Assembly (NCBI RefSeq): GCF_017876675.1
Contig: NZ_JAGIOI010000001.1
Coordinates: forward strand, 4,340,001 to 4,404,000
Length of the DNA: 64,000 nucleotides
From: Arthrobacter stackebrandtii
GTDB lineage: Bacteria; Actinomycetota; Actinomycetes; Actinomycetales; Micrococcaceae
Reading direction: 5' to 3'
In this document: positions 1-64,000 of the stretch, piece by piece
Numbering within the stretch: position 1 is the stretch's first letter
How the letters are laid out: each line of letters opens with the position of its first letter
Position numbers and translations under genes: made by a program
Notes under the pieces: model-generated
Told to the model about the DNA's origin: nothing
Seen by the model: the letters and a program-made list of their open reading frames with translations, nothing else
The model's database searches: none

Positions 1-564
1 TCCAAGACGCCCTGGGAACATTGGTACAGGGACTTCGAGGCGGCCTACCTGGAGCTCGCGGGCCGCTGCGACACCGTGTTCGTGGCCGGCATGTCCATGG
101 GCGGCGCCCTCGCACTGCGGGTGGCCGCCCTCCACCCGGTGGCAGGCCTGGCGCTGGTCAACCCGGGACTGACTTTCGACGACCCCCGGGCCAGGTACTC
201 GGGCCTGCTCAAACACGTGCTGAAGAGTGTTCCCGCCATCGGCGACGACATCAAGGCCCCCGGGATCAGCGAGGGGGCCTACACCCGGACTCCCGTTGCC
301 GCCGTCCATGAACTCTCCCAGCTGTTCGCCGACACGATCTCACTACTGCCGCGGGTGAGCGCCCCGGCCCTGGTGTTCCGCTCAACTGTTGACCATGTGG
401 TCCCGGACTCCAGCATTGACATCCTGCACGAACGCATTGGGAGCCGCAACGTCCAGCTGGTTCCCCTGGAAAACAGCTACCATGTAGCCACCATGGACAA
501 TGACGCACCCTTGATCTTTTCCGAATCCGCGGCATTCTTTCAAAGGAACCTTCATGCAATCTGA
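1..564 (+). CDS. alpha/beta hydrolase (carboxylesterase/monoacylglycerol lipase type), 5' end missing
   Basis: The open frame runs in from the left edge, so the N-terminus is missing. Visible residues 30-34 read GMSMG, the nucleophile elbow GxSxG with Ser32. A later STVDHVVPDSS stretch supplies the acid residue and NSYHVATMDND the catalytic His, the arrangement of Est30-like carboxylesterases. These are cytosolic serine hydrolases acting on short to medium acyl esters; the substrate here is unknown. The last codons overlap the start of the next gene (554) by 11 bases, so the two are probably translated together. The family call is firm and the substrate is not inferable. Confidence 0.85.
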   Translation, partial: SKTPWEHWYRDFEAAYLELAGRCDTVFVAGMSMGGALALRVAALHPVAGLALVNPGLTFDDPRARYSGLLKHVLKSVPAIGDDIKAPGISEGAYTRTPVAAVHELSQLFADTISLLPRVSAPALVFRSTVDHVVPDSSIDILHERIGSRNVQLVPLENSYHVATMDNDAPLIFSESAAFFQRNLHAI

Positions 565-1084
565 TCCCGGCTCGGGCGTGCCGCACACCGGCGACGACGA
601 CGAGGTGTGGCGCGACCTTGTCGCCCGGTTGGAAGAGCCCGACGACGCCTTCCTTGACGCCGGGCTGCAGCACCCTGACGGCCCCGTCGCCCCGGACGCC
701 GCCGTGGACCGCAAGGGCGTTGACGACTTTGACCCGCTGGGCGTTTGGCGCCAGCAGGCCACCCCCGCTCCGCATGAACCTGCGGCACAGCTGCCCCCGG
801 GCGCTGCCGGCCCCCGCGACTATGCGGTGGAGGACGACGGCGACGGCGAGTTTGTTCCGGAGGAGCTTCCCAGCCTGAGAAACTCCGACCCTGCCATCAT
901 GATGTCCTGGATTGGTGCTGCGGGAGGGCCGTTGTTCCTCGTGTTCGCCTCGATCTTCTGGCGCCAGGCACCCCTGCTGCTGGTCATCGGCGTCATCATG
1001 GCCTTCATCGCCGGCACCGGCTACCTGCTGTACCGCCTGCCCAATTCCCGCGACCACGATGGCGGGGACGGCGCCGTCGTCTAG
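554..1084 (+). CDS. small membrane protein with acidic N-terminal region, function unknown
   Basis: 176 residues. The first ~110 are hydrophilic and rich in Asp, Glu and Pro with no domain I recognise. The C-terminal ~65 hold two hydrophobic segments (around 117-136 and 139-158) joined by a short turn containing Arg and Gln, so it is a two-pass membrane protein with a long, probably cytoplasmic, N-terminal arm. The start overlaps the esterase stop, implying one transcript. I do not recognise the family well enough to give a role. Confidence 0.7.
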   Translation: MQSDPGSGVPHTGDDDEVWRDLVARLEEPDDAFLDAGLQHPDGPVAPDAAVDRKGVDDFDPLGVWRQQATPAPHEPAAQLPPGAAGPRDYAVEDDGDGEFVPEELPSLRNSDPAIMMSWIGAAGGPLFLVFASIFWRQAPLLLVIGVIMAFIAGTGYLLYRLPNSRDHDGGDGAVV

Positions 1085-1117
1085 GCCCGGCACGACGGCG
1101 CACGTCCGGCAGGTGCC

Positions 1118-2179
1118 TCAGGCGCCTTGGCCGGGCCCCGCCTCGGCGGCAAGGCGCGCCCTGGCCAGGTCGGCAGCCCCCACCAGTCCCGCCGTCGGCC
1201 CCAGCTGCGCGGCCGCAATGACCGCCTCCTGCCGGTACCCGCGCCCGGTGAGGTTGCGTGAGTAGGCGCGTCGGGCAGGCTCCAGCATGAGCCCGCCTGC
1301 TGCGCTGAGTCCGCCGCCGATGATGAAGAGCGCCGGGTCAAGGGCCGCCGACAGGTTGGCAATGCCCAGCCCCAGCCAGTCCCCCACTTCGGCCACCAGC
1401 TCCATCGCTGTGGCCTCGCCCGCCAGTGCCAGCTCGGTGACGACGTTGCCGGTGATGTCCTTGTGCCGGCCCTGGACCGCGTCAAGCAGCCCCGCAGCCA
1501 TCGGCGAATGCTTCTTGGCCAGTTCCCTGCCCTCGCGGCCCAGGGCATTGCCCGACGCGTACTGCTCCCAGCAGCCCCGGTTGCCGCATTCGCAGCGGTG
1601 CCCGCCCGGCATGATGATCTGGTGGCCGAACTCCCCCGCCATGCCAAAACTGCCGCGCTCGACGCGCCCGTCAATCATGAGGGCCCCGCCAATGCCCGTG
1701 CCGAGGGTGAGCATGATGAGCCGCTCGTGTCCCCGTCCGGCCCCGAACCGCCATTCCGCCCAGGCAGCCGCGTCGGCGTCGTTCGTGATCAGCACCGGCC
1801 GGCCCAGGAGGGATTCCATGGTGGCCTGCAGCGGCTCATCGCGCCAGGCCAGGTGCGGGCTAAACACCACCCGGGCCCCGGCCAGGTCCATCCAGCCGGC
1901 GGCGCCGATGCCGACCGCTTCGATGTCATGCCGCGCGGCGAGTTCGCCCACCAGTTCCACGATGACCTGTTCGACGGCGCGCGGGTCGCGTCCCGGCGTG
2001 GAGCGGCGCAGCTCGGCGAGAATCCGGCCCCGGCCGTCCACCACCCCTGCGGCAACCTTGGTGCCGCCAATGTCGATGCCCACGGCCAGCGGCACGCGAC
2101 CCCCGGGGCCGGCCCCGGTCGGTGAATCGGGACGGAGGGTTGCAGTGGTGTCCGGGATGCGGGACGGCGGGAAGACCAT
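1118..2179 (-). CDS. ROK-family sugar kinase (glucokinase-like)
   Basis: 353 residues. After a ~30-residue lead comes AVGIDIGGTKVAAGVVD, the ATP phosphate-binding motif of ROK kinases. Mid-protein are LGTGIGGALMIDG and the ROK zinc motif GHRCECGNRGCWEQYASG with its preceding catalytic-site His. No winged-helix DNA-binding domain is present, so this is an enzyme rather than a ROK repressor. It would phosphorylate glucose or a related hexose with ATP in the cytoplasm. The Shine-Dalgarno before the ATG at 2179 is weak, and the N-terminal lead is longer than usual, so the true start may lie up to ~25 codons downstream. Confidence 0.85.
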   Translation of the reverse strand: MVFPPSRIPDTTATLRPDSPTGAGPGGRVPLAVGIDIGGTKVAAGVVDGRGRILAELRRSTPGRDPRAVEQVIVELVGELAARHDIEAVGIGAAGWMDLAGARVVFSPHLAWRDEPLQATMESLLGRPVLITNDADAAAWAEWRFGAGRGHERLIMLTLGTGIGGALMIDGRVERGSFGMAGEFGHQIIMPGGHRCECGNRGCWEQYASGNALGREGRELAKKHSPMAAGLLDAVQGRHKDITGNVVTELALAGEATAMELVAEVGDWLGLGIANLSAALDPALFIIGGGLSAAGGLMLEPARRAYSRNLTGRGYRQEAVIAAAQLGPTAGLVGAADLARARLAAEAGPGQGA

Positions 2180-2290
2180 GGCTCGATTCTAGTAGCCCCT
2201 GCAACGCCCAGGCGACGCATCTTCGGCGGCAAAGCCGGCTGCCCCGGCGCAGGTTCCGGCCGGGGCGGAACCTCCCCTGCACGCGCCAAA

Positions 2291-2319
2291 TTGAAAGTGT
2301 GAGCTGGACAACATAAAGT
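2291..2319 (+). promoter_or_regulatory. sigma70-type promoter of the acyl-CoA synthetase gene
   Basis: TTGAAA at 2291-2296 and TAAAGT at 2314-2319 are separated by 17 bases. The -10 hexamer overlaps the left arm of the palindrome at 2316-2335, so a protein bound there would block RNA polymerase. Called by eye; the start site was not measured. Confidence 0.5.
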
Positions 2320-2335
2320 TACTGTCTAGTAACTT
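2316..2335. promoter_or_regulatory. perfect palindromic operator upstream of the acyl-CoA synthetase gene
   Basis: Perfect inverted repeat, arms AAGTTACT / AGTAACTT around a 4-base spacer GTCT. The core TTACTGnnTAGTAAC recurs at 20451-20465 upstream of an acyl-CoA dehydrogenase gene. Size and symmetry fit a TetR-family repressor, and acyl-CoA-responsive TetR proteins commonly control such genes. No candidate repressor gene lies in the window, so the regulator is unidentified. Confidence 0.6.
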
Positions 2336-2413
2336 AGACTTTCCCCCTGATCGGCCCGTTGACGGATAGAGTGAAGCAACACGGTCGCAAGCCCGCTTAC
2401 CAAAGGAGCTATT

Positions 2414-4228
2414 GTGCAAGAGATGTCCGTTCCGGCCAAGGTTGTCAGTCCCAGCACCATGAACACCACTGACCTCGTGCTTCGGCATGCACAGTCTGGC
2501 GCAAATCCACCGCTGTTTGCCCGTCGGAACGCCGACAACGTCTGGGTTGACGTCTCTGCCAAGGAGTTCCATGCCGACGTGTGCGCCATTGCCAAGGGCC
2601 TGATCGCCTCCGGCATCAAGGTGGGCGACCGTGTGGGCATCATGGCCCGTACGCGCTACGAATGGGCACTGGTGGACTTTGCCCTCTGGTTTGCCGGGGC
2701 CGTCTCGGTGCCGATCTATGAAACCTCCTCGCCCTCGCAGGTGGCGTGGAACCTGGGCGACTCGGCCGCCGTTGCCGTCATTGTGGAAAACGGCACCCAC
2801 GAGAACATCGTCAGGGCGGCGGCCCACAATGAAAACCTGGAACACCTGGCCAACGTGTGGCAGATGGAAGGCGACGGCCTGGACGCCCTCCGCGAGGCCG
2901 GCACCGGAGTCAGCGATGAAACCCTCGAGGCGGCCCGCACGGCCAACGGCCTGGACGATGTTGCCACGATCATCTATACCTCCGGCACCACCGGGCGCCC
3001 CAAGGGCTGCATGCTCACGCACTACAACTTCGTGGAACTGAGCGAAAACGCGCTGTCAGTGCTGGGCGCCACCGTCGTTCCGCCCGGATCACAGACCGTC
3101 ATGTTTCTGCCCCTGGCGCATGTGTTCGCCCGCTACATCTCCGTGCTGGCCGTGGCGGCCGGCGCCAAGGTGGGCCACACCCCGGACATCAAGCACCTGC
3201 TGGAGGACCTGCAGAGCTTCAAGCCCACATTCATCCTGGCCGTGCCGCGCGTCTTTGAAAAGGTCTACAACTCGGCCGCCCTCAAGGCGGAGGGCGACGG
3301 CAAGGGCAAGATCTTCGCCGCGGCTGCCAGGACCGCCGTGGAATACTCACGCGCCACCCAGAACGGAAACGCCGGCTTCGCCCTAAAAGCCAAGCACTTC
3401 GTGTTTGACAAGCTGGTCTACACCAAGCTCCGCGCAGCCATGGGCGGCCAGGTCCGCCACGCCGTCTCCGGCGGCGGACCCCTGGGCGAGAGGCTGGGCC
3501 ACTTCTTCCAGGGCATCGGCCTGCAGATCCTGGAAGGCTACGGCCTCACCGAAACCACGGCCCCCATCACGGTCAACCGGCCCGAACGCATCAAGATCGG
3601 CACCGTGGGCACCCCGCTTCCGGGCAACTCAGTCAAGATCGCGGACGACGGCGAGATTCTCGCCAAGGGCGTTTGCGTCATGAAGGGGTACTTCGGCCGT
3701 GACGACCTCACAGCCGACAACTTTGTCGACGGCTGGTTCCGCACGGGAGACATCGGCGAACTCGATGACCAGGGCTTCCTGAAGATCACCGGGCGGAAGA
3801 AGGAGATCATTGTCACCGCCGGAGGCAAGAACGTGGTCCCGGCGCTGCTCGAAGACCAGATCCGCGCCGACGCCATCGTCTCCCAGTGCCTGGTCATCGG
3901 CGATTCGCGCCCGTTCATCGCAGCCATCGTCACCCTTGACGAGGAAGCGCTGCCCCAGTGGGGCAAGACGCGCGGCCTCGCGGACGGCATCACCGTGGCG
4001 GAAGCCGCCGCGCACCCCACCGTCATTGCCGCCGTCCAGGCTGCCGTGACCAAGGCAAACGCCTCGGTGTCCTCTGCCGAGGCCATCAAGCAGTTCCGGA
4101 TCGTCGACACCGACTTCACCGAGACCTCCGGCCACCTGACCCCCTCCATGAAGGTCAAGCGCGCCCAGGTCCTGAAGGACTTCGACGCCGTGGTGGAGGA
4201 AATCTACCTGAGCAGGAAGCCCGCCTGA
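2414..4228 (+). CDS. fadD: long-chain fatty acid--CoA ligase (FadD15-like AMP-forming synthetase)
   Basis: 604 residues, full length for bacterial long-chain acyl-CoA synthetases. The AMP-binding signature is IIYTSGTTGRPKGC; later come GYGLTETTAP, GWFRTGDIG (adenylate/ribose contact) and the hinge ITGRKKEIIVTAGGKNV. It activates fatty acids to acyl-CoA for beta-oxidation or lipid synthesis, at the membrane face of the cytoplasm. GTG at 2414 is chosen because AAAGGAG lies 5 bases upstream; the in-frame ATG at 2423 is too far from it. It stands alone on its strand, under the palindromic operator at 2316-2335. The exact chain-length preference is unknown. Confidence 0.92.
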   Translation: MQEMSVPAKVVSPSTMNTTDLVLRHAQSGANPPLFARRNADNVWVDVSAKEFHADVCAIAKGLIASGIKVGDRVGIMARTRYEWALVDFALWFAGAVSVPIYETSSPSQVAWNLGDSAAVAVIVENGTHENIVRAAAHNENLEHLANVWQMEGDGLDALREAGTGVSDETLEAARTANGLDDVATIIYTSGTTGRPKGCMLTHYNFVELSENALSVLGATVVPPGSQTVMFLPLAHVFARYISVLAVAAGAKVGHTPDIKHLLEDLQSFKPTFILAVPRVFEKVYNSAALKAEGDGKGKIFAAAARTAVEYSRATQNGNAGFALKAKHFVFDKLVYTKLRAAMGGQVRHAVSGGGPLGERLGHFFQGIGLQILEGYGLTETTAPITVNRPERIKIGTVGTPLPGNSVKIADDGEILAKGVCVMKGYFGRDDLTADNFVDGWFRTGDIGELDDQGFLKITGRKKEIIVTAGGKNVVPALLEDQIRADAIVSQCLVIGDSRPFIAAIVTLDEEALPQWGKTRGLADGITVAEAAAHPTVIAAVQAAVTKANASVSSAEAIKQFRIVDTDFTETSGHLTPSMKVKRAQVLKDFDAVVEEIYLSRKPA

Positions 4229-4241
4229 CACGGGGCAGCAA

Positions 4242-4283
4242 AAGGGCGGCTGCCGCGGAATGAATTCCGCGGCAGCCGCCCTT
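4242..4283 (+). terminator. intrinsic terminator after fadD
   Basis: Perfect 20-bp inverted repeat (4242-4261 and 4264-4283) with a 2-base loop, very GC-rich, starting 13 bases past the fadD stop and followed by a T-biased stretch. An A-run before it means it could also act on leftward transcription from pyc. Confidence 0.8.
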
Positions 4284-4349
4284 CTTGTTGTGCAGTATCC
4301 GGCAGCTCCGGTTCCCGGCGCCGCCGAATGGGCCCGCACGCCCGAGGGA

Positions 4350-4385
4350 CCCCGAACACAGGCGCGCCAGCGGCTGTGTTCGGGG
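4350..4385 (-). terminator. hairpin downstream of pyc
   Basis: Arms CCCCGAACACAG (4350-4361) and CTGTGTTCGGGG (4374-4385), 12 bp perfect with a 12-base loop, 12 bases beyond the pyc stop. There is no clear T-run, so it is either a weak intrinsic terminator or a 3'-end stabilising hairpin that works together with the hairpin at 4242-4283. Confidence 0.55.
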
Positions 4386-4397
4386 AGGGCCAGGGGA

Positions 4398-7300
4398 CTA
4401 GGAGATGACCACCAACAGGTCCCCGCCCTGCACCTGGGCAACCCCTGAGACGGCGAGGCGCCCCACGGTGCCGCCCACCGGCGTCGTGATGGAAGCTTCC
4501 ATCTTCATGGCCTCGATGGTGGCGATCGTGTCGCCTGCCTCGACGACGTCACCCACTGCGACCTTGACCGAGACGGCCCCGGCGAACGGGGCGGGGACCT
4601 GTCCGGGCACGGTCTCGTCGGCCTTCTCGGCGGCCTTGACGGTGCTTTCAATGCTGCGGTCGCGGACAGTGACGGGGCGGCTCTGGCCGTTGAGCTTGGC
4701 CACGACGGTGCGCATGCCCTTCTCGTCGGGCTCGGAGATGGTCTCCAGCTCGGCGATCAGGCGCACGCCCTTGCCCAGCGGCATGACATGCTCCACGCCG
4801 CGGCGCAGGCCGAACAGGTAGTCGCGCGTGTCCAGGACGGAGACGTCACCGTAGGTCTTGCGGACCTCCTCGAAGTCCTTCGTGGGACCGGCGAACAGCA
4901 GTCGGTTCAGCGCGGCGCGGCGGGTGGCGCTGTCGCCTGCCAGCTGTGCGCTGTCCTCGTCCGTGAGCGTGCCCATGCGTTCGACGACGGTTCGCCCTTG
5001 CAGTGCCTTGGTGCGGAATGGCTCGGGCCAGCCGCCGGGCGGGGTGCCCAGCTCGCCGCCGAGGAAGCCCACCACGGAATCGGGGATGTCGTAGTTCTGC
5101 GGGTTCTCCTCGAAGTCGGCCGGGTTGGCCTTGATGCCCACGAGGTGCAGGGCGAGGTCGCCCACCACCTTGGACGACGGCGTGACCTTGACCAGGTGCC
5201 CCAGGATCCGGTCTGCGGCGGTGTACATGTCCTCGATTTCCTCGAAGCGCTCCCCCAGTCCCAGGGCGATGGCCTGCTGGCGCAGGTTGGAGAGCTGGCC
5301 ACCCGGGATCTCGTGCTGGTACACGCGGCCAGTGGGCGAGGCCAGGCCCGACTCGAACGGAGCGTACAGGCGGCGCACGGCCTCCCAGTACGGCTCAAGC
5401 GAGCTGATGGCGGCCAGGTCGATGCCGGTGTCGCGCTCGGTGTGCGCCAGGGCAGCGACCAGGGCGGAGGCGGAGGGCTGGCTGGTGGTGCCGGCCAAGG
5501 CCGCGGAGGCGACGTCAACGGCGTCGACCCCTGCATTGATGGCCGCCATGAGGGTGGCGAGCTGGCCGCCAGCCGTGTCATGGGTGTGCAGGTGCACGGG
5601 CAGCTCGAAGCGCTCGCGCAGCGCCGTGACCAGCTTGGCCGCGGCGGCCGGGCGGAGCACGCCGGCCATGTCCTTGATGGCCAGGATGTGCGCCCCGGCG
5701 TCGACGATTCGCTGGGCCAGTGCCAGGTAGTAGTCGAGCGTGTAGATGTCCTCAGCCGGGTCCAGCAGGTCCCCGGTGTAGCAGAGGGCGACCTCGGCGA
5801 CGGCGGTGCCGGTGGCACGGACGGCGCGAATGGCCGGCTCCATCTGGTCCACGTCGTTGAGCGCGTCAAAGATGCGGAAGATGTCGATTCCGCTCGCGGC
5901 GGCCTCCGCAACAAACGCGTCGGTGACCTCGGCCGGGTACGGCGTGTAGCCCACCGTGTTGCGTCCGCGCAGCAGCATCTGCAGGCAGGTGTTGGGCAGG
6001 GCCTCGCGCAGTTGCGCCAGCCGCTGCCACGGGTCCTCGCCCAGGAAGCGCAGGGCCACGTCGTAGGTGGCCCCGCCCCAGGCCTCGACCGAGAGCAGCT
6101 GCGGGGTCAGCACGGACACGGCCGGACCGGCGGCAAGCAGGTCGCGGGTGCGCACGCGGGTGGCCAGCAGCGACTGGTGGGCGTCGCGGAAGGTGGTGTC
6201 GGTGACGGCGACGGCGGTCTGGGCGCGAAGGGCTGCAGCGAAGCCTTCCGGGCCCAGCTCGGCCAGCAGCTGGCGCGAACCGGCCGGGGCAGCCGCCAGG
6301 TCAACCTCGGGCAGCTTGCGTGCCGGATCCTCCAGCACCGTCGGTTCGCCGTGGGGCTTGTTGACGGTGGCTTCGGCGAGCCACGTCAGCAGCTTGGTGC
6401 CGCGGTCGGAGGACACGTGGGAGTTCAGCAGTTCCGGGCGCTCGTCGATGAAGGACGTGGCGACGTCGCCGGCGTTGAAGGCCGGGTCGGCCAGCACGGC
6501 CTGCAGGAAGGAGATGTTGGTGGAGACGCCGCGGATGCGGAACTCCGCCAGGGCGCGGCGGGCGCGGGAGACGGCCGTTGGGTAGTCGCGGCCGCGGCAG
6601 GTGAGCTTGACCAGCATGGAGTCAAAGTGCGGGCTGATCTCGGCACCTGCGTAGATGGTGCCGCCGTCGAGCCGTACACCGGCACCGCCGGCGGAGCGGT
6701 AGGTGGTGATCTTGCCGACGTCGGGGCGGAAGCCGTTGGCGGGGTCCTCCGTGGTGATGCGGCACTGCAGGGCGGCACCCTTGACGTGGACGCTGTCCTG
6801 GGTGAGCCCGAGGTCCGCCAGGGTCTCCCCGGCGGCGATGCGCAACTGGGCCTGGACGAGGTCGACGTCGGTGATTTCTTCCGTGACGGTGTGTTCGACC
6901 TGGATGCGCGGGTTCATCTCAATGAAGACGTGCTGCCCGGCGCGCTCCCCCACGGTGTCGACGAGGAACTCAACCGTGCCGGCGTTGACGTAGCCCATGG
7001 CCTTCGCGAACTTCACGGCATCGGCATGCAGTGCCTTGCGGATGTTCTCATCCAGGTTGGGCGCAGGGGCGATCTCCACGACTTTCTGGTGGCGGCGCTG
7101 CAGGGAGCAGTCGCGCTCAAACAGGTGGATGACGTTGCCCTCGTTGTCGGCCAGGATCTGGACCTCGATGTGGCGCGGGCGCAGCACGGCCTGTTCCAGG
7201 AACATGGTGGCGTCGCCGAAGGCGGCGTCGGCTTCACGCATGGCGGCCCTGAGTGCCTCTTCAAGTTCCTCTGCCTTTTCCACGCGCCGCATGCCTCGCC

Positions 7301-7793
7301 CGCCGCCGCCGGCCACGGCCTTGGCGAAGATGGGGTAGCCGATCTCGGCCGCGGCACCCAGGAGGTAGTCGAGGTCGTCGCTGGGCTCACTGGACTTGAG
7401 CACCGGAATGCCGGCCTTGCGGGCTGCCTCGAGGGCGTGCACCTTGTTGCCGGTCAGTTCCAGCACTTCGGCGGGCGGGCCCACAAAGGTGATGCCGGCG
7501 TCGCGGGCCGCCCCGGCAAGTTCCGGGTTCTCCGACAGGAAGCCGTAGCCCGGGTAGATGGCGTCGGCACCGGCCTCTTTGGCAACGCGGATGACCTCGG
7601 CCACGTCAAGGTAGGCGCGGACCGGATGCCCCTCGTCACCGATCAGGTATGCCTCGTCAGCCTTCTGGCGGTGGATGGAGGTGCGGTCCTCGTAGGGGTA
7701 CACGGCCACCGTCTTGGCACCGAGCTCGTAGCTGGCACGGAAGGCACGGATGGCGATTTCGCCGCGGTTGGCAACCAGAATTTTCGAAAACAT
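4398..7793 (-). CDS. pyc: pyruvate carboxylase
   Basis: 1131 residues, the full single-chain enzyme. The N-terminal biotin carboxylase (about 1-450) has an ATP-grasp with the glycine-rich loop AGGGGRGMRRV. The carboxyltransferase (about 520-820) has TFRDAHQSLLATRVRT and the metal-site HLHTHDT. The C-terminal biotinyl domain has EAMKMEAS with the biotinylated Lys at about 1097. It makes oxaloacetate from pyruvate, bicarbonate and ATP, the anaplerotic reaction feeding the TCA cycle and gluconeogenesis. It lies downstream of gcvP but 326 bases away with a hairpin between, so it is probably transcribed separately. No truncation or frameshift is seen. Confidence 0.97.
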   Translation of the reverse strand: MFSKILVANRGEIAIRAFRASYELGAKTVAVYPYEDRTSIHRQKADEAYLIGDEGHPVRAYLDVAEVIRVAKEAGADAIYPGYGFLSENPELAGAARDAGITFVGPPAEVLELTGNKVHALEAARKAGIPVLKSSEPSDDLDYLLGAAAEIGYPIFAKAVAGGGGRGMRRVEKAEELEEALRAAMREADAAFGDATMFLEQAVLRPRHIEVQILADNEGNVIHLFERDCSLQRRHQKVVEIAPAPNLDENIRKALHADAVKFAKAMGYVNAGTVEFLVDTVGERAGQHVFIEMNPRIQVEHTVTEEITDVDLVQAQLRIAAGETLADLGLTQDSVHVKGAALQCRITTEDPANGFRPDVGKITTYRSAGGAGVRLDGGTIYAGAEISPHFDSMLVKLTCRGRDYPTAVSRARRALAEFRIRGVSTNISFLQAVLADPAFNAGDVATSFIDERPELLNSHVSSDRGTKLLTWLAEATVNKPHGEPTVLEDPARKLPEVDLAAAPAGSRQLLAELGPEGFAAALRAQTAVAVTDTTFRDAHQSLLATRVRTRDLLAAGPAVSVLTPQLLSVEAWGGATYDVALRFLGEDPWQRLAQLREALPNTCLQMLLRGRNTVGYTPYPAEVTDAFVAEAAASGIDIFRIFDALNDVDQMEPAIRAVRATGTAVAEVALCYTGDLLDPAEDIYTLDYYLALAQRIVDAGAHILAIKDMAGVLRPAAAAKLVTALRERFELPVHLHTHDTAGGQLATLMAAINAGVDAVDVASAALAGTTSQPSASALVAALAHTERDTGIDLAAISSLEPYWEAVRRLYAPFESGLASPTGRVYQHEIPGGQLSNLRQQAIALGLGERFEEIEDMYTAADRILGHLVKVTPSSKVVGDLALHLVGIKANPADFEENPQNYDIPDSVVGFLGGELGTPPGGWPEPFRTKALQGRTVVERMGTLTDEDSAQLAGDSATRRAALNRLLFAGPTKDFEEVRKTYGDVSVLDTRDYLFGLRRGVEHVMPLGKGVRLIAELETISEPDEKGMRTVVAKLNGQSRPVTVRDRSIESTVKAAEKADETVPGQVPAPFAGAVSVKVAVGDVVEAGDTIATIEAMKMEASITTPVGGTVGRLAVSGVAQVQGGDLLVVIS

Positions 7794-8119
7794 CTCACTC
7801 CTGTGTGAACGATTGGTTGTGTTCCGCGCGCCGGCTGGCGGCGCTGCTTCACACGGTCAAGGCATGGACCGGGCTTTCAGGGCACCCGGGCCGGCCTTCT
7901 TGGCAAATGCCTGCCCCGGATGGTGCGGCGCAAGCCGTTCCACTGCCGGAACGGCTTCCGTCCGCCCCTCCCGGAGCCCGGATTTGTGCCAGTGTCGCCC
8001 TTGGAGGCGGCGGCGGCCAAATCCTGTGTTTCGCATCACGCGGGCCGGCGTAACAAAACGCCTGCCCGCGCTGGACGCCCCGGCCGGCCGCATGGCTGCC
8101 GGCCGGGGCGTTTGGCACG
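7794..8119 (-). other. non-coding gap between gcvP and pyc, with two hairpins
   Basis: No convincing gene in 326 bases. It holds the gcvP terminator (8076-8110) and, in the presumed pyc leader, an inverted repeat AAGCCGTTCC / GGAACGGCTT at 7932-7957 with a 6-base loop and no T-run. I did not find a match to a riboswitch consensus. Confidence 0.5.
8076..8110 (-). terminator. terminator of gcvP
   Basis: Arms CGCCCCGGCCGGC (8076-8088) and GCCGGCCGGGGCG (8098-8110) form a perfect 13-bp stem with a 9-base loop, 10 bases after the gcvP stop. Confidence 0.65.
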
Positions 8120-11044
<2,925 letters not shown>

Positions 11045-11134
11045 GTCGCGAACGTTCCACAGCTATTGTATGTGTCAGCGCTAACGGCAGCGGCACATGA
11101 TTGAATCGGCAACGCAAAGGGTAATGGTTTCTCC

Positions 11135-11971
11135 GTGCAAGTAGTGAGCATCAGCAGCCTCAAGGGGGGCGTGGGCAAGACGTCTGTCACGCTCGGATTG
11201 GCCTCGGCAGCTTTGGCTGCGGGAATCCCCACCCTGGTGATTGACCTTGATCCGCACGCCGACGCCACCACCGGGCTGGCCGTCTCGCCCCGCGACGAGT
11301 TCGACATCGGCCAGATGATCAAGGCCTCCCGCAAGGCAGACCTCGGCGCCAACATCGTTCCCAGCGGCTGGCTTGCGGCGCATGAGGCCGACGGCGGGAC
11401 CCCGCCGACGCTCGACGTCGCCATGGGTTCGGCCTACAGCGGGATTTATGACCGGCCCGACCTTGGCAGGCGCGACCTGAAACGGCTGGCCACGATCCTC
11501 TCCAACGCCGACCGCGACGGCTCCGCGCCGTACCAGTTGGTGCTGATCGACTGCCCGCCGTCGCTGAACGGCCTGACCCGGATGGCGTGGACGGCCAGCA
11601 GCCGCGTGCTGCTCGTGGCCGAGCCGGGCCTGTTCTCCGTGGCCGGAACACAGCGCACCCTGCGCGCCATTGAGCTGTTCCGCACGGAGTTCGCCCCGAG
11701 CCTTGTCCCGGCCGGCATCGTCGCCAACCGGGTCCGCCCCGGCTCCAGCGAACACGCCTACCGGCTGAATGAGATGAAGACCATGTTTGGCGAGCTGTTG
11801 CTCTCCCCCACCATCCCCGAGCAGGCCAACTGGCAGCAGATCCAGGGTGCCGCGCACCCGGTTCACCAGTGGCCCGGAGACTCCGCCAAGAACGCCTCGG
11901 CTTTGTTTGACCGGCTGCTGGATTCAGTGTTGAACCAGAACGCCACCCGCAGCCGCCTCTACCGCGGCTGA
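11135..11971 (+). CDS. orphan ParA/MinD-type ATPase
   Basis: 278 residues. Residues 10-17 are the deviant Walker A KGGVGKTS, followed by VIDLDPHADATTGLA (ParA switch/Walker A') and VLIDCPPSLNGLTRMAW (Walker B). Such proteins dimerise on ATP and position DNA or protein complexes. No ParB or partner gene is adjacent, and a second ParA lies at 31861. It is divergent from gcvP and convergent with a MerR gene across a hairpin. GTG at 11135 gives the typical short lead before the P-loop, though its Shine-Dalgarno is weak. The cargo is unknown. Confidence 0.85.
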   Translation: MQVVSISSLKGGVGKTSVTLGLASAALAAGIPTLVIDLDPHADATTGLAVSPRDEFDIGQMIKASRKADLGANIVPSGWLAAHEADGGTPPTLDVAMGSAYSGIYDRPDLGRRDLKRLATILSNADRDGSAPYQLVLIDCPPSLNGLTRMAWTASSRVLLVAEPGLFSVAGTQRTLRAIELFRTEFAPSLVPAGIVANRVRPGSSEHAYRLNEMKTMFGELLLSPTIPEQANWQQIQGAAHPVHQWPGDSAKNASALFDRLLDSVLNQNATRSRLYRG

Positions 11972-12013
11972 GCCGACACAGGCCGTGCTGCGCGGCTTTC
12001 ACGCAAAAATGAA

Positions 12014-12062
12014 AACGATCCCGTGCTCGGCGCCCGTTCAGGGTGCCAAACACGGGATCGTT
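12014..12062 (-). terminator. hairpin between the ParA and MerR genes (convergent)
   Basis: Arms AACGATCCCGTG (12014-12025) and CACGGGATCGTT (12051-12062). Read on the minus strand, the stem is followed by TTTTCATTTTTG, so it should end the MerR transcript; it also lies 43 bases after the ParA stop. Confidence 0.7.
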
Positions 12063-12079
12063 CCCGCATCTTGCATGCG

Positions 12080-12673
12080 TCAGGAGATCTTGCGGGCCTC
12101 GCGGCGCTTGCTCAGTTCGTCGTCGGGAAACGCCTGCACGGCGGCGTGCTCGCTGGGAAGGGCCGCAAGGCTGCCTTCCACCTCGCGCCAGACGCGGCCG
12201 ACGGCAATGCCGAACACGCCCTGGCCGCCCTGGACCAGGTCGATGACCTCATCGGCGGACGTGCACTCGTAGACGGACGCACCGTCGCTCATCAGCGTGA
12301 TCTGGGCCAGGTCTTCCACACCGCGTTCGCGCAGGTGTTCGACGGCGGAGCGGATCTGCTGAAGGGACACCCCGGTGTCCAGAAGCCGCTTGACAACCTT
12401 CAGGACCAGGATGTCGCGGAAACCGTAGAGGCGTTGTGAGCCGGAGCCGGCTGCACCGCGTACGGCGGGCTCCACGAGTCCGGTGCGGGCCCAGTAGTCC
12501 AGCTGGCGGTAGGTGATGCCCGCAGCCTTGCAGGCGGTGGGGCCGCGGTAGCCGGCATCCTCGTCCAGGACGGGAAGGTCCTCGGTGAACAGCAGGCCCT
12601 GCGAGCCGGCACTGATGGCAGCGCTGGGGGCTGCGGCTGAGCCCAGCCCTCCGGTGTCACTCTTGGCACTCAC
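12080..12673 (-). CDS. MerR-family transcriptional regulator (Rv1830-like)
   Basis: 197 residues from the GTG at 12673, chosen because AGGAGG sits 6 bases upstream; longer in-frame starts lack a ribosome site. An N-terminal ~45-residue low-complexity lead (SAAAPSAAISAG) is followed by a MerR helix-turn-helix core: GYRGPTACKAAGITYRQLDYWARTGLVEP, then RLYGFRDILVLKVVKRLLDTGVSLQQIRSAVEHL. The C-terminal part has no ligand domain I recognise. The position next to the DUF151 gene and second MerR parallels Rv1828-Rv1830 of mycobacteria. Candidate operator-like repeats lie in its promoter region. Targets are unknown here. Confidence 0.85.
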   Translation of the reverse strand: MSAKSDTGGLGSAAAPSAAISAGSQGLLFTEDLPVLDEDAGYRGPTACKAAGITYRQLDYWARTGLVEPAVRGAAGSGSQRLYGFRDILVLKVVKRLLDTGVSLQQIRSAVEHLRERGVEDLAQITLMSDGASVYECTSADEVIDLVQGGQGVFGIAVGRVWREVEGSLAALPSEHAAVQAFPDDELSKRREARKIS

Positions 12674-12819
12674 GTAGATCCTCCTGTTCACAGTCCCCCC
12701 GAACGGTTGCCTGCCGGGGAGCAGCCGGGGCAGTTCACACAATGGGGAGGGCTGTTGGGGCCCTAACCTCAAGTGTGCCCTCGCCGGCCAAGGCATGCAA
12801 TGGGAAACTCAATACTTTG

Positions 12820-12848
12820 ACGTTAGATCGGTGCAGGGACAAGGTCAA
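12820..12848 (-). promoter_or_regulatory. promoter of the Rv1830-like MerR gene
   Basis: On the minus strand TTGACC (12848-12843) is followed after 17 bases by TAACGT (12825-12820). The motif CGTTAGA-TCG around the -10 recurs with one change at 12901-12912 (CGTTAGAGATCG), so the two may be binding sites for a MerR protein. Confidence 0.4.
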
Positions 12849-12939
12849 AGACGCACGCCCAACAATTTTGGCGTGTCGAAACTTTCATCCTCAGGTTCAA
12901 CGTTAGAGATCGATGGAAAATGCGGTCAACGGCGGGCTT

Positions 12940-13446
12940 TTACTTCTCAAAGTCCTCGGGTTCAACGTCATTGAGGAATTCCCTGAATTGACGAACCTCA
13001 CGTTCCTTGGCTTCGTCGTCGACTTCCCCTGATGCCGTTTCCCCGCCGTCGTGGCCTACGATGACCACTCCGGCTTCATCCACCATTTCCTCTGCGGCCC
13101 AGATGGGGCACTGGGCGCGCTGCGCAATGGCAATTGCATCCGAAGCGCGCGAGCCCACGGTGGTTCCATTGTCGAAAACGATTTCGGCGAAGAACACCGC
13201 GTCCTCGACCTTGGTCAGGTTGACGCGCACGATCGAGTGCCCCAGCGCCTTGACCACCCCGCACAGGAGGTCGTGGGTCAGCGGGCGCGGCGGAACCACG
13301 CCCTGCTCTGCAAGGGCGATGGCCGTGGCCTCCGCGGCACCGATCCAAATGGGAATGTGCCGCTCCCCATGGACTTCACGCAGCAGCACCAGCGGCTGGT
13401 TCGTTGGCATTTCAATGCGCACGCCAACAATCTTGACCTCAATCAT
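12940..13446 (-). CDS. DUF151 / bifunctional nuclease-family protein
   Basis: 168 residues with the DUF151 core: VKIVGVRIEMPTNQPLVLLREVHGERHIPIWIGAAEATAIALAEQGVVPPRPLTHDLL. It includes the conserved IxIGxxEAxAI loop and the SDAIAIAQR segment. Family members have been described as single-strand DNA/RNA nucleases, but the physiological role in actinobacteria is unclear. The C-terminal ~35 residues are acidic. Its ATG overlaps the stop of the upstream MerR gene by 4 bases, so they are co-translated. It is the Rv1829 equivalent by order. Confidence 0.88.
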   Translation of the reverse strand: MIEVKIVGVRIEMPTNQPLVLLREVHGERHIPIWIGAAEATAIALAEQGVVPPRPLTHDLLCGVVKALGHSIVRVNLTKVEDAVFFAEIVFDNGTTVGSRASDAIAIAQRAQCPIWAAEEMVDEAGVVIVGHDGGETASGEVDDEAKEREVRQFREFLNDVEPEDFEK

Positions 13447-14210
13447 GGCGCTTCCATCTGCTCAATCCGGGCGTGGACCAGGGCGCTGTGCAGGCCCAGG
13501 CACAGCTCGGCAATTTCACGTGCGGCCTCGGCCGCCCGCATGGCGGACGTGCCGTCACGCTTGGAGGCCAGCGGGCCCACGGCACGCTCCACGAGCCCAA
13601 ACTCCCGGTCCGCAGCGGCCTGGAAGGGACGCAGGTGCCGGGGTTCCAGGCCGTGGACCGCCAGGGCCGTGCACGCCTGGGCCACTTTCAGTGCGTGGTC
13701 GTCAAAGCTGCCTTCGTGCAGTTCGAGCAATCCGTAGCTGAGCATGGTTTCATACAGTTCCGCACTTGCCCCGGACTCGCTCCGCAACTCGGCGGGCGTG
13801 AGGCGGCGGGTGCGGCTCTTGAGTTCCCTGGCCAGTTCCCCCGACACCATGCGCGGGGCGATGGAAACACCGGCGGGAAGGTTGGCCGGAGTGTGGCCCC
13901 TGTCGATCGATTCGAGGTACTCGCCAATGACCTTCAACGGCAGGTAGTGGTCGCGTTGGAGGGCCAGCACGAACCTGAGGCGCTCGACGTCGGAATCCCG
14001 GAACTGGCGGTATCCGGCCGGAGTGCGCTGGGGCGCGATCAGGCCCTTTTCTTCGTAAAAGCGGATCTTGGATGCCGTCACGGAAGGAAAGTCCGTGCAC
14101 AGCAGCGCAAGGACCTCCCCAATGTTCAGGACGGCGGCAGCGCCGGGCCGCCGGCTGGCGGGGTTAACATCCACCAGCCGGCGTCCGGCGCCGGAATTGA
14201 TTGCTGCCAC
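13443..14210 (-). CDS. ftsR: MerR-family regulator FtsR (Rv1828-like)
   Basis: 255 residues. The winged helix-turn-helix is LNIGEVLALLCTDFPSVTASKIRFYEEKGLIAPQRTPAGYRQFRDSDVERLRFVLALQRDHYLPLKVI; the long C-terminal helical domain resembles Rv1828. In Corynebacterium the orthologue FtsR activates ftsZ, linking this gene to cell division; that role here is inference from order and similarity. The start is GTG with AAGGG about 5 bases upstream, 7 bases after the FHA-gene stop. The first ~28 residues are a variable lead. Confidence 0.85.
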   Translation of the reverse strand: MAAINSGAGRRLVDVNPASRRPGAAAVLNIGEVLALLCTDFPSVTASKIRFYEEKGLIAPQRTPAGYRQFRDSDVERLRFVLALQRDHYLPLKVIGEYLESIDRGHTPANLPAGVSIAPRMVSGELARELKSRTRRLTPAELRSESGASAELYETMLSYGLLELHEGSFDDHALKVAQACTALAVHGLEPRHLRPFQAAADREFGLVERAVGPLASKRDGTSAMRAAEAAREIAELCLGLHSALVHARIEQMEAP

Positions 14211-14217
14211 AGTGCCC

Positions 14218-14700
14218 TTAGGCGTCCGCTGCCGGGCCGTTGGCGCCGTAGTAATAGGTCAGCCGGAACTTTCCGATCTGAACCTCGTTTCCTGTCTGCA
14301 AACGCACCGAATCCACCCGGTCCCCATTGACATACGTGCCGTTCAGGCTGCCGGCATCGATGACTTCAAAGCCGCCGTCGTACTTGATGAAGTTCACGTG
14401 GCGGCGCGAAACCGTCACGTCATCCAGGAAGATGTCGGCATCGGGATGCCGGCCTGCGGTGGTTACTTCACTGTCCAGCAGGAAGCGTGCGCCTGCATTG
14501 GGGCCCTGGTGGGCGATCAGCAGTGCCGAACCTGCGGGAAGCGAGTTCACCGCGTTTTGCTCATCCGGTGCCAGCACCGGAATTGACGTTGGCCCGGCCT
14601 GGACGGGAGGGAGCTGAATCGAGGTGGTATCAGATGCACCGGGCTGATCCTGGGAGCTCGCCCGACCCTGCACCTCGGCGCCGTTACCCGTGTCAACCAT
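14218..14700 (-). CDS. garA: FHA-domain regulator of 2-oxoglutarate metabolism (GarA/OdhI type)
   Basis: 160 residues. The N-terminal tail carries SDTTSIQLPPV: Thr25-Thr26 correspond to the paired phosphothreonines of GarA/OdhI that PknB/PknG-type kinases modify. The FHA domain (about 65-150) shows AGRHPDADI, SRRHVNF and SLNGTYVNGDRV with the Arg, Ser, His and Asn that bind phosphothreonine. Unphosphorylated, the family inhibits 2-oxoglutarate dehydrogenase and adjusts glutamate enzymes. A strong AAGGAGGAG site precedes the ATG. It lies between gcvH and ftsR, the same order as Rv1826-Rv1828. Confidence 0.92.
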   Translation of the reverse strand: MVDTGNGAEVQGRASSQDQPGASDTTSIQLPPVQAGPTSIPVLAPDEQNAVNSLPAGSALLIAHQGPNAGARFLLDSEVTTAGRHPDADIFLDDVTVSRRHVNFIKYDGGFEVIDAGSLNGTYVNGDRVDSVRLQTGNEVQIGKFRLTYYYGANGPAADA

Positions 14701-14836
14701 TGGTACTCCTCCTTGCTGAGTTGTTGCCTGGGTGCGCTTGCGCCCAGTTCAGAAAAATCTACGGGCTTCCGCTGGGAAAGCCCTGACCGGGAGCTGCAAC
14801 AAAGTGATGTGCACTCCGGGCAAATCCTCGATCCTA

Positions 14837-15223
14837 CTAGCCTACCTTTTCCTGGTAGTCCCCGGCGCTGAGCAGGGAACCATGGCTGGCGGCATCGCTG
14901 AGCGTGATTTCCACGAGCCAGCCGGCACCGTAAGGATCGGAGTTGATGAGCGAAGGATCTGTGTCCAGTGCCTCGTTGCGGGCCGTGACGGTTCCGGTCA
15001 GCGGCGCATAGATGTCGCTGACGCTCTTGGTGGACTCGACTTCGCCAACAACGGTGTCGGCAGTGACATCCGTGCCAACCTCGGGCATCTGGACGTACAC
15101 AACGTCGCCCAGGGCGTCCTGGGCAAAGTCGGTGATGCCGACGCGGACAACGCCGTCGGCGGTGGGGGCCGCAACCCACTCATGCTCTGCGGTGTAGGAC
15201 AGATCTGCGGGAATGTTGCTCAT
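14837..15223 (-). CDS. gcvH: glycine cleavage system H protein
   Basis: 128 residues from the ATG at 15223. AAAGG lies 8 bases upstream of this ATG but abuts the alternative GTG at 15232. The lipoyl site is VGEVESTKSVSDIYAPL with Lys66. It shuttles the aminomethyl intermediate between GcvP (8120-11044) and GcvT. It heads the minus-strand block gcvH-garA-ftsR-DUF151-MerR, although 136 bases separate it from garA, which has its own ribosome site. Confidence 0.96.
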   Translation of the reverse strand: MSNIPADLSYTAEHEWVAAPTADGVVRVGITDFAQDALGDVVYVQMPEVGTDVTADTVVGEVESTKSVSDIYAPLTGTVTARNEALDTDPSLINSDPYGAGWLVEITLSDAASHGSLLSAGDYQEKVG

Positions 15224-15446
15224 TGTGCGCACCTTTCGGGATTCATCGCTGCCGCGTGAATGTAACGTGAAGTCTCAAGTCAATCATGGTCCGGGGCCGA
15301 TTGCCCCCACCAACCACAACCAGTCTTTAGTGTATGGGCGATCTTGACAAGTCGCCCCGGATCTCGAAAGAACCTTCTACGGATTTTTCGGCGAAATAGG
15401 GCCCGCCAGGGACCATTCGACCCCCTGACTCTGACATGATTCAACT

Positions 15447-16124
15447 ATGACTGAATCAACATCCCCCGCCCCGGCCGGCAAGGCGACCAAGGCAAAGATG
15501 GCCCCCTGGCTGTTCTGGACCATCTTTGGCGTGGCAGCGGCCGTGTTCGTGGTGCTGGTTTACCTGGTCGCCTCCGTGACAGTGCCGCTTATGTGGGCCA
15601 CCGCCATCCGGGACCAGGTGGCGGGCAAGCTGGGCAATGCCATCCCGATCGGCATGTTCTACGGGTTCGTGTTCACGTTTGCGCCCATCACCATCGCCTG
15701 GCAGGCCCGCCGGCGCAGCCTGAACAAATGGGTGCGCGTGGGGCTGCTGGTCCTGGGCGTCCTCCTGCTGATCCCGAACCTGCTGACCCTGGGCGTCATG
15801 TACGGCTCTTCGGCAACCGCCGCCGACGCCCGCGCCATCTGGGCCACCGGCGCCAACTGGTTCGGCACCTGGAGCCAAATCTTCATGGTGGTGGGTGTGG
15901 TGTGCGCCGTCGCCTCCATCGTCCTGGTCCGCATGTGGCTGAGCCGCGGCAGGGCGCTGCGCGCCGTGAAGGCTGCCGAAAAGCAGGAGCGCGAGGCGGT
16001 GCGGGTGCAGGAGCGCGCCGACAAGGACGCGGCCCGAGCCGCAGAAAAGGCCGCCCGGGCAGCTGCCAAGGACAACCGGAACGGTCCCGGCGCAGGGAAC
16101 CCCGCCGAGCCGCCGCAGGCATAA
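15447..16124 (+). CDS. multi-pass membrane protein, function unknown, upstream of fluoride channel genes
   Basis: 225 residues. Four hydrophobic segments (about 19-45, 64-84, 96-120 and 138-160) are followed by a charged Lys/Arg/Glu/Ala-rich helical tail (about 170-215) that may form a coiled coil in the cytoplasm. Its stop directly precedes the ATG of the first fluoride channel gene, so it belongs to the same transcript. No conserved transporter motif is recognised. The operon position suggests, but does not prove, a link to ion export. Confidence 0.75.
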   Translation: MTESTSPAPAGKATKAKMAPWLFWTIFGVAAAVFVVLVYLVASVTVPLMWATAIRDQVAGKLGNAIPIGMFYGFVFTFAPITIAWQARRRSLNKWVRVGLLVLGVLLLIPNLLTLGVMYGSSATAADARAIWATGANWFGTWSQIFMVVGVVCAVASIVLVRMWLSRGRALRAVKAAEKQEREAVRVQERADKDAARAAEKAARAAAKDNRNGPGAGNPAEPPQA

Positions 16125-16580
16125 ATGCCTTCGCTGCGCAGCCTGGCGCTGGTGGTCGTGGGCGGTACTGCCGGTGTTGCCGCCCGAGAGGCCGTGGCCC
16201 TTGTGCCGGGAATGTTCGACGCCGGTCCCCTGCCCTGGGCGGTCATCGCCGCCAACCTTGCTGGTGCGTTTCTTTTGGGCCTGCTCTATGGTGCGCTGGC
16301 ACACCGGCCCGCCATCCACCATACGACCCGGGCCGGCCAGGCCCTGAGGCTTTTGCTGGGCATTGGTTTTTGCGGAGGCTTCACCACTTACAGCACGTTC
16401 GCCGTGGGGGTTGTCCTGCTGTCCCAGTCTTCGGGCTTCGGCGCGGCGGCGGCGTACGGCCTGGGCACAGTCTTTGCCGGGGCGCTTGCATCCTGGGCCG
16501 GCCTGGCACTCTGGCACGGCCACGCCCATCCGAGCGGCCCCGCCCACGCCGGAAGAAGCACCCCGGGAGGACGGACATGA
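16125..16580 (+). CDS. crcB: fluoride channel subunit CrcB/FluC, copy 1
   Basis: 151 residues with four membrane spans. It has the Fluc signature GFCGGFTTYSTF, in which the Phe and Thr/Ser residues line the fluoride path, and an early Asn in AANLAGAFLLG. Fluc channels passively export fluoride as antiparallel dimers; Gram-positive genomes often encode two subunits that pair. The start abuts the preceding stop, and the TGA overlaps the start of copy 2. The His-rich C-terminal tail (HGHAHPSG) is not part of the channel core. Confidence 0.92.
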   Translation: MPSLRSLALVVVGGTAGVAAREAVALVPGMFDAGPLPWAVIAANLAGAFLLGLLYGALAHRPAIHHTTRAGQALRLLLGIGFCGGFTTYSTFAVGVVLLSQSSGFGAAAAYGLGTVFAGALASWAGLALWHGHAHPSGPAHAGRSTPGGRT

Positions 16581-16954
16581 GCGTCTGGCTGTTTCTGGCT
16601 GCAGCCGTGGCAGGCGGCCTGGGCGCCGCCACCCGCTTCGCCCTGGACAGCTCCATCATCAACAAGTTTCACCTGAACTTTCCGTGGACAACCTTCGCCA
16701 TCAACGTTTCCGGTTCCCTGGCACTCGGGTTTCTGGCGTCGCTGGCTGCCGGGGCGCTGGTTCCGGAAGGCATGCTGCTGCTCCTTGGCACGGGTTTCCT
16801 TGGCGGCTACACCACCTTCAGCACCACAAGCTTCGACACGGTGCGGCTGCTGCAGGAGAAGCGCCACCTGGCGTCCCTGGCCAATGCCATGGGTTCTCTG
16901 GCTGCCGGCGTTGGCGCCGCCGCACTGGGGTATTGGTGCGGTTCACTGTTCTAG
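16577..16954 (+). CDS. crcB: fluoride channel subunit CrcB/FluC, copy 2
   Basis: 125 residues, four spans, signature GFLGGYTTFSTTSFDT. The ATG at 16577 overlaps the stop of copy 1 (ATGA), so the subunits are made together and probably form a heterodimer. The 3' end overlaps the convergent acetyltransferase gene by 12 bases. No fluoride riboswitch was recognised in front of the operon. Confidence 0.92.
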   Translation: MSVWLFLAAAVAGGLGAATRFALDSSIINKFHLNFPWTTFAINVSGSLALGFLASLAAGALVPEGMLLLLGTGFLGGYTTFSTTSFDTVRLLQEKRHLASLANAMGSLAAGVGAAALGYWCGSLF

Positions 16955-17410
16955 CGAGGAGTCCCACACCATGTGCAACAGCGGGTGCGGCAGCCCCCGC
17001 GCATCCGTTTCCGACCGCCCCACAGGGACGAAGCCGCGCTTGGCGTAGAAGACGGCGGCACGGGGGTTTTGCTCATTGACATCCACACTCAGCTGCGGCC
17101 ACTGCCCCTTGGCCCATTCCATGAGCCTGCTGCCAACACCCATGGACCGGGCTTCGTCCGCAACAAACAGCATGGACACGTGGTGGGCAGCCATGCCGAT
17201 GAAGCCAAGAATGCAGCCGTTGCGTTCGGCGACCTGAAGCGTCAGCTGGGGCAGGTACTCGTCCCGGATCAGGGGTTCCAGCGTGTCAATGGCGTCCAGG
17301 GAGAGGAAATGGTGCGTTGCCTCGACGGAGTCGCGCCACACATTGGTGAGCTCCTCGACGTCGTCCGCAATCCGCCCGGGACGCAGCACAACTAGGGAAG
17401 CAGCATTCAT
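16943..17410 (-). CDS. GNAT acetyltransferase, YjaB-like
   Basis: 155 residues from the ATG at 17410. The sequence follows E. coli YjaB closely: WRDSVEATHHFLS near the N-terminus, VSMLFVADEARSMGVGSRLMEWA (acetyl-CoA pyrophosphate loop with V-x-G-x-G/S), then VNEQNPRAAVFYAKRGFVPVGRSETDARGLPHPLLHM. The acceptor substrate of the family is not settled. A longer in-frame start at 17467 adds residues not seen in the family and was rejected. It converges on crcB copy 2. Confidence 0.82.
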   Translation of the reverse strand: MNAASLVVLRPGRIADDVEELTNVWRDSVEATHHFLSLDAIDTLEPLIRDEYLPQLTLQVAERNGCILGFIGMAAHHVSMLFVADEARSMGVGSRLMEWAKGQWPQLSVDVNEQNPRAAVFYAKRGFVPVGRSETDARGLPHPLLHMVWDSSLEQ

Positions 17411-17732
17411 GATTCCCCGATTCTTTGGCAATTTTCCCCACATTACAGCCGCGCTGGGGGGCGCCATGGGGAAGTGGCTGAATCGTTACGACTGTTGCCA
17501 AAACGTTGCAGTGCATGGCAGGCCGCGCGTCGATGCGGCCGCGGAGGCGCATGTTGCTTAAACAAGTCGACCCGCAGGAGCATCGGCGAGATACTCAAGC
17601 GGGTCTAACCGCAGCTGACTCTGAGAAGAGCGCCTTGGCTACCAAGAACACTACCTGCCGCCTCGCCTGCGGACCGCATCCAGGTGTCCGGTTGAGCTGT
17701 ATTTCACACTTCGCACAACAGGCACCGGCATT
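17411..17732. other. 322-base non-coding gap, nothing recognised
   Basis: Lower in GC than its surroundings. Frames here have no family-like protein. I see no tRNA fold, strong hairpin or clear promoter. It holds the upstream region of the acetyltransferase and the 3' side of the lactonase gene. Confidence 0.5.
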
Positions 17733-18563
17733 TCATGTTTCTGCCCCGACGGCAAGGGACACGGCAACGGCACGCCCCGACGCCGCGGCAGCAGGATCCA
17801 TGGCGTCGGGCCACTTCGCTGCCATGACCAGCAGCGTCCCGGCATCCTCCCCGCCCACGGCGCACGAGAAGGCTCCCCGGTCCAGCTCGACGGTGCGCAG
17901 CACTTCGCCGCCGCGGGCCACCAGGACGCACTGCCGGTTGGGGACGTCGGCATACCAAATGCCGCCCTTCCCCGGGCAGATCCCGTCCGGCGCGCTGCCT
18001 GGAACGGCAGCCCAGACGTGCCGGCCGCCCAGGGAACCGTCGGCACGGATGTCGAAAGCCGTGAGGCACCCGGCATTGGATTCCGCCACGAGCAGGGTGG
18101 TGCCGCCGTCCACCACCGCCATCCCGTTCGGGAAGGCGAGGTGCTCGGCAACCACCGTGGCGCTGCCGCCGGGCCGCACCAGGGCGATGATTCCGGAGTC
18201 CCGGGCGGGGCCGGGGTAGTTGTAGCCGATGCAGTTGACATAGGCGTTCTCGCCGTGGGCGGCGACCTCATTCCATGGCGTGCCGGAGAGCTGGTTGAGC
18301 GAGGCAACGTGGGCGAAGTCCCCAGTGGGTGTCAGGGTTAGCAGTTCGCCGGCAGACCCGGAAACTGTCAGAAGTTCGCCGTCGGGAAGCCAGTCAAAGG
18401 TGATGGGAAAGGTGGGCACGGAAAACTGTTGGTGTTCGGTGCCGTCCGGATCCACCGCGTGGATGCTGCGCCGGGTCCAGTCCGCGAACCAGAACCGGCC
18501 TCCGTGCCAGCGTGCCGACTCCCCCAGCCCGATGCCTTCCGCGATGATCCGGCGGTTTTCCAT
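17733..18563 (-). CDS. SMP-30/gluconolactonase/LRE-family sugar lactonase
   Basis: 276 residues from the ATG at 18563, with AGGAG 4 bases upstream. The beta-propeller family marks are visible: EGIGLGESARWHGGRFWFADWTRRSIHAVD at the start (metal Glu), WNEVAAHGENAYVNCIGYN mid-protein, FPNGMAVVDGGTTLLVAES, and PDGICPGKGGIWYADV (metal Asp). Family members hydrolyse aldonolactones or other lactones with a divalent metal in the cytoplasm. No sugar dehydrogenase is adjacent, so the substrate is open. Confidence 0.85.
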   Translation of the reverse strand: MENRRIIAEGIGLGESARWHGGRFWFADWTRRSIHAVDPDGTEHQQFSVPTFPITFDWLPDGELLTVSGSAGELLTLTPTGDFAHVASLNQLSGTPWNEVAAHGENAYVNCIGYNYPGPARDSGIIALVRPGGSATVVAEHLAFPNGMAVVDGGTTLLVAESNAGCLTAFDIRADGSLGGRHVWAAVPGSAPDGICPGKGGIWYADVPNRQCVLVARGGEVLRTVELDRGAFSCAVGGEDAGTLLVMAAKWPDAMDPAAAASGRAVAVSLAVGAET

Positions 18564-18718
18564 TGTTCTCCTGCACCAAGCGTTGGAAGTGGAACAGGGC
18601 CAGTTTAGGCTTCTGCCGAACGGTGCGAATGGGTCCGCTTTAATGACACTCACAGATGCGTCGATAGCCTTCGGGGAACAGGCCAGGTGGCAGGGCCCAC
18701 CCGGGATTTTCTTGCAAA

Positions 18719-19552
18719 ATGAAATGGGGTTCCATCATGGGCGAAGATTCGCGCCGCACCCGTCCGCCGGCTGCTGCCTGGCGGCCGGCACTGGCCGCCA
18801 CCCTGGCATTTGGCATGGCGCTGGCCGGTTGTTCGGCAGCAGGCGAAACGGGGACGGGCGTCGTCCGGTCCGTGGCAGCCCGGGCCGGCGACGGACCGGC
18901 GTCGGACCCGCCCGCTGCCGAGACCACAGCCGCCGCTCCGGAAACGAGCTCCGAGCCGGCGCCGGGACGCTCCCCCGCGCCAACGCCTGGCCCGCCCGCG
19001 GCAACCACGAAACCGGCCGGGGCCACCGCAGTGCCGGTCCCGTCCGCCTGCCTGAAGGGAAAGTGGCAGCTTAAGAATGAAACTTTCGCGGACGTCTTGA
19101 ACAGCATCATGCAGGAAGCCGAGGAGGTGCCCGCCGAGTTCAAGCTGGACGTAGGCGTCACCGGCGAGAGCCTGATGCACTTTGGAGACGACGGATTCTA
19201 CGGCCAGTCCCTGGAGAACTTCTCAATTGTCATGGGCGCCGGTGCCGCACAGGCCACGCACGTCCAGTCCAGCGCCCACAGCGGCAGCTACGAGGCCACA
19301 GACGAACATGTCCAGATCTCGGGGCTCGACGAGCTGTTCTTCGACGCGACGATGAAAGTCGGCGAAGAGGTCACCGTGGTTGCGAGTTCGTCGGAGGCGG
19401 GGGCGGCGGTGTCCGTCTTTGGCTACACCGCACTGGTCCCGGGCATGGACACCAGCGCGGCCGACGGTGTGGCCCGGTACAGCTGCACCGGGGCCGTGTT
19501 GACGTTGGAGTCCGACGGCGGTGGTTCCGCCCAGTTCTCCCGCGTCGGTTGA
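18719..19552 (+). CDS. secreted lipoprotein, function unknown
   Basis: 277 residues. A twin-Arg-containing, hydrophobic leader ends in the lipobox LAGC (Cys38 counting from 18719). A ~65-residue Thr/Ala/Pro linker follows, then a folded domain from about residue 110 (ACLKGKWQLKNETFADVLNSIM). The likely site is the outer face of the cell membrane. The alternative ATG at 18737 gives a better-sized signal peptide (Cys32); neither start has a strong ribosome site. The folded domain is not a family I can name. Confidence 0.72.
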   Translation: MKWGSIMGEDSRRTRPPAAAWRPALAATLAFGMALAGCSAAGETGTGVVRSVAARAGDGPASDPPAAETTAAAPETSSEPAPGRSPAPTPGPPAATTKPAGATAVPVPSACLKGKWQLKNETFADVLNSIMQEAEEVPAEFKLDVGVTGESLMHFGDDGFYGQSLENFSIVMGAGAAQATHVQSSAHSGSYEATDEHVQISGLDELFFDATMKVGEEVTVVASSSEAGAAVSVFGYTALVPGMDTSAADGVARYSCTGAVLTLESDGGGSAQFSRVG

Positions 19553-19579
19553 TCGGGCCTGCCCCGTGTGGCTGCGGGA

Positions 19580-20323
19580 TCAGCCTGCCAGGACCGCAAT
19601 TCCCCTGATGGTGGCTGCCGTGGCGCCGCCGTAGGCCAGCACCACCATGAGGACGCGCGCCTTGTTCGGGGTGATCCACCTGGCCATGACCTCCCCTGCG
19701 ACCAAGCCGGCGACGATGGCGGCACAAACACCGGTCCACTCCCACACGTCCATGACGGGCATTGAGGACGGCGATGCCACATACTTGGCAGCGACTGAGG
19801 CGACACCGATGGTGAGAAAGTAGGGCTGCATGGTTGCCGCAAACGAGCGCTGCTCCCATTTGGAGGCGACGGCGTAGACGCTCATGGCCGGCCCGCCCAC
19901 CCCGGCAGTGGTGTTCATGATGCCGCTGGCGGCGCCGGCTACCAGCATGGGCTTGACCCCGGGCTCCGGCGGGAACGACTTCATCCGCAGCGACACCGTC
20001 AGGCTGGCCAGCACAATGAGGCCCACGCCGACCTGCAGCCAGGCCCCGGGCACATACTTCACAATGACCGCCCCCGGCACGACGCCCACGACCGCAGCAG
20101 ACGCCAGGATGAAGAATTTCTTCCAGTCCACGTACCGAAACACCCGAAACAGCACGAGCAGCGAGGCAGCCACCCCGCAGATGTTGACCAGGACGATGCC
20201 CGTGACGGGCCCCATCAGCAGCACCACAAAGGGTGCGGCCACGAGCGCGAATCCCATGCCCGTCAGGCGCTGCATGGCGGCGCCAACAAAAATGGCGAGC
20301 AGGAGAAGCACAACCACTGCCAC
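19580..20323 (-). CDS. TauE/SafE-family membrane transporter (sulfite/anion exporter family)
   Basis: 247 residues from the GTG at 20323, with GGAGGGG 7 bases upstream; the frame stays open far upstream but over non-coding DNA. About eight hydrophobic spans in two repeats; the family motifs appear as GMGFALVAAPFVVLLMGPVTGIVLVN in the first repeat and AGAASGIMNTTAGVGGPAMSVYA in the second. Members export sulfite, sulfoacetate or related organosulfur anions. No sulfur genes are nearby, so the substrate is unknown. It is convergent with the lipoprotein gene. Confidence 0.85.
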   Translation of the reverse strand: MAVVVLLLLAIFVGAAMQRLTGMGFALVAAPFVVLLMGPVTGIVLVNICGVAASLLVLFRVFRYVDWKKFFILASAAVVGVVPGAVIVKYVPGAWLQVGVGLIVLASLTVSLRMKSFPPEPGVKPMLVAGAASGIMNTTAGVGGPAMSVYAVASKWEQRSFAATMQPYFLTIGVASVAAKYVASPSSMPVMDVWEWTGVCAAIVAGLVAGEVMARWITPNKARVLMVVLAYGGATAATIRGIAVLAG

Positions 20324-20450
20324 TTGTTCGCCCCTCCACTTTGCGTCCCGGTCGATTGTGCCACACACGGCGCCGCGGCTCCTGCCCGGGCCCGGTTTTC
20401 CGTCCCGCGGACCCGTCCGCACCCCTGAAACGGGAGTGATCCACGCAACA

Positions 20451-20465
20451 TTACTGGTTAGTAAC
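20451..20465. promoter_or_regulatory. palindromic operator upstream of the acyl-CoA dehydrogenase gene, second copy of the 2316 site
   Basis: TTACT / AGTAA arms around GGTT, with a following C that also matches the fadD site (TTACTGnnTAGTAAC). It lies 45 bases before the ATG of the dehydrogenase. It is the only other copy I found in the window. Confidence 0.6.
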
Positions 20466-20509
20466 AAATTTCCCCCACATTCGGCCCAACCCGGGGTACG
20501 CTGGCGATT

Positions 20510-22306
20510 ATGAGCCAATACCAGCCTCCAATTGCAGACATCGCCTTCGCCCTTGAGCATGTTGTGGGTTACCCGGACATCGCAAAACTGCCGGGCTTCG
20601 AACACGCCGACCTCGACACCGTCGTCGAGCTTCTTGACCAGTGCGGGGAGTTCATGGCGGAGGCCGTGGCACCCCTGAACCGGCAGGGCGACGTCCAGGG
20701 ATCGCACCTCCAGCCCGACGGGACCGTCAAGACCCCTGACGGATTCAAGGAGGCTTACCAGCAGTACGTCGACGCGGGATGGGGCGCGGTTCCGCTGCCG
20801 GAACAGTACGGCGGAGGCGGCTTCCCACGCACCGTCGGCCTGGCCATCCAGGAGATGTTCAACAGCGCCAACCTGGCCTTCTCGCTGTGCCCGCTGTTGA
20901 CCCAGGGAGCCATCGACGCACTGCTGCATTATGGCAGCGACGAGCTGAAGGACCGCTACCTGCCCAAGATGGTCAGCGGTGAGTGGACGGGGACCATGAA
21001 CCTGACCGAGCCGCAGGCCGGATCGGATGTTGGCGCGCTGACCACCAAGGCCGTCCAGAACGCTGACGGCAGCTACGCGATCACCGGGCAAAAGATCTTT
21101 ATCACCTACGGCGACCATGACATGGCCGAGCAGATCATCCACCTGGTGCTCGCCCGCACCCCCGGCGCACCGGAGGGCACCCGCGGCATCTCCTGCTTCA
21201 TCGTGCCGAAGTACCTGGTCAACGACGACGGTTCACTCGGGGCGCGCAACCCGGTGGAGACGGTCTCACTGGAGCACAAGATGGGCATCCACGCCTCCCC
21301 CACCTGCGTACTGTCCTACGAGAACGCCACCGGCTACCTGATTGGCGAAGAGAACAAGGGGATGCGCATCATGTTTGTCATGATGAACGCCGCCCGCCTG
21401 GGCGTTGGTGCACAGGGCCTGGCCGTCGCGGAACGCGCCTACCAGCAGTCCCTCGAGTACGCGCAGGACCGCCGGCAGGGCCAGGCCATTGGCGCCGCGG
21501 GTGCCAGCTCGGCCATCATTGAGTTCCCGGATGTCCGCCGGATGCTGATGACCCAGCGCGCCAGCATCGCCGCACTCCGCTACCTGTTGCTGCTGGATGC
21601 CAGCTACGTGGACAGCAGCACCAACGATCCCGACCCCGCCGTCCGGGCGAGGGCCGACGAGATCGTGGGCCTGCTGACCCCGATCTGCAAGTCGTTCGGC
21701 ACCGACCTGGGCAATGAGCTGACCTCCCTGGCCCTGCAGATCCATGGCGGCATGGGCTTCATTGAGGAAACGGGCGCAGCCCAGCACGTGCGCGACATCC
21801 GCATCGCGGCCATCTATGAAGGCACCAACGGCATCCAGGCCGCCGACCTCGTGGGCCGCAAGCTGGGCATCCGGGGAGGCGCCTCCATCATGGAATTTCA
21901 CGCCACCATGCGCGAAATTGATGCCGAACTGGCCGCTGCCGGCCCGGATTTCGCATTGGTGCGCGAAGAGCTGGACCGCCAATTCACGGCGCTGGAAACG
22001 GCGACCAAGTGGATGCTCAAGACCGGGCTGGGCGATCCCAACTCCGTCCTGGCCGGTTCCTCACCGTACCTGCGGATGTGGGGGCTGTGCACGAGCGGAT
22101 GGATGCTGGCGCGGGCTGCCGTTGCGGCAGCAAAGACGGACGACGCGCGGCTGGCCCAGGAGCAGCTGGTCCTGGCCCGCTTCTACGCGCAGCAGCTGCT
22201 GCCCCAGTGCGCCAGCCTGCTGGGTGCCGCAACGGCCGGCGCCGACGACCTCTTTGCGCTCGATGCCCACAGCCTGGCGGGCGCCAGTTTCAAGGTCAAC
22301 AGCTAG
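20510..22306 (+). CDS. acyl-CoA dehydrogenase (FadE5-like, long form)
   Basis: 598 residues, the long class with a C-terminal extension (family AcylCoA_DH_C) as in mycobacterial FadE5 and DmdC-type enzymes. Domains: N-terminal helical, then TGTMNLTEPQAGSDVGALTTKA and ITGQKIFITYGDHD (beta-domain FAD contacts), then the four-helix domain with QIHGGMGFIEETGAAQHVRDIRIAAIYEGTNGIQAADLVGRKL, which holds the catalytic Glu. It oxidises acyl-CoA to enoyl-CoA in beta-oxidation and passes electrons to ETF. It has its own promoter region with the palindrome at 20451, shared with the acyl-CoA synthetase gene. Confidence 0.93.
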   Translation: MSQYQPPIADIAFALEHVVGYPDIAKLPGFEHADLDTVVELLDQCGEFMAEAVAPLNRQGDVQGSHLQPDGTVKTPDGFKEAYQQYVDAGWGAVPLPEQYGGGGFPRTVGLAIQEMFNSANLAFSLCPLLTQGAIDALLHYGSDELKDRYLPKMVSGEWTGTMNLTEPQAGSDVGALTTKAVQNADGSYAITGQKIFITYGDHDMAEQIIHLVLARTPGAPEGTRGISCFIVPKYLVNDDGSLGARNPVETVSLEHKMGIHASPTCVLSYENATGYLIGEENKGMRIMFVMMNAARLGVGAQGLAVAERAYQQSLEYAQDRRQGQAIGAAGASSAIIEFPDVRRMLMTQRASIAALRYLLLLDASYVDSSTNDPDPAVRARADEIVGLLTPICKSFGTDLGNELTSLALQIHGGMGFIEETGAAQHVRDIRIAAIYEGTNGIQAADLVGRKLGIRGGASIMEFHATMREIDAELAAAGPDFALVREELDRQFTALETATKWMLKTGLGDPNSVLAGSSPYLRMWGLCTSGWMLARAAVAAAKTDDARLAQEQLVLARFYAQQLLPQCASLLGAATAGADDLFALDAHSLAGASFKVNS

Positions 22307-22310
22307 CCCG

Positions 22311-22982
22311 CTACTCCTTGGCGGTGCCGAACACTGCGGCACCGCCAACGGGCGCGGCGACGCCCACGGCGGGTTTGACTGGCTGGCGCAGGATGGTTTT
22401 CAACTTTTCCGGTGCCGCACGGCGCGGATCGCTGAGGTAGATCTCATGGTGGCGTCCGTTGAAGTCCAGGCTGTTGGCGGGCATGAACTCGCCGTGGAGC
22501 TTGGCCAGGACCGGGCCTTCGCCACTGTAGGGGCCAATGTGCAGGATCTGGACGCACAACCCCTCGGACAGCGTCTCCACGCGCACGAGGGGAAGTGCGG
22601 GCACGTCCTTCTTGGCTGCCACCTGGCCGGCCACGGCGGCGACCGTCTCCGCCGTGATCCATTCAGGCACGCCGAGCATCATGGTCCAGTCCCAGCTGTC
22701 CTTGTCCCCGGCGGTGAAGGCACCCGTGTCTTCGGCGGACCACAGCCCTTCAAGGGGTGCCACCACGTAGTCCCGGCCCAGTTCCTTCTTGCTGTGGAAT
22801 TTCACTGAGTAGGACACGGCATAAAGGGCCTCTACTGCCTGGACATAGCTTGCGGCGGTGTTGGGGTTCCCGTGACCGTCAACGGCGAGGTATTGCGCAG
22901 GCGGCACGTCCACCAGCGTGAAGTCCCTGGCGGTTGCCGTGTACAACGGCTTGAGTGCCTTTTTGACATCATATTTTTCCAT
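22311..22982 (-). CDS. GyrI-like small-molecule-binding domain protein
   Basis: 223 residues from the ATG at 22982. Single-domain protein of the GyrI-like/SOUL-related class: KALKPLYTATARDFTLVDVPPAQYLAVDGHGNPNTAASYVQAVEALYAVSYSVKF, then LEGLWSAED and QILHIGPYSGEGPVLAKLHGEFMPANSLDFNGRHHEIYLSDPRRAAPEKLKTILRQPV. The family binds hydrophobic cations or drugs and some members hydrolyse them; there is no DNA-binding domain here. It converges on the acyl-CoA dehydrogenase with a 4-base gap and no visible terminator. The C-terminal ~20 Ala/Gly/Val residues are not conserved. Confidence 0.82.
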   Translation of the reverse strand: MEKYDVKKALKPLYTATARDFTLVDVPPAQYLAVDGHGNPNTAASYVQAVEALYAVSYSVKFHSKKELGRDYVVAPLEGLWSAEDTGAFTAGDKDSWDWTMMLGVPEWITAETVAAVAGQVAAKKDVPALPLVRVETLSEGLCVQILHIGPYSGEGPVLAKLHGEFMPANSLDFNGRHHEIYLSDPRRAAPEKLKTILRQPVKPAVGVAAPVGGAAVFGTAKE

Positions 22983-23065
22983 GGTTTTGTTCCTTCGCGC
23001 CGGGGTTGTGTTCCAGCCTAGGCGCCGTCCGCGGCCACTGCAGCATGCCGCCCGCAAGGAGTCCC

Positions 23066-23773
23066 TTGACTTTCAATGTTGGCGCCCCCGTGCGCCGTGC
23101 CAGTCGGCTGTGGTGGGGCTTCGCACCCTTCGCCGCCTTTTCCGTCCTGCACGCTGCCATCCTGCTTGCCGGCGGCGGGCCCCTCGCCCAGCCCACCAAG
23201 TTGCTGCTCATGCCGGCCTTGGCTGTGGCGGTGCTGTGGGGCTTGCCCCGCGCCTCCCGGCACCCGTTGCGCGGAGGTCCGGGGCTGCTGTTGTCCGCCA
23301 TCCTGTTTTCCTGGCTGGGCGACGGCGCCGGCACCTTCTTCCCCTTCGCACCGACACTGCCCTTGATGCTGGCGTTTTTTGGGGTGGCGCACCTTTGCTA
23401 CATGCGCCTGTTTTGGCGCCGCCTGGCCCTGCGCCGGATCCCGTGGTGGGCGATCATTTACGCCGCCTGGTGGGTGGGACTGCTGTTGTTCATGTGGCCG
23501 CGCACCGGTCCGCTTGCCCCTGCCGTGGCCGCCTATGGCCTGGTCCTTGCCGGCACGGCGGCACTGTCCACGCGCTGCAATCCGTTCATCGTATGGGGCG
23601 CGGCACTGTTCCTGGCCTCTGACACCATCCTGTCCTTCACACTGTTTGCCCCGGAACTCATGCCTGCGTACTCGGGCGCGGCGGTCATGGCCAGTTACAC
23701 GGCCGGGCAGGGGCTCATCGCGGCAGGCTCACTGGCGCACCTGGCCGGCACACGCCGTCGAACATCTCCATGA
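23066..23773 (+). CDS. YhhN/TMEM86-family membrane protein (lysoplasmalogenase-like)
   Basis: 235 residues from a TTG at 23066, preferred because AAGGAG (23056-23061) lies just before it; an ATG at 23045 is the alternative. About eight spans. The family Asp motifs are visible: LFSWLGDGAGTF and IVWGAALFLASDTILSFTLF. Animal members cleave the vinyl ether bond of lysoplasmalogens; the role of bacterial members is mostly untested. It is divergent from the GyrI-like gene and 39 bases before the HAD gene, so possibly co-transcribed with it. Confidence 0.78.
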   Translation: MTFNVGAPVRRASRLWWGFAPFAAFSVLHAAILLAGGGPLAQPTKLLLMPALAVAVLWGLPRASRHPLRGGPGLLLSAILFSWLGDGAGTFFPFAPTLPLMLAFFGVAHLCYMRLFWRRLALRRIPWWAIIYAAWWVGLLLFMWPRTGPLAPAVAAYGLVLAGTAALSTRCNPFIVWGAALFLASDTILSFTLFAPELMPAYSGAAVMASYTAGQGLIAAGSLAHLAGTRRRTSP

Positions 23774-23812
23774 CGCAAGGACCCGCAGGTGGCATCCCGG
23801 TAGGGTGGGCCC

Positions 23813-24475
23813 ATGACACACCAGCCCCGCACACCGCGCACCATCACAATTGACGCCCTGCTGTTCGACCTGGACGGAACACTCATTGATTCCACCGCGG
23901 CCACGGAGCGGGCCTGGCGCACCTGGGGTGAACGGATGGGGCTGGACGGATTCAGCTACAGCAGCCACGGCGTGCCGGCGCGGGCGCTGGTGGAGCAGTC
24001 GGTGGAACCCTCCCGGCACGATGAGGCGTTCGAGCTGATCAAGGAGCTGGAGCTGGAGGACACCGCGGGCGTGGTGCGCAAGGAGGGGGCGGCGCGGCTG
24101 CTGGCATCGCTGCCTGGCAGGGCCTGGACGATCGTCGCCTCCTGCACTCGGGACCTCGCCGCGGTGCGGATGGCCGCCGCCGGCATCTCTGCGCCGGACC
24201 ACATGGTCACGGCCGACCAGGTGTCCGCCGGAAAGCCGCACCCTGAGCCGTTCCTGCTCGGGGCCTCCCGGCTGGGTGTCGACATTGGCCGGTGCCTTGT
24301 GGTGGAAGACGCACCCGCAGGGCTCGCCTCCGGACGTTCCGCAGGCGCCGTGACGCTGGCCGTAGCGGGCACCAGCACGGCATCGGAGCTCGACTCCGAC
24401 CATGTGGTCGGGAGCTTGGCGGACGTGGCGGCGGTCCCCCTCCCGGACGGCCGAATTCAAGTCACCCTGGCCTGA
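23813..24475 (+). CDS. HAD-family phosphatase (phosphoglycolate/sugar-phosphate phosphatase type)
   Basis: 220 residues. HAD motif I is LFDLDGTLIDS, with the nucleophile Asp and the general acid Asp two residues on; motif II is VASCTRD; motif III/IV is GKPHPEPFLLGASRLGV followed by CLVVEDAPAGLASGRSAGA. The helical cap between motifs I and II marks subclass I, close to 2-deoxyglucose-6-phosphate and glycerol-3-phosphate phosphatases. The substrate cannot be read from the sequence. Confidence 0.85.
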   Translation: MTHQPRTPRTITIDALLFDLDGTLIDSTAATERAWRTWGERMGLDGFSYSSHGVPARALVEQSVEPSRHDEAFELIKELELEDTAGVVRKEGAARLLASLPGRAWTIVASCTRDLAAVRMAAAGISAPDHMVTADQVSAGKPHPEPFLLGASRLGVDIGRCLVVEDAPAGLASGRSAGAVTLAVAGTSTASELDSDHVVGSLADVAAVPLPDGRIQVTLA

Positions 24476-24501
24476 GGCGGCGGAGGGCGGAGTAAGCAGG
24501 C

Positions 24502-24790
24502 TCACCCAGCGGCGGGGCCGTCCTCCGGCGGGTACCAGACGCGGTTTCCCTCGGTCCGGGCAAAGCGGGTCAGGGTGTGCGGCCTGGCCGGCCCGGCGCA
24601 CATGATGGCGGTCACCTGTGTGGCGGCGGTTTCAACTAGTTCCTCGACGGCGACGGCAAAGTCCGGCGTCTGCATGTCGTCCGCGTAGTCGCGGAAGCTC
24701 TTGTTCCACCAGGCTCCGTTGGAGGAAGGCAACGAACTCCTCCAGCGGATGTGTCGAGTGCCCGATGGTGTAAATGGTGGTCCCTGCCAT
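24502..24790 (-). pseudogene. broken DUF488-family gene with internal deletions and a frameshift
   Basis: From the ATG at 24790 the first 24 residues (MAGTTIYTIGHSTHPLEEFV...) match the DUF488 N-terminus, then the frame runs to a stop after 52 codons. In another frame, from about 24722, the sequence continues as WWNKSFRDYADDMQTPDFAV...TAIMCA, the family's central part. It then jumps to HTLTRFARTEGNRVWYPPE, its C-terminal end. The middle (with the DVRTIPRS motif) and the CHRSLIAD segment are gone. So two deletions and a frameshift have inactivated it. No intact copy is in the window. Confidence 0.8.
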
Positions 24791-24888
24791 GGCTGCCTCC
24801 CCTTGTGCCCATGGTGGCCCGGCGGTTCAGGGACCCGCCCGTCCGGCGAGTCGGCGACGGCAAGGACGGAACCGGGTTCGGGGCAAAC

Positions 24889-24935
24889 AAAAAACCGCCC
24901 AAACACCGGGTGTTCCCAGTGTTTGAGCGGTTTTT
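24889..24935 (-). terminator. intrinsic terminator of tRNA-Pro
   Basis: Stem of AAAAACCGC-C-CAAACAC against GTGTTTG-A-GCGGTTTTT with a 12-base loop and one mismatch. On the minus strand it ends in a T-run directly after the tRNA. Confidence 0.85.
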
Positions 24936-24941
24936 GATCGG

Positions 24942-25015
<74 letters not shown>

Positions 25016-25162
25016 ATTGTCCGGCCTTGGAAATTATCTCCCTTGGCTGAACCACCGGAAAAAGTTTACCCCATATTTTGGGGCCGTTTGACCACTTTTG
25101 CTGTGATGGCCGTCTCACCTCCCGCCCGGACCGAAATCCGGGCGGGAAACAAGGTCCACAGA

Positions 25163-26704
25163 CTACTTTTTCTTGCTGCGCTTTTCGCGCACGCGCATGC
25201 TGACCTCGATGGGCGTGCCCTCGAAGCCGAACGTCTCACGCAGGCGGCGCGTGATGAAGCGGCGGTAGCCGGGATCCAGGAAGCCGGTGGTGAACAGCAC
25301 GAACTTCGGCGGCCGGCTGGAGGCCTGGGTGCCGAAGAGGATGCGGGGCTGCTTGCCGCCGCGCACGGGGTGCGGGTGCTCGGAGACGAGTTCGCCCAGG
25401 AACGCGTTCAGGCGGCCCGTGGGGATGCGGCGGTCCCAGTTTTCCAGGGCCAGGTCCAGGGCAGGCACCAGCTTGTCCTTGTGCCAGCCGGTCTTGGCCG
25501 AGATGTTCACGCGCGGGGCCCAGTCGACGTGGGCCAGGTCGGTCTCGATTTCGCGTTCCAGGTACTTGCGGCGCTCATCGTCCATCAGGTCCCACTTGTT
25601 GTACGCCAAAACCAGCGCACGGCCGGACTCGATGGCCAACTGCAGGATGCGCACATCCTGCTCGCTCAGCACTTCGTCGACGGCCAGCAGCACCACGGCC
25701 ACCTCAGCCTTCTCCAAGGCAGTCTGGGTGCGCAGCGAAGCATAGAAGTCTGCACCCTGCTGCATGTGCACGCGGCGGCGGATGCCGGCGGTGTCCACGA
25801 AGCGCCAGGTGCGCCCGCCGAGCTCGATCATCTCGTCCACGGGGTCGCGGGTGGTGCCTGCGACGTTGTCAACAACGACGCGCTCGGAACCGGCCAGCTT
25901 GTTCAGCAGCGAGGACTTGCCCACGTTGGGGCGCCCGATCAGTGCGATGCGGCGCGGCCCGCCGCTGCGTTCCAGCCCTGCGACGGCGGAGAACTCCGGC
26001 AGGACCTCCATGACCCGGTCCAGCATGTCGGCCACGCCGCGGCCGTGCACGGCGGACACCGGCAGGGGCTCGCCCAGGCCGAGGCCCCAGAGCATGGCTG
26101 CGTCGGCTTCCTGGACGAGGTCGTCGATCTTGTTGCCCACCAGGATCACCGGCTTCTTGGACCGGCGCAGCATCCGCACGATGGCCTCGTCGGAGGCGGT
26201 GATGCCGACGATCGCGTCAACGACCAGCAGCACGGCATCGGCCATTTCGACGGCGATTTCCGCCTGTTCGGCAACCCGCAGGTCCAGGCCCCGGGCATCG
26301 CGCTCCCAGCCGCCGGTGTCCACCAGAGTGAAGTGGCGCCCGTTCCATTCGGCGTCGTACTGCACACGGTCGCGCGTGACGCCGGGGGTGTCCTCCACCA
26401 CGGCCTCGCGGCGGCCCAGGATGCGGTTCACCAGCGTGGACTTGCCCACGTTCGGCCGTCCCACAATGGCGAGCACCGGGTTCTGCCGGGTCGGGTCCCA
26501 GCTGTCGCCGTCGTCGAACTCGCCGGACAGCAGTGCAGCGTCCGCCTCATCCAACTCGTAGTTGGCCAGGCCCGCCAGAAGTCCGGCAGCCCGCGCGTCG
26601 GCGTCCTCGTCGGAGATCTCCGCCAGCCGCTCAGCGATCTGGTCGGTGCCGGTGGGCACGTAGTCCTGGTCGTCGCCAGGTGTGGCTGACTTGTTCTCGC
26701 TCAT
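25163..26704 (-). CDS. der: ribosome-associated GTPase Der (EngA)
   Basis: 513 residues with the diagnostic tandem G domains. Each shows a GRPNVGKS(T/S) P-loop: the first followed by DTGG and NKID, the second by DTAG and NKWD. The C-terminal KH-like domain ends in a basic KRSKKK tail. Der is required for assembly of the 50S ribosomal subunit. An N-terminal acidic extension of ~65 residues is common in actinobacteria. The ATG overlaps the stop of plsC by 4 bases; last gene of a long minus-strand block. Confidence 0.97.
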
Positions 26705-27423
26705 GGTTGCTGTCCTTTGTGCATTGAAGATAGGTCATCGTCCGCAGGCAGATCCTGCCCTGTTGCGGTCTGGGCGCCGGCTATGTGGGCCGCCAGCCGA
26801 AGGCGGATTGTCTCGGTTGCTCTGTCCATTGAAACACGCCCGGAAACCCCGGGCTCGCGTGTCAGGGTGAATGGTTCACCAAACACCACGTGCAGCCTGC
26901 GCCGCGGTGCCGGAATTGTGTCGCGGTGCTCCCCGGTGTGCCGGGTGCCGAGGATGGCAACGGGCACGACGGCGGCGCCTGAGTTAAGTGCCAGCCACGC
27001 CACCCCGCCGTTCATCGAGGCGGCGTCCCCGGTCCCCCGGGTGCCTTCCGGCAGGATGCCGACGCAGTCACCGCGCCCGAGCACGGCCTTGGCGTGCTGC
27101 AGGGCTGCCCGGTCACCCGCGCGGTTGACGGGGATCTGCCCGGAGGCGTGGAGCACCCAGCCCAGGAACCCCTTGAACATGTCGTGGCGGACCATGACGT
27201 GCATGTAGCGTGAACTGGCGCCCACCATGACGGGGCCGTCAAGGTAGCTCAGGTGGTTGGCGGCAAACACCACCGGACCCCGCGCCGGAATGTTCTCCCG
27301 GCCCGCCACTGCGGTGTTGTAGACCACATGGTCAAGAACCCTTCCCAGGGGCCTGCTCCAGCGGGTTTTCCAGGACGGCGGGGCGTCCGTCAAAACCCGC
27401 AGCGGCTTGATGCGTTCGCCCAC
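26701..27423 (-). CDS. plsC: 1-acylglycerol-3-phosphate O-acyltransferase (PlsC family)
   Basis: 240 residues. The acyltransferase motif I H-x4-D is in [12 protein letters not shown], and motif III is LPEGTRGTG. It transfers an acyl group from acyl-CoA or acyl-ACP to lysophosphatidate at the cytoplasmic membrane. It follows cmk directly (no gap) and overlaps der, so it is translated as part of the core block. In actinobacteria several paralogues exist, so this one may have a specialised acceptor. Confidence 0.9.
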
Positions 27424-28188
27424 TTACGCCGGTCCTGCATGGACGGCCTGGCGCACCACGGCAATGACGGCGTCCACGGTCTGCGCAAAGTCCAGGTCCG
27501 AGGAATCCACGGTGTAGACGCCGTCGGCCGCCTGGTGGAATTCCACCACGGTGGAATCCTTGGCGTCGCGGGCCAGCACCTGCTCGGCCAGCTGCTCGGC
27601 GGTCTGGGTGCCGCCCAGCTGCAGGCCGCGGCGGCGCAGCCGGGCCTCTTCGCTGGCGGTGAGGATCAGGCGGGCCTCGGCGTCAGGGGCCACCACCGTG
27701 GTGATGTCGCGCCCCTCCACCACAATGCGGCGCCCATGCGCGTCAATGAGTTCGCGCTGGCGGCGGACCAGTTCGGCCCGGGCGCCCAGGTTGGTGGCCA
27801 CGGCGCTGACGGCCTCGGAGATCTTGGGTTCGCGGATGGCGTCGGTGACGTTGATGCCGTTGACCTTGAACAGTTCCGCATCCGGAACCATGGTCTGTTC
27901 CATGTTGATGGTGCGGGCGGCAGCCTCGACGGCGGCCGCGTTCGCCAGGTTGATGCGCCCGTTCAGGCAGTGCCAGGCCACGGACCGGTACATGGCGCCG
28001 GTGTCCAGGAAGGCCAGGCCAAGGCGGCGTGCCACTTCCTTGGACACGCTGGACTTGCCGGAACCCGAGGGGCCGTCCACGGCCACCACGAGGGAGCGGC
28101 CCTGGCGCAGGGCGCGTTCGTCGGAAGCTCCGGCCTGTGCCGCCTCGGCGCCGCCCGCGTTCGGGGTGTTCAGTTCGGTGTTGCTCAT
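27424..28188 (-). CDS. cmk: cytidylate kinase
   Basis: 254 residues. The P-loop is VAVDGPSGSGKSSVSKEVARRLG, followed by FLDTGAMYRSVAW and, later, VVEGRDITTVVAPDAEARLILTAS, the CMP/dCMP recognition and lid region. It phosphorylates CMP and dCMP using ATP. The N-terminal ~30 residues are a variable lead. Start codon overlaps the tyrA stop (ATGA). Confidence 0.96.
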   Translation of the reverse strand: MSNTELNTPNAGGAEAAQAGASDERALRQGRSLVVAVDGPSGSGKSSVSKEVARRLGLAFLDTGAMYRSVAWHCLNGRINLANAAAVEAAARTINMEQTMVPDAELFKVNGINVTDAIREPKISEAVSAVATNLGARAELVRRQRELIDAHGRRIVVEGRDITTVVAPDAEARLILTASEEARLRRRGLQLGGTQTAEQLAEQVLARDAKDSTVVEFHQAADGVYTVDSSDLDFAQTVDAVIAVVRQAVHAGPA

Positions 28189-29288
28189 TGGACTACCTTC
28201 CAGCCACGTTCCATCAAATCCTCCACCAGCCCGGCCCGTTTGGCGGGAAGGACGGAAATCTCCACCATGCCCACCTGCAGCCCGGCCGAGTGGTCCATGC
28301 GCAAATCCTCCACGTTGACGCCGATCTCGCCGATCTCCGTCAGCAGGCTGGCGATCTGGCCGGGCCTGTCATCCACCAGGACAGTCAGCCACGAGTACTG
28401 CTGGGCCGGCCCTCCGTGCTTGCCGGGAATCCGGCTCTGCCCTTCGTTGCCCTCCGTCATCAGCTGCGCAAGGTCCAGCCGGGCCCCCGGTGCCGTGGGG
28501 GCGCTGAGCGTGTTGATCAGCCGGTCCAGGTCGGTGCGCACCCCCTTCATGATTTCCAGGAGCTTGGGCGCGTTGGCACCGAGGATCTGGACCCACAGCG
28601 AAGGGTCGCTGGCGGCAATGCGGGTGACGTCGCGCAGGCCGTTGCCGGCCAGGGACAGCGAGGACGCAGGCGTTTCCGCCAGCCGGCTCGCCACCAGCGA
28701 GGACATCAGCTGCGGCAGGTGCGAGACCAGGGCCACGGCGCCGTCGTGCTCGTCGGGTGTGAAGCGGAACACCACGGCGTCCAGGTCGATGGCCAGTGAA
28801 TGTGCCACCTTGACCGCATGGGCGCTGCTGGCCTCCGACGCGCACAGCACCCACGGCATAGAGTTGAACAGTTCCCCGCGCGCAGCCGCCGGCCCGGACA
28901 GTTCGCGGCCGGCCATGGGGTGGGTGCCCACATAGCGGCTGAGGCTGTCCTGCGGCAGCCCGTCCATGGCCTGCAGTTCGGCCAGGATGGCGCCCTTGAC
29001 GCTGGCAATGTCCACCACGACGGCGGACGGGTACCCTGTGAGGGCATCGGCCACGACCTGGGCGGTCACGTCCGGCGGCGCGGCGACAACCACCAGCTGG
29101 GGCGCCAGGGCCTCAGCCTTGTTGAAGGCGCGCCCGGCACCGATGTCGACGGCCACGGCCTGGGCCGTGGGAGAGGGGTCGGAGACCACCACGTCGATGC
29201 CGCGGGCGCGCAGCCCCAAACCAATGCTGGCCCCCAGCAGCCCGCTGCCAAGGACCAGCACAGGTCCGCTCAAGTGCGAAGGATTCAT
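28185..29288 (-). CDS. tyrA: prephenate dehydrogenase
   Basis: 367 residues. The N-terminal NAD(P)-binding fold is VLVLGSGLLGASIGLGLRARGIDVVVSD. The catalytic His region is YVGTHPMAGRELSGP. A C-terminal ACT domain (about 290-367, SWLTVLVDDRPGQIASLLTEIGEIGVNVEDLRM) probably senses tyrosine. It converts prephenate to 4-hydroxyphenylpyruvate in tyrosine synthesis. It lies 8 bases after the pseudouridine synthase gene and overlaps cmk. Confidence 0.94.
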   Translation of the reverse strand: MNPSHLSGPVLVLGSGLLGASIGLGLRARGIDVVVSDPSPTAQAVAVDIGAGRAFNKAEALAPQLVVVAAPPDVTAQVVADALTGYPSAVVVDIASVKGAILAELQAMDGLPQDSLSRYVGTHPMAGRELSGPAAARGELFNSMPWVLCASEASSAHAVKVAHSLAIDLDAVVFRFTPDEHDGAVALVSHLPQLMSSLVASRLAETPASSLSLAGNGLRDVTRIAASDPSLWVQILGANAPKLLEIMKGVRTDLDRLINTLSAPTAPGARLDLAQLMTEGNEGQSRIPGKHGGPAQQYSWLTVLVDDRPGQIASLLTEIGEIGVNVEDLRMDHSAGLQVGMVEISVLPAKRAGLVEDLMERGWKVVQ

Positions 29289-29296
29289 GGGGCCGC

Positions 29297-30295
29297 TTAC
29301 ATCCCCACGTCTGAGCGGAGGTAGCCCACCTCGTGGCGGCCGAGCATGCGGATGCTGCCCTGGCGCTGGTCGCCCAGGGCGATGGGGCCGAACTTCACGC
29401 GGACCAGGCGCTCGACGGGGTAGCCCACGGCGTCGAACATGCGGCGCACGATCCGGTTCTTGCCGGAGTGCAGGACAACCTCGGCCAGGACGTGGCCCGG
29501 GGTGGAGTCGACGAGGCGGAAGGAGTCGACCTTCTGCCAGCCGTCCTCCAGCTCCACGCCGTCCTTGAGCTGGGCACCGACGCCGTGTGCCATGGGCCCG
29601 CGGACCTGGACCAGGTAGGTCTTGGGGATGCCGTACTTGGGGTGGCTGAGGCGGTTGGCCAATTCGCCGTCGTTGGTCAGCAGGAGCAGGCCCTCGGTGC
29701 TGGTGTCGAGTCGGCCCACGTGGAAGAGGCGCTCATTGGTCTGGCGCTTCTTCAGGTAGTCGCTGATGCACGGGCGGCCTTCGGGGTCCTCCATGGTGGA
29801 GACGACGCCTCGGGGCTTGTTGAACACCATGTAGACCATGTTGTCGTTGGTCTGGATGGTCATGCCATCCACCACGATCTCCACGGTGTCCGGATCCACG
29901 CGCAGGCCCAACTGGGTGACGGTGATGCCGTCCACCTGGACGCGGCCTTCCAGGATCATGTCCTCGCACAGGCGGCGCGAGGCCACGCCCGCCATGGCCA
30001 TGACCTTCTGCAGGCGCACGCCTTCGGCATTGTGGATGTCGATGTCATCCGTGGTGCGCTCGGGCCGGCGGTTCTGCTCGGTGGGGCGGTTCACCGGCTT
30101 GACCGTGCGGCCGTACTGTTCGTTCTTGAACGGGCGCGCACCCGTCTGGCTCGGCTTGCGGGCACCGGACTTGGGTGCGCCTGACTTGAAGCCGCCGGAC
30201 TTCGGGGCACCGGACTTGGGTGCACCGGAGCGGGGCTTGCCGCCGCGGGGCTGGTTCTTGCCGGAGGAGCTCCCGGATCGGGGCGAGCTTGTCAT
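29297..30295 (-). CDS. rluB: 23S rRNA pseudouridine synthase, RluB/RsuA family
   Basis: 332 residues. A ~90-residue basic Gly/Ser/Pro/Lys-rich extension is followed by an S4 RNA-binding domain (VRLQKVMAMAGVASRRLCEDMILEGRVQVDG) and the catalytic domain with GRLDTSTEGLLLLTNDGELANRLSHP, where the Asp is the nucleophile. By similarity it modifies a uridine in helix 80-93 of 23S rRNA. The disordered extension contains a five-fold pentapeptide repeat. It is in the core block between scpB and tyrA. Confidence 0.9.
   Translation of the reverse strand: MTSSPRSGSSSGKNQPRGGKPRSGAPKSGAPKSGGFKSGAPKSGARKPSQTGARPFKNEQYGRTVKPVNRPTEQNRRPERTTDDIDIHNAEGVRLQKVMAMAGVASRRLCEDMILEGRVQVDGITVTQLGLRVDPDTVEIVVDGMTIQTNDNMVYMVFNKPRGVVSTMEDPEGRPCISDYLKKRQTNERLFHVGRLDTSTEGLLLLTNDGELANRLSHPKYGIPKTYLVQVRGPMAHGVGAQLKDGVELEDGWQKVDSFRLVDSTPGHVLAEVVLHSGKNRIVRRMFDAVGYPVERLVRVKFGPIALGDQRQGSIRMLGRHEVGYLRSDVGM
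30155..30229 (-). repeat. five 15-bp in-frame repeats in the N-terminal extension of rluB
   Basis: Codes SGAPK, SGAPK, SGGFK, SGAPK, SGARK (residues 23-47). A basic, disordered tract that probably adds non-specific RNA affinity; copy number may vary between strains by slippage. Confidence 0.8.
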
Positions 30296-30418
30296 TGAGT
30301 AATCCTTAAAGTGCTAAGTGTTGTGGTGGTGCTAAAAGTGTGAATCGTCCTTGGCTTCAACGGTTCGGCCGGCCGCCAGGCCGTGGCCGGACTGCTGGGT
30401 CGTCCGGCCGGATGTGCC

Positions 30419-31012
30419 CTAGCCGTCGGAATAGTTGAGTTCTTCGAGGTTTTCCAGGCCGGGCAGGTGGGGGGCGATCTTTGGCAGTTCTTCCACGCTC
30501 CCCAACCCCAGCCGTTCCAAAAAGTACGCCGTGGTCCGGTACAGGAATGCCCCGGACACCGGATCGGTGCCCACTTCCTCAATCAGCCCCCGCTGGGCAA
30601 GCGTCCTGACCACGGAGTCCACGTTGACGCCTCGAATGGCGGAAACGCGGGCCCGTGACACCGGCTGGCGGTAGGCAATCACCGCCAAGGTTTCCAAGGC
30701 CGCCTGCGTGAGCCGGGCCGTCTGGCCGTCCACAACAAACTGTGACACGATCTCGGCATACGCGGGGCGTGAATAAAAACGCCAACCCCCGGCAAGTTGC
30801 CGAAGTTCAAATCCGCGGACCGGTACAGTGCCACCTTCCCTAGTATAACCGTCATACTCCCTCGCCAGTTCGTGCAATAGCTCACGTATGGCGGGTGCGG
30901 GAACGGCGGTGACTTCCGCCAGGGCCTCCTCTGAAACCGGCTCGTCCACCACCATCAGCACCGCTTCAAGTGCCGCCTTCACGCCGGCGGCGTCCAGGTC
31001 CTCAATTGGCAT
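30419..31012 (-). CDS. scpB: segregation and condensation protein ScpB
   Basis: 197 residues from the ATG at 31012 (MPIEDLDAAGVKAALEAVLMVVDEPVSEEALAEV); a longer frame overlapping scpA was rejected. Two winged-helix domains are evident, with the conserved TQAALETLAVIAYRQPVSRARVSAIRGVNVDSVVRTLAQRGLIEE. It dimerises and binds the ScpA C-terminus to complete the SMC-ScpAB condensin. It overlaps scpA by 11 bases, ensuring coupled translation. Confidence 0.94.
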   Translation of the reverse strand: MPIEDLDAAGVKAALEAVLMVVDEPVSEEALAEVTAVPAPAIRELLHELAREYDGYTREGGTVPVRGFELRQLAGGWRFYSRPAYAEIVSQFVVDGQTARLTQAALETLAVIAYRQPVSRARVSAIRGVNVDSVVRTLAQRGLIEEVGTDPVSGAFLYRTTAYFLERLGLGSVEELPKIAPHLPGLENLEELNYSDG

Positions 31013-31859
31013 CGGGGCCCCCTTCGTCGTCAAAATCACTTTCCGCGGCCGCCTGCGGCGCGGCCCCGGGGTTCCAGTGCACCTGCAGTTCCCCGAGCGG
31101 GTTGGGCTGGTCAAAGGAAATGAGCTGGTCCCGGAACATTTCCAGCAGCGCCAAGAAGCGGGCGATGACCACCATGGAGGAATCGGCGTCGGCCGTCAGC
31201 TCGGCAAAGGAGAGGGCGTCGGCCTCCTGGAGCATCACCATCATCAGGGCCGCCTGGTCCCTGACGCTGACAGGGGCCGAGTGCAGGTGTGCCAGGCCCA
31301 CTTCCGTGCTGGGGGGCTGCCTGGCTTCCATGGCCTTGGCGGCCAGTTGCGCAAATTCCTCCGGGGTATGGCGCCAGACAAGCTCCGGTAGGAGTGCGGC
31401 AAAGTGGGGTTCCAGCCCGGCCTGGCGGGGGAAGCGCCTGGCCTCGCGCTCCAGCTCGCCGCCCATCAGCGCTGCGACTTCCTTGAAGGCCTTGTATTGC
31501 AGAAGCCGTGCGAAGAGGAGGTCACGGGCCTCCAGAAGGGCCAGGTCGTCGTCGCTCTCCACCTCGCCGGCCGGCAGCAGCCGGGCGGCTTTCAGGTCCA
31601 GGAGGGTGGCGGCGAGGACCAGGAATTCGCTGGCCTCGTCCAGCGCCCACTCCCCGCCGAGCGCCTGAAGGTCCTTGAGATAGCTGATGAACTCGTCCGT
31701 GACTGTGGCGATGGCCACGTCCGTGATGTCCATTTCATGCTTGGCAATCAGGCCCAGGAGCAGGTCAAAAGGCCCGGTGAAGTTTTCCAGCCGGACTTCA
31801 AAGAGCCGCTTTTGTTCCGGCTCTGCCGCGATCCCCGCGGCCTGTGGTGCTTGAGTCAA
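31002..31859 (-). CDS. scpA: segregation and condensation protein ScpA (kleisin)
   Basis: 285 residues. The N-terminal helical domain FEVRLENFTGPFDLLLGLIAKHEMDITDVAIATVTDEFISYL binds the SMC neck. The middle has FLVLAATLLDLKAARLLP, and the C-terminal winged helix (ISFDQPNPLGELQVHWNPG region preceded by FLALLEMFRDQLISF) contacts the SMC cap. The kleisin bridges the SMC heads. One base separates it from the upstream parA stop. Confidence 0.94.
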   Translation of the reverse strand: MTQAPQAAGIAAEPEQKRLFEVRLENFTGPFDLLLGLIAKHEMDITDVAIATVTDEFISYLKDLQALGGEWALDEASEFLVLAATLLDLKAARLLPAGEVESDDDLALLEARDLLFARLLQYKAFKEVAALMGGELEREARRFPRQAGLEPHFAALLPELVWRHTPEEFAQLAAKAMEARQPPSTEVGLAHLHSAPVSVRDQAALMMVMLQEADALSFAELTADADSSMVVIARFLALLEMFRDQLISFDQPNPLGELQVHWNPGAAPQAAAESDFDDEGGPDAN

Positions 31860-31860
31860 G

Positions 31861-32742
31861 TTAGGGTGAACCGCCGCGGGCGATCAGTTCCTTGGCCAGC
31901 CGGCGGTAGGACTCGGCGCCCTGGTGGTTGGCGGCGTAGGAAATGATGGGTTCGGCCGCCACGGAGGCGTCGGCGAACTTGATGGTGCGCTTGATGACGG
32001 TCTCGAAGACCTTGTCACCGAAAGCCTCCACGAGCCGGGCCAGGACCTCACGGGCGTGGAGGGTGCGGGCGTCGTACATGGTGGCGAGCACGCCGTCGAC
32101 CTGCAGGCCGGGGTTGAGGCGGTCCTGGACCTTGTCGATGGTCTCCACCAGGAGCGCCACGGCGCGAAGGGCGAAGAATTCACAGATCAGCGGGATGATG
32201 ACGCCGTGGGCGGCCGTCAGGGCGTTGACGGTCAGCAGGCCCAGGGAGGGCTGGCAGTCGATGAGGACGACGTCGTAGTCGTCCTCGACCTTGCGCAGGG
32301 CGCTGGCAAGGACCTGTTCGCGGGCAACCTCGTTGACCAGCTGGACCTCGGCGGCGGAGAGGTCGATATTGGCCGGGAGGATGTCAATATTCTCCACCTC
32401 GGTCTGGATAATGGCGTCGCGGATGTCCACTTTGCGGTCCATGAGCACGTTGTACACGGTCAGGTCCAGCTCGTGCGGGTTGGTGCCCAGGCCGGCGGAC
32501 AGCGCACCCTGCGGGTCAAAGTCCACGAGCAGCACGCGGCGGCCCTGTTCCGCGAGTGCCGCGCCAAGGTTGATGGTGGAGGTGGTCTTGCCCACCCCGC
32601 CCTTCTGGTTGACCATGGCGATGATGCGGGCCGGCCCGTGCGATGCCAGCACCGGGGGGTCGGGGAATTCCGTCAGGGGACGGCCCGTGGGGCCCAGTAC
32701 GTCCTCGCCGGCAAGTGCCGTTGCGCCCTGCTCGTTGCTCAC
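31861..32742 (-). CDS. ParA-family ATPase upstream of scpAB (Soj-like)
   Basis: 293 residues. After a ~38-residue lead come IAMVNQKGGVGKTTSTINLGAAL (Walker A, residues 47-54), LLVDFDPQGALSAGL and VLIDCQPSLGLLTVNAL (Walker B). This ParA next to scpA-scpB is a conserved actinobacterial arrangement (Rv1708-Rv1711 region) and is distinct from the chromosomal parAB near the origin. Probably linked to chromosome organisation; the partner is unknown. First gene of the core block. Confidence 0.9.
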   Translation of the reverse strand: MSNEQGATALAGEDVLGPTGRPLTEFPDPPVLASHGPARIIAMVNQKGGVGKTTSTINLGAALAEQGRRVLLVDFDPQGALSAGLGTNPHELDLTVYNVLMDRKVDIRDAIIQTEVENIDILPANIDLSAAEVQLVNEVAREQVLASALRKVEDDYDVVLIDCQPSLGLLTVNALTAAHGVIIPLICEFFALRAVALLVETIDKVQDRLNPGLQVDGVLATMYDARTLHAREVLARLVEAFGDKVFETVIKRTIKFADASVAAEPIISYAANHQGAESYRRLAKELIARGGSP

Positions 32743-32923
32743 CTGTCAGTCCACACTTTCATCAATCCACGCTGCTTCATCAATCCACACTGCCCGTCCG
32801 GCAGCATCGTCTCAACGCTGCCGTGTACTACGTTACCGGTTGCAGCGTGCATGTTTTGGACATTTGCCCCCGGCTGTCCGTGAGCCTTGACCTTCAAGCT
32901 GAGGCTGAACGTTGCCGCGCGCC

Positions 32924-32929
32924 TATACT
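32924..32929 (+). promoter_or_regulatory. -10 hexamer TATACT very close to the ABC gene start
   Basis: TATACT ends 8 bases before the ATG at 32938 (5 before the in-frame GTG at 32935), and no Shine-Dalgarno is present. Transcription would start at or next to the start codon, which suggests a leaderless mRNA. No good -35 is seen at normal spacing. Confidence 0.45.
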
Positions 32930-32937
32930 TTGCAGTG

Positions 32938-33672
32938 ATGAGCAAAGCTACCAGACCCTCCCCCAACACTCCCCCGAGGCAGCCGGATGTGGTGCGTGCC
33001 GAGAAGCTGCAGGCCGGTTATGCGGGCAAGGCCGTGTGCGGGGTGGTGAGCTTCAGCGTGCACGCCGGACAGTCCATGGCCCTGGTGGGACCCAACGGCG
33101 CCGGCAAGTCCACCGTGGTGAAAACCGTGGTGGGCCAGCTCGAGGCTGTTTCGGGCACAGCGCAGGTCAACGGCGCCGAGGTTGACGACCGCACGCTGGA
33201 CTTCCGCCGCGACGTGGCCGTGGTGTTTGACGACGATGCCTTCTTCCCCGCCCTGACGGTGGAGGAGCACCTGGCCATTGTGGCCGCCGGCCACGGCGTG
33301 GAGGACGTGGAGGAGGTCATCGCCTCGGAACTGGAGTTCTTCGGGCTCACGGGACAGGCCAAGTCCCGGCCCTACAACCTCTCCTCCGGCCAGCGCCGGC
33401 GCATGCTGCTGGCCGCGGCCTTTGTGCGGCCGCGCTCCCTGCTGGTCCTGGATGAGCCGGAGCAGCGCCTGGACACGTCCATGCGCCACCGCCTTGCCGG
33501 CCGGCTGCGTGCCGAGGTGGATGCGGGCCTGGCGCTGCTGGTTGTCACGCACGATCCCGACTTCCTGTCCACGGTGGCCACCAAGGCGCTGTTCATCGCC
33601 GACGAAGTCCATTCCATGACACCCAAACAGGCCGCCGTCGCGATCGCTTCCGAGAACCCGCACGCGGACTGA
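32938..33672 (+). CDS. ABC transporter ATP-binding protein, partner of DUF6297 membrane protein
   Basis: 244 residues. Walker A GPNGAGKST (51-59), signature LSSGQRRRMLLAAAFV, Walker B LLVLDEPEQ, D-loop RLDTSM and switch VTHD. An unusual insertion-free Q-loop region reads VVFDDDAFFPALTVEEHLAIV. The fold is that of the ABC-2/multidrug class ATPases. It is followed 3 bases later by a large membrane protein that would be its only permease. Substrate unknown. The start at 32938 (or GTG 32935) follows a -10 box directly. Confidence 0.88.
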   Translation: MSKATRPSPNTPPRQPDVVRAEKLQAGYAGKAVCGVVSFSVHAGQSMALVGPNGAGKSTVVKTVVGQLEAVSGTAQVNGAEVDDRTLDFRRDVAVVFDDDAFFPALTVEEHLAIVAAGHGVEDVEEVIASELEFFGLTGQAKSRPYNLSSGQRRRMLLAAAFVRPRSLLVLDEPEQRLDTSMRHRLAGRLRAEVDAGLALLVVTHDPDFLSTVATKALFIADEVHSMTPKQAAVAIASENPHAD

Positions 33673-33675
33673 TCC

Positions 33676-35361
33676 ATGGCCCTGAAGATCAATGAGCGCT
33701 TCAGCGCCCGGGAAATCCGCCAATACACGTTCCGCGCCGGGCTCAGCCGCACCGAGGGCGGGATCATGGAGCTGGTCTCCGAGGTATACACCTCCATCCT
33801 GGGCGCGTTGACCCTGCTCACCATGGCCGGGGCGCTCGTCGTGGCGCTGCGGCACAGCCTGGGTGTCGGCGACGTGTCCGCCCTGGCCGCATCCGCCGTC
33901 GCGCCCGGATTTCACTCGGTGACGCTCCTGCAGGCCAGCGCCACGGTCCTGCTGACGCTGGCCGCATCGCTGCTGGCGGTCGAGATGACCATGGGGCCGG
34001 TGGCCATGACGCTGCCGCAGACGGCCTGGTGGCTGGGCCTGCCGGTGCGCCGCCGCGGCTTCATCCAGCCCGGATTCCTGAAGTCGCTGCTGTGGCCGTC
34101 CATTGCGGCGGTGCTGGTGGTGCTGCCTCTGGCGCTGGGCATGGCCGCCAACCCCACGCCCGGAAACCTGGCCCTGTCGGTGCTGTGCGGGCTGGGCCTG
34201 GCGTGGCTGCTGTACGGGATTGCCGGGTGGTGCCAGGTCACCGGATCCGGCGCGTGGCTGAAGAAAGCCATGGGCGCCATCACCCTGCTGGCGCCGCTAA
34301 CCCTGGTGGCCACGGCCCTCTACAACAACGTGGCCGGCACGCAGGCGGTGACCGGCGCGCAGACCGCCTGGCTGGAATACCTCCCAACCAGCTGGCCGCT
34401 GCTGGTGGCCGACGGCGCCACCTGGCCGCTGCTCCTGGTGGCCCTTGCGCTGGGGCTGCTGGCCCTGGTGTACCTGAACCTTGAGCGGATCACCACTGCC
34501 GCGCTGAAGGAGAGCGCGGCGGCGGGCGCCTACGCTGCGAGCTCGCTGCTGTCGATGGACGCCACGGAGCTGTCGCGGTCGCTGGGCGCGGGGCAGTCCA
34601 GCAGCAACTCCAAGGTGCGCCTGCCCATGGTGTTCCGCCGCGGAACAGTTCTGGCCCGCAGCGTCAAGACCCTGGCGAGCACCCATGCCACGATGGCGCT
34701 GCGCTCCCCCGCAACACTGCTGCGAGTGCTGGTGCTGGCCGCGATTCCGGCGTCGCTGGCGTCCGTCGAGTTTCTGGGCAATGCCATCCTGATTGCCGTG
34801 GCCGTGTACCTGTGCGCGTACTTTGCGGCCACGTCCATGGGTGCCACTGCCCGTTTCGCCAATGGCAACCCTGCCGTGGACATGCTCATGCCGCTGCCGG
34901 CGAAGACGGTCCGGCAGGTGCATTTCATTGTTCCGGGCGTGGCGATGACGCTGTGGGCCGCCACGTGCTTTGGCCTGCTGCTGGCGCTCGGCGTGGGGTC
35001 CCCGGCGCTGCTGCTCCTGGCCGTGCTGGCGGGTCCGGGGGTGGGTGCTGCCACGCTGCGTGCCGGCTTCCGCCCGGCACCGGACTGGAACATGCCTGCC
35101 GTTGCCACCGCATCCGGCCCGATCCCCACGGGCGCCATCCGCGCCTTTCTGGTGGGACCGGACCTGACGTTGATCGTGCTGCTGCCGGTGTTGATCTGCC
35201 TCATCGCCGGAGGCGTCCCGTCCATCGCCTTCCCCTTCCAGCTGACGCTGACGTGGCTGGCACTGCTCTGGGGAACGCACATCCGCAAGCCCAAGTCCGC
35301 GACCGACGGCGGCCTGTTCGGCATGCCGGCACCGGGAACCACAGGCGCCGCGGGCAAGTAG
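33676..35361 (+). CDS. DUF6297-family multi-pass membrane protein (ABC permease partner)
   Basis: 561 residues, about twelve hydrophobic spans, starting MALKINERFSAREIRQYTFRAGLSRTEGGI. It has the look of the DUF6297 family, large actinobacterial membrane proteins encoded beside an ABC ATPase, with a repeated two-half layout (spans 1-6, soluble linker around 275-310 with SSNSKVRLPMVFRRG, then spans 7-12). The coupling to the upstream ATPase is inferred from the 3-base gap. What it transports is not known; export of an envelope component is one possibility. Confidence 0.75.
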   Translation: MALKINERFSAREIRQYTFRAGLSRTEGGIMELVSEVYTSILGALTLLTMAGALVVALRHSLGVGDVSALAASAVAPGFHSVTLLQASATVLLTLAASLLAVEMTMGPVAMTLPQTAWWLGLPVRRRGFIQPGFLKSLLWPSIAAVLVVLPLALGMAANPTPGNLALSVLCGLGLAWLLYGIAGWCQVTGSGAWLKKAMGAITLLAPLTLVATALYNNVAGTQAVTGAQTAWLEYLPTSWPLLVADGATWPLLLVALALGLLALVYLNLERITTAALKESAAAGAYAASSLLSMDATELSRSLGAGQSSSNSKVRLPMVFRRGTVLARSVKTLASTHATMALRSPATLLRVLVLAAIPASLASVEFLGNAILIAVAVYLCAYFAATSMGATARFANGNPAVDMLMPLPAKTVRQVHFIVPGVAMTLWAATCFGLLLALGVGSPALLLLAVLAGPGVGAATLRAGFRPAPDWNMPAVATASGPIPTGAIRAFLVGPDLTLIVLLPVLICLIAGGVPSIAFPFQLTLTWLALLWGTHIRKPKSATDGGLFGMPAPGTTGAAGK

Positions 35362-35386
35362 TTCCGGCGGGCCGCATTGGCCCGGC

Positions 35387-36430
35387 CTACGCCGCGAGGC
35401 CGGCCGGGGCGGCCGTCGAATCCCTGATGACGAGCTCTGTGGCGAGCTCAACGCGGCGCGAATCAAGCACCTCACCGTCGGCCATTCGCAGCACCGACCG
35501 CAGCGCCACCCGCCCCATCTCCTTCAAGGGCTGGGCGACGGAGGTCAGGCGGGGCAGGGTTTGTTCGGTCACATTTGTCCCGTCGAAACCCACCAGGCTC
35601 AGGTCCTCGGGAATGCGCAACCCCTGCCGCCTGGCTTCCTCAAGCACGCCCAGCGCGGTTGAATCGCTGCCGGCAAAGATGGCGGTGGGACGATCGGCAA
35701 GTGCCAGGAGGGCGCGCGTTCCCCTGACGCCAAAGTCATGGCTGAATGACTCGCTCACCATGTACTCGGGCCGTGAGGGGACACCCCGGGCCATGAGGGC
35801 TGCGAGATACCCGTGCTGGCGGGCCACGCTGCATTCAGCCCCCGCCGGACCACCCAGATACGCGATCCTGCGGTGCCCCAGGTCCAGCAGGTGCTCCGTG
35901 GCCGCCTTGCCGCCGGCCCAGTTGGTGGATCCCACACTGACGATCCCGTGGTTCGGCGGGTTCAGCGGGTCAATGACCACCACGGGAATGTTGCGGCGGT
36001 GGAAGGATTCAAGTTGTTTCGCAGTGACTTCCGACGTCACCAGGATCAGCCCCTTCCTTCCGGATTCCAGCATGTGCTGGGCCCACTGTTCATGGTTGGC
36101 GCTGCGCATCTTGCCCGGCGTGATGTTGCCCAGCACGATCTCAACGCCGGCAACGGCCGCATAGTCCAAAATGCCGGTCAACACCTCCAGTGGGTAATAG
36201 GTCTTGATGCCGTCGATCACCAGGTCCACCATGGCCGGCCCTGAGGAACGGGCCCGCCGCTGGACGGGCGATTCGTAGCCCAGTTCCTCCAGCGCCGCCT
36301 GAACCCGGGCCCGGGTGGCCGCTGAAACGTCATCACGGCCGTTGAGCACCTTGGAAACCGTGGGCGCAGACACTCCTGCGAGCGCCGCCACAGTTGCCAG
36401 CACCGGCTTCTTCCTGTCAGTTGACGCCAT
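35387..36430 (-). CDS. LacI-family transcriptional repressor of the adjacent sugar operon
   Basis: 347 residues from the ATG at 36430, with GGGGA about 6 bases upstream; starts at 36436 and 36448 are alternatives. The helix-turn-helix and hinge are LATVAALAGVSAPTVSKVLNGRDDVSAATRARVQAALEELGY, followed by a periplasmic-binding-like effector domain ending in SLVGFDGTNVTEQTLPRLTSVAQP. It diverges from the sugar-binding protein gene and should bind the GAAATGTTkCGAAA sites on both sides of the intergenic region, controlling itself and the transporter. Inducer unknown. Confidence 0.9.
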   Translation of the reverse strand: MASTDRKKPVLATVAALAGVSAPTVSKVLNGRDDVSAATRARVQAALEELGYESPVQRRARSSGPAMVDLVIDGIKTYYPLEVLTGILDYAAVAGVEIVLGNITPGKMRSANHEQWAQHMLESGRKGLILVTSEVTAKQLESFHRRNIPVVVIDPLNPPNHGIVSVGSTNWAGGKAATEHLLDLGHRRIAYLGGPAGAECSVARQHGYLAALMARGVPSRPEYMVSESFSHDFGVRGTRALLALADRPTAIFAGSDSTALGVLEEARRQGLRIPEDLSLVGFDGTNVTEQTLPRLTSVAQPLKEMGRVALRSVLRMADGEVLDSRRVELATELVIRDSTAAPAGLAA

Positions 36431-36455
36431 ATTCATCCCCAGTTCCATTCTTCGC

Positions 36456-36469
36456 TTTCGCAACATTTC
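36456..36469 (-). promoter_or_regulatory. LacI operator copy near its own gene
   Basis: Minus-strand GAAATGTTGCGAAA, one base different from the copy at 36579-36592. It lies just in front of the repressor start codon and suits autorepression. Confidence 0.5.
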
Positions 36470-36524
36470 TATAGGCAAAGTGTCCATCAAGGGCAGGATC
36501 TCGTCAATATATGCAGGAAACCTC

Positions 36525-36554
36525 TTGACGTGTGATGCAAAGCACGGTTAGATA
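36525..36554 (+). promoter_or_regulatory. promoter of the sugar ABC operon
   Basis: TTGACG (36525-36530), then TAGATA at 36549-36554 after 18 bases (or TTAGAT after 17). The operator at 36578 lies ~20 bases downstream of the expected start site, so repression would be by blocking elongation or open-complex escape. Confidence 0.55.
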
Positions 36555-36577
36555 CTTGGCACACGCAGAATTAGTTG

Positions 36578-36592
36578 CGAAATGTTTCGAAA
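36578..36592 (+). promoter_or_regulatory. LacI operator copy before the sugar-binding protein gene
   Basis: CGAAA-TG-TTTCG is a perfect palindrome (36578-36589) inside GAAATGTTTCGAAA, a typical LacI-family operator shape, 31 bases before the ATG of the binding-protein gene. Confidence 0.6.
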
Positions 36593-36623
36593 TGGCCGCG
36601 AGGCCCCGTTCAATGGAGACACG

Positions 36624-37946
36624 ATGAAACACCAGCCAACATCCCGCCGTTCGTTCCTTTCCCTCGCCGCGCTGCTGCCCCTGGCTGCGGCAGGCATCAG
36701 CGCCTGCGGCACCTCCGGCCCGGGCGGGGTGGCCTCAGGGGCTTCCATGTGGTCCGTCAGCGGCGACCCCAACGAGACCATCCGCAAGAACTCGGTCGAG
36801 GCATTCGGCAAGGCAAACCCGGACAACACCATCAAGGTCACGTTTTTCCAGAACGATGCCTACAAGACCAAGGTCAAGACAGCCATTGGAGCCGGACAGG
36901 CCCCCACCATCATCTACGGCTGGGGCGGCGGCATCCTGAAGTCCTATGCCGAGGCCTCACAGGTGGAAGACCTGACCGGCTGGTTTGCCGACAACCCCGA
37001 CGTCAAGGACCGGCTCTTCGCCTCGTCGTTCGGAGCGGCCACGGTGGACGGCAAGATCTATGCCATCCCAGCCACCACCGTTCAGCCCATCATCTTCTAT
37101 TACAACAAGGAACTGTTTGCCCAGGCCGGTGTGCAGCCACCCAAGACCTGGGACGATCTGATGTCCCTGGTCAAGACCTTCAATGCGAAGGGGATCGCGC
37201 CGCTGTCGCTCGGCGGGCAGTCGCGCTGGACGTCAATGATGTGGCTTGAGTACATGTTTGACCGCGTGGGCGGTCCCGAGGTGTTCAATGACATCTACGC
37301 AGGAAAGCCGGAGGCATGGTCCAACCCGGCCGCGATTGAGGCCCTGGCCAAGATCCAGGAACTGGTCGCGGCGAACGGCTTCATCAAGGGCTTCTCCTCC
37401 ATCACCGCAGACAGCAACGCCGACCAGGCCCTGCTGTTCACGGGCAAGGCCGCCATGATGCTCCACGGCAGCTGGACCTACGGCAGCATGAAGAACGACG
37501 GCGCAGGGTTCGTCCAGGAAGGAAAGCTCGGCTGGGTGGACTTCCCCGCCGTCGCCGGCGGCAAGGGCGACGCCAAGAACACCGTGGGAAACCCGTCCAA
37601 CTACCTCTCCATCTCCGCCCAGGCAACGGACGCTGACAAGGAATCGGCGAAGAAGTTCTTCAAGGAGGGACTGCTGCAGGAGGACGAGGTGTCCGCCTAC
37701 ATCTCCAACGGCGGCGTTCCGGTGGTCAACGGCATTGAGGACAAGCTCGCAGCAACTGACGACGCAGATTTCCTCGGCTACGTCTATGCCTTGAGCAAGA
37801 ACGCCCCGAACTTCCAGCAGTCCTGGGACCAGGCACTGAGCCCCGTCGCCTCCGAGGCGCTGCTGAACAACATTGACCAGCTGTTCGTCATGTCCATCAC
37901 TCCGGAGCAGTTCGCCACCAACATGAACGCGACCCTGGGCAAATGA
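36624..37946 (+). CDS. ABC sugar transporter, extracellular sugar-binding lipoprotein
   Basis: 440 residues from the ATG at 36624 (GGAG 5-8 bases upstream). The signal peptide has a twin-Arg (Arg8-Arg9, SRRSFLSLAALL) and a lipobox ISAC with Cys28, so it may leave by the Tat route and then be lipidated. The body is a family-1 solute-binding protein (NEFIKVTFFQNDAYKTKVKTAIGAGQAPTI-like opening, ALLFTGKAAMMLHGSWTYG later). It delivers a sugar or polyol to the two permeases that follow. Its stop overlaps the first permease start. Confidence 0.92.
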   Translation: MKHQPTSRRSFLSLAALLPLAAAGISACGTSGPGGVASGASMWSVSGDPNETIRKNSVEAFGKANPDNTIKVTFFQNDAYKTKVKTAIGAGQAPTIIYGWGGGILKSYAEASQVEDLTGWFADNPDVKDRLFASSFGAATVDGKIYAIPATTVQPIIFYYNKELFAQAGVQPPKTWDDLMSLVKTFNAKGIAPLSLGGQSRWTSMMWLEYMFDRVGGPEVFNDIYAGKPEAWSNPAAIEALAKIQELVAANGFIKGFSSITADSNADQALLFTGKAAMMLHGSWTYGSMKNDGAGFVQEGKLGWVDFPAVAGGKGDAKNTVGNPSNYLSISAQATDADKESAKKFFKEGLLQEDEVSAYISNGGVPVVNGIEDKLAATDDADFLGYVYALSKNAPNFQQSWDQALSPVASEALLNNIDQLFVMSITPEQFATNMNATLGK

Positions 37947-38887
37947 GCACCGGGCAGATGACCGCCCCGAAGGTGCACCGGGAGCAACGCCGGACGGCGG
38001 CGCCTGAACCCACCCGCGGGCGCGCGGCACCCCTGGCCTGGCTTGCCGTTCCGGCCCTGATCTTCTTTGTGGCCTTCGCCGTGGTCCCGCTGGCCGGCGT
38101 GCTGGTCTTGAGCTTCACGAACTGGGACGGCATCGGCGCCATCACGCCGGCCGGTGTTTCCAACTGGCTCAATGCCTTTGCCGATCCTGGCATGTACCAC
38201 GCACTGTGGCTGACGTTTGTGGTCATGGTGGTTTCCTGGCTGGTGCAGACTCCGATCAGCCTCCTGCTGGGAGTGTTCACCGCCGGCAGCCAAAAGTACC
38301 GTGCCCTGCTCGCCGTGCTGTACTTTCTCCCGCTGCTGCTGTCGTCGGCCGCCATCGCCATCGCCTACAAGGCGCTGCTGGACCCCAATTTTGGTCTCGC
38401 TGCCGGCCTGAACATGCCGCTGCTGGCCCAGGACTGGCTGGGCGACCCCGGTCTGGCCCTGGGAGTGGTCATTTTTGTCATCGCCTGGCAGTTCGTCCCC
38501 TTCCACACCCTGATCTACCAGGGCGGGGTGCGCCAGATCCCTCGTTCCATCTACGAGGCCGCGGAGATCGATGGTGCAGGCAAGGTCAAGCAGTTCTTCT
38601 TCATTACGGTCCCCCAGCTGAAGTACACCATCATCACTTCCTCCACCCTGATGACCGTGGGCGCGCTGACTTACTTTGACCTGATTTTCGTCCTGACGGG
38701 AGGCGGCCCCGGCAACGCCACCCGAATCCTGCCCCTGGACATGTATCTGACGGGCTTCCGCGCCAACCTAATGGGCCCGGCCAGCGTCCTTGCCGTGATC
38801 CTTGTGGTGATCGGCCTGGCCCTGGCACTATTCCTGCAACGCCTTGGCGGCAAGGACCGCACCGGCAGCCAACTGGAAGGCATGTGA
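37943..38887 (+). CDS. ABC sugar transporter permease, MalF/UgpA type
   Basis: 314 residues, six spans after a ~28-residue basic cytoplasmic lead. The EAA loop that docks on the ATPase is VRQIPRSIYEAAEIDGAGKVKQFFFITVPQLK. It starts within the stop of the binding-protein gene (ATGA). With the next gene it forms the membrane channel. No ATPase gene follows in the operon, so a shared MsmK/UgpC-type ATPase elsewhere is expected. Confidence 0.93.
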   Translation: MSTGQMTAPKVHREQRRTAAPEPTRGRAAPLAWLAVPALIFFVAFAVVPLAGVLVLSFTNWDGIGAITPAGVSNWLNAFADPGMYHALWLTFVVMVVSWLVQTPISLLLGVFTAGSQKYRALLAVLYFLPLLLSSAAIAIAYKALLDPNFGLAAGLNMPLLAQDWLGDPGLALGVVIFVIAWQFVPFHTLIYQGGVRQIPRSIYEAAEIDGAGKVKQFFFITVPQLKYTIITSSTLMTVGALTYFDLIFVLTGGGPGNATRILPLDMYLTGFRANLMGPASVLAVILVVIGLALALFLQRLGGKDRTGSQLEGM

Positions 38888-38888
38888 G

Positions 38889-39782
38889 ATGGCAACCGCA
38901 CAGATCCCCGCAACCACCCGCCACACAGGCGGCCGCGCGCCGTCGGCCATGAAGGGCAGGCGCCGTCTGGGCCGGCTCAACCTGCCCGGAGGACTGGCCG
39001 GCTGGCTGTGGCTTGGCATCACCATTGTCCCCATCTACTACATCGTCATCACCAGCCTGAAAACGCAGGCTGGCTACTTCGGCCAGAACCCGCTGGCGCC
39101 GCCGGTCTCGCCCACCCTGGAAAACTACCGGATGGTGATCGAGGCCGACTTCACCCGCTACTTCTTCAACAGCGCCATAGTCACCGTTGGCGCCGTCATC
39201 CCCACCCTGGCGGTGGCGTTCATGGCATCGTTTGCGATTGTGCGCGGCAAGGGGAAGTTCCTGGCCGGCGTCAACGCCCTGTTCCTGATGGGCCTTGCGA
39301 TTCCGCTGCAGGCCACGATCATCCCCATCTACCTGATGATCATCAAGATGAACCTCTACGACAGCCTGCTGGCCATCATCCTGCCGTCCATCGCCTTCGC
39401 CATCCCACTGAGTGTGCTGATCATGTGCAACTTCATCCGCGACGTGCCCAACGAACTGTTTGAGTCAATGCGGCTGGACGGCTGCAGTGAATGGCAGACG
39501 ATGTGGCGCCTGGCGCTGCCGCTGACGAAACCGGCCATCGTCACCGTGGGCATCTACAACGGCCTCGGCGTGTGGAACGGCTTCCTGTTGCCGCTGATCC
39601 TCACCCAAAGCCCGGAACTGCGCGTCCTTCCGCTGGGCCTGTGGACATTCCAGGGTGAGTTCAGCGTCAACATTCCGGCAGTCCTGGCCTCCGTGGTGCT
39701 CACCACCATCCCCGTCCTGGTCCTGTACATCGTGGGCCGCCGCCAACTCCTGAGCGGACTGACCGCCGGATTCAGCAAGTGA
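38889..39782 (+). CDS. ABC sugar transporter permease, MalG type
   Basis: 297 residues from the ATG at 38889, directly after the previous stop. Six spans. The EAA loop reads RDVPNELFESMRLDGCSEWQTMWRLALPLTKPA, with ESM in place of the usual EAA, a tolerated variant. It pairs with the upstream MalF-type permease. A 49-base gap with a Shine-Dalgarno (AAAGGA) separates it from the ThuA gene. Confidence 0.93.
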   Translation: MATAQIPATTRHTGGRAPSAMKGRRRLGRLNLPGGLAGWLWLGITIVPIYYIVITSLKTQAGYFGQNPLAPPVSPTLENYRMVIEADFTRYFFNSAIVTVGAVIPTLAVAFMASFAIVRGKGKFLAGVNALFLMGLAIPLQATIIPIYLMIIKMNLYDSLLAIILPSIAFAIPLSVLIMCNFIRDVPNELFESMRLDGCSEWQTMWRLALPLTKPAIVTVGIYNGLGVWNGFLLPLILTQSPELRVLPLGLWTFQGEFSVNIPAVLASVVLTTIPVLVLYIVGRRQLLSGLTAGFSK

Positions 39783-39831
39783 ACCACACCGCCAAACCCC
39801 CGCCAACGGACAACCATCAAAGGAAACACCC

Positions 39832-40527
39832 ATGAACCACAAGAATGCACTCGTCGTGCGCGGCGGCTGGGACGGGCACCAGCCCGTCGAGGCCACCGAA
39901 CTGTTCATCCCGCACCTGGAAGCCAACGGCTTCACCGTGCGCATCGAGGAATCCCCGGCCGTCTACGCCGACTCCGCAGCCATGGCCGCGGTGGACCTCA
40001 TCATCCAATGCAACACCATGGCCACCATAGAAAAGGACGAGTTTGAGGGCCTGCGCGGCGCGATTGAATCCGGCACCGGCATGGCCGGCTGGCACGGCGG
40101 CATCGCCGACTCCTACCGCAACAACTCCGACTACCTGCACCTGATCGGCGGCCAGTTCGCCTGCCACCCCGGCAAGCACCCCGACGAACGCACCGGCGAA
40201 CAGCCTGACAACTATGTCCCGTACACCGTCAACATGGCCCCGGCCGCCGCCACGCACCCCATTACGGAGGGCATCGGCGACTTCCACCTCGTCACCGAGC
40301 AGTATTGGGTGCTGGCCGACAGCTACATCGACGTCCTCGCCACGACCACCCAAAAGGTGCGCGACTGGGACCCGTGGCACCGCGAAGTCACCTCCCCCGC
40401 CATCTGGACGCGCCAGTGGGGCAAGGGCCGGATCTTCGTCGCCACCCCGGGCCACAATGTGGACGTCCTGCAAGATTCCAACGTCAAGACCATCATCGAA
40501 AGAGGCATGCTGTGGGCCAGCCGCTAA
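39832..40527 (+). CDS. thuA: ThuA-family protein (trehalose utilization domain)
   Basis: 231 residues, one ThuA domain with a glutamine-amidotransferase-like fold. NALVVRGGWDGHQPVEATELFIPHLEANGFTV, then GTGMAGWHGGIADSY (conserved WHGG), GGQFACHPGK, and WTRQWGKGRIFVATPGHNVDVL. In Sinorhizobium thuA is co-transcribed with a trehalose/maltose ABC transporter and the dehydrogenase gene thuB; the same order of functions appears here. The reaction of ThuA is not firmly established; a role in keto-sugar breakdown is likely. Confidence 0.85.
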   Translation: MNHKNALVVRGGWDGHQPVEATELFIPHLEANGFTVRIEESPAVYADSAAMAAVDLIIQCNTMATIEKDEFEGLRGAIESGTGMAGWHGGIADSYRNNSDYLHLIGGQFACHPGKHPDERTGEQPDNYVPYTVNMAPAAATHPITEGIGDFHLVTEQYWVLADSYIDVLATTTQKVRDWDPWHREVTSPAIWTRQWGKGRIFVATPGHNVDVLQDSNVKTIIERGMLWASR

Positions 40528-40544
40528 CCACCCAAAACACCCCC

Positions 40545-41633
40545 ATGAACGTTGGCATCGTCGGCTGCGGCAACATCATTGCCCAGTACCTGGCCACGCT
40601 CCCCGCCCTGGATGCCCTCCGGCTGGTTGCCGTGGCTGACATTGACGCCGCACGGGCGGAGTCCGTGGCCGCCGGGCTGCCGGGGGTGCGTGCCCTGTCA
40701 GTCCAGGCGTTGATGGACGACGACGAGGTGGACCTGGTCCTAAATCTCACCGTTCCTGCCGCGCATGCGCAGGTTGCGCTGGCCGCCATTGCCTCCGGGA
40801 AGCACGTGTACGGCGAAAAGCCGCTCGCCGCCACAACCGCCGAGGGCCGTGAGGTGCTTGAAGCCGCCGCTGCGGCCGGTGTCATGGTGGGATCCGCACC
40901 TGACACCGTGCTGGGCACGGGCACCCAGACGGCCCGGCGGGCCATCGACGACGGCCTGATCGGCCGGCCCATCTCCGCAACCGCCACCATGATGTGCCCC
41001 GGACACGAGCGTTGGCACCCCAACCCCGACTTCTACTACGTCCCCGGCGGCGGGCCGCTCCTGGACATGGGACCGTACTATGTTTCCGCGCTCGTGACGC
41101 TGCTGGGACCCGTAGCTTCGGTCATGGGGGCTGCAAGCCACACGCGCAGCGAACGCACGATTGCCTCCGGCCCCCGCGCCGGGGACGCCATCCCGGTCAG
41201 CACCGACACGCATGTCACCGGCGTGCTGGTCCACGAGTCCGGAGCGTTGTCCACCCTGGTCATGAGCTTTGACGCCGTGGCAACGAAGGCCGCCAACATT
41301 GAAGTCCACGGCGAAACCGGATCACTCATTGTGCCGGACCCGAACCACTTCGACGGCGAGGTCCTGTTGCACCGGCTGGGCGGCGACGGCTGGGAAACCC
41401 TGCCGGTCTCCGGCGGCTATATTGATTCCGGCCGCGGCTACGGCGTGCAGGACCTGGCACTCACCGCCCCGGGGCAGGAACCCCGCGCCGGCGGACGGCT
41501 GGCCTTCCATGCCCTGGAAATCATGGAATCGGTGCTGCAGTCGGCCCACACGGGCCGGGCTGTCACGATCACCAGCAGCTGCGAGCGGCCGTCACCGGTC
41601 CCGCTGGCCCGGCCGGCCGTGGCCGCGCACTGA
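40545..41633 (+). CDS. Gfo/Idh/MocA-family oxidoreductase (ThuB-like)
   Basis: 362 residues from the ATG at 40545. The Rossmann motif is VGIVGCGNIIAQYL, followed by LVAVADID and the family hallmark GKHVYGEKPLA. The catalytic region has the GGPLLDMGPYYVSALV segment with Asp and a Tyr where many members have His. It oxidises a sugar or inositol hydroxyl with NAD(P). It is the last gene of the operon and runs into a long hairpin at 41695-41753. In the thu system the partner converts trehalose-type glucosides to 3-keto derivatives; that is only an inference here. Confidence 0.88.
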   Translation: MNVGIVGCGNIIAQYLATLPALDALRLVAVADIDAARAESVAAGLPGVRALSVQALMDDDEVDLVLNLTVPAAHAQVALAAIASGKHVYGEKPLAATTAEGREVLEAAAAAGVMVGSAPDTVLGTGTQTARRAIDDGLIGRPISATATMMCPGHERWHPNPDFYYVPGGGPLLDMGPYYVSALVTLLGPVASVMGAASHTRSERTIASGPRAGDAIPVSTDTHVTGVLVHESGALSTLVMSFDAVATKAANIEVHGETGSLIVPDPNHFDGEVLLHRLGGDGWETLPVSGGYIDSGRGYGVQDLALTAPGQEPRAGGRLAFHALEIMESVLQSAHTGRAVTITSSCERPSPVPLARPAVAAH

Positions 41634-41694
41634 TCCGCCCGGGCACCGCCCGAACCTACTAGCCGGGCCCGGTGCCCACCCATGTCAGACCAAT

Positions 41695-41753
41695 AACGCA
41701 GTTGCTGGACCAAGGCCGCCATTCTGCGGCTGGCTTGGTCCAGCAACTGCGTT
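41695..41753. repeat. long perfect hairpin between convergent genes
   Basis: Arms 41695-41714 and 41734-41753 are 20 bp and fully complementary. Inside the loop a further GCCGC / GCGGC pair (41715-41719 and 41726-41730) extends the stem. No T-run follows. It could end transcription from both sides, or be a copy of a dispersed palindromic repeat. Confidence 0.75.
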
Positions 41754-41881
41754 GAGGATTCGGGGGTTGGCTGCGTTTAAGGGCCCGCGAGCGTGCTTGT
41801 CTGACAGGGCTTCAAGGAGTGCCCTGAAAGCTGAGGCTGCCACCGCCGGAGGGGCGCACGTCCCCGCCCGAGCAACGCCCC

Positions 41882-43165
41882 CTACTCCGCGAACACCACA
41901 CGCCGCAGGAAGTCGTTGCGGAACTTGCCGTCCGGATCAAGCCTGCCGGCCAGCGCCTTGAAGTCCCCGAAGTGCGGATACAGCGGCGCCAGGGCTGCGG
42001 CCTCGGAGTCGAACACCTTGCCCCAGTGCGGCCGGGCACCAAACGGGGCGAGCGCTGCCTCAACAATCTTCACGACGTCCTCCACGGCCGCCTGGTCCCG
42101 GAACCAGGTGAAGTGGAAGGCCACGGAGTCGCGGCCGCCGGCAGTGCTGAGCCAAAGGTCGTCGGCCGCGACGGACCGGATCTCCGCCACCTGCAGCAGC
42201 GGCGTGATGACCCCACTGAGCCCGCGCAGCGCGTTGATGGCAGCAACGGCGTGGACGCGGTCCACCAGGTACTCGGACTGGATCTCCTCCCCCGCGCTCG
42301 GCATGAACTCCATGCGGAAGTGCGGCAGCCGGTCCTGCCACAGCCCGGGCACGCCCAGCTGCTGCGTGCAGTTCACGGCCTCCACGCCGGGCAGCGGGTG
42401 CACCGCCTCGGTGGCGGCGTACCCGCCCAGCAGCCCCGCCGGGAAATCTGTGGTGCGCCCGTCACCGACGCGCTGCTTGAACCACACCTGCCCCACCGTG
42501 TCCCCGCTCCAGTCCGTGAACAGGCTGACCGAGTACGCCCGGCCGGTCACGGCGCCATAGTCCGCCAGCACCTGCGCCCACTCAACATCACGGTAGACGT
42601 GCTGCGCCACAGTGAACGACGGCTCAATGGCCAGCGTGACCTCGGTAACGATTCCCAGCGCACCGAGCCCCACCACATACCCGGCAAAATCGGGCGTGTC
42701 CGCACGGCTGGCGGTGCGCACCTCCCCCGTGCCGTCCACCAGCACAAGACGCACGACGGCGGCGGCCAGGTTGGCGTTGCCGTCGCCTGAGCCGTGGGTC
42801 GCGGTGGCAATCGCCCCGGCCACGGAGATGTGCGGCAGGGAGGCAAGGCTGGCCAGGGCGAGCCCGCGCTCCGCGAGGGCCACGGCCAACGTGCCATAGT
42901 TGCTGCCGCCGCCCACAGTCACGGTCATGGACTGTTCGTCAACGTCCAGCACGGGCGGCATCCGCTCCAGCGAAACTTGGATCTCGGCACAGTCGGCGAT
43001 GGCATTGAAGGAGTGGCCCGACCCCAGCGCCTGGATGGACGAGGCGCTGCGCACGATTGCCTGCAGTTCCTCCACACTTTCAGGACGCCGGAGCTCCGGC
43101 GCCCCGTAGCGGTAGTTGCCGGCCCAGTTGCTGTCCCGTTCACTGCGTACTGCCTGCTGCGTCAT
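41882..43165 (-). CDS. aldO: alditol oxidase (AldO/xylitol oxidase type, FAD-dependent)
   Basis: 427 residues, very close in layout to Streptomyces AldO. LGSGHSFN contains His51, the covalent FAD-linkage His. LASLPHISVAGAIATATHGSG is the FAD loop, followed by AYSVSLFTDWSG, NCTQQLGVPGLWQDRLPHFRMEF and ARPHWGKVF in the substrate site. It oxidises the terminal hydroxyl of xylitol or sorbitol to the aldose with O2, giving H2O2. It converges on the sugar ABC operon, which may import its substrate. AGAGG lies 7 bases before the ATG. Confidence 0.9.
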   Translation of the reverse strand: MTQQAVRSERDSNWAGNYRYGAPELRRPESVEELQAIVRSASSIQALGSGHSFNAIADCAEIQVSLERMPPVLDVDEQSMTVTVGGGSNYGTLAVALAERGLALASLASLPHISVAGAIATATHGSGDGNANLAAAVVRLVLVDGTGEVRTASRADTPDFAGYVVGLGALGIVTEVTLAIEPSFTVAQHVYRDVEWAQVLADYGAVTGRAYSVSLFTDWSGDTVGQVWFKQRVGDGRTTDFPAGLLGGYAATEAVHPLPGVEAVNCTQQLGVPGLWQDRLPHFRMEFMPSAGEEIQSEYLVDRVHAVAAINALRGLSGVITPLLQVAEIRSVAADDLWLSTAGGRDSVAFHFTWFRDQAAVEDVVKIVEAALAPFGARPHWGKVFDSEAAALAPLYPHFGDFKALAGRLDPDGKFRNDFLRRVVFAE

Positions 43166-43199
43166 GCGGTGGCCTCTTTCAAGAGATGCTCAAACTATT

Positions 43200-43223
43200 T
43201 TGATGTGACTAACAACATATCAA
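43200..43223 (-). promoter_or_regulatory. inverted repeat in the aldO promoter region
   Basis: TTGATGTG (43200-43207) against CATATCAA (43216-43223), 7 of 8 bases complementary with an 8-base spacer, 35 bases before the aldO ATG. Size fits a GntR- or LacI-type operator. The regulator is unknown. Confidence 0.4.
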
Positions 43224-43414
43224 GCCGCTGCGTCCCGCACCAGCAGGGCAGGCCGATGCTCACAGCCATAGCGCTTTTCGCGCCACCCACCCCCGGCTGC
43301 CGCGATGCCCACTACCCACGCATCCCCCAGCCCCGGCGCCTTCTCCACATTCCCATGATCCTGAACACGGGCCAGGAACAGCCGTGTGCAACCCACACAG
43401 GGGGACGCCGTGAC

Positions 43415-43492
43415 CTTATGCGCCGCACTGGCGACAGATCCTGCGCACAGTCCACGATGCGCATAGGCCGGAACCCGATGAGCGCATAATTC
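43415..43492. repeat. 79-bp direct repeat, copy 1
   Basis: Begins CTTATGCGCC and ends with GCGCATAATTC, so its ends are themselves inverted. Contains repeated GCGCA / TGCGC words and the block GGAACCCGATGAGCGCATAA shared exactly with copy 2. Confidence 0.75.
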
Positions 43493-43507
43493 CTGCCCAC
43501 CAGCGAA

Positions 43508-43586
43508 CTTATGCGCCTCAGCGGCGACGGATCCTGCGCATAGGCCACTATGCGCAGCGCCCGGAACCCGATGAGCGCATAAGTTC
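43508..43586. repeat. 79-bp direct repeat, copy 2
   Basis: Starts 15 bases after copy 1, aligns along its full length with about 85% identity by eye, and ends GCGCATAAGTTC. A partial third unit (TTGAGCGCATGAATTC) follows at 43597-43612. Confidence 0.75.
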
Positions 43587-43903
43587 AGGGGAACTGTTGA
43601 GCGCATGAATTCCGGGAAAGCGTGCGCAGAACCGGCGGGCTGCGGCGCGCCATCCCACCCAAGGCGCGGCGGGCGCCGTCGGGCCTGGAAAAATCTGGGG
43701 CCGCGCCCTGCTCTGCGCAATGCCGGCTCCCGGCGCGGAGCGAAACAGAGCCACGCCCCGCCAGGCACTCTCCCCAACAGCCCGGCAGCAGCCCGCGTTT
43801 TCGGGAACCCGCCGGTAACCCCTACTATGGCTAAGGCGCGCTCCACGCCACAATCACACTTGCGCACATCCCGCGCGCCCCGCCCCCTTACAAAGAGGAA
43901 ACA

Positions 43904-45169
43904 ATGACGTTTTTGAAGAAAATACCCTTGCTCGGCTGGATAGTCCTGGCCATCATCCTGGGCATTCTGGCCGGCCCGGTCATGCCGGCATGGCTCGGCG
44001 GCGTGTTCATGACCTACAACTCGGTCTTCTCCGGCTTTCTGGGCTTCGTTGTACCGCTGATCATCCTGGGCCTGGTGGCCCCCGCAGTCGCAGAACTCGG
44101 CAAAGGCGCCGGCAAGTGGCTCGGAATCACCGCGGCAATCGCCTACGGCTCCACCATCCTGGCTGGACTGCTGGCGTACTTCGCCAGCCGCTGGCTGTTC
44201 ACGGCCAGCATGTCCGGAGCCGGCATGCAGTCGGCCGGCGAGGAATCCAGTTCCGGGTTCACCCCGTACCTGTCGGTCGTCGCCAGCGCCGGCGACTCCG
44301 CAACGGAAATTGTCCTGCCCCCGGCCATCGGTGTCATGAGCGCCCTGGTCCTGGCCTTTGTCATCGGCATCGGCCTGACCTCCTTCCACAGCAAGGTCCT
44401 CTTCCGCGGCCTGGTGGAATTCCGCACCATCATCGAGGCCGTCATCCGGCGCATCATCGTCCCGGCACTGCCGCTGTTCATCTTCGGCATCTTCCTGGAC
44501 CTCTCGGCCAGCGGCTCCGCCATGACGGTCGTGAGCAAGTTCCTCTTTGTGGCGCTCGTGTCCTTTGCCCTGACACTTGTGGTCCTGCTGCTGCAGTACA
44601 CGGTGGCCGGGACCCTGAACGGCATCAACCCGTTCAAGGCACTGTGGACCATGCGCGACGCCTACTTCACCGCCCTTGGCACTTCTTCCTCCGCCGCCAC
44701 CATCCCGGTGACGCTGGAATCCACCAAGAAGAACGGCGTCTCCAACTCCGTCGCAGGCTTCGTGGTGCCCCTGTGCGCCACCATCCACCTCTCCGGCTCG
44801 ATGGTGAAGATCACCACCTTCTCCATCGCCGTGCTCCTGCTGACCGGCGGCGACGTCTCCTTCGGCGCCTACCTGCCATTCATCCTGATGCTCGGCGTCA
44901 TGATGATCGCCGCACCGGGCGTCCCGGGCGGTGCCATCGCCGCCGCCGCGGGACTGCTGGGCCAGATGCTCGGCTTCGGTGAGATGGAAGTGGGCCTCAT
45001 GTTCGCCGCCTACATCGCCCTCGACAGCTTCGGCACGGCCACCAACGTCACCGGCGACGGAGCCATTGCCCTCATCATGGACAAGCTCACCGGCGGCAAG
45101 CTGAGCGTCCTCGACAAGGAAGAGGCTGCCGAGGTCGCCGAATCCCTGGAGCCGGCCCTGGCCCCCTAA
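43904..45169 (+). CDS. dicarboxylate/amino acid:cation symporter (DAACS family)
   Basis: 421 residues, about eight spans plus two re-entrant loops. The family motifs are LGTSSSAATIPVTLE (the serine-rich loop, normally SSSAATLP), CATIHLSGSMVKI, APGVPGGAI and YIALDSFGTATNVTGDGA. Members co-transport C4-dicarboxylates, glutamate, aspartate or serine with sodium or protons. It is more distant from DctA than the gene at 45256 and may prefer another substrate. AGAGGA precedes the ATG. It is convergent with dctA across a strong hairpin. Confidence 0.9.
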   Translation: MTFLKKIPLLGWIVLAIILGILAGPVMPAWLGGVFMTYNSVFSGFLGFVVPLIILGLVAPAVAELGKGAGKWLGITAAIAYGSTILAGLLAYFASRWLFTASMSGAGMQSAGEESSSGFTPYLSVVASAGDSATEIVLPPAIGVMSALVLAFVIGIGLTSFHSKVLFRGLVEFRTIIEAVIRRIIVPALPLFIFGIFLDLSASGSAMTVVSKFLFVALVSFALTLVVLLLQYTVAGTLNGINPFKALWTMRDAYFTALGTSSSAATIPVTLESTKKNGVSNSVAGFVVPLCATIHLSGSMVKITTFSIAVLLLTGGDVSFGAYLPFILMLGVMMIAAPGVPGGAIAAAAGLLGQMLGFGEMEVGLMFAAYIALDSFGTATNVTGDGAIALIMDKLTGGKLSVLDKEEAAEVAESLEPALAP

Positions 45170-45190
45170 GGGATTTTTCTTCACGCGCTA

Positions 45191-45246
45191 GCACGACGGC
45201 GCCGGGTGCCTTCCAGCTGAAAGGCACCCGGCGCCGTCGTGCTTTT
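45191..45246. terminator. bidirectional terminator between two convergent symporter genes
   Basis: 22-bp perfect stem (45191-45212 against 45221-45242), 8-base loop, then TTTT on the plus strand. It lies 21 bases after one stop and 13 before the other. Confidence 0.88.
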
Positions 45247-45255
45247 CGGGGAACG

Positions 45256-46611
45256 CTACACTCCGGCCGGAACCCGCTCCCCCGGGGCTGCCTCGGCCGA
45301 GGCGGGGACGCCGCCGTGGTCGTCGAAGTCCAGGGCGGATTCGTCGAACGGCACGGCCCCGGAGAGGACGGCGCGGGCCTGGGGCACGTCGAGCTCATGC
45401 GTCCACTTGCCGATGAGCAGTGTGGCCACGGCGTTGCCGGTGAAGTTGGTGAGGGCGCGGCACTCGGACATGAACTTGTCGATGCCCACGATCACGCCCA
45501 TGCCGTCCAGCAGCACAGGCTTGTGGGCGGCCAGGCCTGCGGCGAGCGTTGCCAGCCCGGCACCGGTGACGCCGGCGGCGCCCTTGGAGGCGATGACCAT
45601 GAACACGAGCAGGCCGATCTGCTCGCCGAGATTCATGGGCAGGCCCATGGCGGTGGAGATGAAGATGGAGCTCATGGTCAGGTAGATGGCGGTGCCGTCG
45701 AGGTTGAACGAGTAGCCGGTGGGTACCGTGATGCCCACAACGGGCTTGGAGACGCCCGCGTGCTCCATCTTGGCGATGAGGCGCGGCAGGGCGGACTCGG
45801 AGGAGGAGGTGGCGAAGATCAGCAGGTATTCGCGGGCCAGGTAGCGCATCAGGGCGAAGATGTTCAGGCCGGTGACGACTCGCAGGATGGAGCCGAGGAT
45901 GACGACGATGAACACGGCGCAGGTCAGGTAGAAGGCGCCCATGAGGATGGCCATGGAGCCGATCGCGGCCCAGCCGGTGGCACCGACCACGGCGGCGATG
46001 GCACCGAAGGCGCCGATGGGGGCAACCCACATGATCATCATCATGATCTTGAACACGAGCTTTTGCAGGTGCTGGATGAAGTTCAGGATGGGCTCGCCCT
46101 GCTTGCCCATGGACTGCAGCGCGAAGCCCACCATGAGGGCCACCACGAGGGTGGGCAGCACGGGAATGTCGCCGGGGATCATCTCCAGCAGGAACTTCAC
46201 GGTGCTGTTTTCTTCGGAGGCCGCCGCCTTCTCGTACGGCTGCAGGTGCAGGCCGGAGCCGGGGTGGATGAGGTTGCCCACCACCAGGCCGATGGCGAGT
46301 GCCACGGTGGACATGGCCATGAAGTACAGCAGGGCCAGTCCGCCCACCTTGCCCACGGTGGCGGCCTTCGCGATGGAGCCGACGCCCAGGGCGATGGTGC
46401 AGAAGATGACCGGGGCGATGATCATCTTGATCAGCGCGATGAACATCGTGCCCAGCGGCTTGAGCGCCTTGCCGAGCTCCGGCGCCAGCAGGCCGATCGC
46501 GGCGCCAAAGACGACGGCGGCGATGACGGCCACGTAGAGCCAGTGGGTCTTGTCCAGCTTGCGGCGTGCGGGCCTGGCCTTGGCGGCGGAGCCTCCCCGT
46601 TGAGAGCTCAT
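45256..46611 (-). CDS. dctA: C4-dicarboxylate transporter DctA
   Basis: 451 residues from the ATG at 46611 with AGGAG 5 bases upstream. THWLYVAVIAAVVFGAAIGLLAPELGKALKPLGTMFIALIKMIIAPVIFCTIALGV is the conserved DctA opening. TSSSESALPRLI is the serine-rich loop and PTGYSFNLDGTAIYLTMSSIF the cation/substrate site. It imports succinate, fumarate and malate with protons or sodium. It is divergent from the DcuS-type kinase gene, the usual arrangement for control by that system. Confidence 0.94.
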   Translation of the reverse strand: MSSQRGGSAAKARPARRKLDKTHWLYVAVIAAVVFGAAIGLLAPELGKALKPLGTMFIALIKMIIAPVIFCTIALGVGSIAKAATVGKVGGLALLYFMAMSTVALAIGLVVGNLIHPGSGLHLQPYEKAAASEENSTVKFLLEMIPGDIPVLPTLVVALMVGFALQSMGKQGEPILNFIQHLQKLVFKIMMMIMWVAPIGAFGAIAAVVGATGWAAIGSMAILMGAFYLTCAVFIVVILGSILRVVTGLNIFALMRYLAREYLLIFATSSSESALPRLIAKMEHAGVSKPVVGITVPTGYSFNLDGTAIYLTMSSIFISTAMGLPMNLGEQIGLLVFMVIASKGAAGVTGAGLATLAAGLAAHKPVLLDGMGVIVGIDKFMSECRALTNFTGNAVATLLIGKWTHELDVPQARAVLSGAVPFDESALDFDDHGGVPASAEAAPGERVPAGV

Positions 46612-46687
46612 GGTCACTCCTGGTGTTGGTTGGTGGTTAGCATTGGTGGGTGGCGTGCGATCCGCCTCACACAAGACTGCCCCCGAA

Positions 46688-46703
46688 TGTGACCGTCCTC
46701 ACG
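46688..46703. promoter_or_regulatory. CRP/GlxR-type site between dctA and the sensor kinase
   Basis: TGTGA-N6-TCACG matches 9 of the 10 defined bases of the CRP-family consensus TGTGA-N6-TCACA. It is placed where it could control either divergent gene. No regulator gene is in the window. Confidence 0.45.
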
Positions 46704-46737
46704 GTTGTGTTCATATTGGTCGCATGAAAGGTTCACT

Positions 46738-48399
46738 ATGTTGTGGCGAAGCTGGAGCATTGCCGCCCGGCTCTTCGCAGCCAACCTGGTTTTTGTCCTG
46801 CTGCTGGCGGCGGGGATGGCTGTTGCCCTGGTGCTCGACGCCGGTTCCCGCACCCATGAGCAGACCCGGCTCCGCATGGAATCGGTGGTGATGGCACTGG
46901 CGGACTCCCCCATGGTGCTTGAGGCTGCGGAGGGCACGGACCCGTCCGCCGTGCTGCAGCCGTACGCGGTGTCCGTGATGCGCGATGCCAGGGTGGATTT
47001 TGTGACGTTCATGGACCCCGCCGGCATCCGCTGGTCCCACCCGAACCCGGAGCAGATCGGGAAGCCGTACGTGGGGTCCATTTCCCAGGCGCAGGCCGGC
47101 CAGGTGCACTCGGAAACCACGGCGGGCACGCTCGGCCCGTCCGTGCGCGTCATCGCACCCATCAAGGATGCCTCGGGAACCGTCCGGGGCATGGTGGCTG
47201 CCGGCGTGACGGTCAGCAACGTCCAGGTCCTGGTGGCGGCACGGATGCCCGCCGTGGCGGCCCTTGCGGCAGCCCTGTTTGCAGCCGGGTCGCTGGCTGC
47301 GTGGCTGCTGGGCCGCTACCTCAAGCGGGTAACCCTGGGCTGGGGGCCGAAGGAGCTGGGCCAGCTGTTTGTCTATTACGAATCCGTGCTGCACTCCGTC
47401 CGGGAGGGGCTGGTCCTGGTGGACCCGTCGGGCCGGCTGGTCCTGTACAACGACCACGCCGCCAAACTGCTTGGCCTGGCCGAGCCTCCAGCCGGGCCCG
47501 CCAACGGCAGGCCGTCGTTCACCACAGTCGACTCGCTCGAGCTGCCGGACTCCCTGGGCGGGCTGCTGCGCAGCGGGCGCACCGCGACGGACGAGGTCCA
47601 CCTGGCCGGGGACCGGATGCTGGTGGTCAGCCAGCGCCCGGCTGTGGTCTCCGGCAGTGCCGCCCCGTCGGGGACGGTGGTGACACTGCGCGACCACACG
47701 GAGCTGACGCGGCTGGCCGGCAGCCTCAGCAGCACCGAAACCCTGGTGGAGGCGCTGCGTTCCCAGACGCATGAACACGCCAACCGGCTGCACGCCATCA
47801 TCTCCCTGATCGAGCTGGGCCGCACCGGCGAGGCGCTGGAATTTGCCGCGGCCGACCATGCCGCCGCGGTTGCGCTCGCGTCCGAGCATGTGGGCTCGCT
47901 GGACGAGCCGTACCTGGCGGCCCTGCTGCTGGGCAAGCAGGCGCAGGCCGGCGAGCGCGGGGTGGCGCTGGACATCAGCGGTTCCGGCACGCTGCCGCCC
48001 GGCGCCCTGGATGCGCGGGAACTTGTCACACTTTTGGGCAACCTGGTGGACAACGCCATTGACGCCGCGGCCGGCCACTCCCCCGAACCCACGGTCTGGG
48101 CAGACCTGCTGGTGGCCGACGGAACCTTGACCATCACAGTTGCAGACAACGGGCCCGGCCTGCCCACCACCGACCTGGACGTGCTGGGGCGCATCGGCAC
48201 CAGCGGCAAGGAGTCAGTGGCGCCGGGAGGCCGCGGTTACGGCATCGCACTGATCAGGCGTGCCGCGGCCGCCCTGGGAGGCACCGTGGCAGGCGAGAAC
48301 GACGGCGGGGCCGTCATGACCGCCGTCGTGCCGCTACCGCCGCAGACTTCATTGCAGGCACAGGCAATTCCAGGCGAGCACAGCGGAAGGCAGGACTAG
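46738..48399 (+). CDS. sensor histidine kinase, DcuS/CitA family
   Basis: 553 residues from the ATG at 46738 (GAAAGG 6 bases upstream). Membrane span 1 is about 8-32, an extracytoplasmic PAS-like sensor domain about 33-165, span 2 about 170-195, then a cytoplasmic PAS (LHSVREGLVLVDPSGRLVLYNDHAAKLLG). The kinase core has SQTHEHANRLHAIISLIELG (phospho-His), NLVDNAIDAA (N box) and VADNGPGLP (G1 box). The family senses citrate or C4-dicarboxylates. It forms an operon with the response regulator and faces dctA. Confidence 0.9.
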   Translation: MLWRSWSIAARLFAANLVFVLLLAAGMAVALVLDAGSRTHEQTRLRMESVVMALADSPMVLEAAEGTDPSAVLQPYAVSVMRDARVDFVTFMDPAGIRWSHPNPEQIGKPYVGSISQAQAGQVHSETTAGTLGPSVRVIAPIKDASGTVRGMVAAGVTVSNVQVLVAARMPAVAALAAALFAAGSLAAWLLGRYLKRVTLGWGPKELGQLFVYYESVLHSVREGLVLVDPSGRLVLYNDHAAKLLGLAEPPAGPANGRPSFTTVDSLELPDSLGGLLRSGRTATDEVHLAGDRMLVVSQRPAVVSGSAAPSGTVVTLRDHTELTRLAGSLSSTETLVEALRSQTHEHANRLHAIISLIELGRTGEALEFAAADHAAAVALASEHVGSLDEPYLAALLLGKQAQAGERGVALDISGSGTLPPGALDARELVTLLGNLVDNAIDAAAGHSPEPTVWADLLVADGTLTITVADNGPGLPTTDLDVLGRIGTSGKESVAPGGRGYGIALIRRAAAALGGTVAGENDGGAVMTAVVPLPPQTSLQAQAIPGEHSGRQD

Positions 48400-48402
48400 G
48401 GC

Positions 48403-49104
48403 ATGGGCACACGTGGACCGATCAGGGTGCTGGTGGTGGACGATGAGCCAATCGCCCTGGCCGCCCATGCCGACTATGTGCGGCGGCTGGACGGCTTTGA
48501 GGTGGCGGCGCAGGCCCACGGAATGGGTGCCGCGCTGGCCGCCATACAGGATCCGGCGGTGGCTCCCGTGCACCTGGTCCTGCTGGACATGAACCTGACC
48601 GACGGACACGGCCTGGACCTGCTGCGGCGCATCCACGGGCTGGGCTTGCTGCCTGACGTCGTGGCCATCACTGCCGTGCGGGACGTCCATGTGGTGCGCT
48701 CGGCCATTGCGCTGGGCATCACCGCCTACCTGGTCAAGCCATTCACCTTCGCGGCGTTCCGGGAGAAGCTGGAGAACTACCGCAACTACCACGCGGCCTT
48801 GGCGGACTCGGCGCCCACCTCGCAGGACGCGATCGACAGGGCGCTGTCCGCGCTGCGCCCCTCGGGGAAGGTGGCGCTGCCCAAGGGGATGCTGCCGGAG
48901 ACGCTGCGGGCCGTGGCGGACTGGCTGCGGGCGCAGCCCGAGCCTGCTTCTGCCACTGAGGCGGCGGCCGGGCTGTCGATGTCCCGGGTCACGGCCCGGC
49001 GCTACCTGGACTACCTGGTGGAGACGGGCTCAGCTGCGAAGGCCCCGCGCCACGGCTCGCCCGGCCGCCCGGAGCTGGAGTACCGCTGGTCCCTCACCCG
49101 TTGA
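48403..49104 (+). CDS. response regulator, DcuR/CitB family
   Basis: 233 residues. The receiver domain has VVDDEP (Mg site), Asp62 in LVLLDMNLTDG as phospho-acceptor, ITA and LVKPF with the conserved Lys. The C-terminal half (about 150-230) has a helix-turn-helix typical of CitB regulators: ASATEAAAGLSMSRVTARRYLDYLVETGSAAKAPRHGSPGRPELEYR. It starts 3 bases after the kinase stop and should activate dctA. Confidence 0.91.
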   Translation: MGTRGPIRVLVVDDEPIALAAHADYVRRLDGFEVAAQAHGMGAALAAIQDPAVAPVHLVLLDMNLTDGHGLDLLRRIHGLGLLPDVVAITAVRDVHVVRSAIALGITAYLVKPFTFAAFREKLENYRNYHAALADSAPTSQDAIDRALSALRPSGKVALPKGMLPETLRAVADWLRAQPEPASATEAAAGLSMSRVTARRYLDYLVETGSAAKAPRHGSPGRPELEYRWSLTR

Positions 49105-49187
49105 GGTGTGCCGGCCAACCCGGAACCCTGAAACGACGGTTCTTCCGGGCCACGGGCCCCAGGCAACGGACAATTGGCCAGGACGTC

Positions 49188-49757
49188 TCAGGCTGTTGCC
49201 CGCATGGGCCGGTAGCGCAGTGCGACTGCCCCCGATCCGAACTCATGGCGGTCCACCTGCTCGAGCGGGATGCGCTCTCGCAGGCCCGCGAGCAGCGTCG
49301 GACCGTGTCCGGCAAGGACCGGCTGCACCAGGAAGGCGTACTCGTCGATCAGCCCCAAGTCCGCCAGTGCCCGGGGAAGCGTCACACCGCCAACCCACAG
49401 GCCCCCGCCCGGCTCCTGCTTGAGCCGCTGAACCGCTTGCCCCGCGTCGCCCCGCACCAGCTCGGCATTCCAATCGACCCCCGCCAGCGTGTTCGACACG
49501 ACGTACTTCCTCGCCCCGTCGATGGCCTCGGCGAACGGAATCTGCCACTCCTCCATCCAGTCAGGCCACCTGCCCGTGGCCGGCTTCCGCCACGCCGACT
49601 CCATCATCTCGTACGTCACCCGGCCGAACAGCAAGGCATCGGCCCGCTCCATCTCGGCTGTCCAGAAGCGCATCGACTCCTCGTCCGGCGGGAGCCCTGC
49701 CTCATGATGGCAGCAGCCGTCGAGAGTTACGTTAATCGAGTATCGAAGTGGCCTCAT
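49188..49757 (-). CDS. dihydrofolate reductase-like (RibD C-terminal) family protein
   Basis: 189 residues. MRPLRYSINVTLDGCCHHEAGLPPDEESMRFW is the family start, followed by ADALLFGRVTYEMMESAW, YVVSNTL and GGGLWVGGVTLPRALADLGLIDEYAFLVQPVLAGHGPTLL. This YyaP/YwjB-like group is common in soil bacteria and binds NADPH, but its reaction is not established. It is convergent with the response regulator gene, with no visible terminator. Confidence 0.85.
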   Translation of the reverse strand: MRPLRYSINVTLDGCCHHEAGLPPDEESMRFWTAEMERADALLFGRVTYEMMESAWRKPATGRWPDWMEEWQIPFAEAIDGARKYVVSNTLAGVDWNAELVRGDAGQAVQRLKQEPGGGLWVGGVTLPRALADLGLIDEYAFLVQPVLAGHGPTLLAGLRERIPLEQVDRHEFGSGAVALRYRPMRATA

Positions 49758-49915
49758 CTCGCTGTTCTCCCTTGATGCGCTCAGCGTGTTTTAACGGAAC
49801 GGACAGTCAGCCAGGCCCCGGCTTCGCTTGAACCGCCCATGGTCTGAGGATAGGCACCGTTGCCGGCCAGCGGAAGTGCCGGCGCACGGGCGGCCGGGCA
49901 CATGATGCCCGCGCC

Positions 49916-51820
49916 TTACGGCAGATTCTCCGTGAGGACCGGAATGAGTGAGTCAATCACGGAACGGTCCTCAATGGTTGAGGGCACCACGTAGTCGTCG
50001 CCGTCGGCGATCTGGCGCATGGTCTTGCGCAGGATCTTCCCCGAGCGGGTCTTGGGCAGGGCCTCCACCACCACGGCGGTCTTGAAGTCGGCCACGGGGC
50101 CGATCTCCCGGCGCACCAGGGCCACGAGTTCCTTCTCCAGCACCTCCGGCGCAATCGAGGCACCGGCCTTGAGCACCACGTACCCCACGGCCTTCTGCCC
50201 CTTGAGCGCATCGGCCACGCCGAGCACGGCACACTCGGCCACGGCGGCATGTGTGCCGACCACCTGCTCGATGGCGCCGGTGGACAGCCGGTGCCCGGCC
50301 ACGTTGATGACATCGTCCGTGCGCCCCATGACAAACACGTAGCCGTCGTCATCGACGTAGCCTGAGTCGCCCGTGGCGTAAAAGCCGGGGAAGGCGCTCA
50401 GGTAGGAGTCCTTAAACCGCTGGTCATCCTGCCACAGCGTGGGCAGCGTCCCCGGCGGCAGCGGCAGGCGCAGCACAATGTTGCCTTCCTCCCCTGCTGC
50501 AACCTCGGCACCCAGGCCGTCCACGATCCGCAGGTCGTATCCGGGCATGGGCAGGGTGGGTGAGCCTGCCTTGATGGGCAGCGGGTCCAGGCCGCGCGGA
50601 TTCCCCACAATGGCCCAGCCTGTTTCCGTCTGCCACCAGTGGTCCACCACGGGAACTCCAAGCACCCGCCCGGCCCAGTGGTACGTGTCCACATCCAGCC
50701 GCTCACCGGCGGTGAACAGCGTTTGGAGGTGTCCGACGTCGTGCTTCTTCAGCAGTTCCGCCTCCGGGTCCACCTTGCGGATGGCACGCAGGGCCGTGGG
50801 CGCCGTGAACAGCGCCTTGACCTTGTGCTGTTCAATGACCCGCCAGAACGCGCCGGCGTCGGGGGTGCCCACGGGCTTGCCCTCGTACATGAGCGTGGTC
50901 GCCCCGGCCAGCAGCGGCCCGTAAACAATGTAGGAATGCCCCACCACCCAGCCAACATCCGAGGCCGTCCACCACACGTCGCCCGTGTGGATGTCGTAGA
51001 GGTTGGCCATGGACCACAGAAGTACGACGGCGTGTCCCCCGTTGTCGCGGACCACCCCCTTGGGCGTGCCGGTGGTTCCGGAGGTGTAGAGAATGTAGAG
51101 CGGGTCGCCCGCCTTCACAGGCACGCATGCGGCGGGTTCCGCGTCTGCGAGCGCGGTGTCCCAATCCACGGTGTTCAGTTGCCGGCCCTCCGGGAGCCCA
51201 GCAAAGCCGTCGCGGTGCTTGGTGATGACCGGCAGCTCGGGCATGCCGGCCTTGGCGAGGGCCTCGTGCACGGTGGGCAGGTACTCGATGGCCCTGTTGG
51301 GCTCCAATCCGCCTGAGGTGGTGACCACAACCTTTGGCGCGGCGTCGCTGAGCCGGGTGGCGAGCTCGCTGGCGGCGAACCCGCCAAAGACCACGGAGTG
51401 GATGGCGCCCAGGCGGGCTGCTGCGAGCATGGCGATGGCGGCCTCGGGGATCATGGGGAGGTAGATGAGCACCCGGTCGCCCCTGCCCACGCCCTGGGCA
51501 CGGAGCACGCCGGCGAAGCGTGCCACCTGGTCCGTGAGCTCGCGGTATGTGTACGTGCGCTGCACCCCTGTCATGGCGGAGTCGTGAATGAGGGCGGTCC
51601 GGTCGCCGTGCCCGGCGGCGACGTGGCGGTCCAGGGCGTTGAAGCAGGTGTTCAGTTCTCCGTCCGGGAACCAGCGGCCGGCCGGCGGCAGCGAGCCGTC
51701 AAACGCCCGGGCAGGCGGCGCCGTCCACTCCACGGCCTGCGCCGCCCCGAGCCAAAACCCTTCCGGGTCGCTGAGGCTGCGCTGATATTCTTCCCGGAAG
51801 CCGATGCCAGTGGGGCCCAT
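49916..51820 (-). CDS. prpE: propionyl-CoA synthetase (acetyl-CoA synthetase family)
   Basis: 634 residues from the ATG at 51820 (GGAG 7 bases upstream). Adenylation motifs are YILYTSGTTGTPKG and WWQTETGW, then the hinge GRTDDVINVAGHRLSTGAIE and the acetylatable Lys in PKTRSGKILRKTMRQI, followed by the DYVVPSTIED ending seen in PrpE. It makes propionyl-CoA (and acetyl-CoA) from the free acid. It diverges from the GntR gene of the methylcitrate operon and shares its operator region. Confidence 0.9.
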   Translation of the reverse strand: MGPTGIGFREEYQRSLSDPEGFWLGAAQAVEWTAPPARAFDGSLPPAGRWFPDGELNTCFNALDRHVAAGHGDRTALIHDSAMTGVQRTYTYRELTDQVARFAGVLRAQGVGRGDRVLIYLPMIPEAAIAMLAAARLGAIHSVVFGGFAASELATRLSDAAPKVVVTTSGGLEPNRAIEYLPTVHEALAKAGMPELPVITKHRDGFAGLPEGRQLNTVDWDTALADAEPAACVPVKAGDPLYILYTSGTTGTPKGVVRDNGGHAVVLLWSMANLYDIHTGDVWWTASDVGWVVGHSYIVYGPLLAGATTLMYEGKPVGTPDAGAFWRVIEQHKVKALFTAPTALRAIRKVDPEAELLKKHDVGHLQTLFTAGERLDVDTYHWAGRVLGVPVVDHWWQTETGWAIVGNPRGLDPLPIKAGSPTLPMPGYDLRIVDGLGAEVAAGEEGNIVLRLPLPPGTLPTLWQDDQRFKDSYLSAFPGFYATGDSGYVDDDGYVFVMGRTDDVINVAGHRLSTGAIEQVVGTHAAVAECAVLGVADALKGQKAVGYVVLKAGASIAPEVLEKELVALVRREIGPVADFKTAVVVEALPKTRSGKILRKTMRQIADGDDYVVPSTIEDRSVIDSLIPVLTENLP

Positions 51821-51893
51821 GTGCGTTCTCCATCCACGTTGATGTGATGTGTGCCATGCTAGCGGCGATTCCATGCCACTGACAACCCGTCTA

Positions 51894-51901
51894 TGTATAC
51901 A
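51894..51901. promoter_or_regulatory. GntR-type operator, prpE side
   Basis: Perfect palindrome TGTATACA. The same word occurs at 51956-51963, 62 bases away, about six DNA turns, so one regulator could hold both and loop the DNA. Confidence 0.6.
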
Positions 51902-51912
51902 CAAGTTGCGCC

Positions 51913-51943
51913 ATTGGGGAAAAATTCATGATTAATCCCCAAT
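51913..51943. promoter_or_regulatory. inverted repeat between the two TGTATACA sites
   Basis: ATTGGGGA / TCCCCAAT, 8-bp perfect arms around a 15-base AT-rich centre. It may be a site for a second regulator or part of the divergent promoters. Confidence 0.45.
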
Positions 51944-51955
51944 TTGGCCACTTCT

Positions 51956-51963
51956 TGTATACA
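51956..51963. promoter_or_regulatory. GntR-type operator, prp operon side
   Basis: Perfect palindrome TGTATACA, 60 bases before the ATG of the GntR gene. GntR/FadR-type regulators commonly bind TGTATACA-like sequences. Confidence 0.6.
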
Positions 51964-52022
51964 CTGGATGGGTACTGTTGATTCCACGCCACACCGTGGA
52001 TGCCGTAGCCGGAAGGAGGGCC

Positions 52023-52682
52023 ATGCGGGCGAGTGAACGTGCCTATGCGCAGTTGCACAGTGACATCATCAACTGGCGCCTGGCCCCCGGCACCACGCTG
52101 GGCGAGGTGGAGCTCTCGGAGCGCCTGGGCGTTTCCCGCACCCCCATCCGCGAGGCGCTTGCGAAGCTGACGGCCGAAGGCCTGGCCGAACCGCAAAGCG
52201 GGCGAGGCACAGTGGTCAGCGGCATCTCCCTGGACCACCTGGACGAACTCTTTGAACTGCGCTCCGCCCTTGAATGCCGGGCCGCCGAACTGGCTGCCCG
52301 CCGCGGGGACCGGGACACCTTCCTGGAACTGCACCGCAAGCTGGCCAACGCCGGCGAGCTGATCACGGAGGACGACCCCAGCCGCAGCGGCTACTACCGG
52401 CTGGCCGGCGAGCTGGACAGCGCGGTGGACGCCGCCGTCGCAAACCACTACTTGAACCAGGCACTGAAGAGCCTGCGCGTGCACCTGGTGCGGGTGCGGC
52501 GCCTCGGCAAGGACAACCCCGCAAGGCTGCGCGATGCGGCCCGGGAGCATGCGGCCATCGCCCTGGCCATTGCGAACGGCAACCCCGCCGTGGCCAGCGC
52601 CGCCACCACCGTCCACCTCGACAACAGCCTGCGCCACCTGCTGAGCACGGCCCCCGACATTTCATCCGAACCCCATGACTGA
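52023..52682 (+). CDS. GntR-family regulator of the methylcitrate (propionate) operon
   Basis: 219 residues from the ATG at 52023 (AGGAGG just upstream). Winged helix: RAYAQLHSDIINWRLAPGTTLGEVELSERLGVSRTPIREALAKLTAEGLAEPQSGRGTVVSG. The C-terminal FCD-type helical effector domain lacks some metal-binding His residues usual in FadR-type members. It heads the prpD-prpB-prpC transcript and faces prpE. The likely ligand is a methylcitrate-cycle intermediate, inferred from position. Confidence 0.88.
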   Translation: MRASERAYAQLHSDIINWRLAPGTTLGEVELSERLGVSRTPIREALAKLTAEGLAEPQSGRGTVVSGISLDHLDELFELRSALECRAAELAARRGDRDTFLELHRKLANAGELITEDDPSRSGYYRLAGELDSAVDAAVANHYLNQALKSLRVHLVRVRRLGKDNPARLRDAAREHAAIALAIANGNPAVASAATTVHLDNSLRHLLSTAPDISSEPHD

Positions 52683-52715
52683 CCTGCGTTTTGCAAGCAC
52701 TGTGAAAGGAACACC

Positions 52716-54236
52716 ATGACCATCGATCACAACGTCCGCGTGTACAAGTCCGAAGAGAACCTGGCCCACGAGGACCAACTGGCCTACAAGATCGCCAAGG
52801 TTGCCGTTGACCCCGTAGCTGTCACGGATGAGGTCACTGACATGATCATCAACCGCGTCATCGACAACGCCTCCGTGGCCATTGCCTCCCTGAACCGCGG
52901 CCCCATTGTTGCGGCCCGCGCCCAGGCGCTCACCCATGCACCGTCAACCGGCGGCTCCGGCGCGTCCGTCTTCGGCATCACGGAGAAGGTGTCCCCCGAG
53001 TGGGCGGCCTGGGCCAACGGCGTGGCCGTGCGCGAGCTCGACTACCACGACACCTTCTTGGCAGCCGACTACTCCCACCCGGGCGACAACATCCCGCCGA
53101 TCCTGGCCGTCGCCCAGCACACAGGCGCCTCCGGTGCAGACCTCATCCGCGGCCTGGCCACCGGCTACGAAATCCAGGTGGACCTGGTCAAGGCCATCTG
53201 CCTGCATGCTCACAAGATCGATCACGTGGCCCACCTCGGCCCGTCCGCCGCCGCCGGCATCGGCACCCTGCTGGGCCTTGATGTGGAAACCATCTTCCAG
53301 GCCGTGGGCCAGGGACTGCACACCACCACCGCCACCCGCCAGTCGCGCAAGGGTGAAATCTCCACCTGGAAGGCCCACGCACCCGCCTTCGCCGGCAAGA
53401 TGGCCGTCGAAGCCGCGGACCGCGCCATGCGCGGACAGACCTCCCCCGTCCCGATCTACGAAGGCGAGGACGGCGTCATCGCCTGGCTGCTGGACGGCCC
53501 CGATGCTGCGTACACCGTGCCCCTGCCCGCCGACGGCGAGGCCAAGCGCGCCATCCTGGACACCTACACCAAGGAGCACTCGGCCGAGTACCAGGCGCAG
53601 GCCTGGATCGACCTCGCCCGCAAGCTGCACGGCGAACACCCGGAGGCCACGGACCCGGCCAACGTTGCCAGCATCCTGATCAAGACCAGCCACCACACCC
53701 ACTACGTGATCGGCTCCGGCGCCAACGACCCCCAGAAGTACGACCCCACCGCCTCGCGGGAAACACTGGACCACTCCATCCCGTACATCTTCGCCGTCGC
53801 CCTGCAGGACGGTTCCTGGCACCACGTGGACTCCTACTCCCCCGAGCGCGCCGGCCGGCCCGACACGGTTGAGCTGTGGCACAAGGTCACCACGGAAGAG
53901 GACGCCGAGTGGACGCGCCGCTACCACTCACTGGACATTGCAGAGAAGGCCTTCGGCGGTTCCGTGGAAATCACCCTCAACGACGGCACGGTCATCACGG
54001 ATGAGATCGCCGTGGCCGACGCCCACCCGCTCGGCGCCCGCCCGTTCGCCCGCGAGCAGTACATCAACAAGTTCCGCACCCTGGCCACAGGCCTGGTCAC
54101 GGAAGAAGAGATCGCCCGCTTCATCGCGGCAGCGGAGAACCTCCCCAACCTGGCCGCCGGCGAACTGGACCAGCTCAACATCACCGCAGCGCCCGGCGTC
54201 GTGGATCTTGCGGCCGCACCCAAGGGACTGTTCTAG
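52716..54236 (+). CDS. prpD: 2-methylcitrate dehydratase (MmgE/PrpD family)
   Basis: 506 residues, full length. MmgE/PrpD hallmarks: [20 protein letters not shown] early, [30 protein letters not shown], then [22 protein letters not shown] and [31 protein letters not shown]. It dehydrates 2-methylcitrate to 2-methylaconitate without an iron-sulfur cluster. AAAGGA precedes the ATG, and the next gene follows after 2 bases. Confidence 0.95.
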
Positions 54237-54238
54237 CC

Positions 54239-55168
54239 ATGCTGTACTCCAAGAAAACTGCTGAGGAGAAGCGCCGGGACCTGCGCGCCATGCTGGTCCC
54301 GGGCGCCGCCCGCCAGTTCCCGGGCGCGTTCAACCCGCTCTCGGCCCGCCTCATAGAGGAAAAGAAGTTCGACGGCGTCTACATCTCGGGCGCCGTCCTC
54401 GCCAACGACTTGGGCCTGCCGGACATTGGCATGACCACGTTGACCGAGGTGGCGGCCCGCGGCGGGCAGATTGCGCGCATGACGGATTTGCCATGCCTGA
54501 TCGACGCCGACACCGGCTTCGGCGAGCCCATGAACGTGGCCCGCACCATCCAGGAGCTGGAGAATGCGGGGCTGGCCGGCTGCCACATCGAGGACCAGTT
54601 CAACCCCAAGCGCTGCGGCCACCTGGACGGCAAGAACATGGTGGACCTGGACACGGCGGTCAAGCGCATTGCCGCAGCCGCCGACGCCCGCCGGGATCCG
54701 AACTTCCTGATCATGGCCCGCACCGACATCCGCGCCGTGGAGGGCCTGGCTGTGGCGATCGACCGGGCCAAGGCCTTGGTGGACGCCGGGGCGGACGCGA
54801 TTTTTCCGGAAGCCATGAAGGACGTCTCCGAATTTGAGGCCGTGTGCCAGGCCGTGGATGTGCCGGTGCTGGCCAACATGACCGAATTTGGCAAGTCCGA
54901 GTTGTTCACCCGCGACCAGCTCGCCGCTGCCGGCGTCGCCATGGTCATCTACCCCGTGACGCTGCTGCGCAGCGCCATGGGTGCAGCCGAGCGTGTGCTC
55001 GATGCGATCAGCACCCACGGCACGCAGGAAAGTGCTGTGCCGGAAATGCTGACGCGGGCCCGTCTTTATGATCTGGTTGACTATGAGGCGTACAACCAGT
55101 TCGACACCGGGATCTTCAACTTCCAGGTCCCGGGCCTGGACATCACGGGGAACAACTCAAACCTCTAG
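54239..55168 (+). CDS. prpB: 2-methylisocitrate lyase
   Basis: 309 residues. The isocitrate-lyase-superfamily signature appears as HIEDQFNPKRCGHLDGKNMVD with the KRCGH active-site loop; LIDADTGFGEP carries the Mg-binding Asp, and MARTDIRAVEGL follows. It splits 2-methylisocitrate into pyruvate and succinate. It begins 2 bases after prpD and shares its transcript. Confidence 0.95.
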   Translation: MLYSKKTAEEKRRDLRAMLVPGAARQFPGAFNPLSARLIEEKKFDGVYISGAVLANDLGLPDIGMTTLTEVAARGGQIARMTDLPCLIDADTGFGEPMNVARTIQELENAGLAGCHIEDQFNPKRCGHLDGKNMVDLDTAVKRIAAAADARRDPNFLIMARTDIRAVEGLAVAIDRAKALVDAGADAIFPEAMKDVSEFEAVCQAVDVPVLANMTEFGKSELFTRDQLAAAGVAMVIYPVTLLRSAMGAAERVLDAISTHGTQESAVPEMLTRARLYDLVDYEAYNQFDTGIFNFQVPGLDITGNNSNL

Positions 55169-55217
55169 GCCTGCTGTCGAACACTTTTACAAAGACGTAT
55201 GAAAAGGAGTGCACACT

Positions 55218-56354
55218 GTGAGTGAAGAAGAAGTACGCAAGGGCCTGGCCGGGGTCGTTGCCGACTACACCGCCATTTCCAAGGTCAACCCCGAGTCCAA
55301 CTCGCTGCTGTACCGGGGGTATCCGGTCCAGGAGCTTGCCGCGGGCAAGTCCTTTGAAGAAGTGGCACTCCTGCTGTGGACGGGCGAGCTGCCCACGGAA
55401 GAGGAACTGACGGTCTTCGAGGCCTTTGAGCGGGCCAACCGTGCGCTGGACTCGCAGGTCAGGGCGGCCATCGACCTGCTGCCGCTGGACTGCCACCCCA
55501 TGGACGTGGGACGCACCGCGGTCTCGGTCATGGGCGCCGTCCATGCCCTGGCGGAAGATTCCTCCCCCGAGGCTGAGATGGACAAGGCCCAGTCGCTCTT
55601 CGCGCACTTCCCCGCCGTAGTGGCCTACGACCAGCGCCGCCGCCGCGGTCTGCCGCTTGTGGAGCCGCGCACGGACCTGGACTACTCGGCCAACTTCCTG
55701 TGGATGGTGTTCGGCGAAGAGGCGGCCCCGGCAGTGGTGGACGCATTCCGCGTTTCCATGGTCCTCTACGCCGAGCACTCCTTCAACGCCTCCACGTTCA
55801 CGGCCAGGGTCATCACCTCAACGCTCTCGGACCTGCACTCGGCCGTCACCGGCGCCATCGGCGCGCTGAAGGGCCCGCTGCACGGCGGCGCCAACGAGGC
55901 CGTCATGCACACCTTCGACGAGATCGGCGTCCGCGCCGAGGAGTCCCGCGAGGAGGCGGCCGCCCGCGCCAAGGCGTGGATGGAGGACGCCCTCGCGGCG
56001 AAGAAGAAGGTCATGGGTTTCGGCCACCGGGTCTACAAGAACGGCGACTCCCGCGTGCCCACCATGAAGGCGGCACTGGAGCGCATGATCGACCACTATG
56101 ACCGCCCCGAAATGATGGGGCTGTACGACGGCCTGGAGCAGGCCATGGCCGAGGCCAAGGCGATCAAGCCGAACCTCGACTACCCGGCCGGCCCCACCTA
56201 CCACCTGATGGGCTTCGACACGGACATGTTCACGCCTCTGTTCATTGCCTCGCGCATCACCGGCTGGACGGCGCACATCATGGAACAGCGCGCTGCGAAC
56301 GCCCTGATCCGCCCCCTGAGCGCCTACAACGGCGTGGCCGAGCGCCACCTGTAG
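55218..56354 (+). CDS. prpC: 2-methylcitrate synthase
   Basis: 378 residues from the GTG at 55218, with AAGGAG 8 bases upstream; the in-frame GTG at 55209 overlaps that ribosome site. The citrate synthase signature is VMGFGHRVYKNGDSRVPTMK; the other catalytic residues are in GPLHGGANEAV (His) and GFDTDMFTP (Asp). It condenses propionyl-CoA with oxaloacetate. The short type-II-like size and the prp context favour methylcitrate over citrate synthase. Last gene of the operon. Confidence 0.93.
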   Translation: MSEEEVRKGLAGVVADYTAISKVNPESNSLLYRGYPVQELAAGKSFEEVALLLWTGELPTEEELTVFEAFERANRALDSQVRAAIDLLPLDCHPMDVGRTAVSVMGAVHALAEDSSPEAEMDKAQSLFAHFPAVVAYDQRRRRGLPLVEPRTDLDYSANFLWMVFGEEAAPAVVDAFRVSMVLYAEHSFNASTFTARVITSTLSDLHSAVTGAIGALKGPLHGGANEAVMHTFDEIGVRAEESREEAAARAKAWMEDALAAKKKVMGFGHRVYKNGDSRVPTMKAALERMIDHYDRPEMMGLYDGLEQAMAEAKAIKPNLDYPAGPTYHLMGFDTDMFTPLFIASRITGWTAHIMEQRAANALIRPLSAYNGVAERHL

Positions 56355-56391
56355 GGCACGCCAACATCTATGGGCGGGCCAACCCGCATAC

Positions 56392-56447
56392 AGTTCGACG
56401 GCGGCGGGCCACCTTTGTTTCCAAGGGTGGCCCGCCGCCGTCGAACT
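56392..56447 (+). terminator. terminator of the prp operon
   Basis: 22-bp perfect stem (56392-56413 against 56426-56447) with a 12-base loop, 38 bases past the prpC stop, followed by TTA. Confidence 0.8.
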
Positions 56448-56579
56448 TTAAGGGCGTTGGAACACACCCTGCCCCACACCCCCAGCAGCATCGGTGGCGT
56501 TTTCCCCATCGCAGCACCACATCCTGCCACGGTCGGGGTACTGTGAAGAAACATACTTGCAGCCGCCCAAAGGAGCATC

Positions 56580-56909
56580 GTGGAAAAGTCATCCCTGACA
56601 GCGCTGGCCCGGGAACTGATGGTTTCAGCCAAGACCAAGAGCAGCGGCCGAAGCGCCCGAACCGTGTACGGCGGGCATGAGCGGATCCTGCGCCAAACGG
56701 TGGTGGCGCTGACGGCCGGGTCAGCCCTCGACGAGCACGACAACCCCGGCGAGGCCACGGTGCAGGTGCTCAGCGGCAAGCTGGTGCTGCGCGCCGGGGA
56801 CGTCTCCTGGGAGGGCTCGCCCGGCGACCACCTGGTGGTTCCCGTGGCACGCCACTCCGTGGACGCGCTGGAGGACTCCACGTTCCTGCTGACGGTGGCA
56901 AAACCCTAG
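56580..56909 (+). CDS. small cupin-domain protein
   Basis: 109 residues from the GTG at 56580 with AAAGGAG upstream. One cupin barrel: LTAGSALDEHDNPGEATVQVLSGKLVLRAGDVSWEGSPGDHLVVPVARHSVDALEDSTFLLTVA. Metal-type residues are partly present (EH, late H), as in small LuxR-type cupins of unknown role. It converges on the Nudix gene with an 8-base gap. Confidence 0.82.
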   Translation: MEKSSLTALARELMVSAKTKSSGRSARTVYGGHERILRQTVVALTAGSALDEHDNPGEATVQVLSGKLVLRAGDVSWEGSPGDHLVVPVARHSVDALEDSTFLLTVAKP

Positions 56910-56917
56910 CCAGGCCG

Positions 56918-57442
56918 TCAGCTGCCCTGTTCCTCCCGGGGAACGGGGCCGCGCGGCGGCGTGTGGGTGCTGGAGGCGACGGTTTCGTTGTCACCGTTCA
57001 GGACCACACGCCAGTGCCCGCGCCCTCCGGCCAGAAAGGCGGGCAGCCAATGGCTGGCGTCGGCCCACATCTGTTCATGGGGCAGCCGTTCCACGGGGTA
57101 CCAGGTGGGCGCTATTTCGCTGCTTTCGGTGGCTTCCCCGGCAAACGTCCGGCAGAGGAACACCGTGGTGAACATGTCCCACTCGGGCTTGGCCGGGAAG
57201 ACAAACTCCACCGTGCCGGCCGGAATCAGGTCCATCGCCTCCACCACCAGGCTGGATTCTTCAGCCACCTCACGGCAGATGGCTGCCACAACGCTTTCCC
57301 CGGGTTCCACGTGCCCGCCGATCCCCACCACTTTTCCGGTGCCGAAGCCTGTTTTTTTCAAGCCCAGCAGCACCTCCTCGCCGGTGCCGCCGTCGGTGCG
57401 GGGACGGATCGGAAAACAGAGGGTCACGGCGGCAGCAGTCAT
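56918..57442 (-). CDS. Nudix hydrolase, MutT/MTH1-like
   Basis: 174 residues. The Nudix box spans about 43-65 (GHVEPGESVVAAICREVAEE) with the metal-binding REVAEE; the usual Gly after EE-x is Ser here. LGLKKTGFGTGKVVGIGGHVEPGE resembles the MTH1 group, which hydrolyses oxidised purine nucleotides. It may clean 8-oxo-dGTP, though broad substrate range is common in the family. Confidence 0.85.
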   Translation of the reverse strand: MTAAAVTLCFPIRPRTDGGTGEEVLLGLKKTGFGTGKVVGIGGHVEPGESVVAAICREVAEESSLVVEAMDLIPAGTVEFVFPAKPEWDMFTTVFLCRTFAGEATESSEIAPTWYPVERLPHEQMWADASHWLPAFLAGGRGHWRVVLNGDNETVASSTHTPPRGPVPREEQGS

Positions 57443-57504
57443 GGAACCAGCCTAGCCCCGCAGGCAGGGCCCCTCCGGCCGGCCCGGACCCATCACGAAA
57501 ACCG

Positions 57505-57990
57505 TCAGTAGTCGATGCGCGCGGCGTTGGCCCGCCATTCGTCGAACGGGTCGACCGGCGTCCCGGCGGACGGACCAGCCTGCGCCACGGGCATGAGGGC
57601 GCCGTCATTTCCCGGGGCAAAGTACTCGTAGAAGAGCGCATCGTCGAAGCCGGCATCGGCCGCATCGTGCCGGTCGGCCGCGAAGTAGACCCTGCCAATC
57701 CGCGCCCACAGCGACGACGCGAGGCACATGGGGCAGGGCTCGCAGCTGCTGTAGAGGGTGGCACCGGAGAGGTCGAAGCTGCCCACCCCTTGGCAGGCGT
57801 TGCGGATGGCTGTCACCTCGGCATGGGCGGTGGGGTCCAGGTTGGCCGTCACCCGGTTCACGCCCGCAAATTGGCGCCCGTCTGCCATGACAACAATGGC
57901 CCCAAACGGGCCGCCGCTGCTGCGGACGTTCTCCACGGCGAGGGCCACCGCCTGGGCCAAGTAATCTCCCGTGCCCTGCGATGAATCCAT
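57505..57990 (-). CDS. guaD: guanine deaminase (cytidine deaminase-like fold)
   Basis: 161 residues from the ATG at 57990 (AAGGAG 7 bases upstream); a longer frame to 58173 has no ribosome site. The zinc site is His56-Ala-Glu58 with Cys86-Pro-Met-Cys89. The sequence order LYSSCEPCPMCLASSLWARIGRVYFAADRHDAADAGFDDALFYEYF matches GuaD rather than TadA. It deaminates guanine to xanthine, the substrate of the divergent xanthine dehydrogenase genes. Confidence 0.88.
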   Translation of the reverse strand: MDSSQGTGDYLAQAVALAVENVRSSGGPFGAIVVMADGRQFAGVNRVTANLDPTAHAEVTAIRNACQGVGSFDLSGATLYSSCEPCPMCLASSLWARIGRVYFAADRHDAADAGFDDALFYEYFAPGNDGALMPVAQAGPSAGTPVDPFDEWRANAARIDY

Positions 57991-58211
57991 GGGACTGCTC
58001 CTTGTTCGGGGCGCCGGCCGCACCGGCCGTGTGGAATCGACCCTAACAAGCGGGCGCGGCGCTGACAACGCCAGCCGGCACCGAACGCCTGCGGGCCGCC
58101 GCCACCCGGCAGATCGGCACGCACCCGCGGCCGGGCCTGTACGCTCTGTGGTAAGAGGAACGCCCTGATGCATCGGGGCACTGCTTGCGACAATGAAGTT
58201 GGAGCACCACT

Positions 58212-59707
58212 ATGGACAACAATGAACTCCTGGCGGGCACGGACCCCGCATTCACGGTCAATGGAGCCCCGCGGCAGTTCGGCCCGGGCCCCGCAAACAC
58301 CACCGCCCTGGACTGGCTGCGCAGCAACGGACTCACCGGTGCCAAGGAAGGCTGTGCGGAGGGCGAATGCGGCGCGTGCGCCATTCTCGTGGCTCAGCCC
58401 GACAGGCACGGCGGAACTGCCTGGACCGCCGTCAACTCCTGCCTCATCCCCATGGCATCCCTCGACGGCCAGGAACTGCTCACGGCCGAGGGGCTCGGAA
58501 CCCCCGGATCACTCCACCCGGTCCAGGAGGCCATGGCCGGCGCCGGCGGATCACAATGCGGCTACTGCACGCCCGGCTTCGTGTGCAGCATGGCCGCGGA
58601 GTACTACCGCCCGGACCGCGGGGCCCCCGCACAGCGCCCGGCGGACAGCGGCGCAGCCCAGCCCTCCGAAACCGGCCCCAACGGCTTTGACCTGCACGCC
58701 CTCAGCGGCAACCTCTGCCGCTGCACGGGGTACCGGCCCATCCGCGACGCCGCCTTTTCCCTTGGCCGGCCTCCCGCAGTGAAGCCCGACGGCGACCCCC
58801 TCGCCGCCCGCTGCGGCTCACCGGCACCGGCGCTTCGCACCACCCTCCTGGAGCGCGGCGACGGCGTCTTTGTGCGGGCCGCGACACTGGAGCAGGCCGC
58901 CTCGCTTTTGGCCGCCAACCCGGGTGCCGTGCTGGTGGCGGGCAGCACCGACTGGGGCGTCGAGGTCACCATCCGCGCACGCCGCGCCCCGCTCGCCATT
59001 GCCATCGACCGGATTCCGGAGCTGGACGCCATCGACGTCCGCGAAGATGAAATCGAGATTGGCGCCGCCGTGCCGCTGAGCGAAATTGAACGCGTGCTGG
59101 GCGCCCGGGTGCCCCTGCTGGGCCAGCTCATCCCCCAGTTCGCCTCCCGCCTGATCCGCAACCGCGCCACCCTGGGCGGCAACCTCGGCACCGCATCCCC
59201 CATCGGCGACAGCCCGCCCGCCCTCCTCGCCCTGGACGCCCGGCTCATCCTGGCCTCCGCGGCCGGCGAGCGCACGGTGCCCCTCTCAGAGTTCTTCACC
59301 GGGTACCGCTCCACGGTCCGGGCAGCCGACGAGCTCATCAAGTCGGTCCTCATCCCTATGCCCCTGGCCGGCCTGACAGCATTCCACAAGGTGGCCAAGC
59401 GCCGCTTTGACGACATCTCCAGTGTCGCGGCCGCTTTCGCCCTGACGCTCGACGGCGGACGGCTCACCCGGGTGCGCATCGGCCTGGGCGGGGTGGCGGC
59501 CACCCCGCTGCGGGCCCGCGCCACGGAGGATGCCCTGGCCGGCCGGCCGTGGACCCGGGAAACCGCGGAGGCGGCCGCGGCCGTGCTGGAAACGGAGGGA
59601 ACACCCATGGACGACCACCGTGCCAGCGCCCGCTACCGGTCCGCGATGCTCGCCAACGCGCTGCTGAAATTGCACGCGGACAGCACCCAGAAACAGGAGG
59701 AGCAGTC

Positions 59708-59711
<4 letters not shown>
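58212..59711 (+). CDS. xdhA: xanthine dehydrogenase, FeS and FAD subunit
   Basis: 499 residues, fused small and medium subunits. The first [2Fe-2S] site is CAEGECGACAILV with a later NSC; the second is CGYCTPGFVCSM with CRCTGY. A low-complexity spacer (about 136-156) separates parts of the helical cluster domain. The FAD domain from about 215 has VLVAGSTDWGV and RNRATLGGNLGTASPIGDSPPALLAL. It moves electrons from the molybdenum site to NAD. Its stop overlaps xdhB. Confidence 0.95.
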
Positions 59712-62137
<2,426 letters not shown>

Positions 62138-62143
62138 GCACCC

Positions 62144-62962
62144 ATGGACTGGCTTGAAGCAGCCACGCACCTGCGCAGCCTGAACGAGCCGGCGGTCATC
62201 GCCACGCTCGTCCAGGTGCGCGGCCACGCACCGCGGGAACCGGGGGCCAAGATGGTGGTCTCCGCCGCCGGCTCCTGGGGAACTGTCGGAGGCGGCAACT
62301 TTGAGGCCGAGGTCATCGACCGCGCGCGTGAACTGATGTCGGGCGGAACAGGCGGCCCGGAGCTCATGTCCTTTCCGCTCAGCGACAAGGCGCCCACCCG
62401 GCACGGCGTGCAGTGCTGCGGCGGGGAGGTCTCGGTGCTGCTGGAGCTGCTGCCCTCCCGCCGCACGGTCGCTGTCTTTGGCATGGGGCATGTCGGCTTC
62501 GAAATAGCCCACATCCTGTCCCGGCTGCCAATCGACCTGGTGCTCGCGGACTCCCGCCCGGACGCCGTCGAGCCCGCAAGGATGGAACCGCTGACCCGCG
62601 GGCCGGCCACCACCACCATCCACCATGCCCCGGCGCCCGAGACCGTGCTGCAGGGGCTGCCGGCCGGGGCGGCGGTGCTCGTGCTCACGCACGACCACGC
62701 CGAGGACCTCATCCTCTGCGACACGGCCCTGCGCGCGCAGGCGGCCGGGGCGGGTCCGGGCTACCTCGGGCTGATCGGCTCCCGCAGCAAGTGGCAGCGG
62801 TTCCGCAAGCGGCTCCTGGAGGAAGGGCACACCGAGGAGGAGCTGGCCCGCATCACCTGCCCCATCGGCCTCGCGGAAATCACCGGCAAGGAACCCATCA
62901 GCATTGCGGTCGGTGTCGCCGCAGACCTCGTACTGCGCTGGGAGCGGGAAAAGGACTCCTGA
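62144..62962 (+). CDS. xdhC: XdhC accessory protein for xanthine dehydrogenase
   Basis: 272 residues. The N-terminal XdhC/CoxI domain has VRGHAPREPGAKMVVSAAGSWGTVGGGNFEA, and the C-terminal Rossmann domain has RRTVAVFGMGHVGFEIAHIL and LTHDHAEDL and GLIGSRSKWQRFRKRL. XdhC binds and sulfurates the molybdenum cofactor before insertion into XdhB. It starts 6 bases after xdhB, completing the xdhABC operon. Confidence 0.93.
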   Translation: MDWLEAATHLRSLNEPAVIATLVQVRGHAPREPGAKMVVSAAGSWGTVGGGNFEAEVIDRARELMSGGTGGPELMSFPLSDKAPTRHGVQCCGGEVSVLLELLPSRRTVAVFGMGHVGFEIAHILSRLPIDLVLADSRPDAVEPARMEPLTRGPATTTIHHAPAPETVLQGLPAGAAVLVLTHDHAEDLILCDTALRAQAAGAGPGYLGLIGSRSKWQRFRKRLLEEGHTEEELARITCPIGLAEITGKEPISIAVGVAADLVLRWEREKDS

Positions 62963-63300
62963 AGCATCGCCGGCTCCCGGCACGGCGGAGGCACGGGACC
63001 AAAACGGCGGAAAACCCGCACCCGGGCGGGACAGCCGAGACGCAGTCGGCGGACCTGACATTTTTTCAGGCCCCGGGCGGCCAATTCGAGGTGCCTGCGG
63101 CGTCCGCCACAGCGCAGGGAAAACACATTTTCACCAGGCCCACAGCTGCACAACCGGCACCGAAAATCCAATATTCAACATTAGGTTTTGCAGGGCAAAA
63201 CATTCATTCTTTGTACTTCCAGCACCGGCCGGCGCACTTCTATGGTCATCTCATGCCGGCGGCCAGCGCCGCAGGCGGCAACCAACGTCCACGCAAACCA
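62963..63300. other. 338-base non-coding region before the transporter relic
   Basis: AT content rises after 63050. It contains a perfect palindrome GTTTTGC-AGG-GCAAAAC at 63185-63201, which may be the operator or promoter region of the transporter whose remains follow. No gene-like frame was found. Confidence 0.5.
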
Positions 63301-63773
63301 TGGAGCCAGCCGTGAAGTTCACACGGTCCCAGATGTTCAAGGCCGCCTTCAGCGACCCCTCCAACGCCCCCGATGTGACCGAGTTCGGCAACACGGACCT
63401 GGCCGGCCATGTGGGCGCCAATTGCTTCGCCATGGGCGATCTTTGCGCACTCGTTGCCGGCTTGGACGCGGCCACGTCTTGGATGTTACGCAGCTTTGTC
63501 GCGGCAGTGCCCGTGGAATTGGGGGAAGCCGCTAAGCTCGACGGCGCCAGCAGCTTTCGTTTTGTCCGCTCCGTGCTCTTCCCCCTGGTTGCGCCCGGCG
63601 TGGTGGCCTGCTCCGAGTTTTCCGTCATCTCCACCTGGAACGACTTCCTGTTTGCCAAGACGTTCATCATCTCGGCGCAGGAAAATTCCATCATGACCGA
63701 CCCGGTGCTGATCTTCTTCATCGCCGTACAGCGCAGGCTCGTCTCCGGCTTGGCCGGCGCCGTGAAGGGATAG
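63301..63773 (+). pseudogene. relic of a sugar ABC transporter: binding-protein fragment fused to a MalG-type permease fragment
   Basis: A single open frame joins unrelated pieces. About residues 5-40 (KFTRSQMFKAAFSDPSNAPDVTEFGNTDLAGHV) look like the early part of a solute-binding protein. From about 60 on (SWMLRSFVAAVPVELGEAAKLDGASSFRFVRSVLFPLVAPG) is a permease EAA loop, then STWNDFLFAKTFI, then a jump to PVLIFFIAVQRRLVSGLAGAVKG, the permease C-terminus. The signal peptide, most of the binding protein, the first permease and several spans are missing. So large deletions happened to fall in frame. It probably served the adjacent hexosaminidase pathway. Confidence 0.65.
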
Positions 63774-63845
63774 CCGTACGGGCACCGCCCCGCCGGCAAC
63801 CACCACAACTCCAGTACCCACCCCATTTCAACAAAGGATGCTTCA

Positions 63846-64000
63846 TTGACTGCCCCCAACCTGGTCCCCGTCCCCTGGTCCCTTCAGGACAACCCCCTGG
63901 GTGCCGCCGTGCGCCTCGATGGCGGCACCACCCTGTCCAGCGATCCGCAGCTGGCCCCGGCCAGGCGCTGGCTGGCGCGTGCACTGGGCGCGGCCACCGG
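63846..64000 (+). CDS. beta-N-acetylhexosaminidase, GH20 family (start only, cut at right edge)
   Basis: The frame starts with TTG at 63846 (AAAGGA 7 bases upstream) and runs off the window: 51 residues starting TAPNLVPVPWSLQDNPLGAAVRLDGGTTLSSDPQLAPARRWLARAL. This fits the N-terminal GH20b domain that precedes the catalytic barrel. It would release GlcNAc from chitooligosaccharides or glycoconjugates. The catalytic residues lie outside the window, so the call rests on the N-terminal domain only. Confidence 0.65.
   Translation, partial: MTAPNLVPVPWSLQDNPLGAAVRLDGGTTLSSDPQLAPARRWLARALGAAT

What the first reader, a model, noticed from the sequence alone, without database searches (positions are those of the whole stretch)
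2316..20465. Same palindrome in front of acyl-CoA synthetase and acyl-CoA dehydrogenase genes 18 kb apart
TTACTGnnTAGTAAC occurs at 2318-2333 (inside a perfect 20-base palindrome overlapping the -10 box of fadD) and at 20451-20465, 45 bases before the FadE5-like gene. I found no third copy in 64 kb. Both genes act in the first two steps of fatty acid breakdown, so a common repressor is likely. The TetR family is the best guess. The regulator is not in the window, which leaves a regulon to be defined.
Basis: partly seen in the sequence, partly recalled or inferred. Interest (0 to 1): 0.7.

Follow-up and report, generated by a model that had tools for sequence, protein, structure and literature searches.

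The report
Shared switch site for fat breakdown
The repeated palindrome is a real control site in front of fatty-acid breakdown genes in this bacterium and its relatives, and it is most likely read by a fat-sensing regulator whose known relatives control fat synthesis instead.

Summary
The palindrome is real. In the 4.43 Mb genome TTACTnnnnAGTAA occurs four times. GTTACTnnnnAGTAAC with up to one mismatch occurs at eight places; six are at lipid genes: an acyl-CoA dehydrogenase, fadD, fadE5-like, fadA, an acyl-CoA synthetase and an S33 hydrolase. The fadD site is kept in 23 of 23 genus genomes, the fadE5 site in 12 of 12 relatives where the gene was found. Of 31 exact sites in the family sample, 27 precede fatty-acid genes. 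In 26 of 43 chosen sites the operator sits inside a core promoter, against 4 of 43 on the mirror strand, as for a repressor.

The likely regulator, outside the window, is the TetR-type FasR orthologue at C1:2761434-2762069. A matrix made from the fad sites finds sites in 12 of 17 FAS-I promoters, the promoter published as FasR-bound; the recognition helix is identical in 54 of 58 orthologues. FasR is known for fatty acid synthesis; here it would run degradation, probably released by long-chain acyl-CoA. The operator and regulon are well supported; FasR binding, sign and ligand are inferred.

The parts
2318..2333 (.). Operator 1, GTTACTGTCTAGTAAC (arms extend to 2316-2335)
   Evidence: kept in 23 of 23 genus genomes with matrix scores 19.2-33.9
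2291..2319 (+). Putative fadD promoter: TTGAAA 2291-2296, 17-base spacer, TAAAGT 2314-2319, whose end lies in operator 1
   Evidence: Read; alignment; one search finds the TTG for L003. Consensus recalled
2298..2313 (+). CRP-like element TGTGA-N6-CAACA next to operator 1
   Evidence: Read; conserved in most rows. The CRP consensus is recalled; no CRP test was made
2367..2372 (+). TAGAGT inside a conserved GATAGAG, possible second -10 of fadD
   Evidence: Conserved in the alignment
2414..4228 (+). fadD, AMP-binding long-chain acyl-CoA synthetase, 604 aa
   Evidence: Pfam AMP-binding E 3.7e-74; nearest NCBIfam model FadD11 at 346 bits, below its cut-off of 950
20450..20465 (.). Operator 2, ATTACTGGTTAGTAAC
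   Evidence: kept in 12 of 12 relatives where fadE5 was found, scores 16.5-23.1, one with a degraded left arm
20435..20450 (+). CRP-like element AGTGA-N6-CAACA next to operator 2
   Evidence: Read; similar in most rows; consensus recalled
20497..20502 (+). TACGCT, possible -10 of a leaderless fadE5 transcript, 31 bases downstream of operator 2
   Evidence: Read; GGTACGCTG recurs in the rows
20510..22306 (+). FadE5-like acyl-CoA dehydrogenase, 598 aa

Best explanation
GTTACTnnnnAGTAAC is the operator of a fatty-acid catabolism regulon, read by the TetR-family FasR orthologue of this organism (G000:C1:2761434-2762069, outside the window). Borne out by computation: the site is real, conserved, and sits before acyl-CoA genes; in fadD, the second acyl-CoA dehydrogenase, fadA and fadH of many relatives it overlaps the core promoter. 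Inferred: a FasR dimer binds it and blocks RNA polymerase; when long-chain acyl-CoA builds up it fills the FasR ligand tunnel, FasR leaves the DNA, and activation (FadD), oxidation (FadE5-like and the second dehydrogenase), thiolysis (FadA) and helper enzymes are made together.
For: Targets in the genome and family (26 of 31, plus fadB of L110). Footprints. Core-promoter overlap in 26 of 43 chosen sites against 4 of 43 on the mirror strand. FasR link: the matrix, built before the FAS-I loci were fetched, finds 20 sites scoring 7 or more in 17 FAS-I promoters (2.1 per kb) against 5 in 48 kb upstream (0.10 per kb), and 0 of 2000 permuted matrices reach it; published work says FasR binds three inverted repeats in that promoter (passages of PMC7382501 and PMC7652896). 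P0003 matches the M. tuberculosis FasR chain 6o6p at E 2.6e-52, 90 of 202 residues identical, with ligand residues L98 and L106 kept and F123 as Y. The helix VSKPVLYQHF is identical in 54 of 58 orthologues. The gene lies beside DUF3107 and a ThiF-rhodanese gene. The exact site occurs in 32 of 173 FasR-bearing and 0 of 24 FasR-less class genomes (p 0.016, not corrected for descent).
Against: No binding data. No site was found at fasR itself (L025 scored nothing of 8 or more). FasR is present in 60 of 61 family genomes but the strict pattern in only 33 of 61, and f17 genomes have FasR (5 of 5 shown) but no exact site. FAS-I promoters of 5 of 17 genomes, two g186 and three g140, have no site, and the 12 with sites are related (nine are one genus). 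P0003 is below the curated NCBIfam FasR cut-off, 222 against 330 bits. In C. glutamicum a passage says FasR represses synthesis genes together with acyl-CoA, the opposite ligand sign from the mycobacterial work. At fadE5 the operator does not overlap a recognisable promoter and lies 31 bases upstream of a conserved TACGCT, so activation there cannot be excluded. At two mismatches the reversed control is commoner than the motif in this genome, 57 against 32. Other regulator families of the genome were not screened.
Confidence: 0.7

Rival explanations
1. Another TetR, that of the conserved ABC-YhgE/Pip-TetR operon (P0001, C1:178958-179629), reads the site.
For: In G033 the syntenic TetR homologue, 27% identical, has GTTACTGGCAAGTAAC about 120 bases upstream. 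In three f6 genomes and one f11 genome the exact site precedes ABC/YhgE-type genes.
Against: The operon has its own, differently centred operator ACTGACnnGTCAGT, exact in 26 of 32 loci scanned, two of which (L196, L197) are the FasR gene rather than a homologue. 13 of the 33 motif-bearing family genomes have no homologue at E 1e-13 or better.
Confidence: 0.08
2. A regulator not examined here reads the site: another of the 36 TetR genes, a MarR such as the one divergent from the FadE5-like gene in L106-L108, or a further family.
For: A MarR gene (P0004, Pfam MarR E 2.9e-11) flanks the site in three f15 genomes. A LiuR-like TetR (L027) has the neighbouring motif GTTAATGACTACTAAC in its own promoter. 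Regulators were not screened exhaustively.
Against: The FAS-I promoter result and the invariant FasR helix point to FasR. The MarR was seen in only three related genomes. The LiuR-like motif has GTTA(A/G)T arms rather than GTTACT.
Confidence: 0.18
3. The same FasR acts as activator at some targets, fadE5 among them, as published for FAS-I in mycobacteria.
For: Operator 2 ends 31 bases before a conserved TACGCT that stands 7 bases before the ATG. A conserved TAGAGT lies 33 bases downstream of operator 1 at fadD. FasR is an activator of fas-acpS (passage).
Against: A TANNNT at a fixed distance of about 31-34 bases is not enriched over the 48 rows, and the layouts suit repression for the second dehydrogenase, fadA and fadH.
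Confidence: 0.2
4. The two copies are chance or without function.
For: Weak versions of the motif are not enriched over the reversed pattern at two mismatches.
Against: No match in 100 shuffles, conservation in 23 of 23 and 12 of 12 promoters, and 27 of 31 family sites at fatty-acid genes.
Confidence: 0.02

Closest known systems
FasR (Rv3208) of Mycobacterium tuberculosis and M. smegmatis
   Same: TetR with the same recognition helix; its FAS-I promoter carries weaker versions of the same palindrome in related genomes; two of three tested ligand residues kept
   Different: Known as activator of fas-acpS, that is of synthesis (passages). No FAS-I was found in this genome; the targets here are degradation genes
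FasR and fasO of Corynebacterium glutamicum
   Same: FasR represses acyl-CoA carboxylase genes accBC and accD1 (passage of PMC6460773); in Micrococcaceae the site lies between SDR and an AccD-type carboxylase gene
   Different: Also represses the fatty acid synthases; C. glutamicum lacks beta-oxidation (passage of PMC7851686). The fasO letters could not be read, so operators were not compared
TetR-type FadR of Bacillus and the FadR logic of E. coli
   Same: A repressor of degradation genes released by long-chain acyl-CoA would work like this (recalled)
   Different: P0003 scores 44.8 bits on the NCBIfam Bacillus FadR model against a cut-off of 200; the operator letters differ (recalled)
FdmR of mycobacteria (Dong et al. 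2021)
   Same: A repressor of fatty acid catabolism in an actinobacterium, from a citing passage only
   Different: The paper is not held; sequence and operator could not be compared

Membership tests
FasR orthologue (actinobacterial TetR, Rv3208 type) | TetR_N helix-turn-helix with the FasR recognition helix | tested here: met
   TetR_N E 1.9e-16; VSKPVLYQHF identical to chain 6o6p
FasR orthologue (actinobacterial TetR, Rv3208 type) | Full-length similarity to FasR above other families | tested here: met
   6o6p E 2.6e-52, next PDB chain outside FasR 2.4e-18; best NCBIfam model is FasR at 222 bits, next 55
NCBIfam NF053731, mycobacterial FasR equivalog | Score above the curated cut-off of 330 bits | tested here: not met
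   222.2 bits; so it is not filed as that equivalog
FasR orthologue (actinobacterial TetR, Rv3208 type) | Gene next to DUF3107 and a MoeZ/MoeB-type gene | tested here: met
   DUF3107 E 8.4e-26 and ThiF plus rhodanese; that the M. tuberculosis gene has such neighbours is recalled
FasR orthologue (actinobacterial TetR, Rv3208 type) | Ligand-relay residues L98, L106, F123 | tested here: inconclusive
   L, L kept; F123 is Y (residue offset of 20 assumed from construct length)
FasR orthologue (actinobacterial TetR, Rv3208 type) | Controls FAS-I | tested here: not met
   No FAS-I match in G000
FasR orthologue (actinobacterial TetR, Rv3208 type) | Binds this operator and is released by acyl-CoA of C16 or longer | not testable with these tools
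   Needs gel shifts; only the FAS-I promoter matrix result speaks for it
Works like FadR (acyl-CoA-released repressor of degradation) | Operator overlaps core promoters of degradation genes | tested here: met
   26 of 43 chosen sites against 4 of 43 mirror control; not seen at the four fadE5-type rows

The most novel reading that the evidence does not exclude
FasR is an old, class-wide actinobacterial acyl-CoA sensor whose basic task is acyl-CoA turnover (degradation genes and acyl-CoA carboxylase), and the FAS-I activation known from mycobacteria is a later re-use of the same operator: one ligand turns synthesis off in one lineage and degradation on in another. In Streptomyces-like genomes one exact site per genome (12 of 15 genomes) stands before DUF6230-type membrane protein genes, a target of unknown role.
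Probability: 0.45. Interest if true: 0.72.

Novelty: new variant of a known kind. Interest (0 to 1): 0.58.

Why it matters
FasR is studied as a regulator of fatty acid synthesis in mycobacteria and corynebacteria. If the same sensor and operator run degradation in the Micrococcaceae, one acyl-CoA switch has been wired to opposite pathways in related bacteria with an unchanged DNA-reading helix. That would be a clean case of regulon rewiring, and it gives soil Arthrobacter relatives a defined, testable fatty-acid regulon.

Tried and rejected
Regulator candidates came from 36 TetR_N matches in the genome, 30 of which were held as loci and scanned for the site. The ABC-YhgE/Pip-TetR looked right at first and was set aside when its own operator proved distinct and 13 of 33 motif-bearing genomes lacked a close homologue. 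Within the family the motif goes with FasR identity (29 of 44 genomes at 55% or more, 4 of 17 below; p 0.004), but descent confounds this and it is only weak support. A fixed activator-like distance to a downstream -10 was considered after and was not seen over the rows. The motif letters were sought in papers in six spellings and no paper held one. The fasO letters and the FasR oligonucleotide were not in the passages seen. FasR with Arthrobacter gave two papers whose titles are unrelated (listing only). The Streptomyces FasR of PMC7324645 is sco2386 (passages); I take it to be another protein than this TetR, from recall.

Rows and limits: one search printed 48 rows of a list of 50 (one entry had a wrong strand label, one gave no row). 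Searches used 43 hand-chosen sites with a clear target, leaving out SDR/AccD and odd targets; many rows are orthologues and so not independent. In one search the SDR, AccD, fadH, 4HBT and GDSL references come from relatives, so G058 (L117) and G023 (L343) match themselves. The four family sites not at fatty-acid genes are L111, L122, L123 and L205. In one search six of 18 fetched regions held no fadE5, and two of the 20 regions asked for did not exist. Gene starts are the first start codon in frame unless said. All papers were seen as listings or passages; none was read whole.

Full report
What was checked. The 20-mer at 2316-2335 has perfect 8-base arms but a centre that is not palindromic.

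Genome scale. The window is C1:4340001-4404000 of a 4,427,938-base genome. TTACTnnnnAGTAA occurs at four places: before an acyl-CoA dehydrogenase (164566), between a universal-stress gene and a weakly BhcC-like gene (2069374; 29.7 bits), and the two of the finding. GTTACTnnnnAGTAAC with at most one mismatch occurs at eight places. Six are at lipid genes: the dehydrogenase, fadD, the FadE5-like gene, thiolase fadA, an acyl-CoA synthetase and an S33-type hydrolase whose possible start codons the site overlaps. One is the 2069373 site and one lies at the end of an L19-like coding region. At two mismatches the reversed control is commoner, 57 places against 32, so only strong sites are used here. 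One weaker site, 1253424, stands 16 bases before an SDR and acyl-CoA dehydrogenase pair.

Conservation. All 23 genomes of the genus have the fadD ortholog and a matrix match (19.2 to 33.9) 78-93 bases before the aligned start, while much of the flank diverges. At fadE5 a match (16.5 to 23.1) stands 40-42 bases before the start in all 12 relatives where the gene lay in the fetched region, of 18 regions obtained; in one the left arm is degraded. In the family sample 33 of 61 genomes have TTACTGnnnAGTAA, and 14 of 61 by my count have the reversed control. In the order sample 30 of 297 have the exact 16-mer: by my count 18 of 24 in the own family and 12 of 273 elsewhere; the control hits 8 of 297, none in the own family. 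The 31 exact sites of that family sample were classified: 26 lie within 400 bases upstream of a dehydrogenase, fadA, fadD, SDR/AccD or GDSL gene, and one more stands 69 bases before fadB. The other four precede an isoprenyl-transferase region, an exporter-like gene, a TetR gene and an unassigned gene. fadH-type and thioesterase genes are further targets; an MHS-type transporter and an alpha/beta hydrolase were named by eye.

Promoter geometry. Among 43 chosen sites, in 12 a TTG stands 17-18 bases before a hexamer made of the left end of the operator (ten second-dehydrogenase, two fadD rows), and in 14 it stands 17-18 bases before TAACnT at the right end (twelve fadA, two fadH rows). The mirror strand gives 4 of 43. 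The rows include orthologues. The operator thus lies in the core promoter at these genes, which suits a repressor. The four fadE5-type rows do not fit; in the window TACGCT lies 31 bases downstream of the operator and 7 bases before the ATG, and GGTACGCTG recurs in relatives.

The regulator. In the class sample 32 of 197 genomes have the exact site and 2 of 197 the control; targets seen are FadE5-like genes, thiolases, dehydrogenases, PaaI-type thioesterases and an ETF gene, besides sites without a clear lipid target. This called for a widely conserved regulator. The FasR orthologue is found in 60 of 61 family genomes and 184 of 197 class genomes at E 1e-15. It is missing from all eight f19 genomes tested, and 22 of 22 f19 genomes of the order sample, by my count, lack the site. 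Counting 11 genomes with only weak matches (1.4e-17 to 3.5e-21) as without the orthologue, 0 of 24 FasR-less and 32 of 173 FasR-bearing genomes have the exact site (p 0.016, not corrected for descent). Against this, FasR is present in many genomes without an exact site.

A test apart from the fad genes. Published passages say FasR binds three inverted repeats in the fas-acpS promoter (PMC7382501, PMC7652896). FAS-I was found in 17 of 197 class genomes and not in G000. The matrix, built before these loci were fetched, gives 20 sites of score 7 or more in the 17 promoters and 5 in the 48 kb upstream; 0 of 2000 permuted symmetric matrices reach 20. Twelve promoters have a site: nine of nine g117, two of two g144 and the one g182; two g186 and three g140 have none. 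In the g117 promoters two or three weak sites recur. I could not compare them with the published letters. The recognition helix VSKPVLYQHF is identical in 54 of 58 orthologues examined, so one operator across the class is plausible.

Mechanism. Passages of PMC7382501 say that acyl-CoAs of C16 and longer displace M. tuberculosis FasR from DNA. The orthologue here keeps L98 and L106 and has Y for F123. The most likely working is repression of degradation genes relieved by long-chain acyl-CoA. Steps shown: operator, targets, promoter overlap at several targets. Steps inferred: binding by FasR, sign of control, ligand. A C. glutamicum paper instead describes repression of synthesis genes by FasR with acyl-CoA (passage), so the ligand sign may differ between lineages.

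Known or new. In the held open-licence papers I found no account of this motif or of FasR controlling degradation (searches; listings and passages only). FasR is known, so I rate this a new variant of a known kind. RegPrecise and subscription papers could not be searched.

Noticed in passing
L127:4247-4262 (G000:C1:175747-175762) and 31 homologous loci: The ABC-YhgE/Pip-TetR operon has its own conserved operator ACTGACnnGTCAGT just upstream, exact in 26 of 32 loci scanned; a probable self-regulated exporter.
   Followed up: partly
L242-L253 (f37 genomes): One exact GTTACTnnnnAGTAAC per genome in 12 of 15 Streptomyces-like genomes, between a thioredoxin-like gene and a DUF6230-type gene (Pfam run on one).
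   Followed up: partly
window 2298-2313 and 20435-20450: CRP-like TGTGA/AGTGA-N6-CAACA stands directly before both operators and recurs in relatives, hinting at carbon catabolite control.
   Followed up: no
L092:1501-1516 (C1:144930) and L209:2001-2016 (C1:1210838): A neighbouring motif GTTAAT(nnnn)ACTAAC stands at a TetR/carboxylase divergent promoter and before an SDR and dehydrogenase pair: perhaps a sister regulon.
   Followed up: no
L099-L101 (f6) and L104 (f11): The exact site stands before ABC/YhgE-type genes in three f6 genomes and a YhgE-type gene in one f11 genome.
   Followed up: partly
L106-L108: A MarR gene is divergent from the FadE5-like gene with the site between them in three f15 genomes.
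   Followed up: partly
G000:C1:2069373-2069388: A strong site lies between a universal-stress gene and a weakly BhcC-like gene, without an evident link to fatty acids.
   Followed up: no
L403 (NZ_JADHDY010000015.1): A contig titled Sporosarcina beigongshangi encodes a FasR 97% identical to that of this actinobacterium, which suggests a mislabelled or contaminated record.
   Followed up: no
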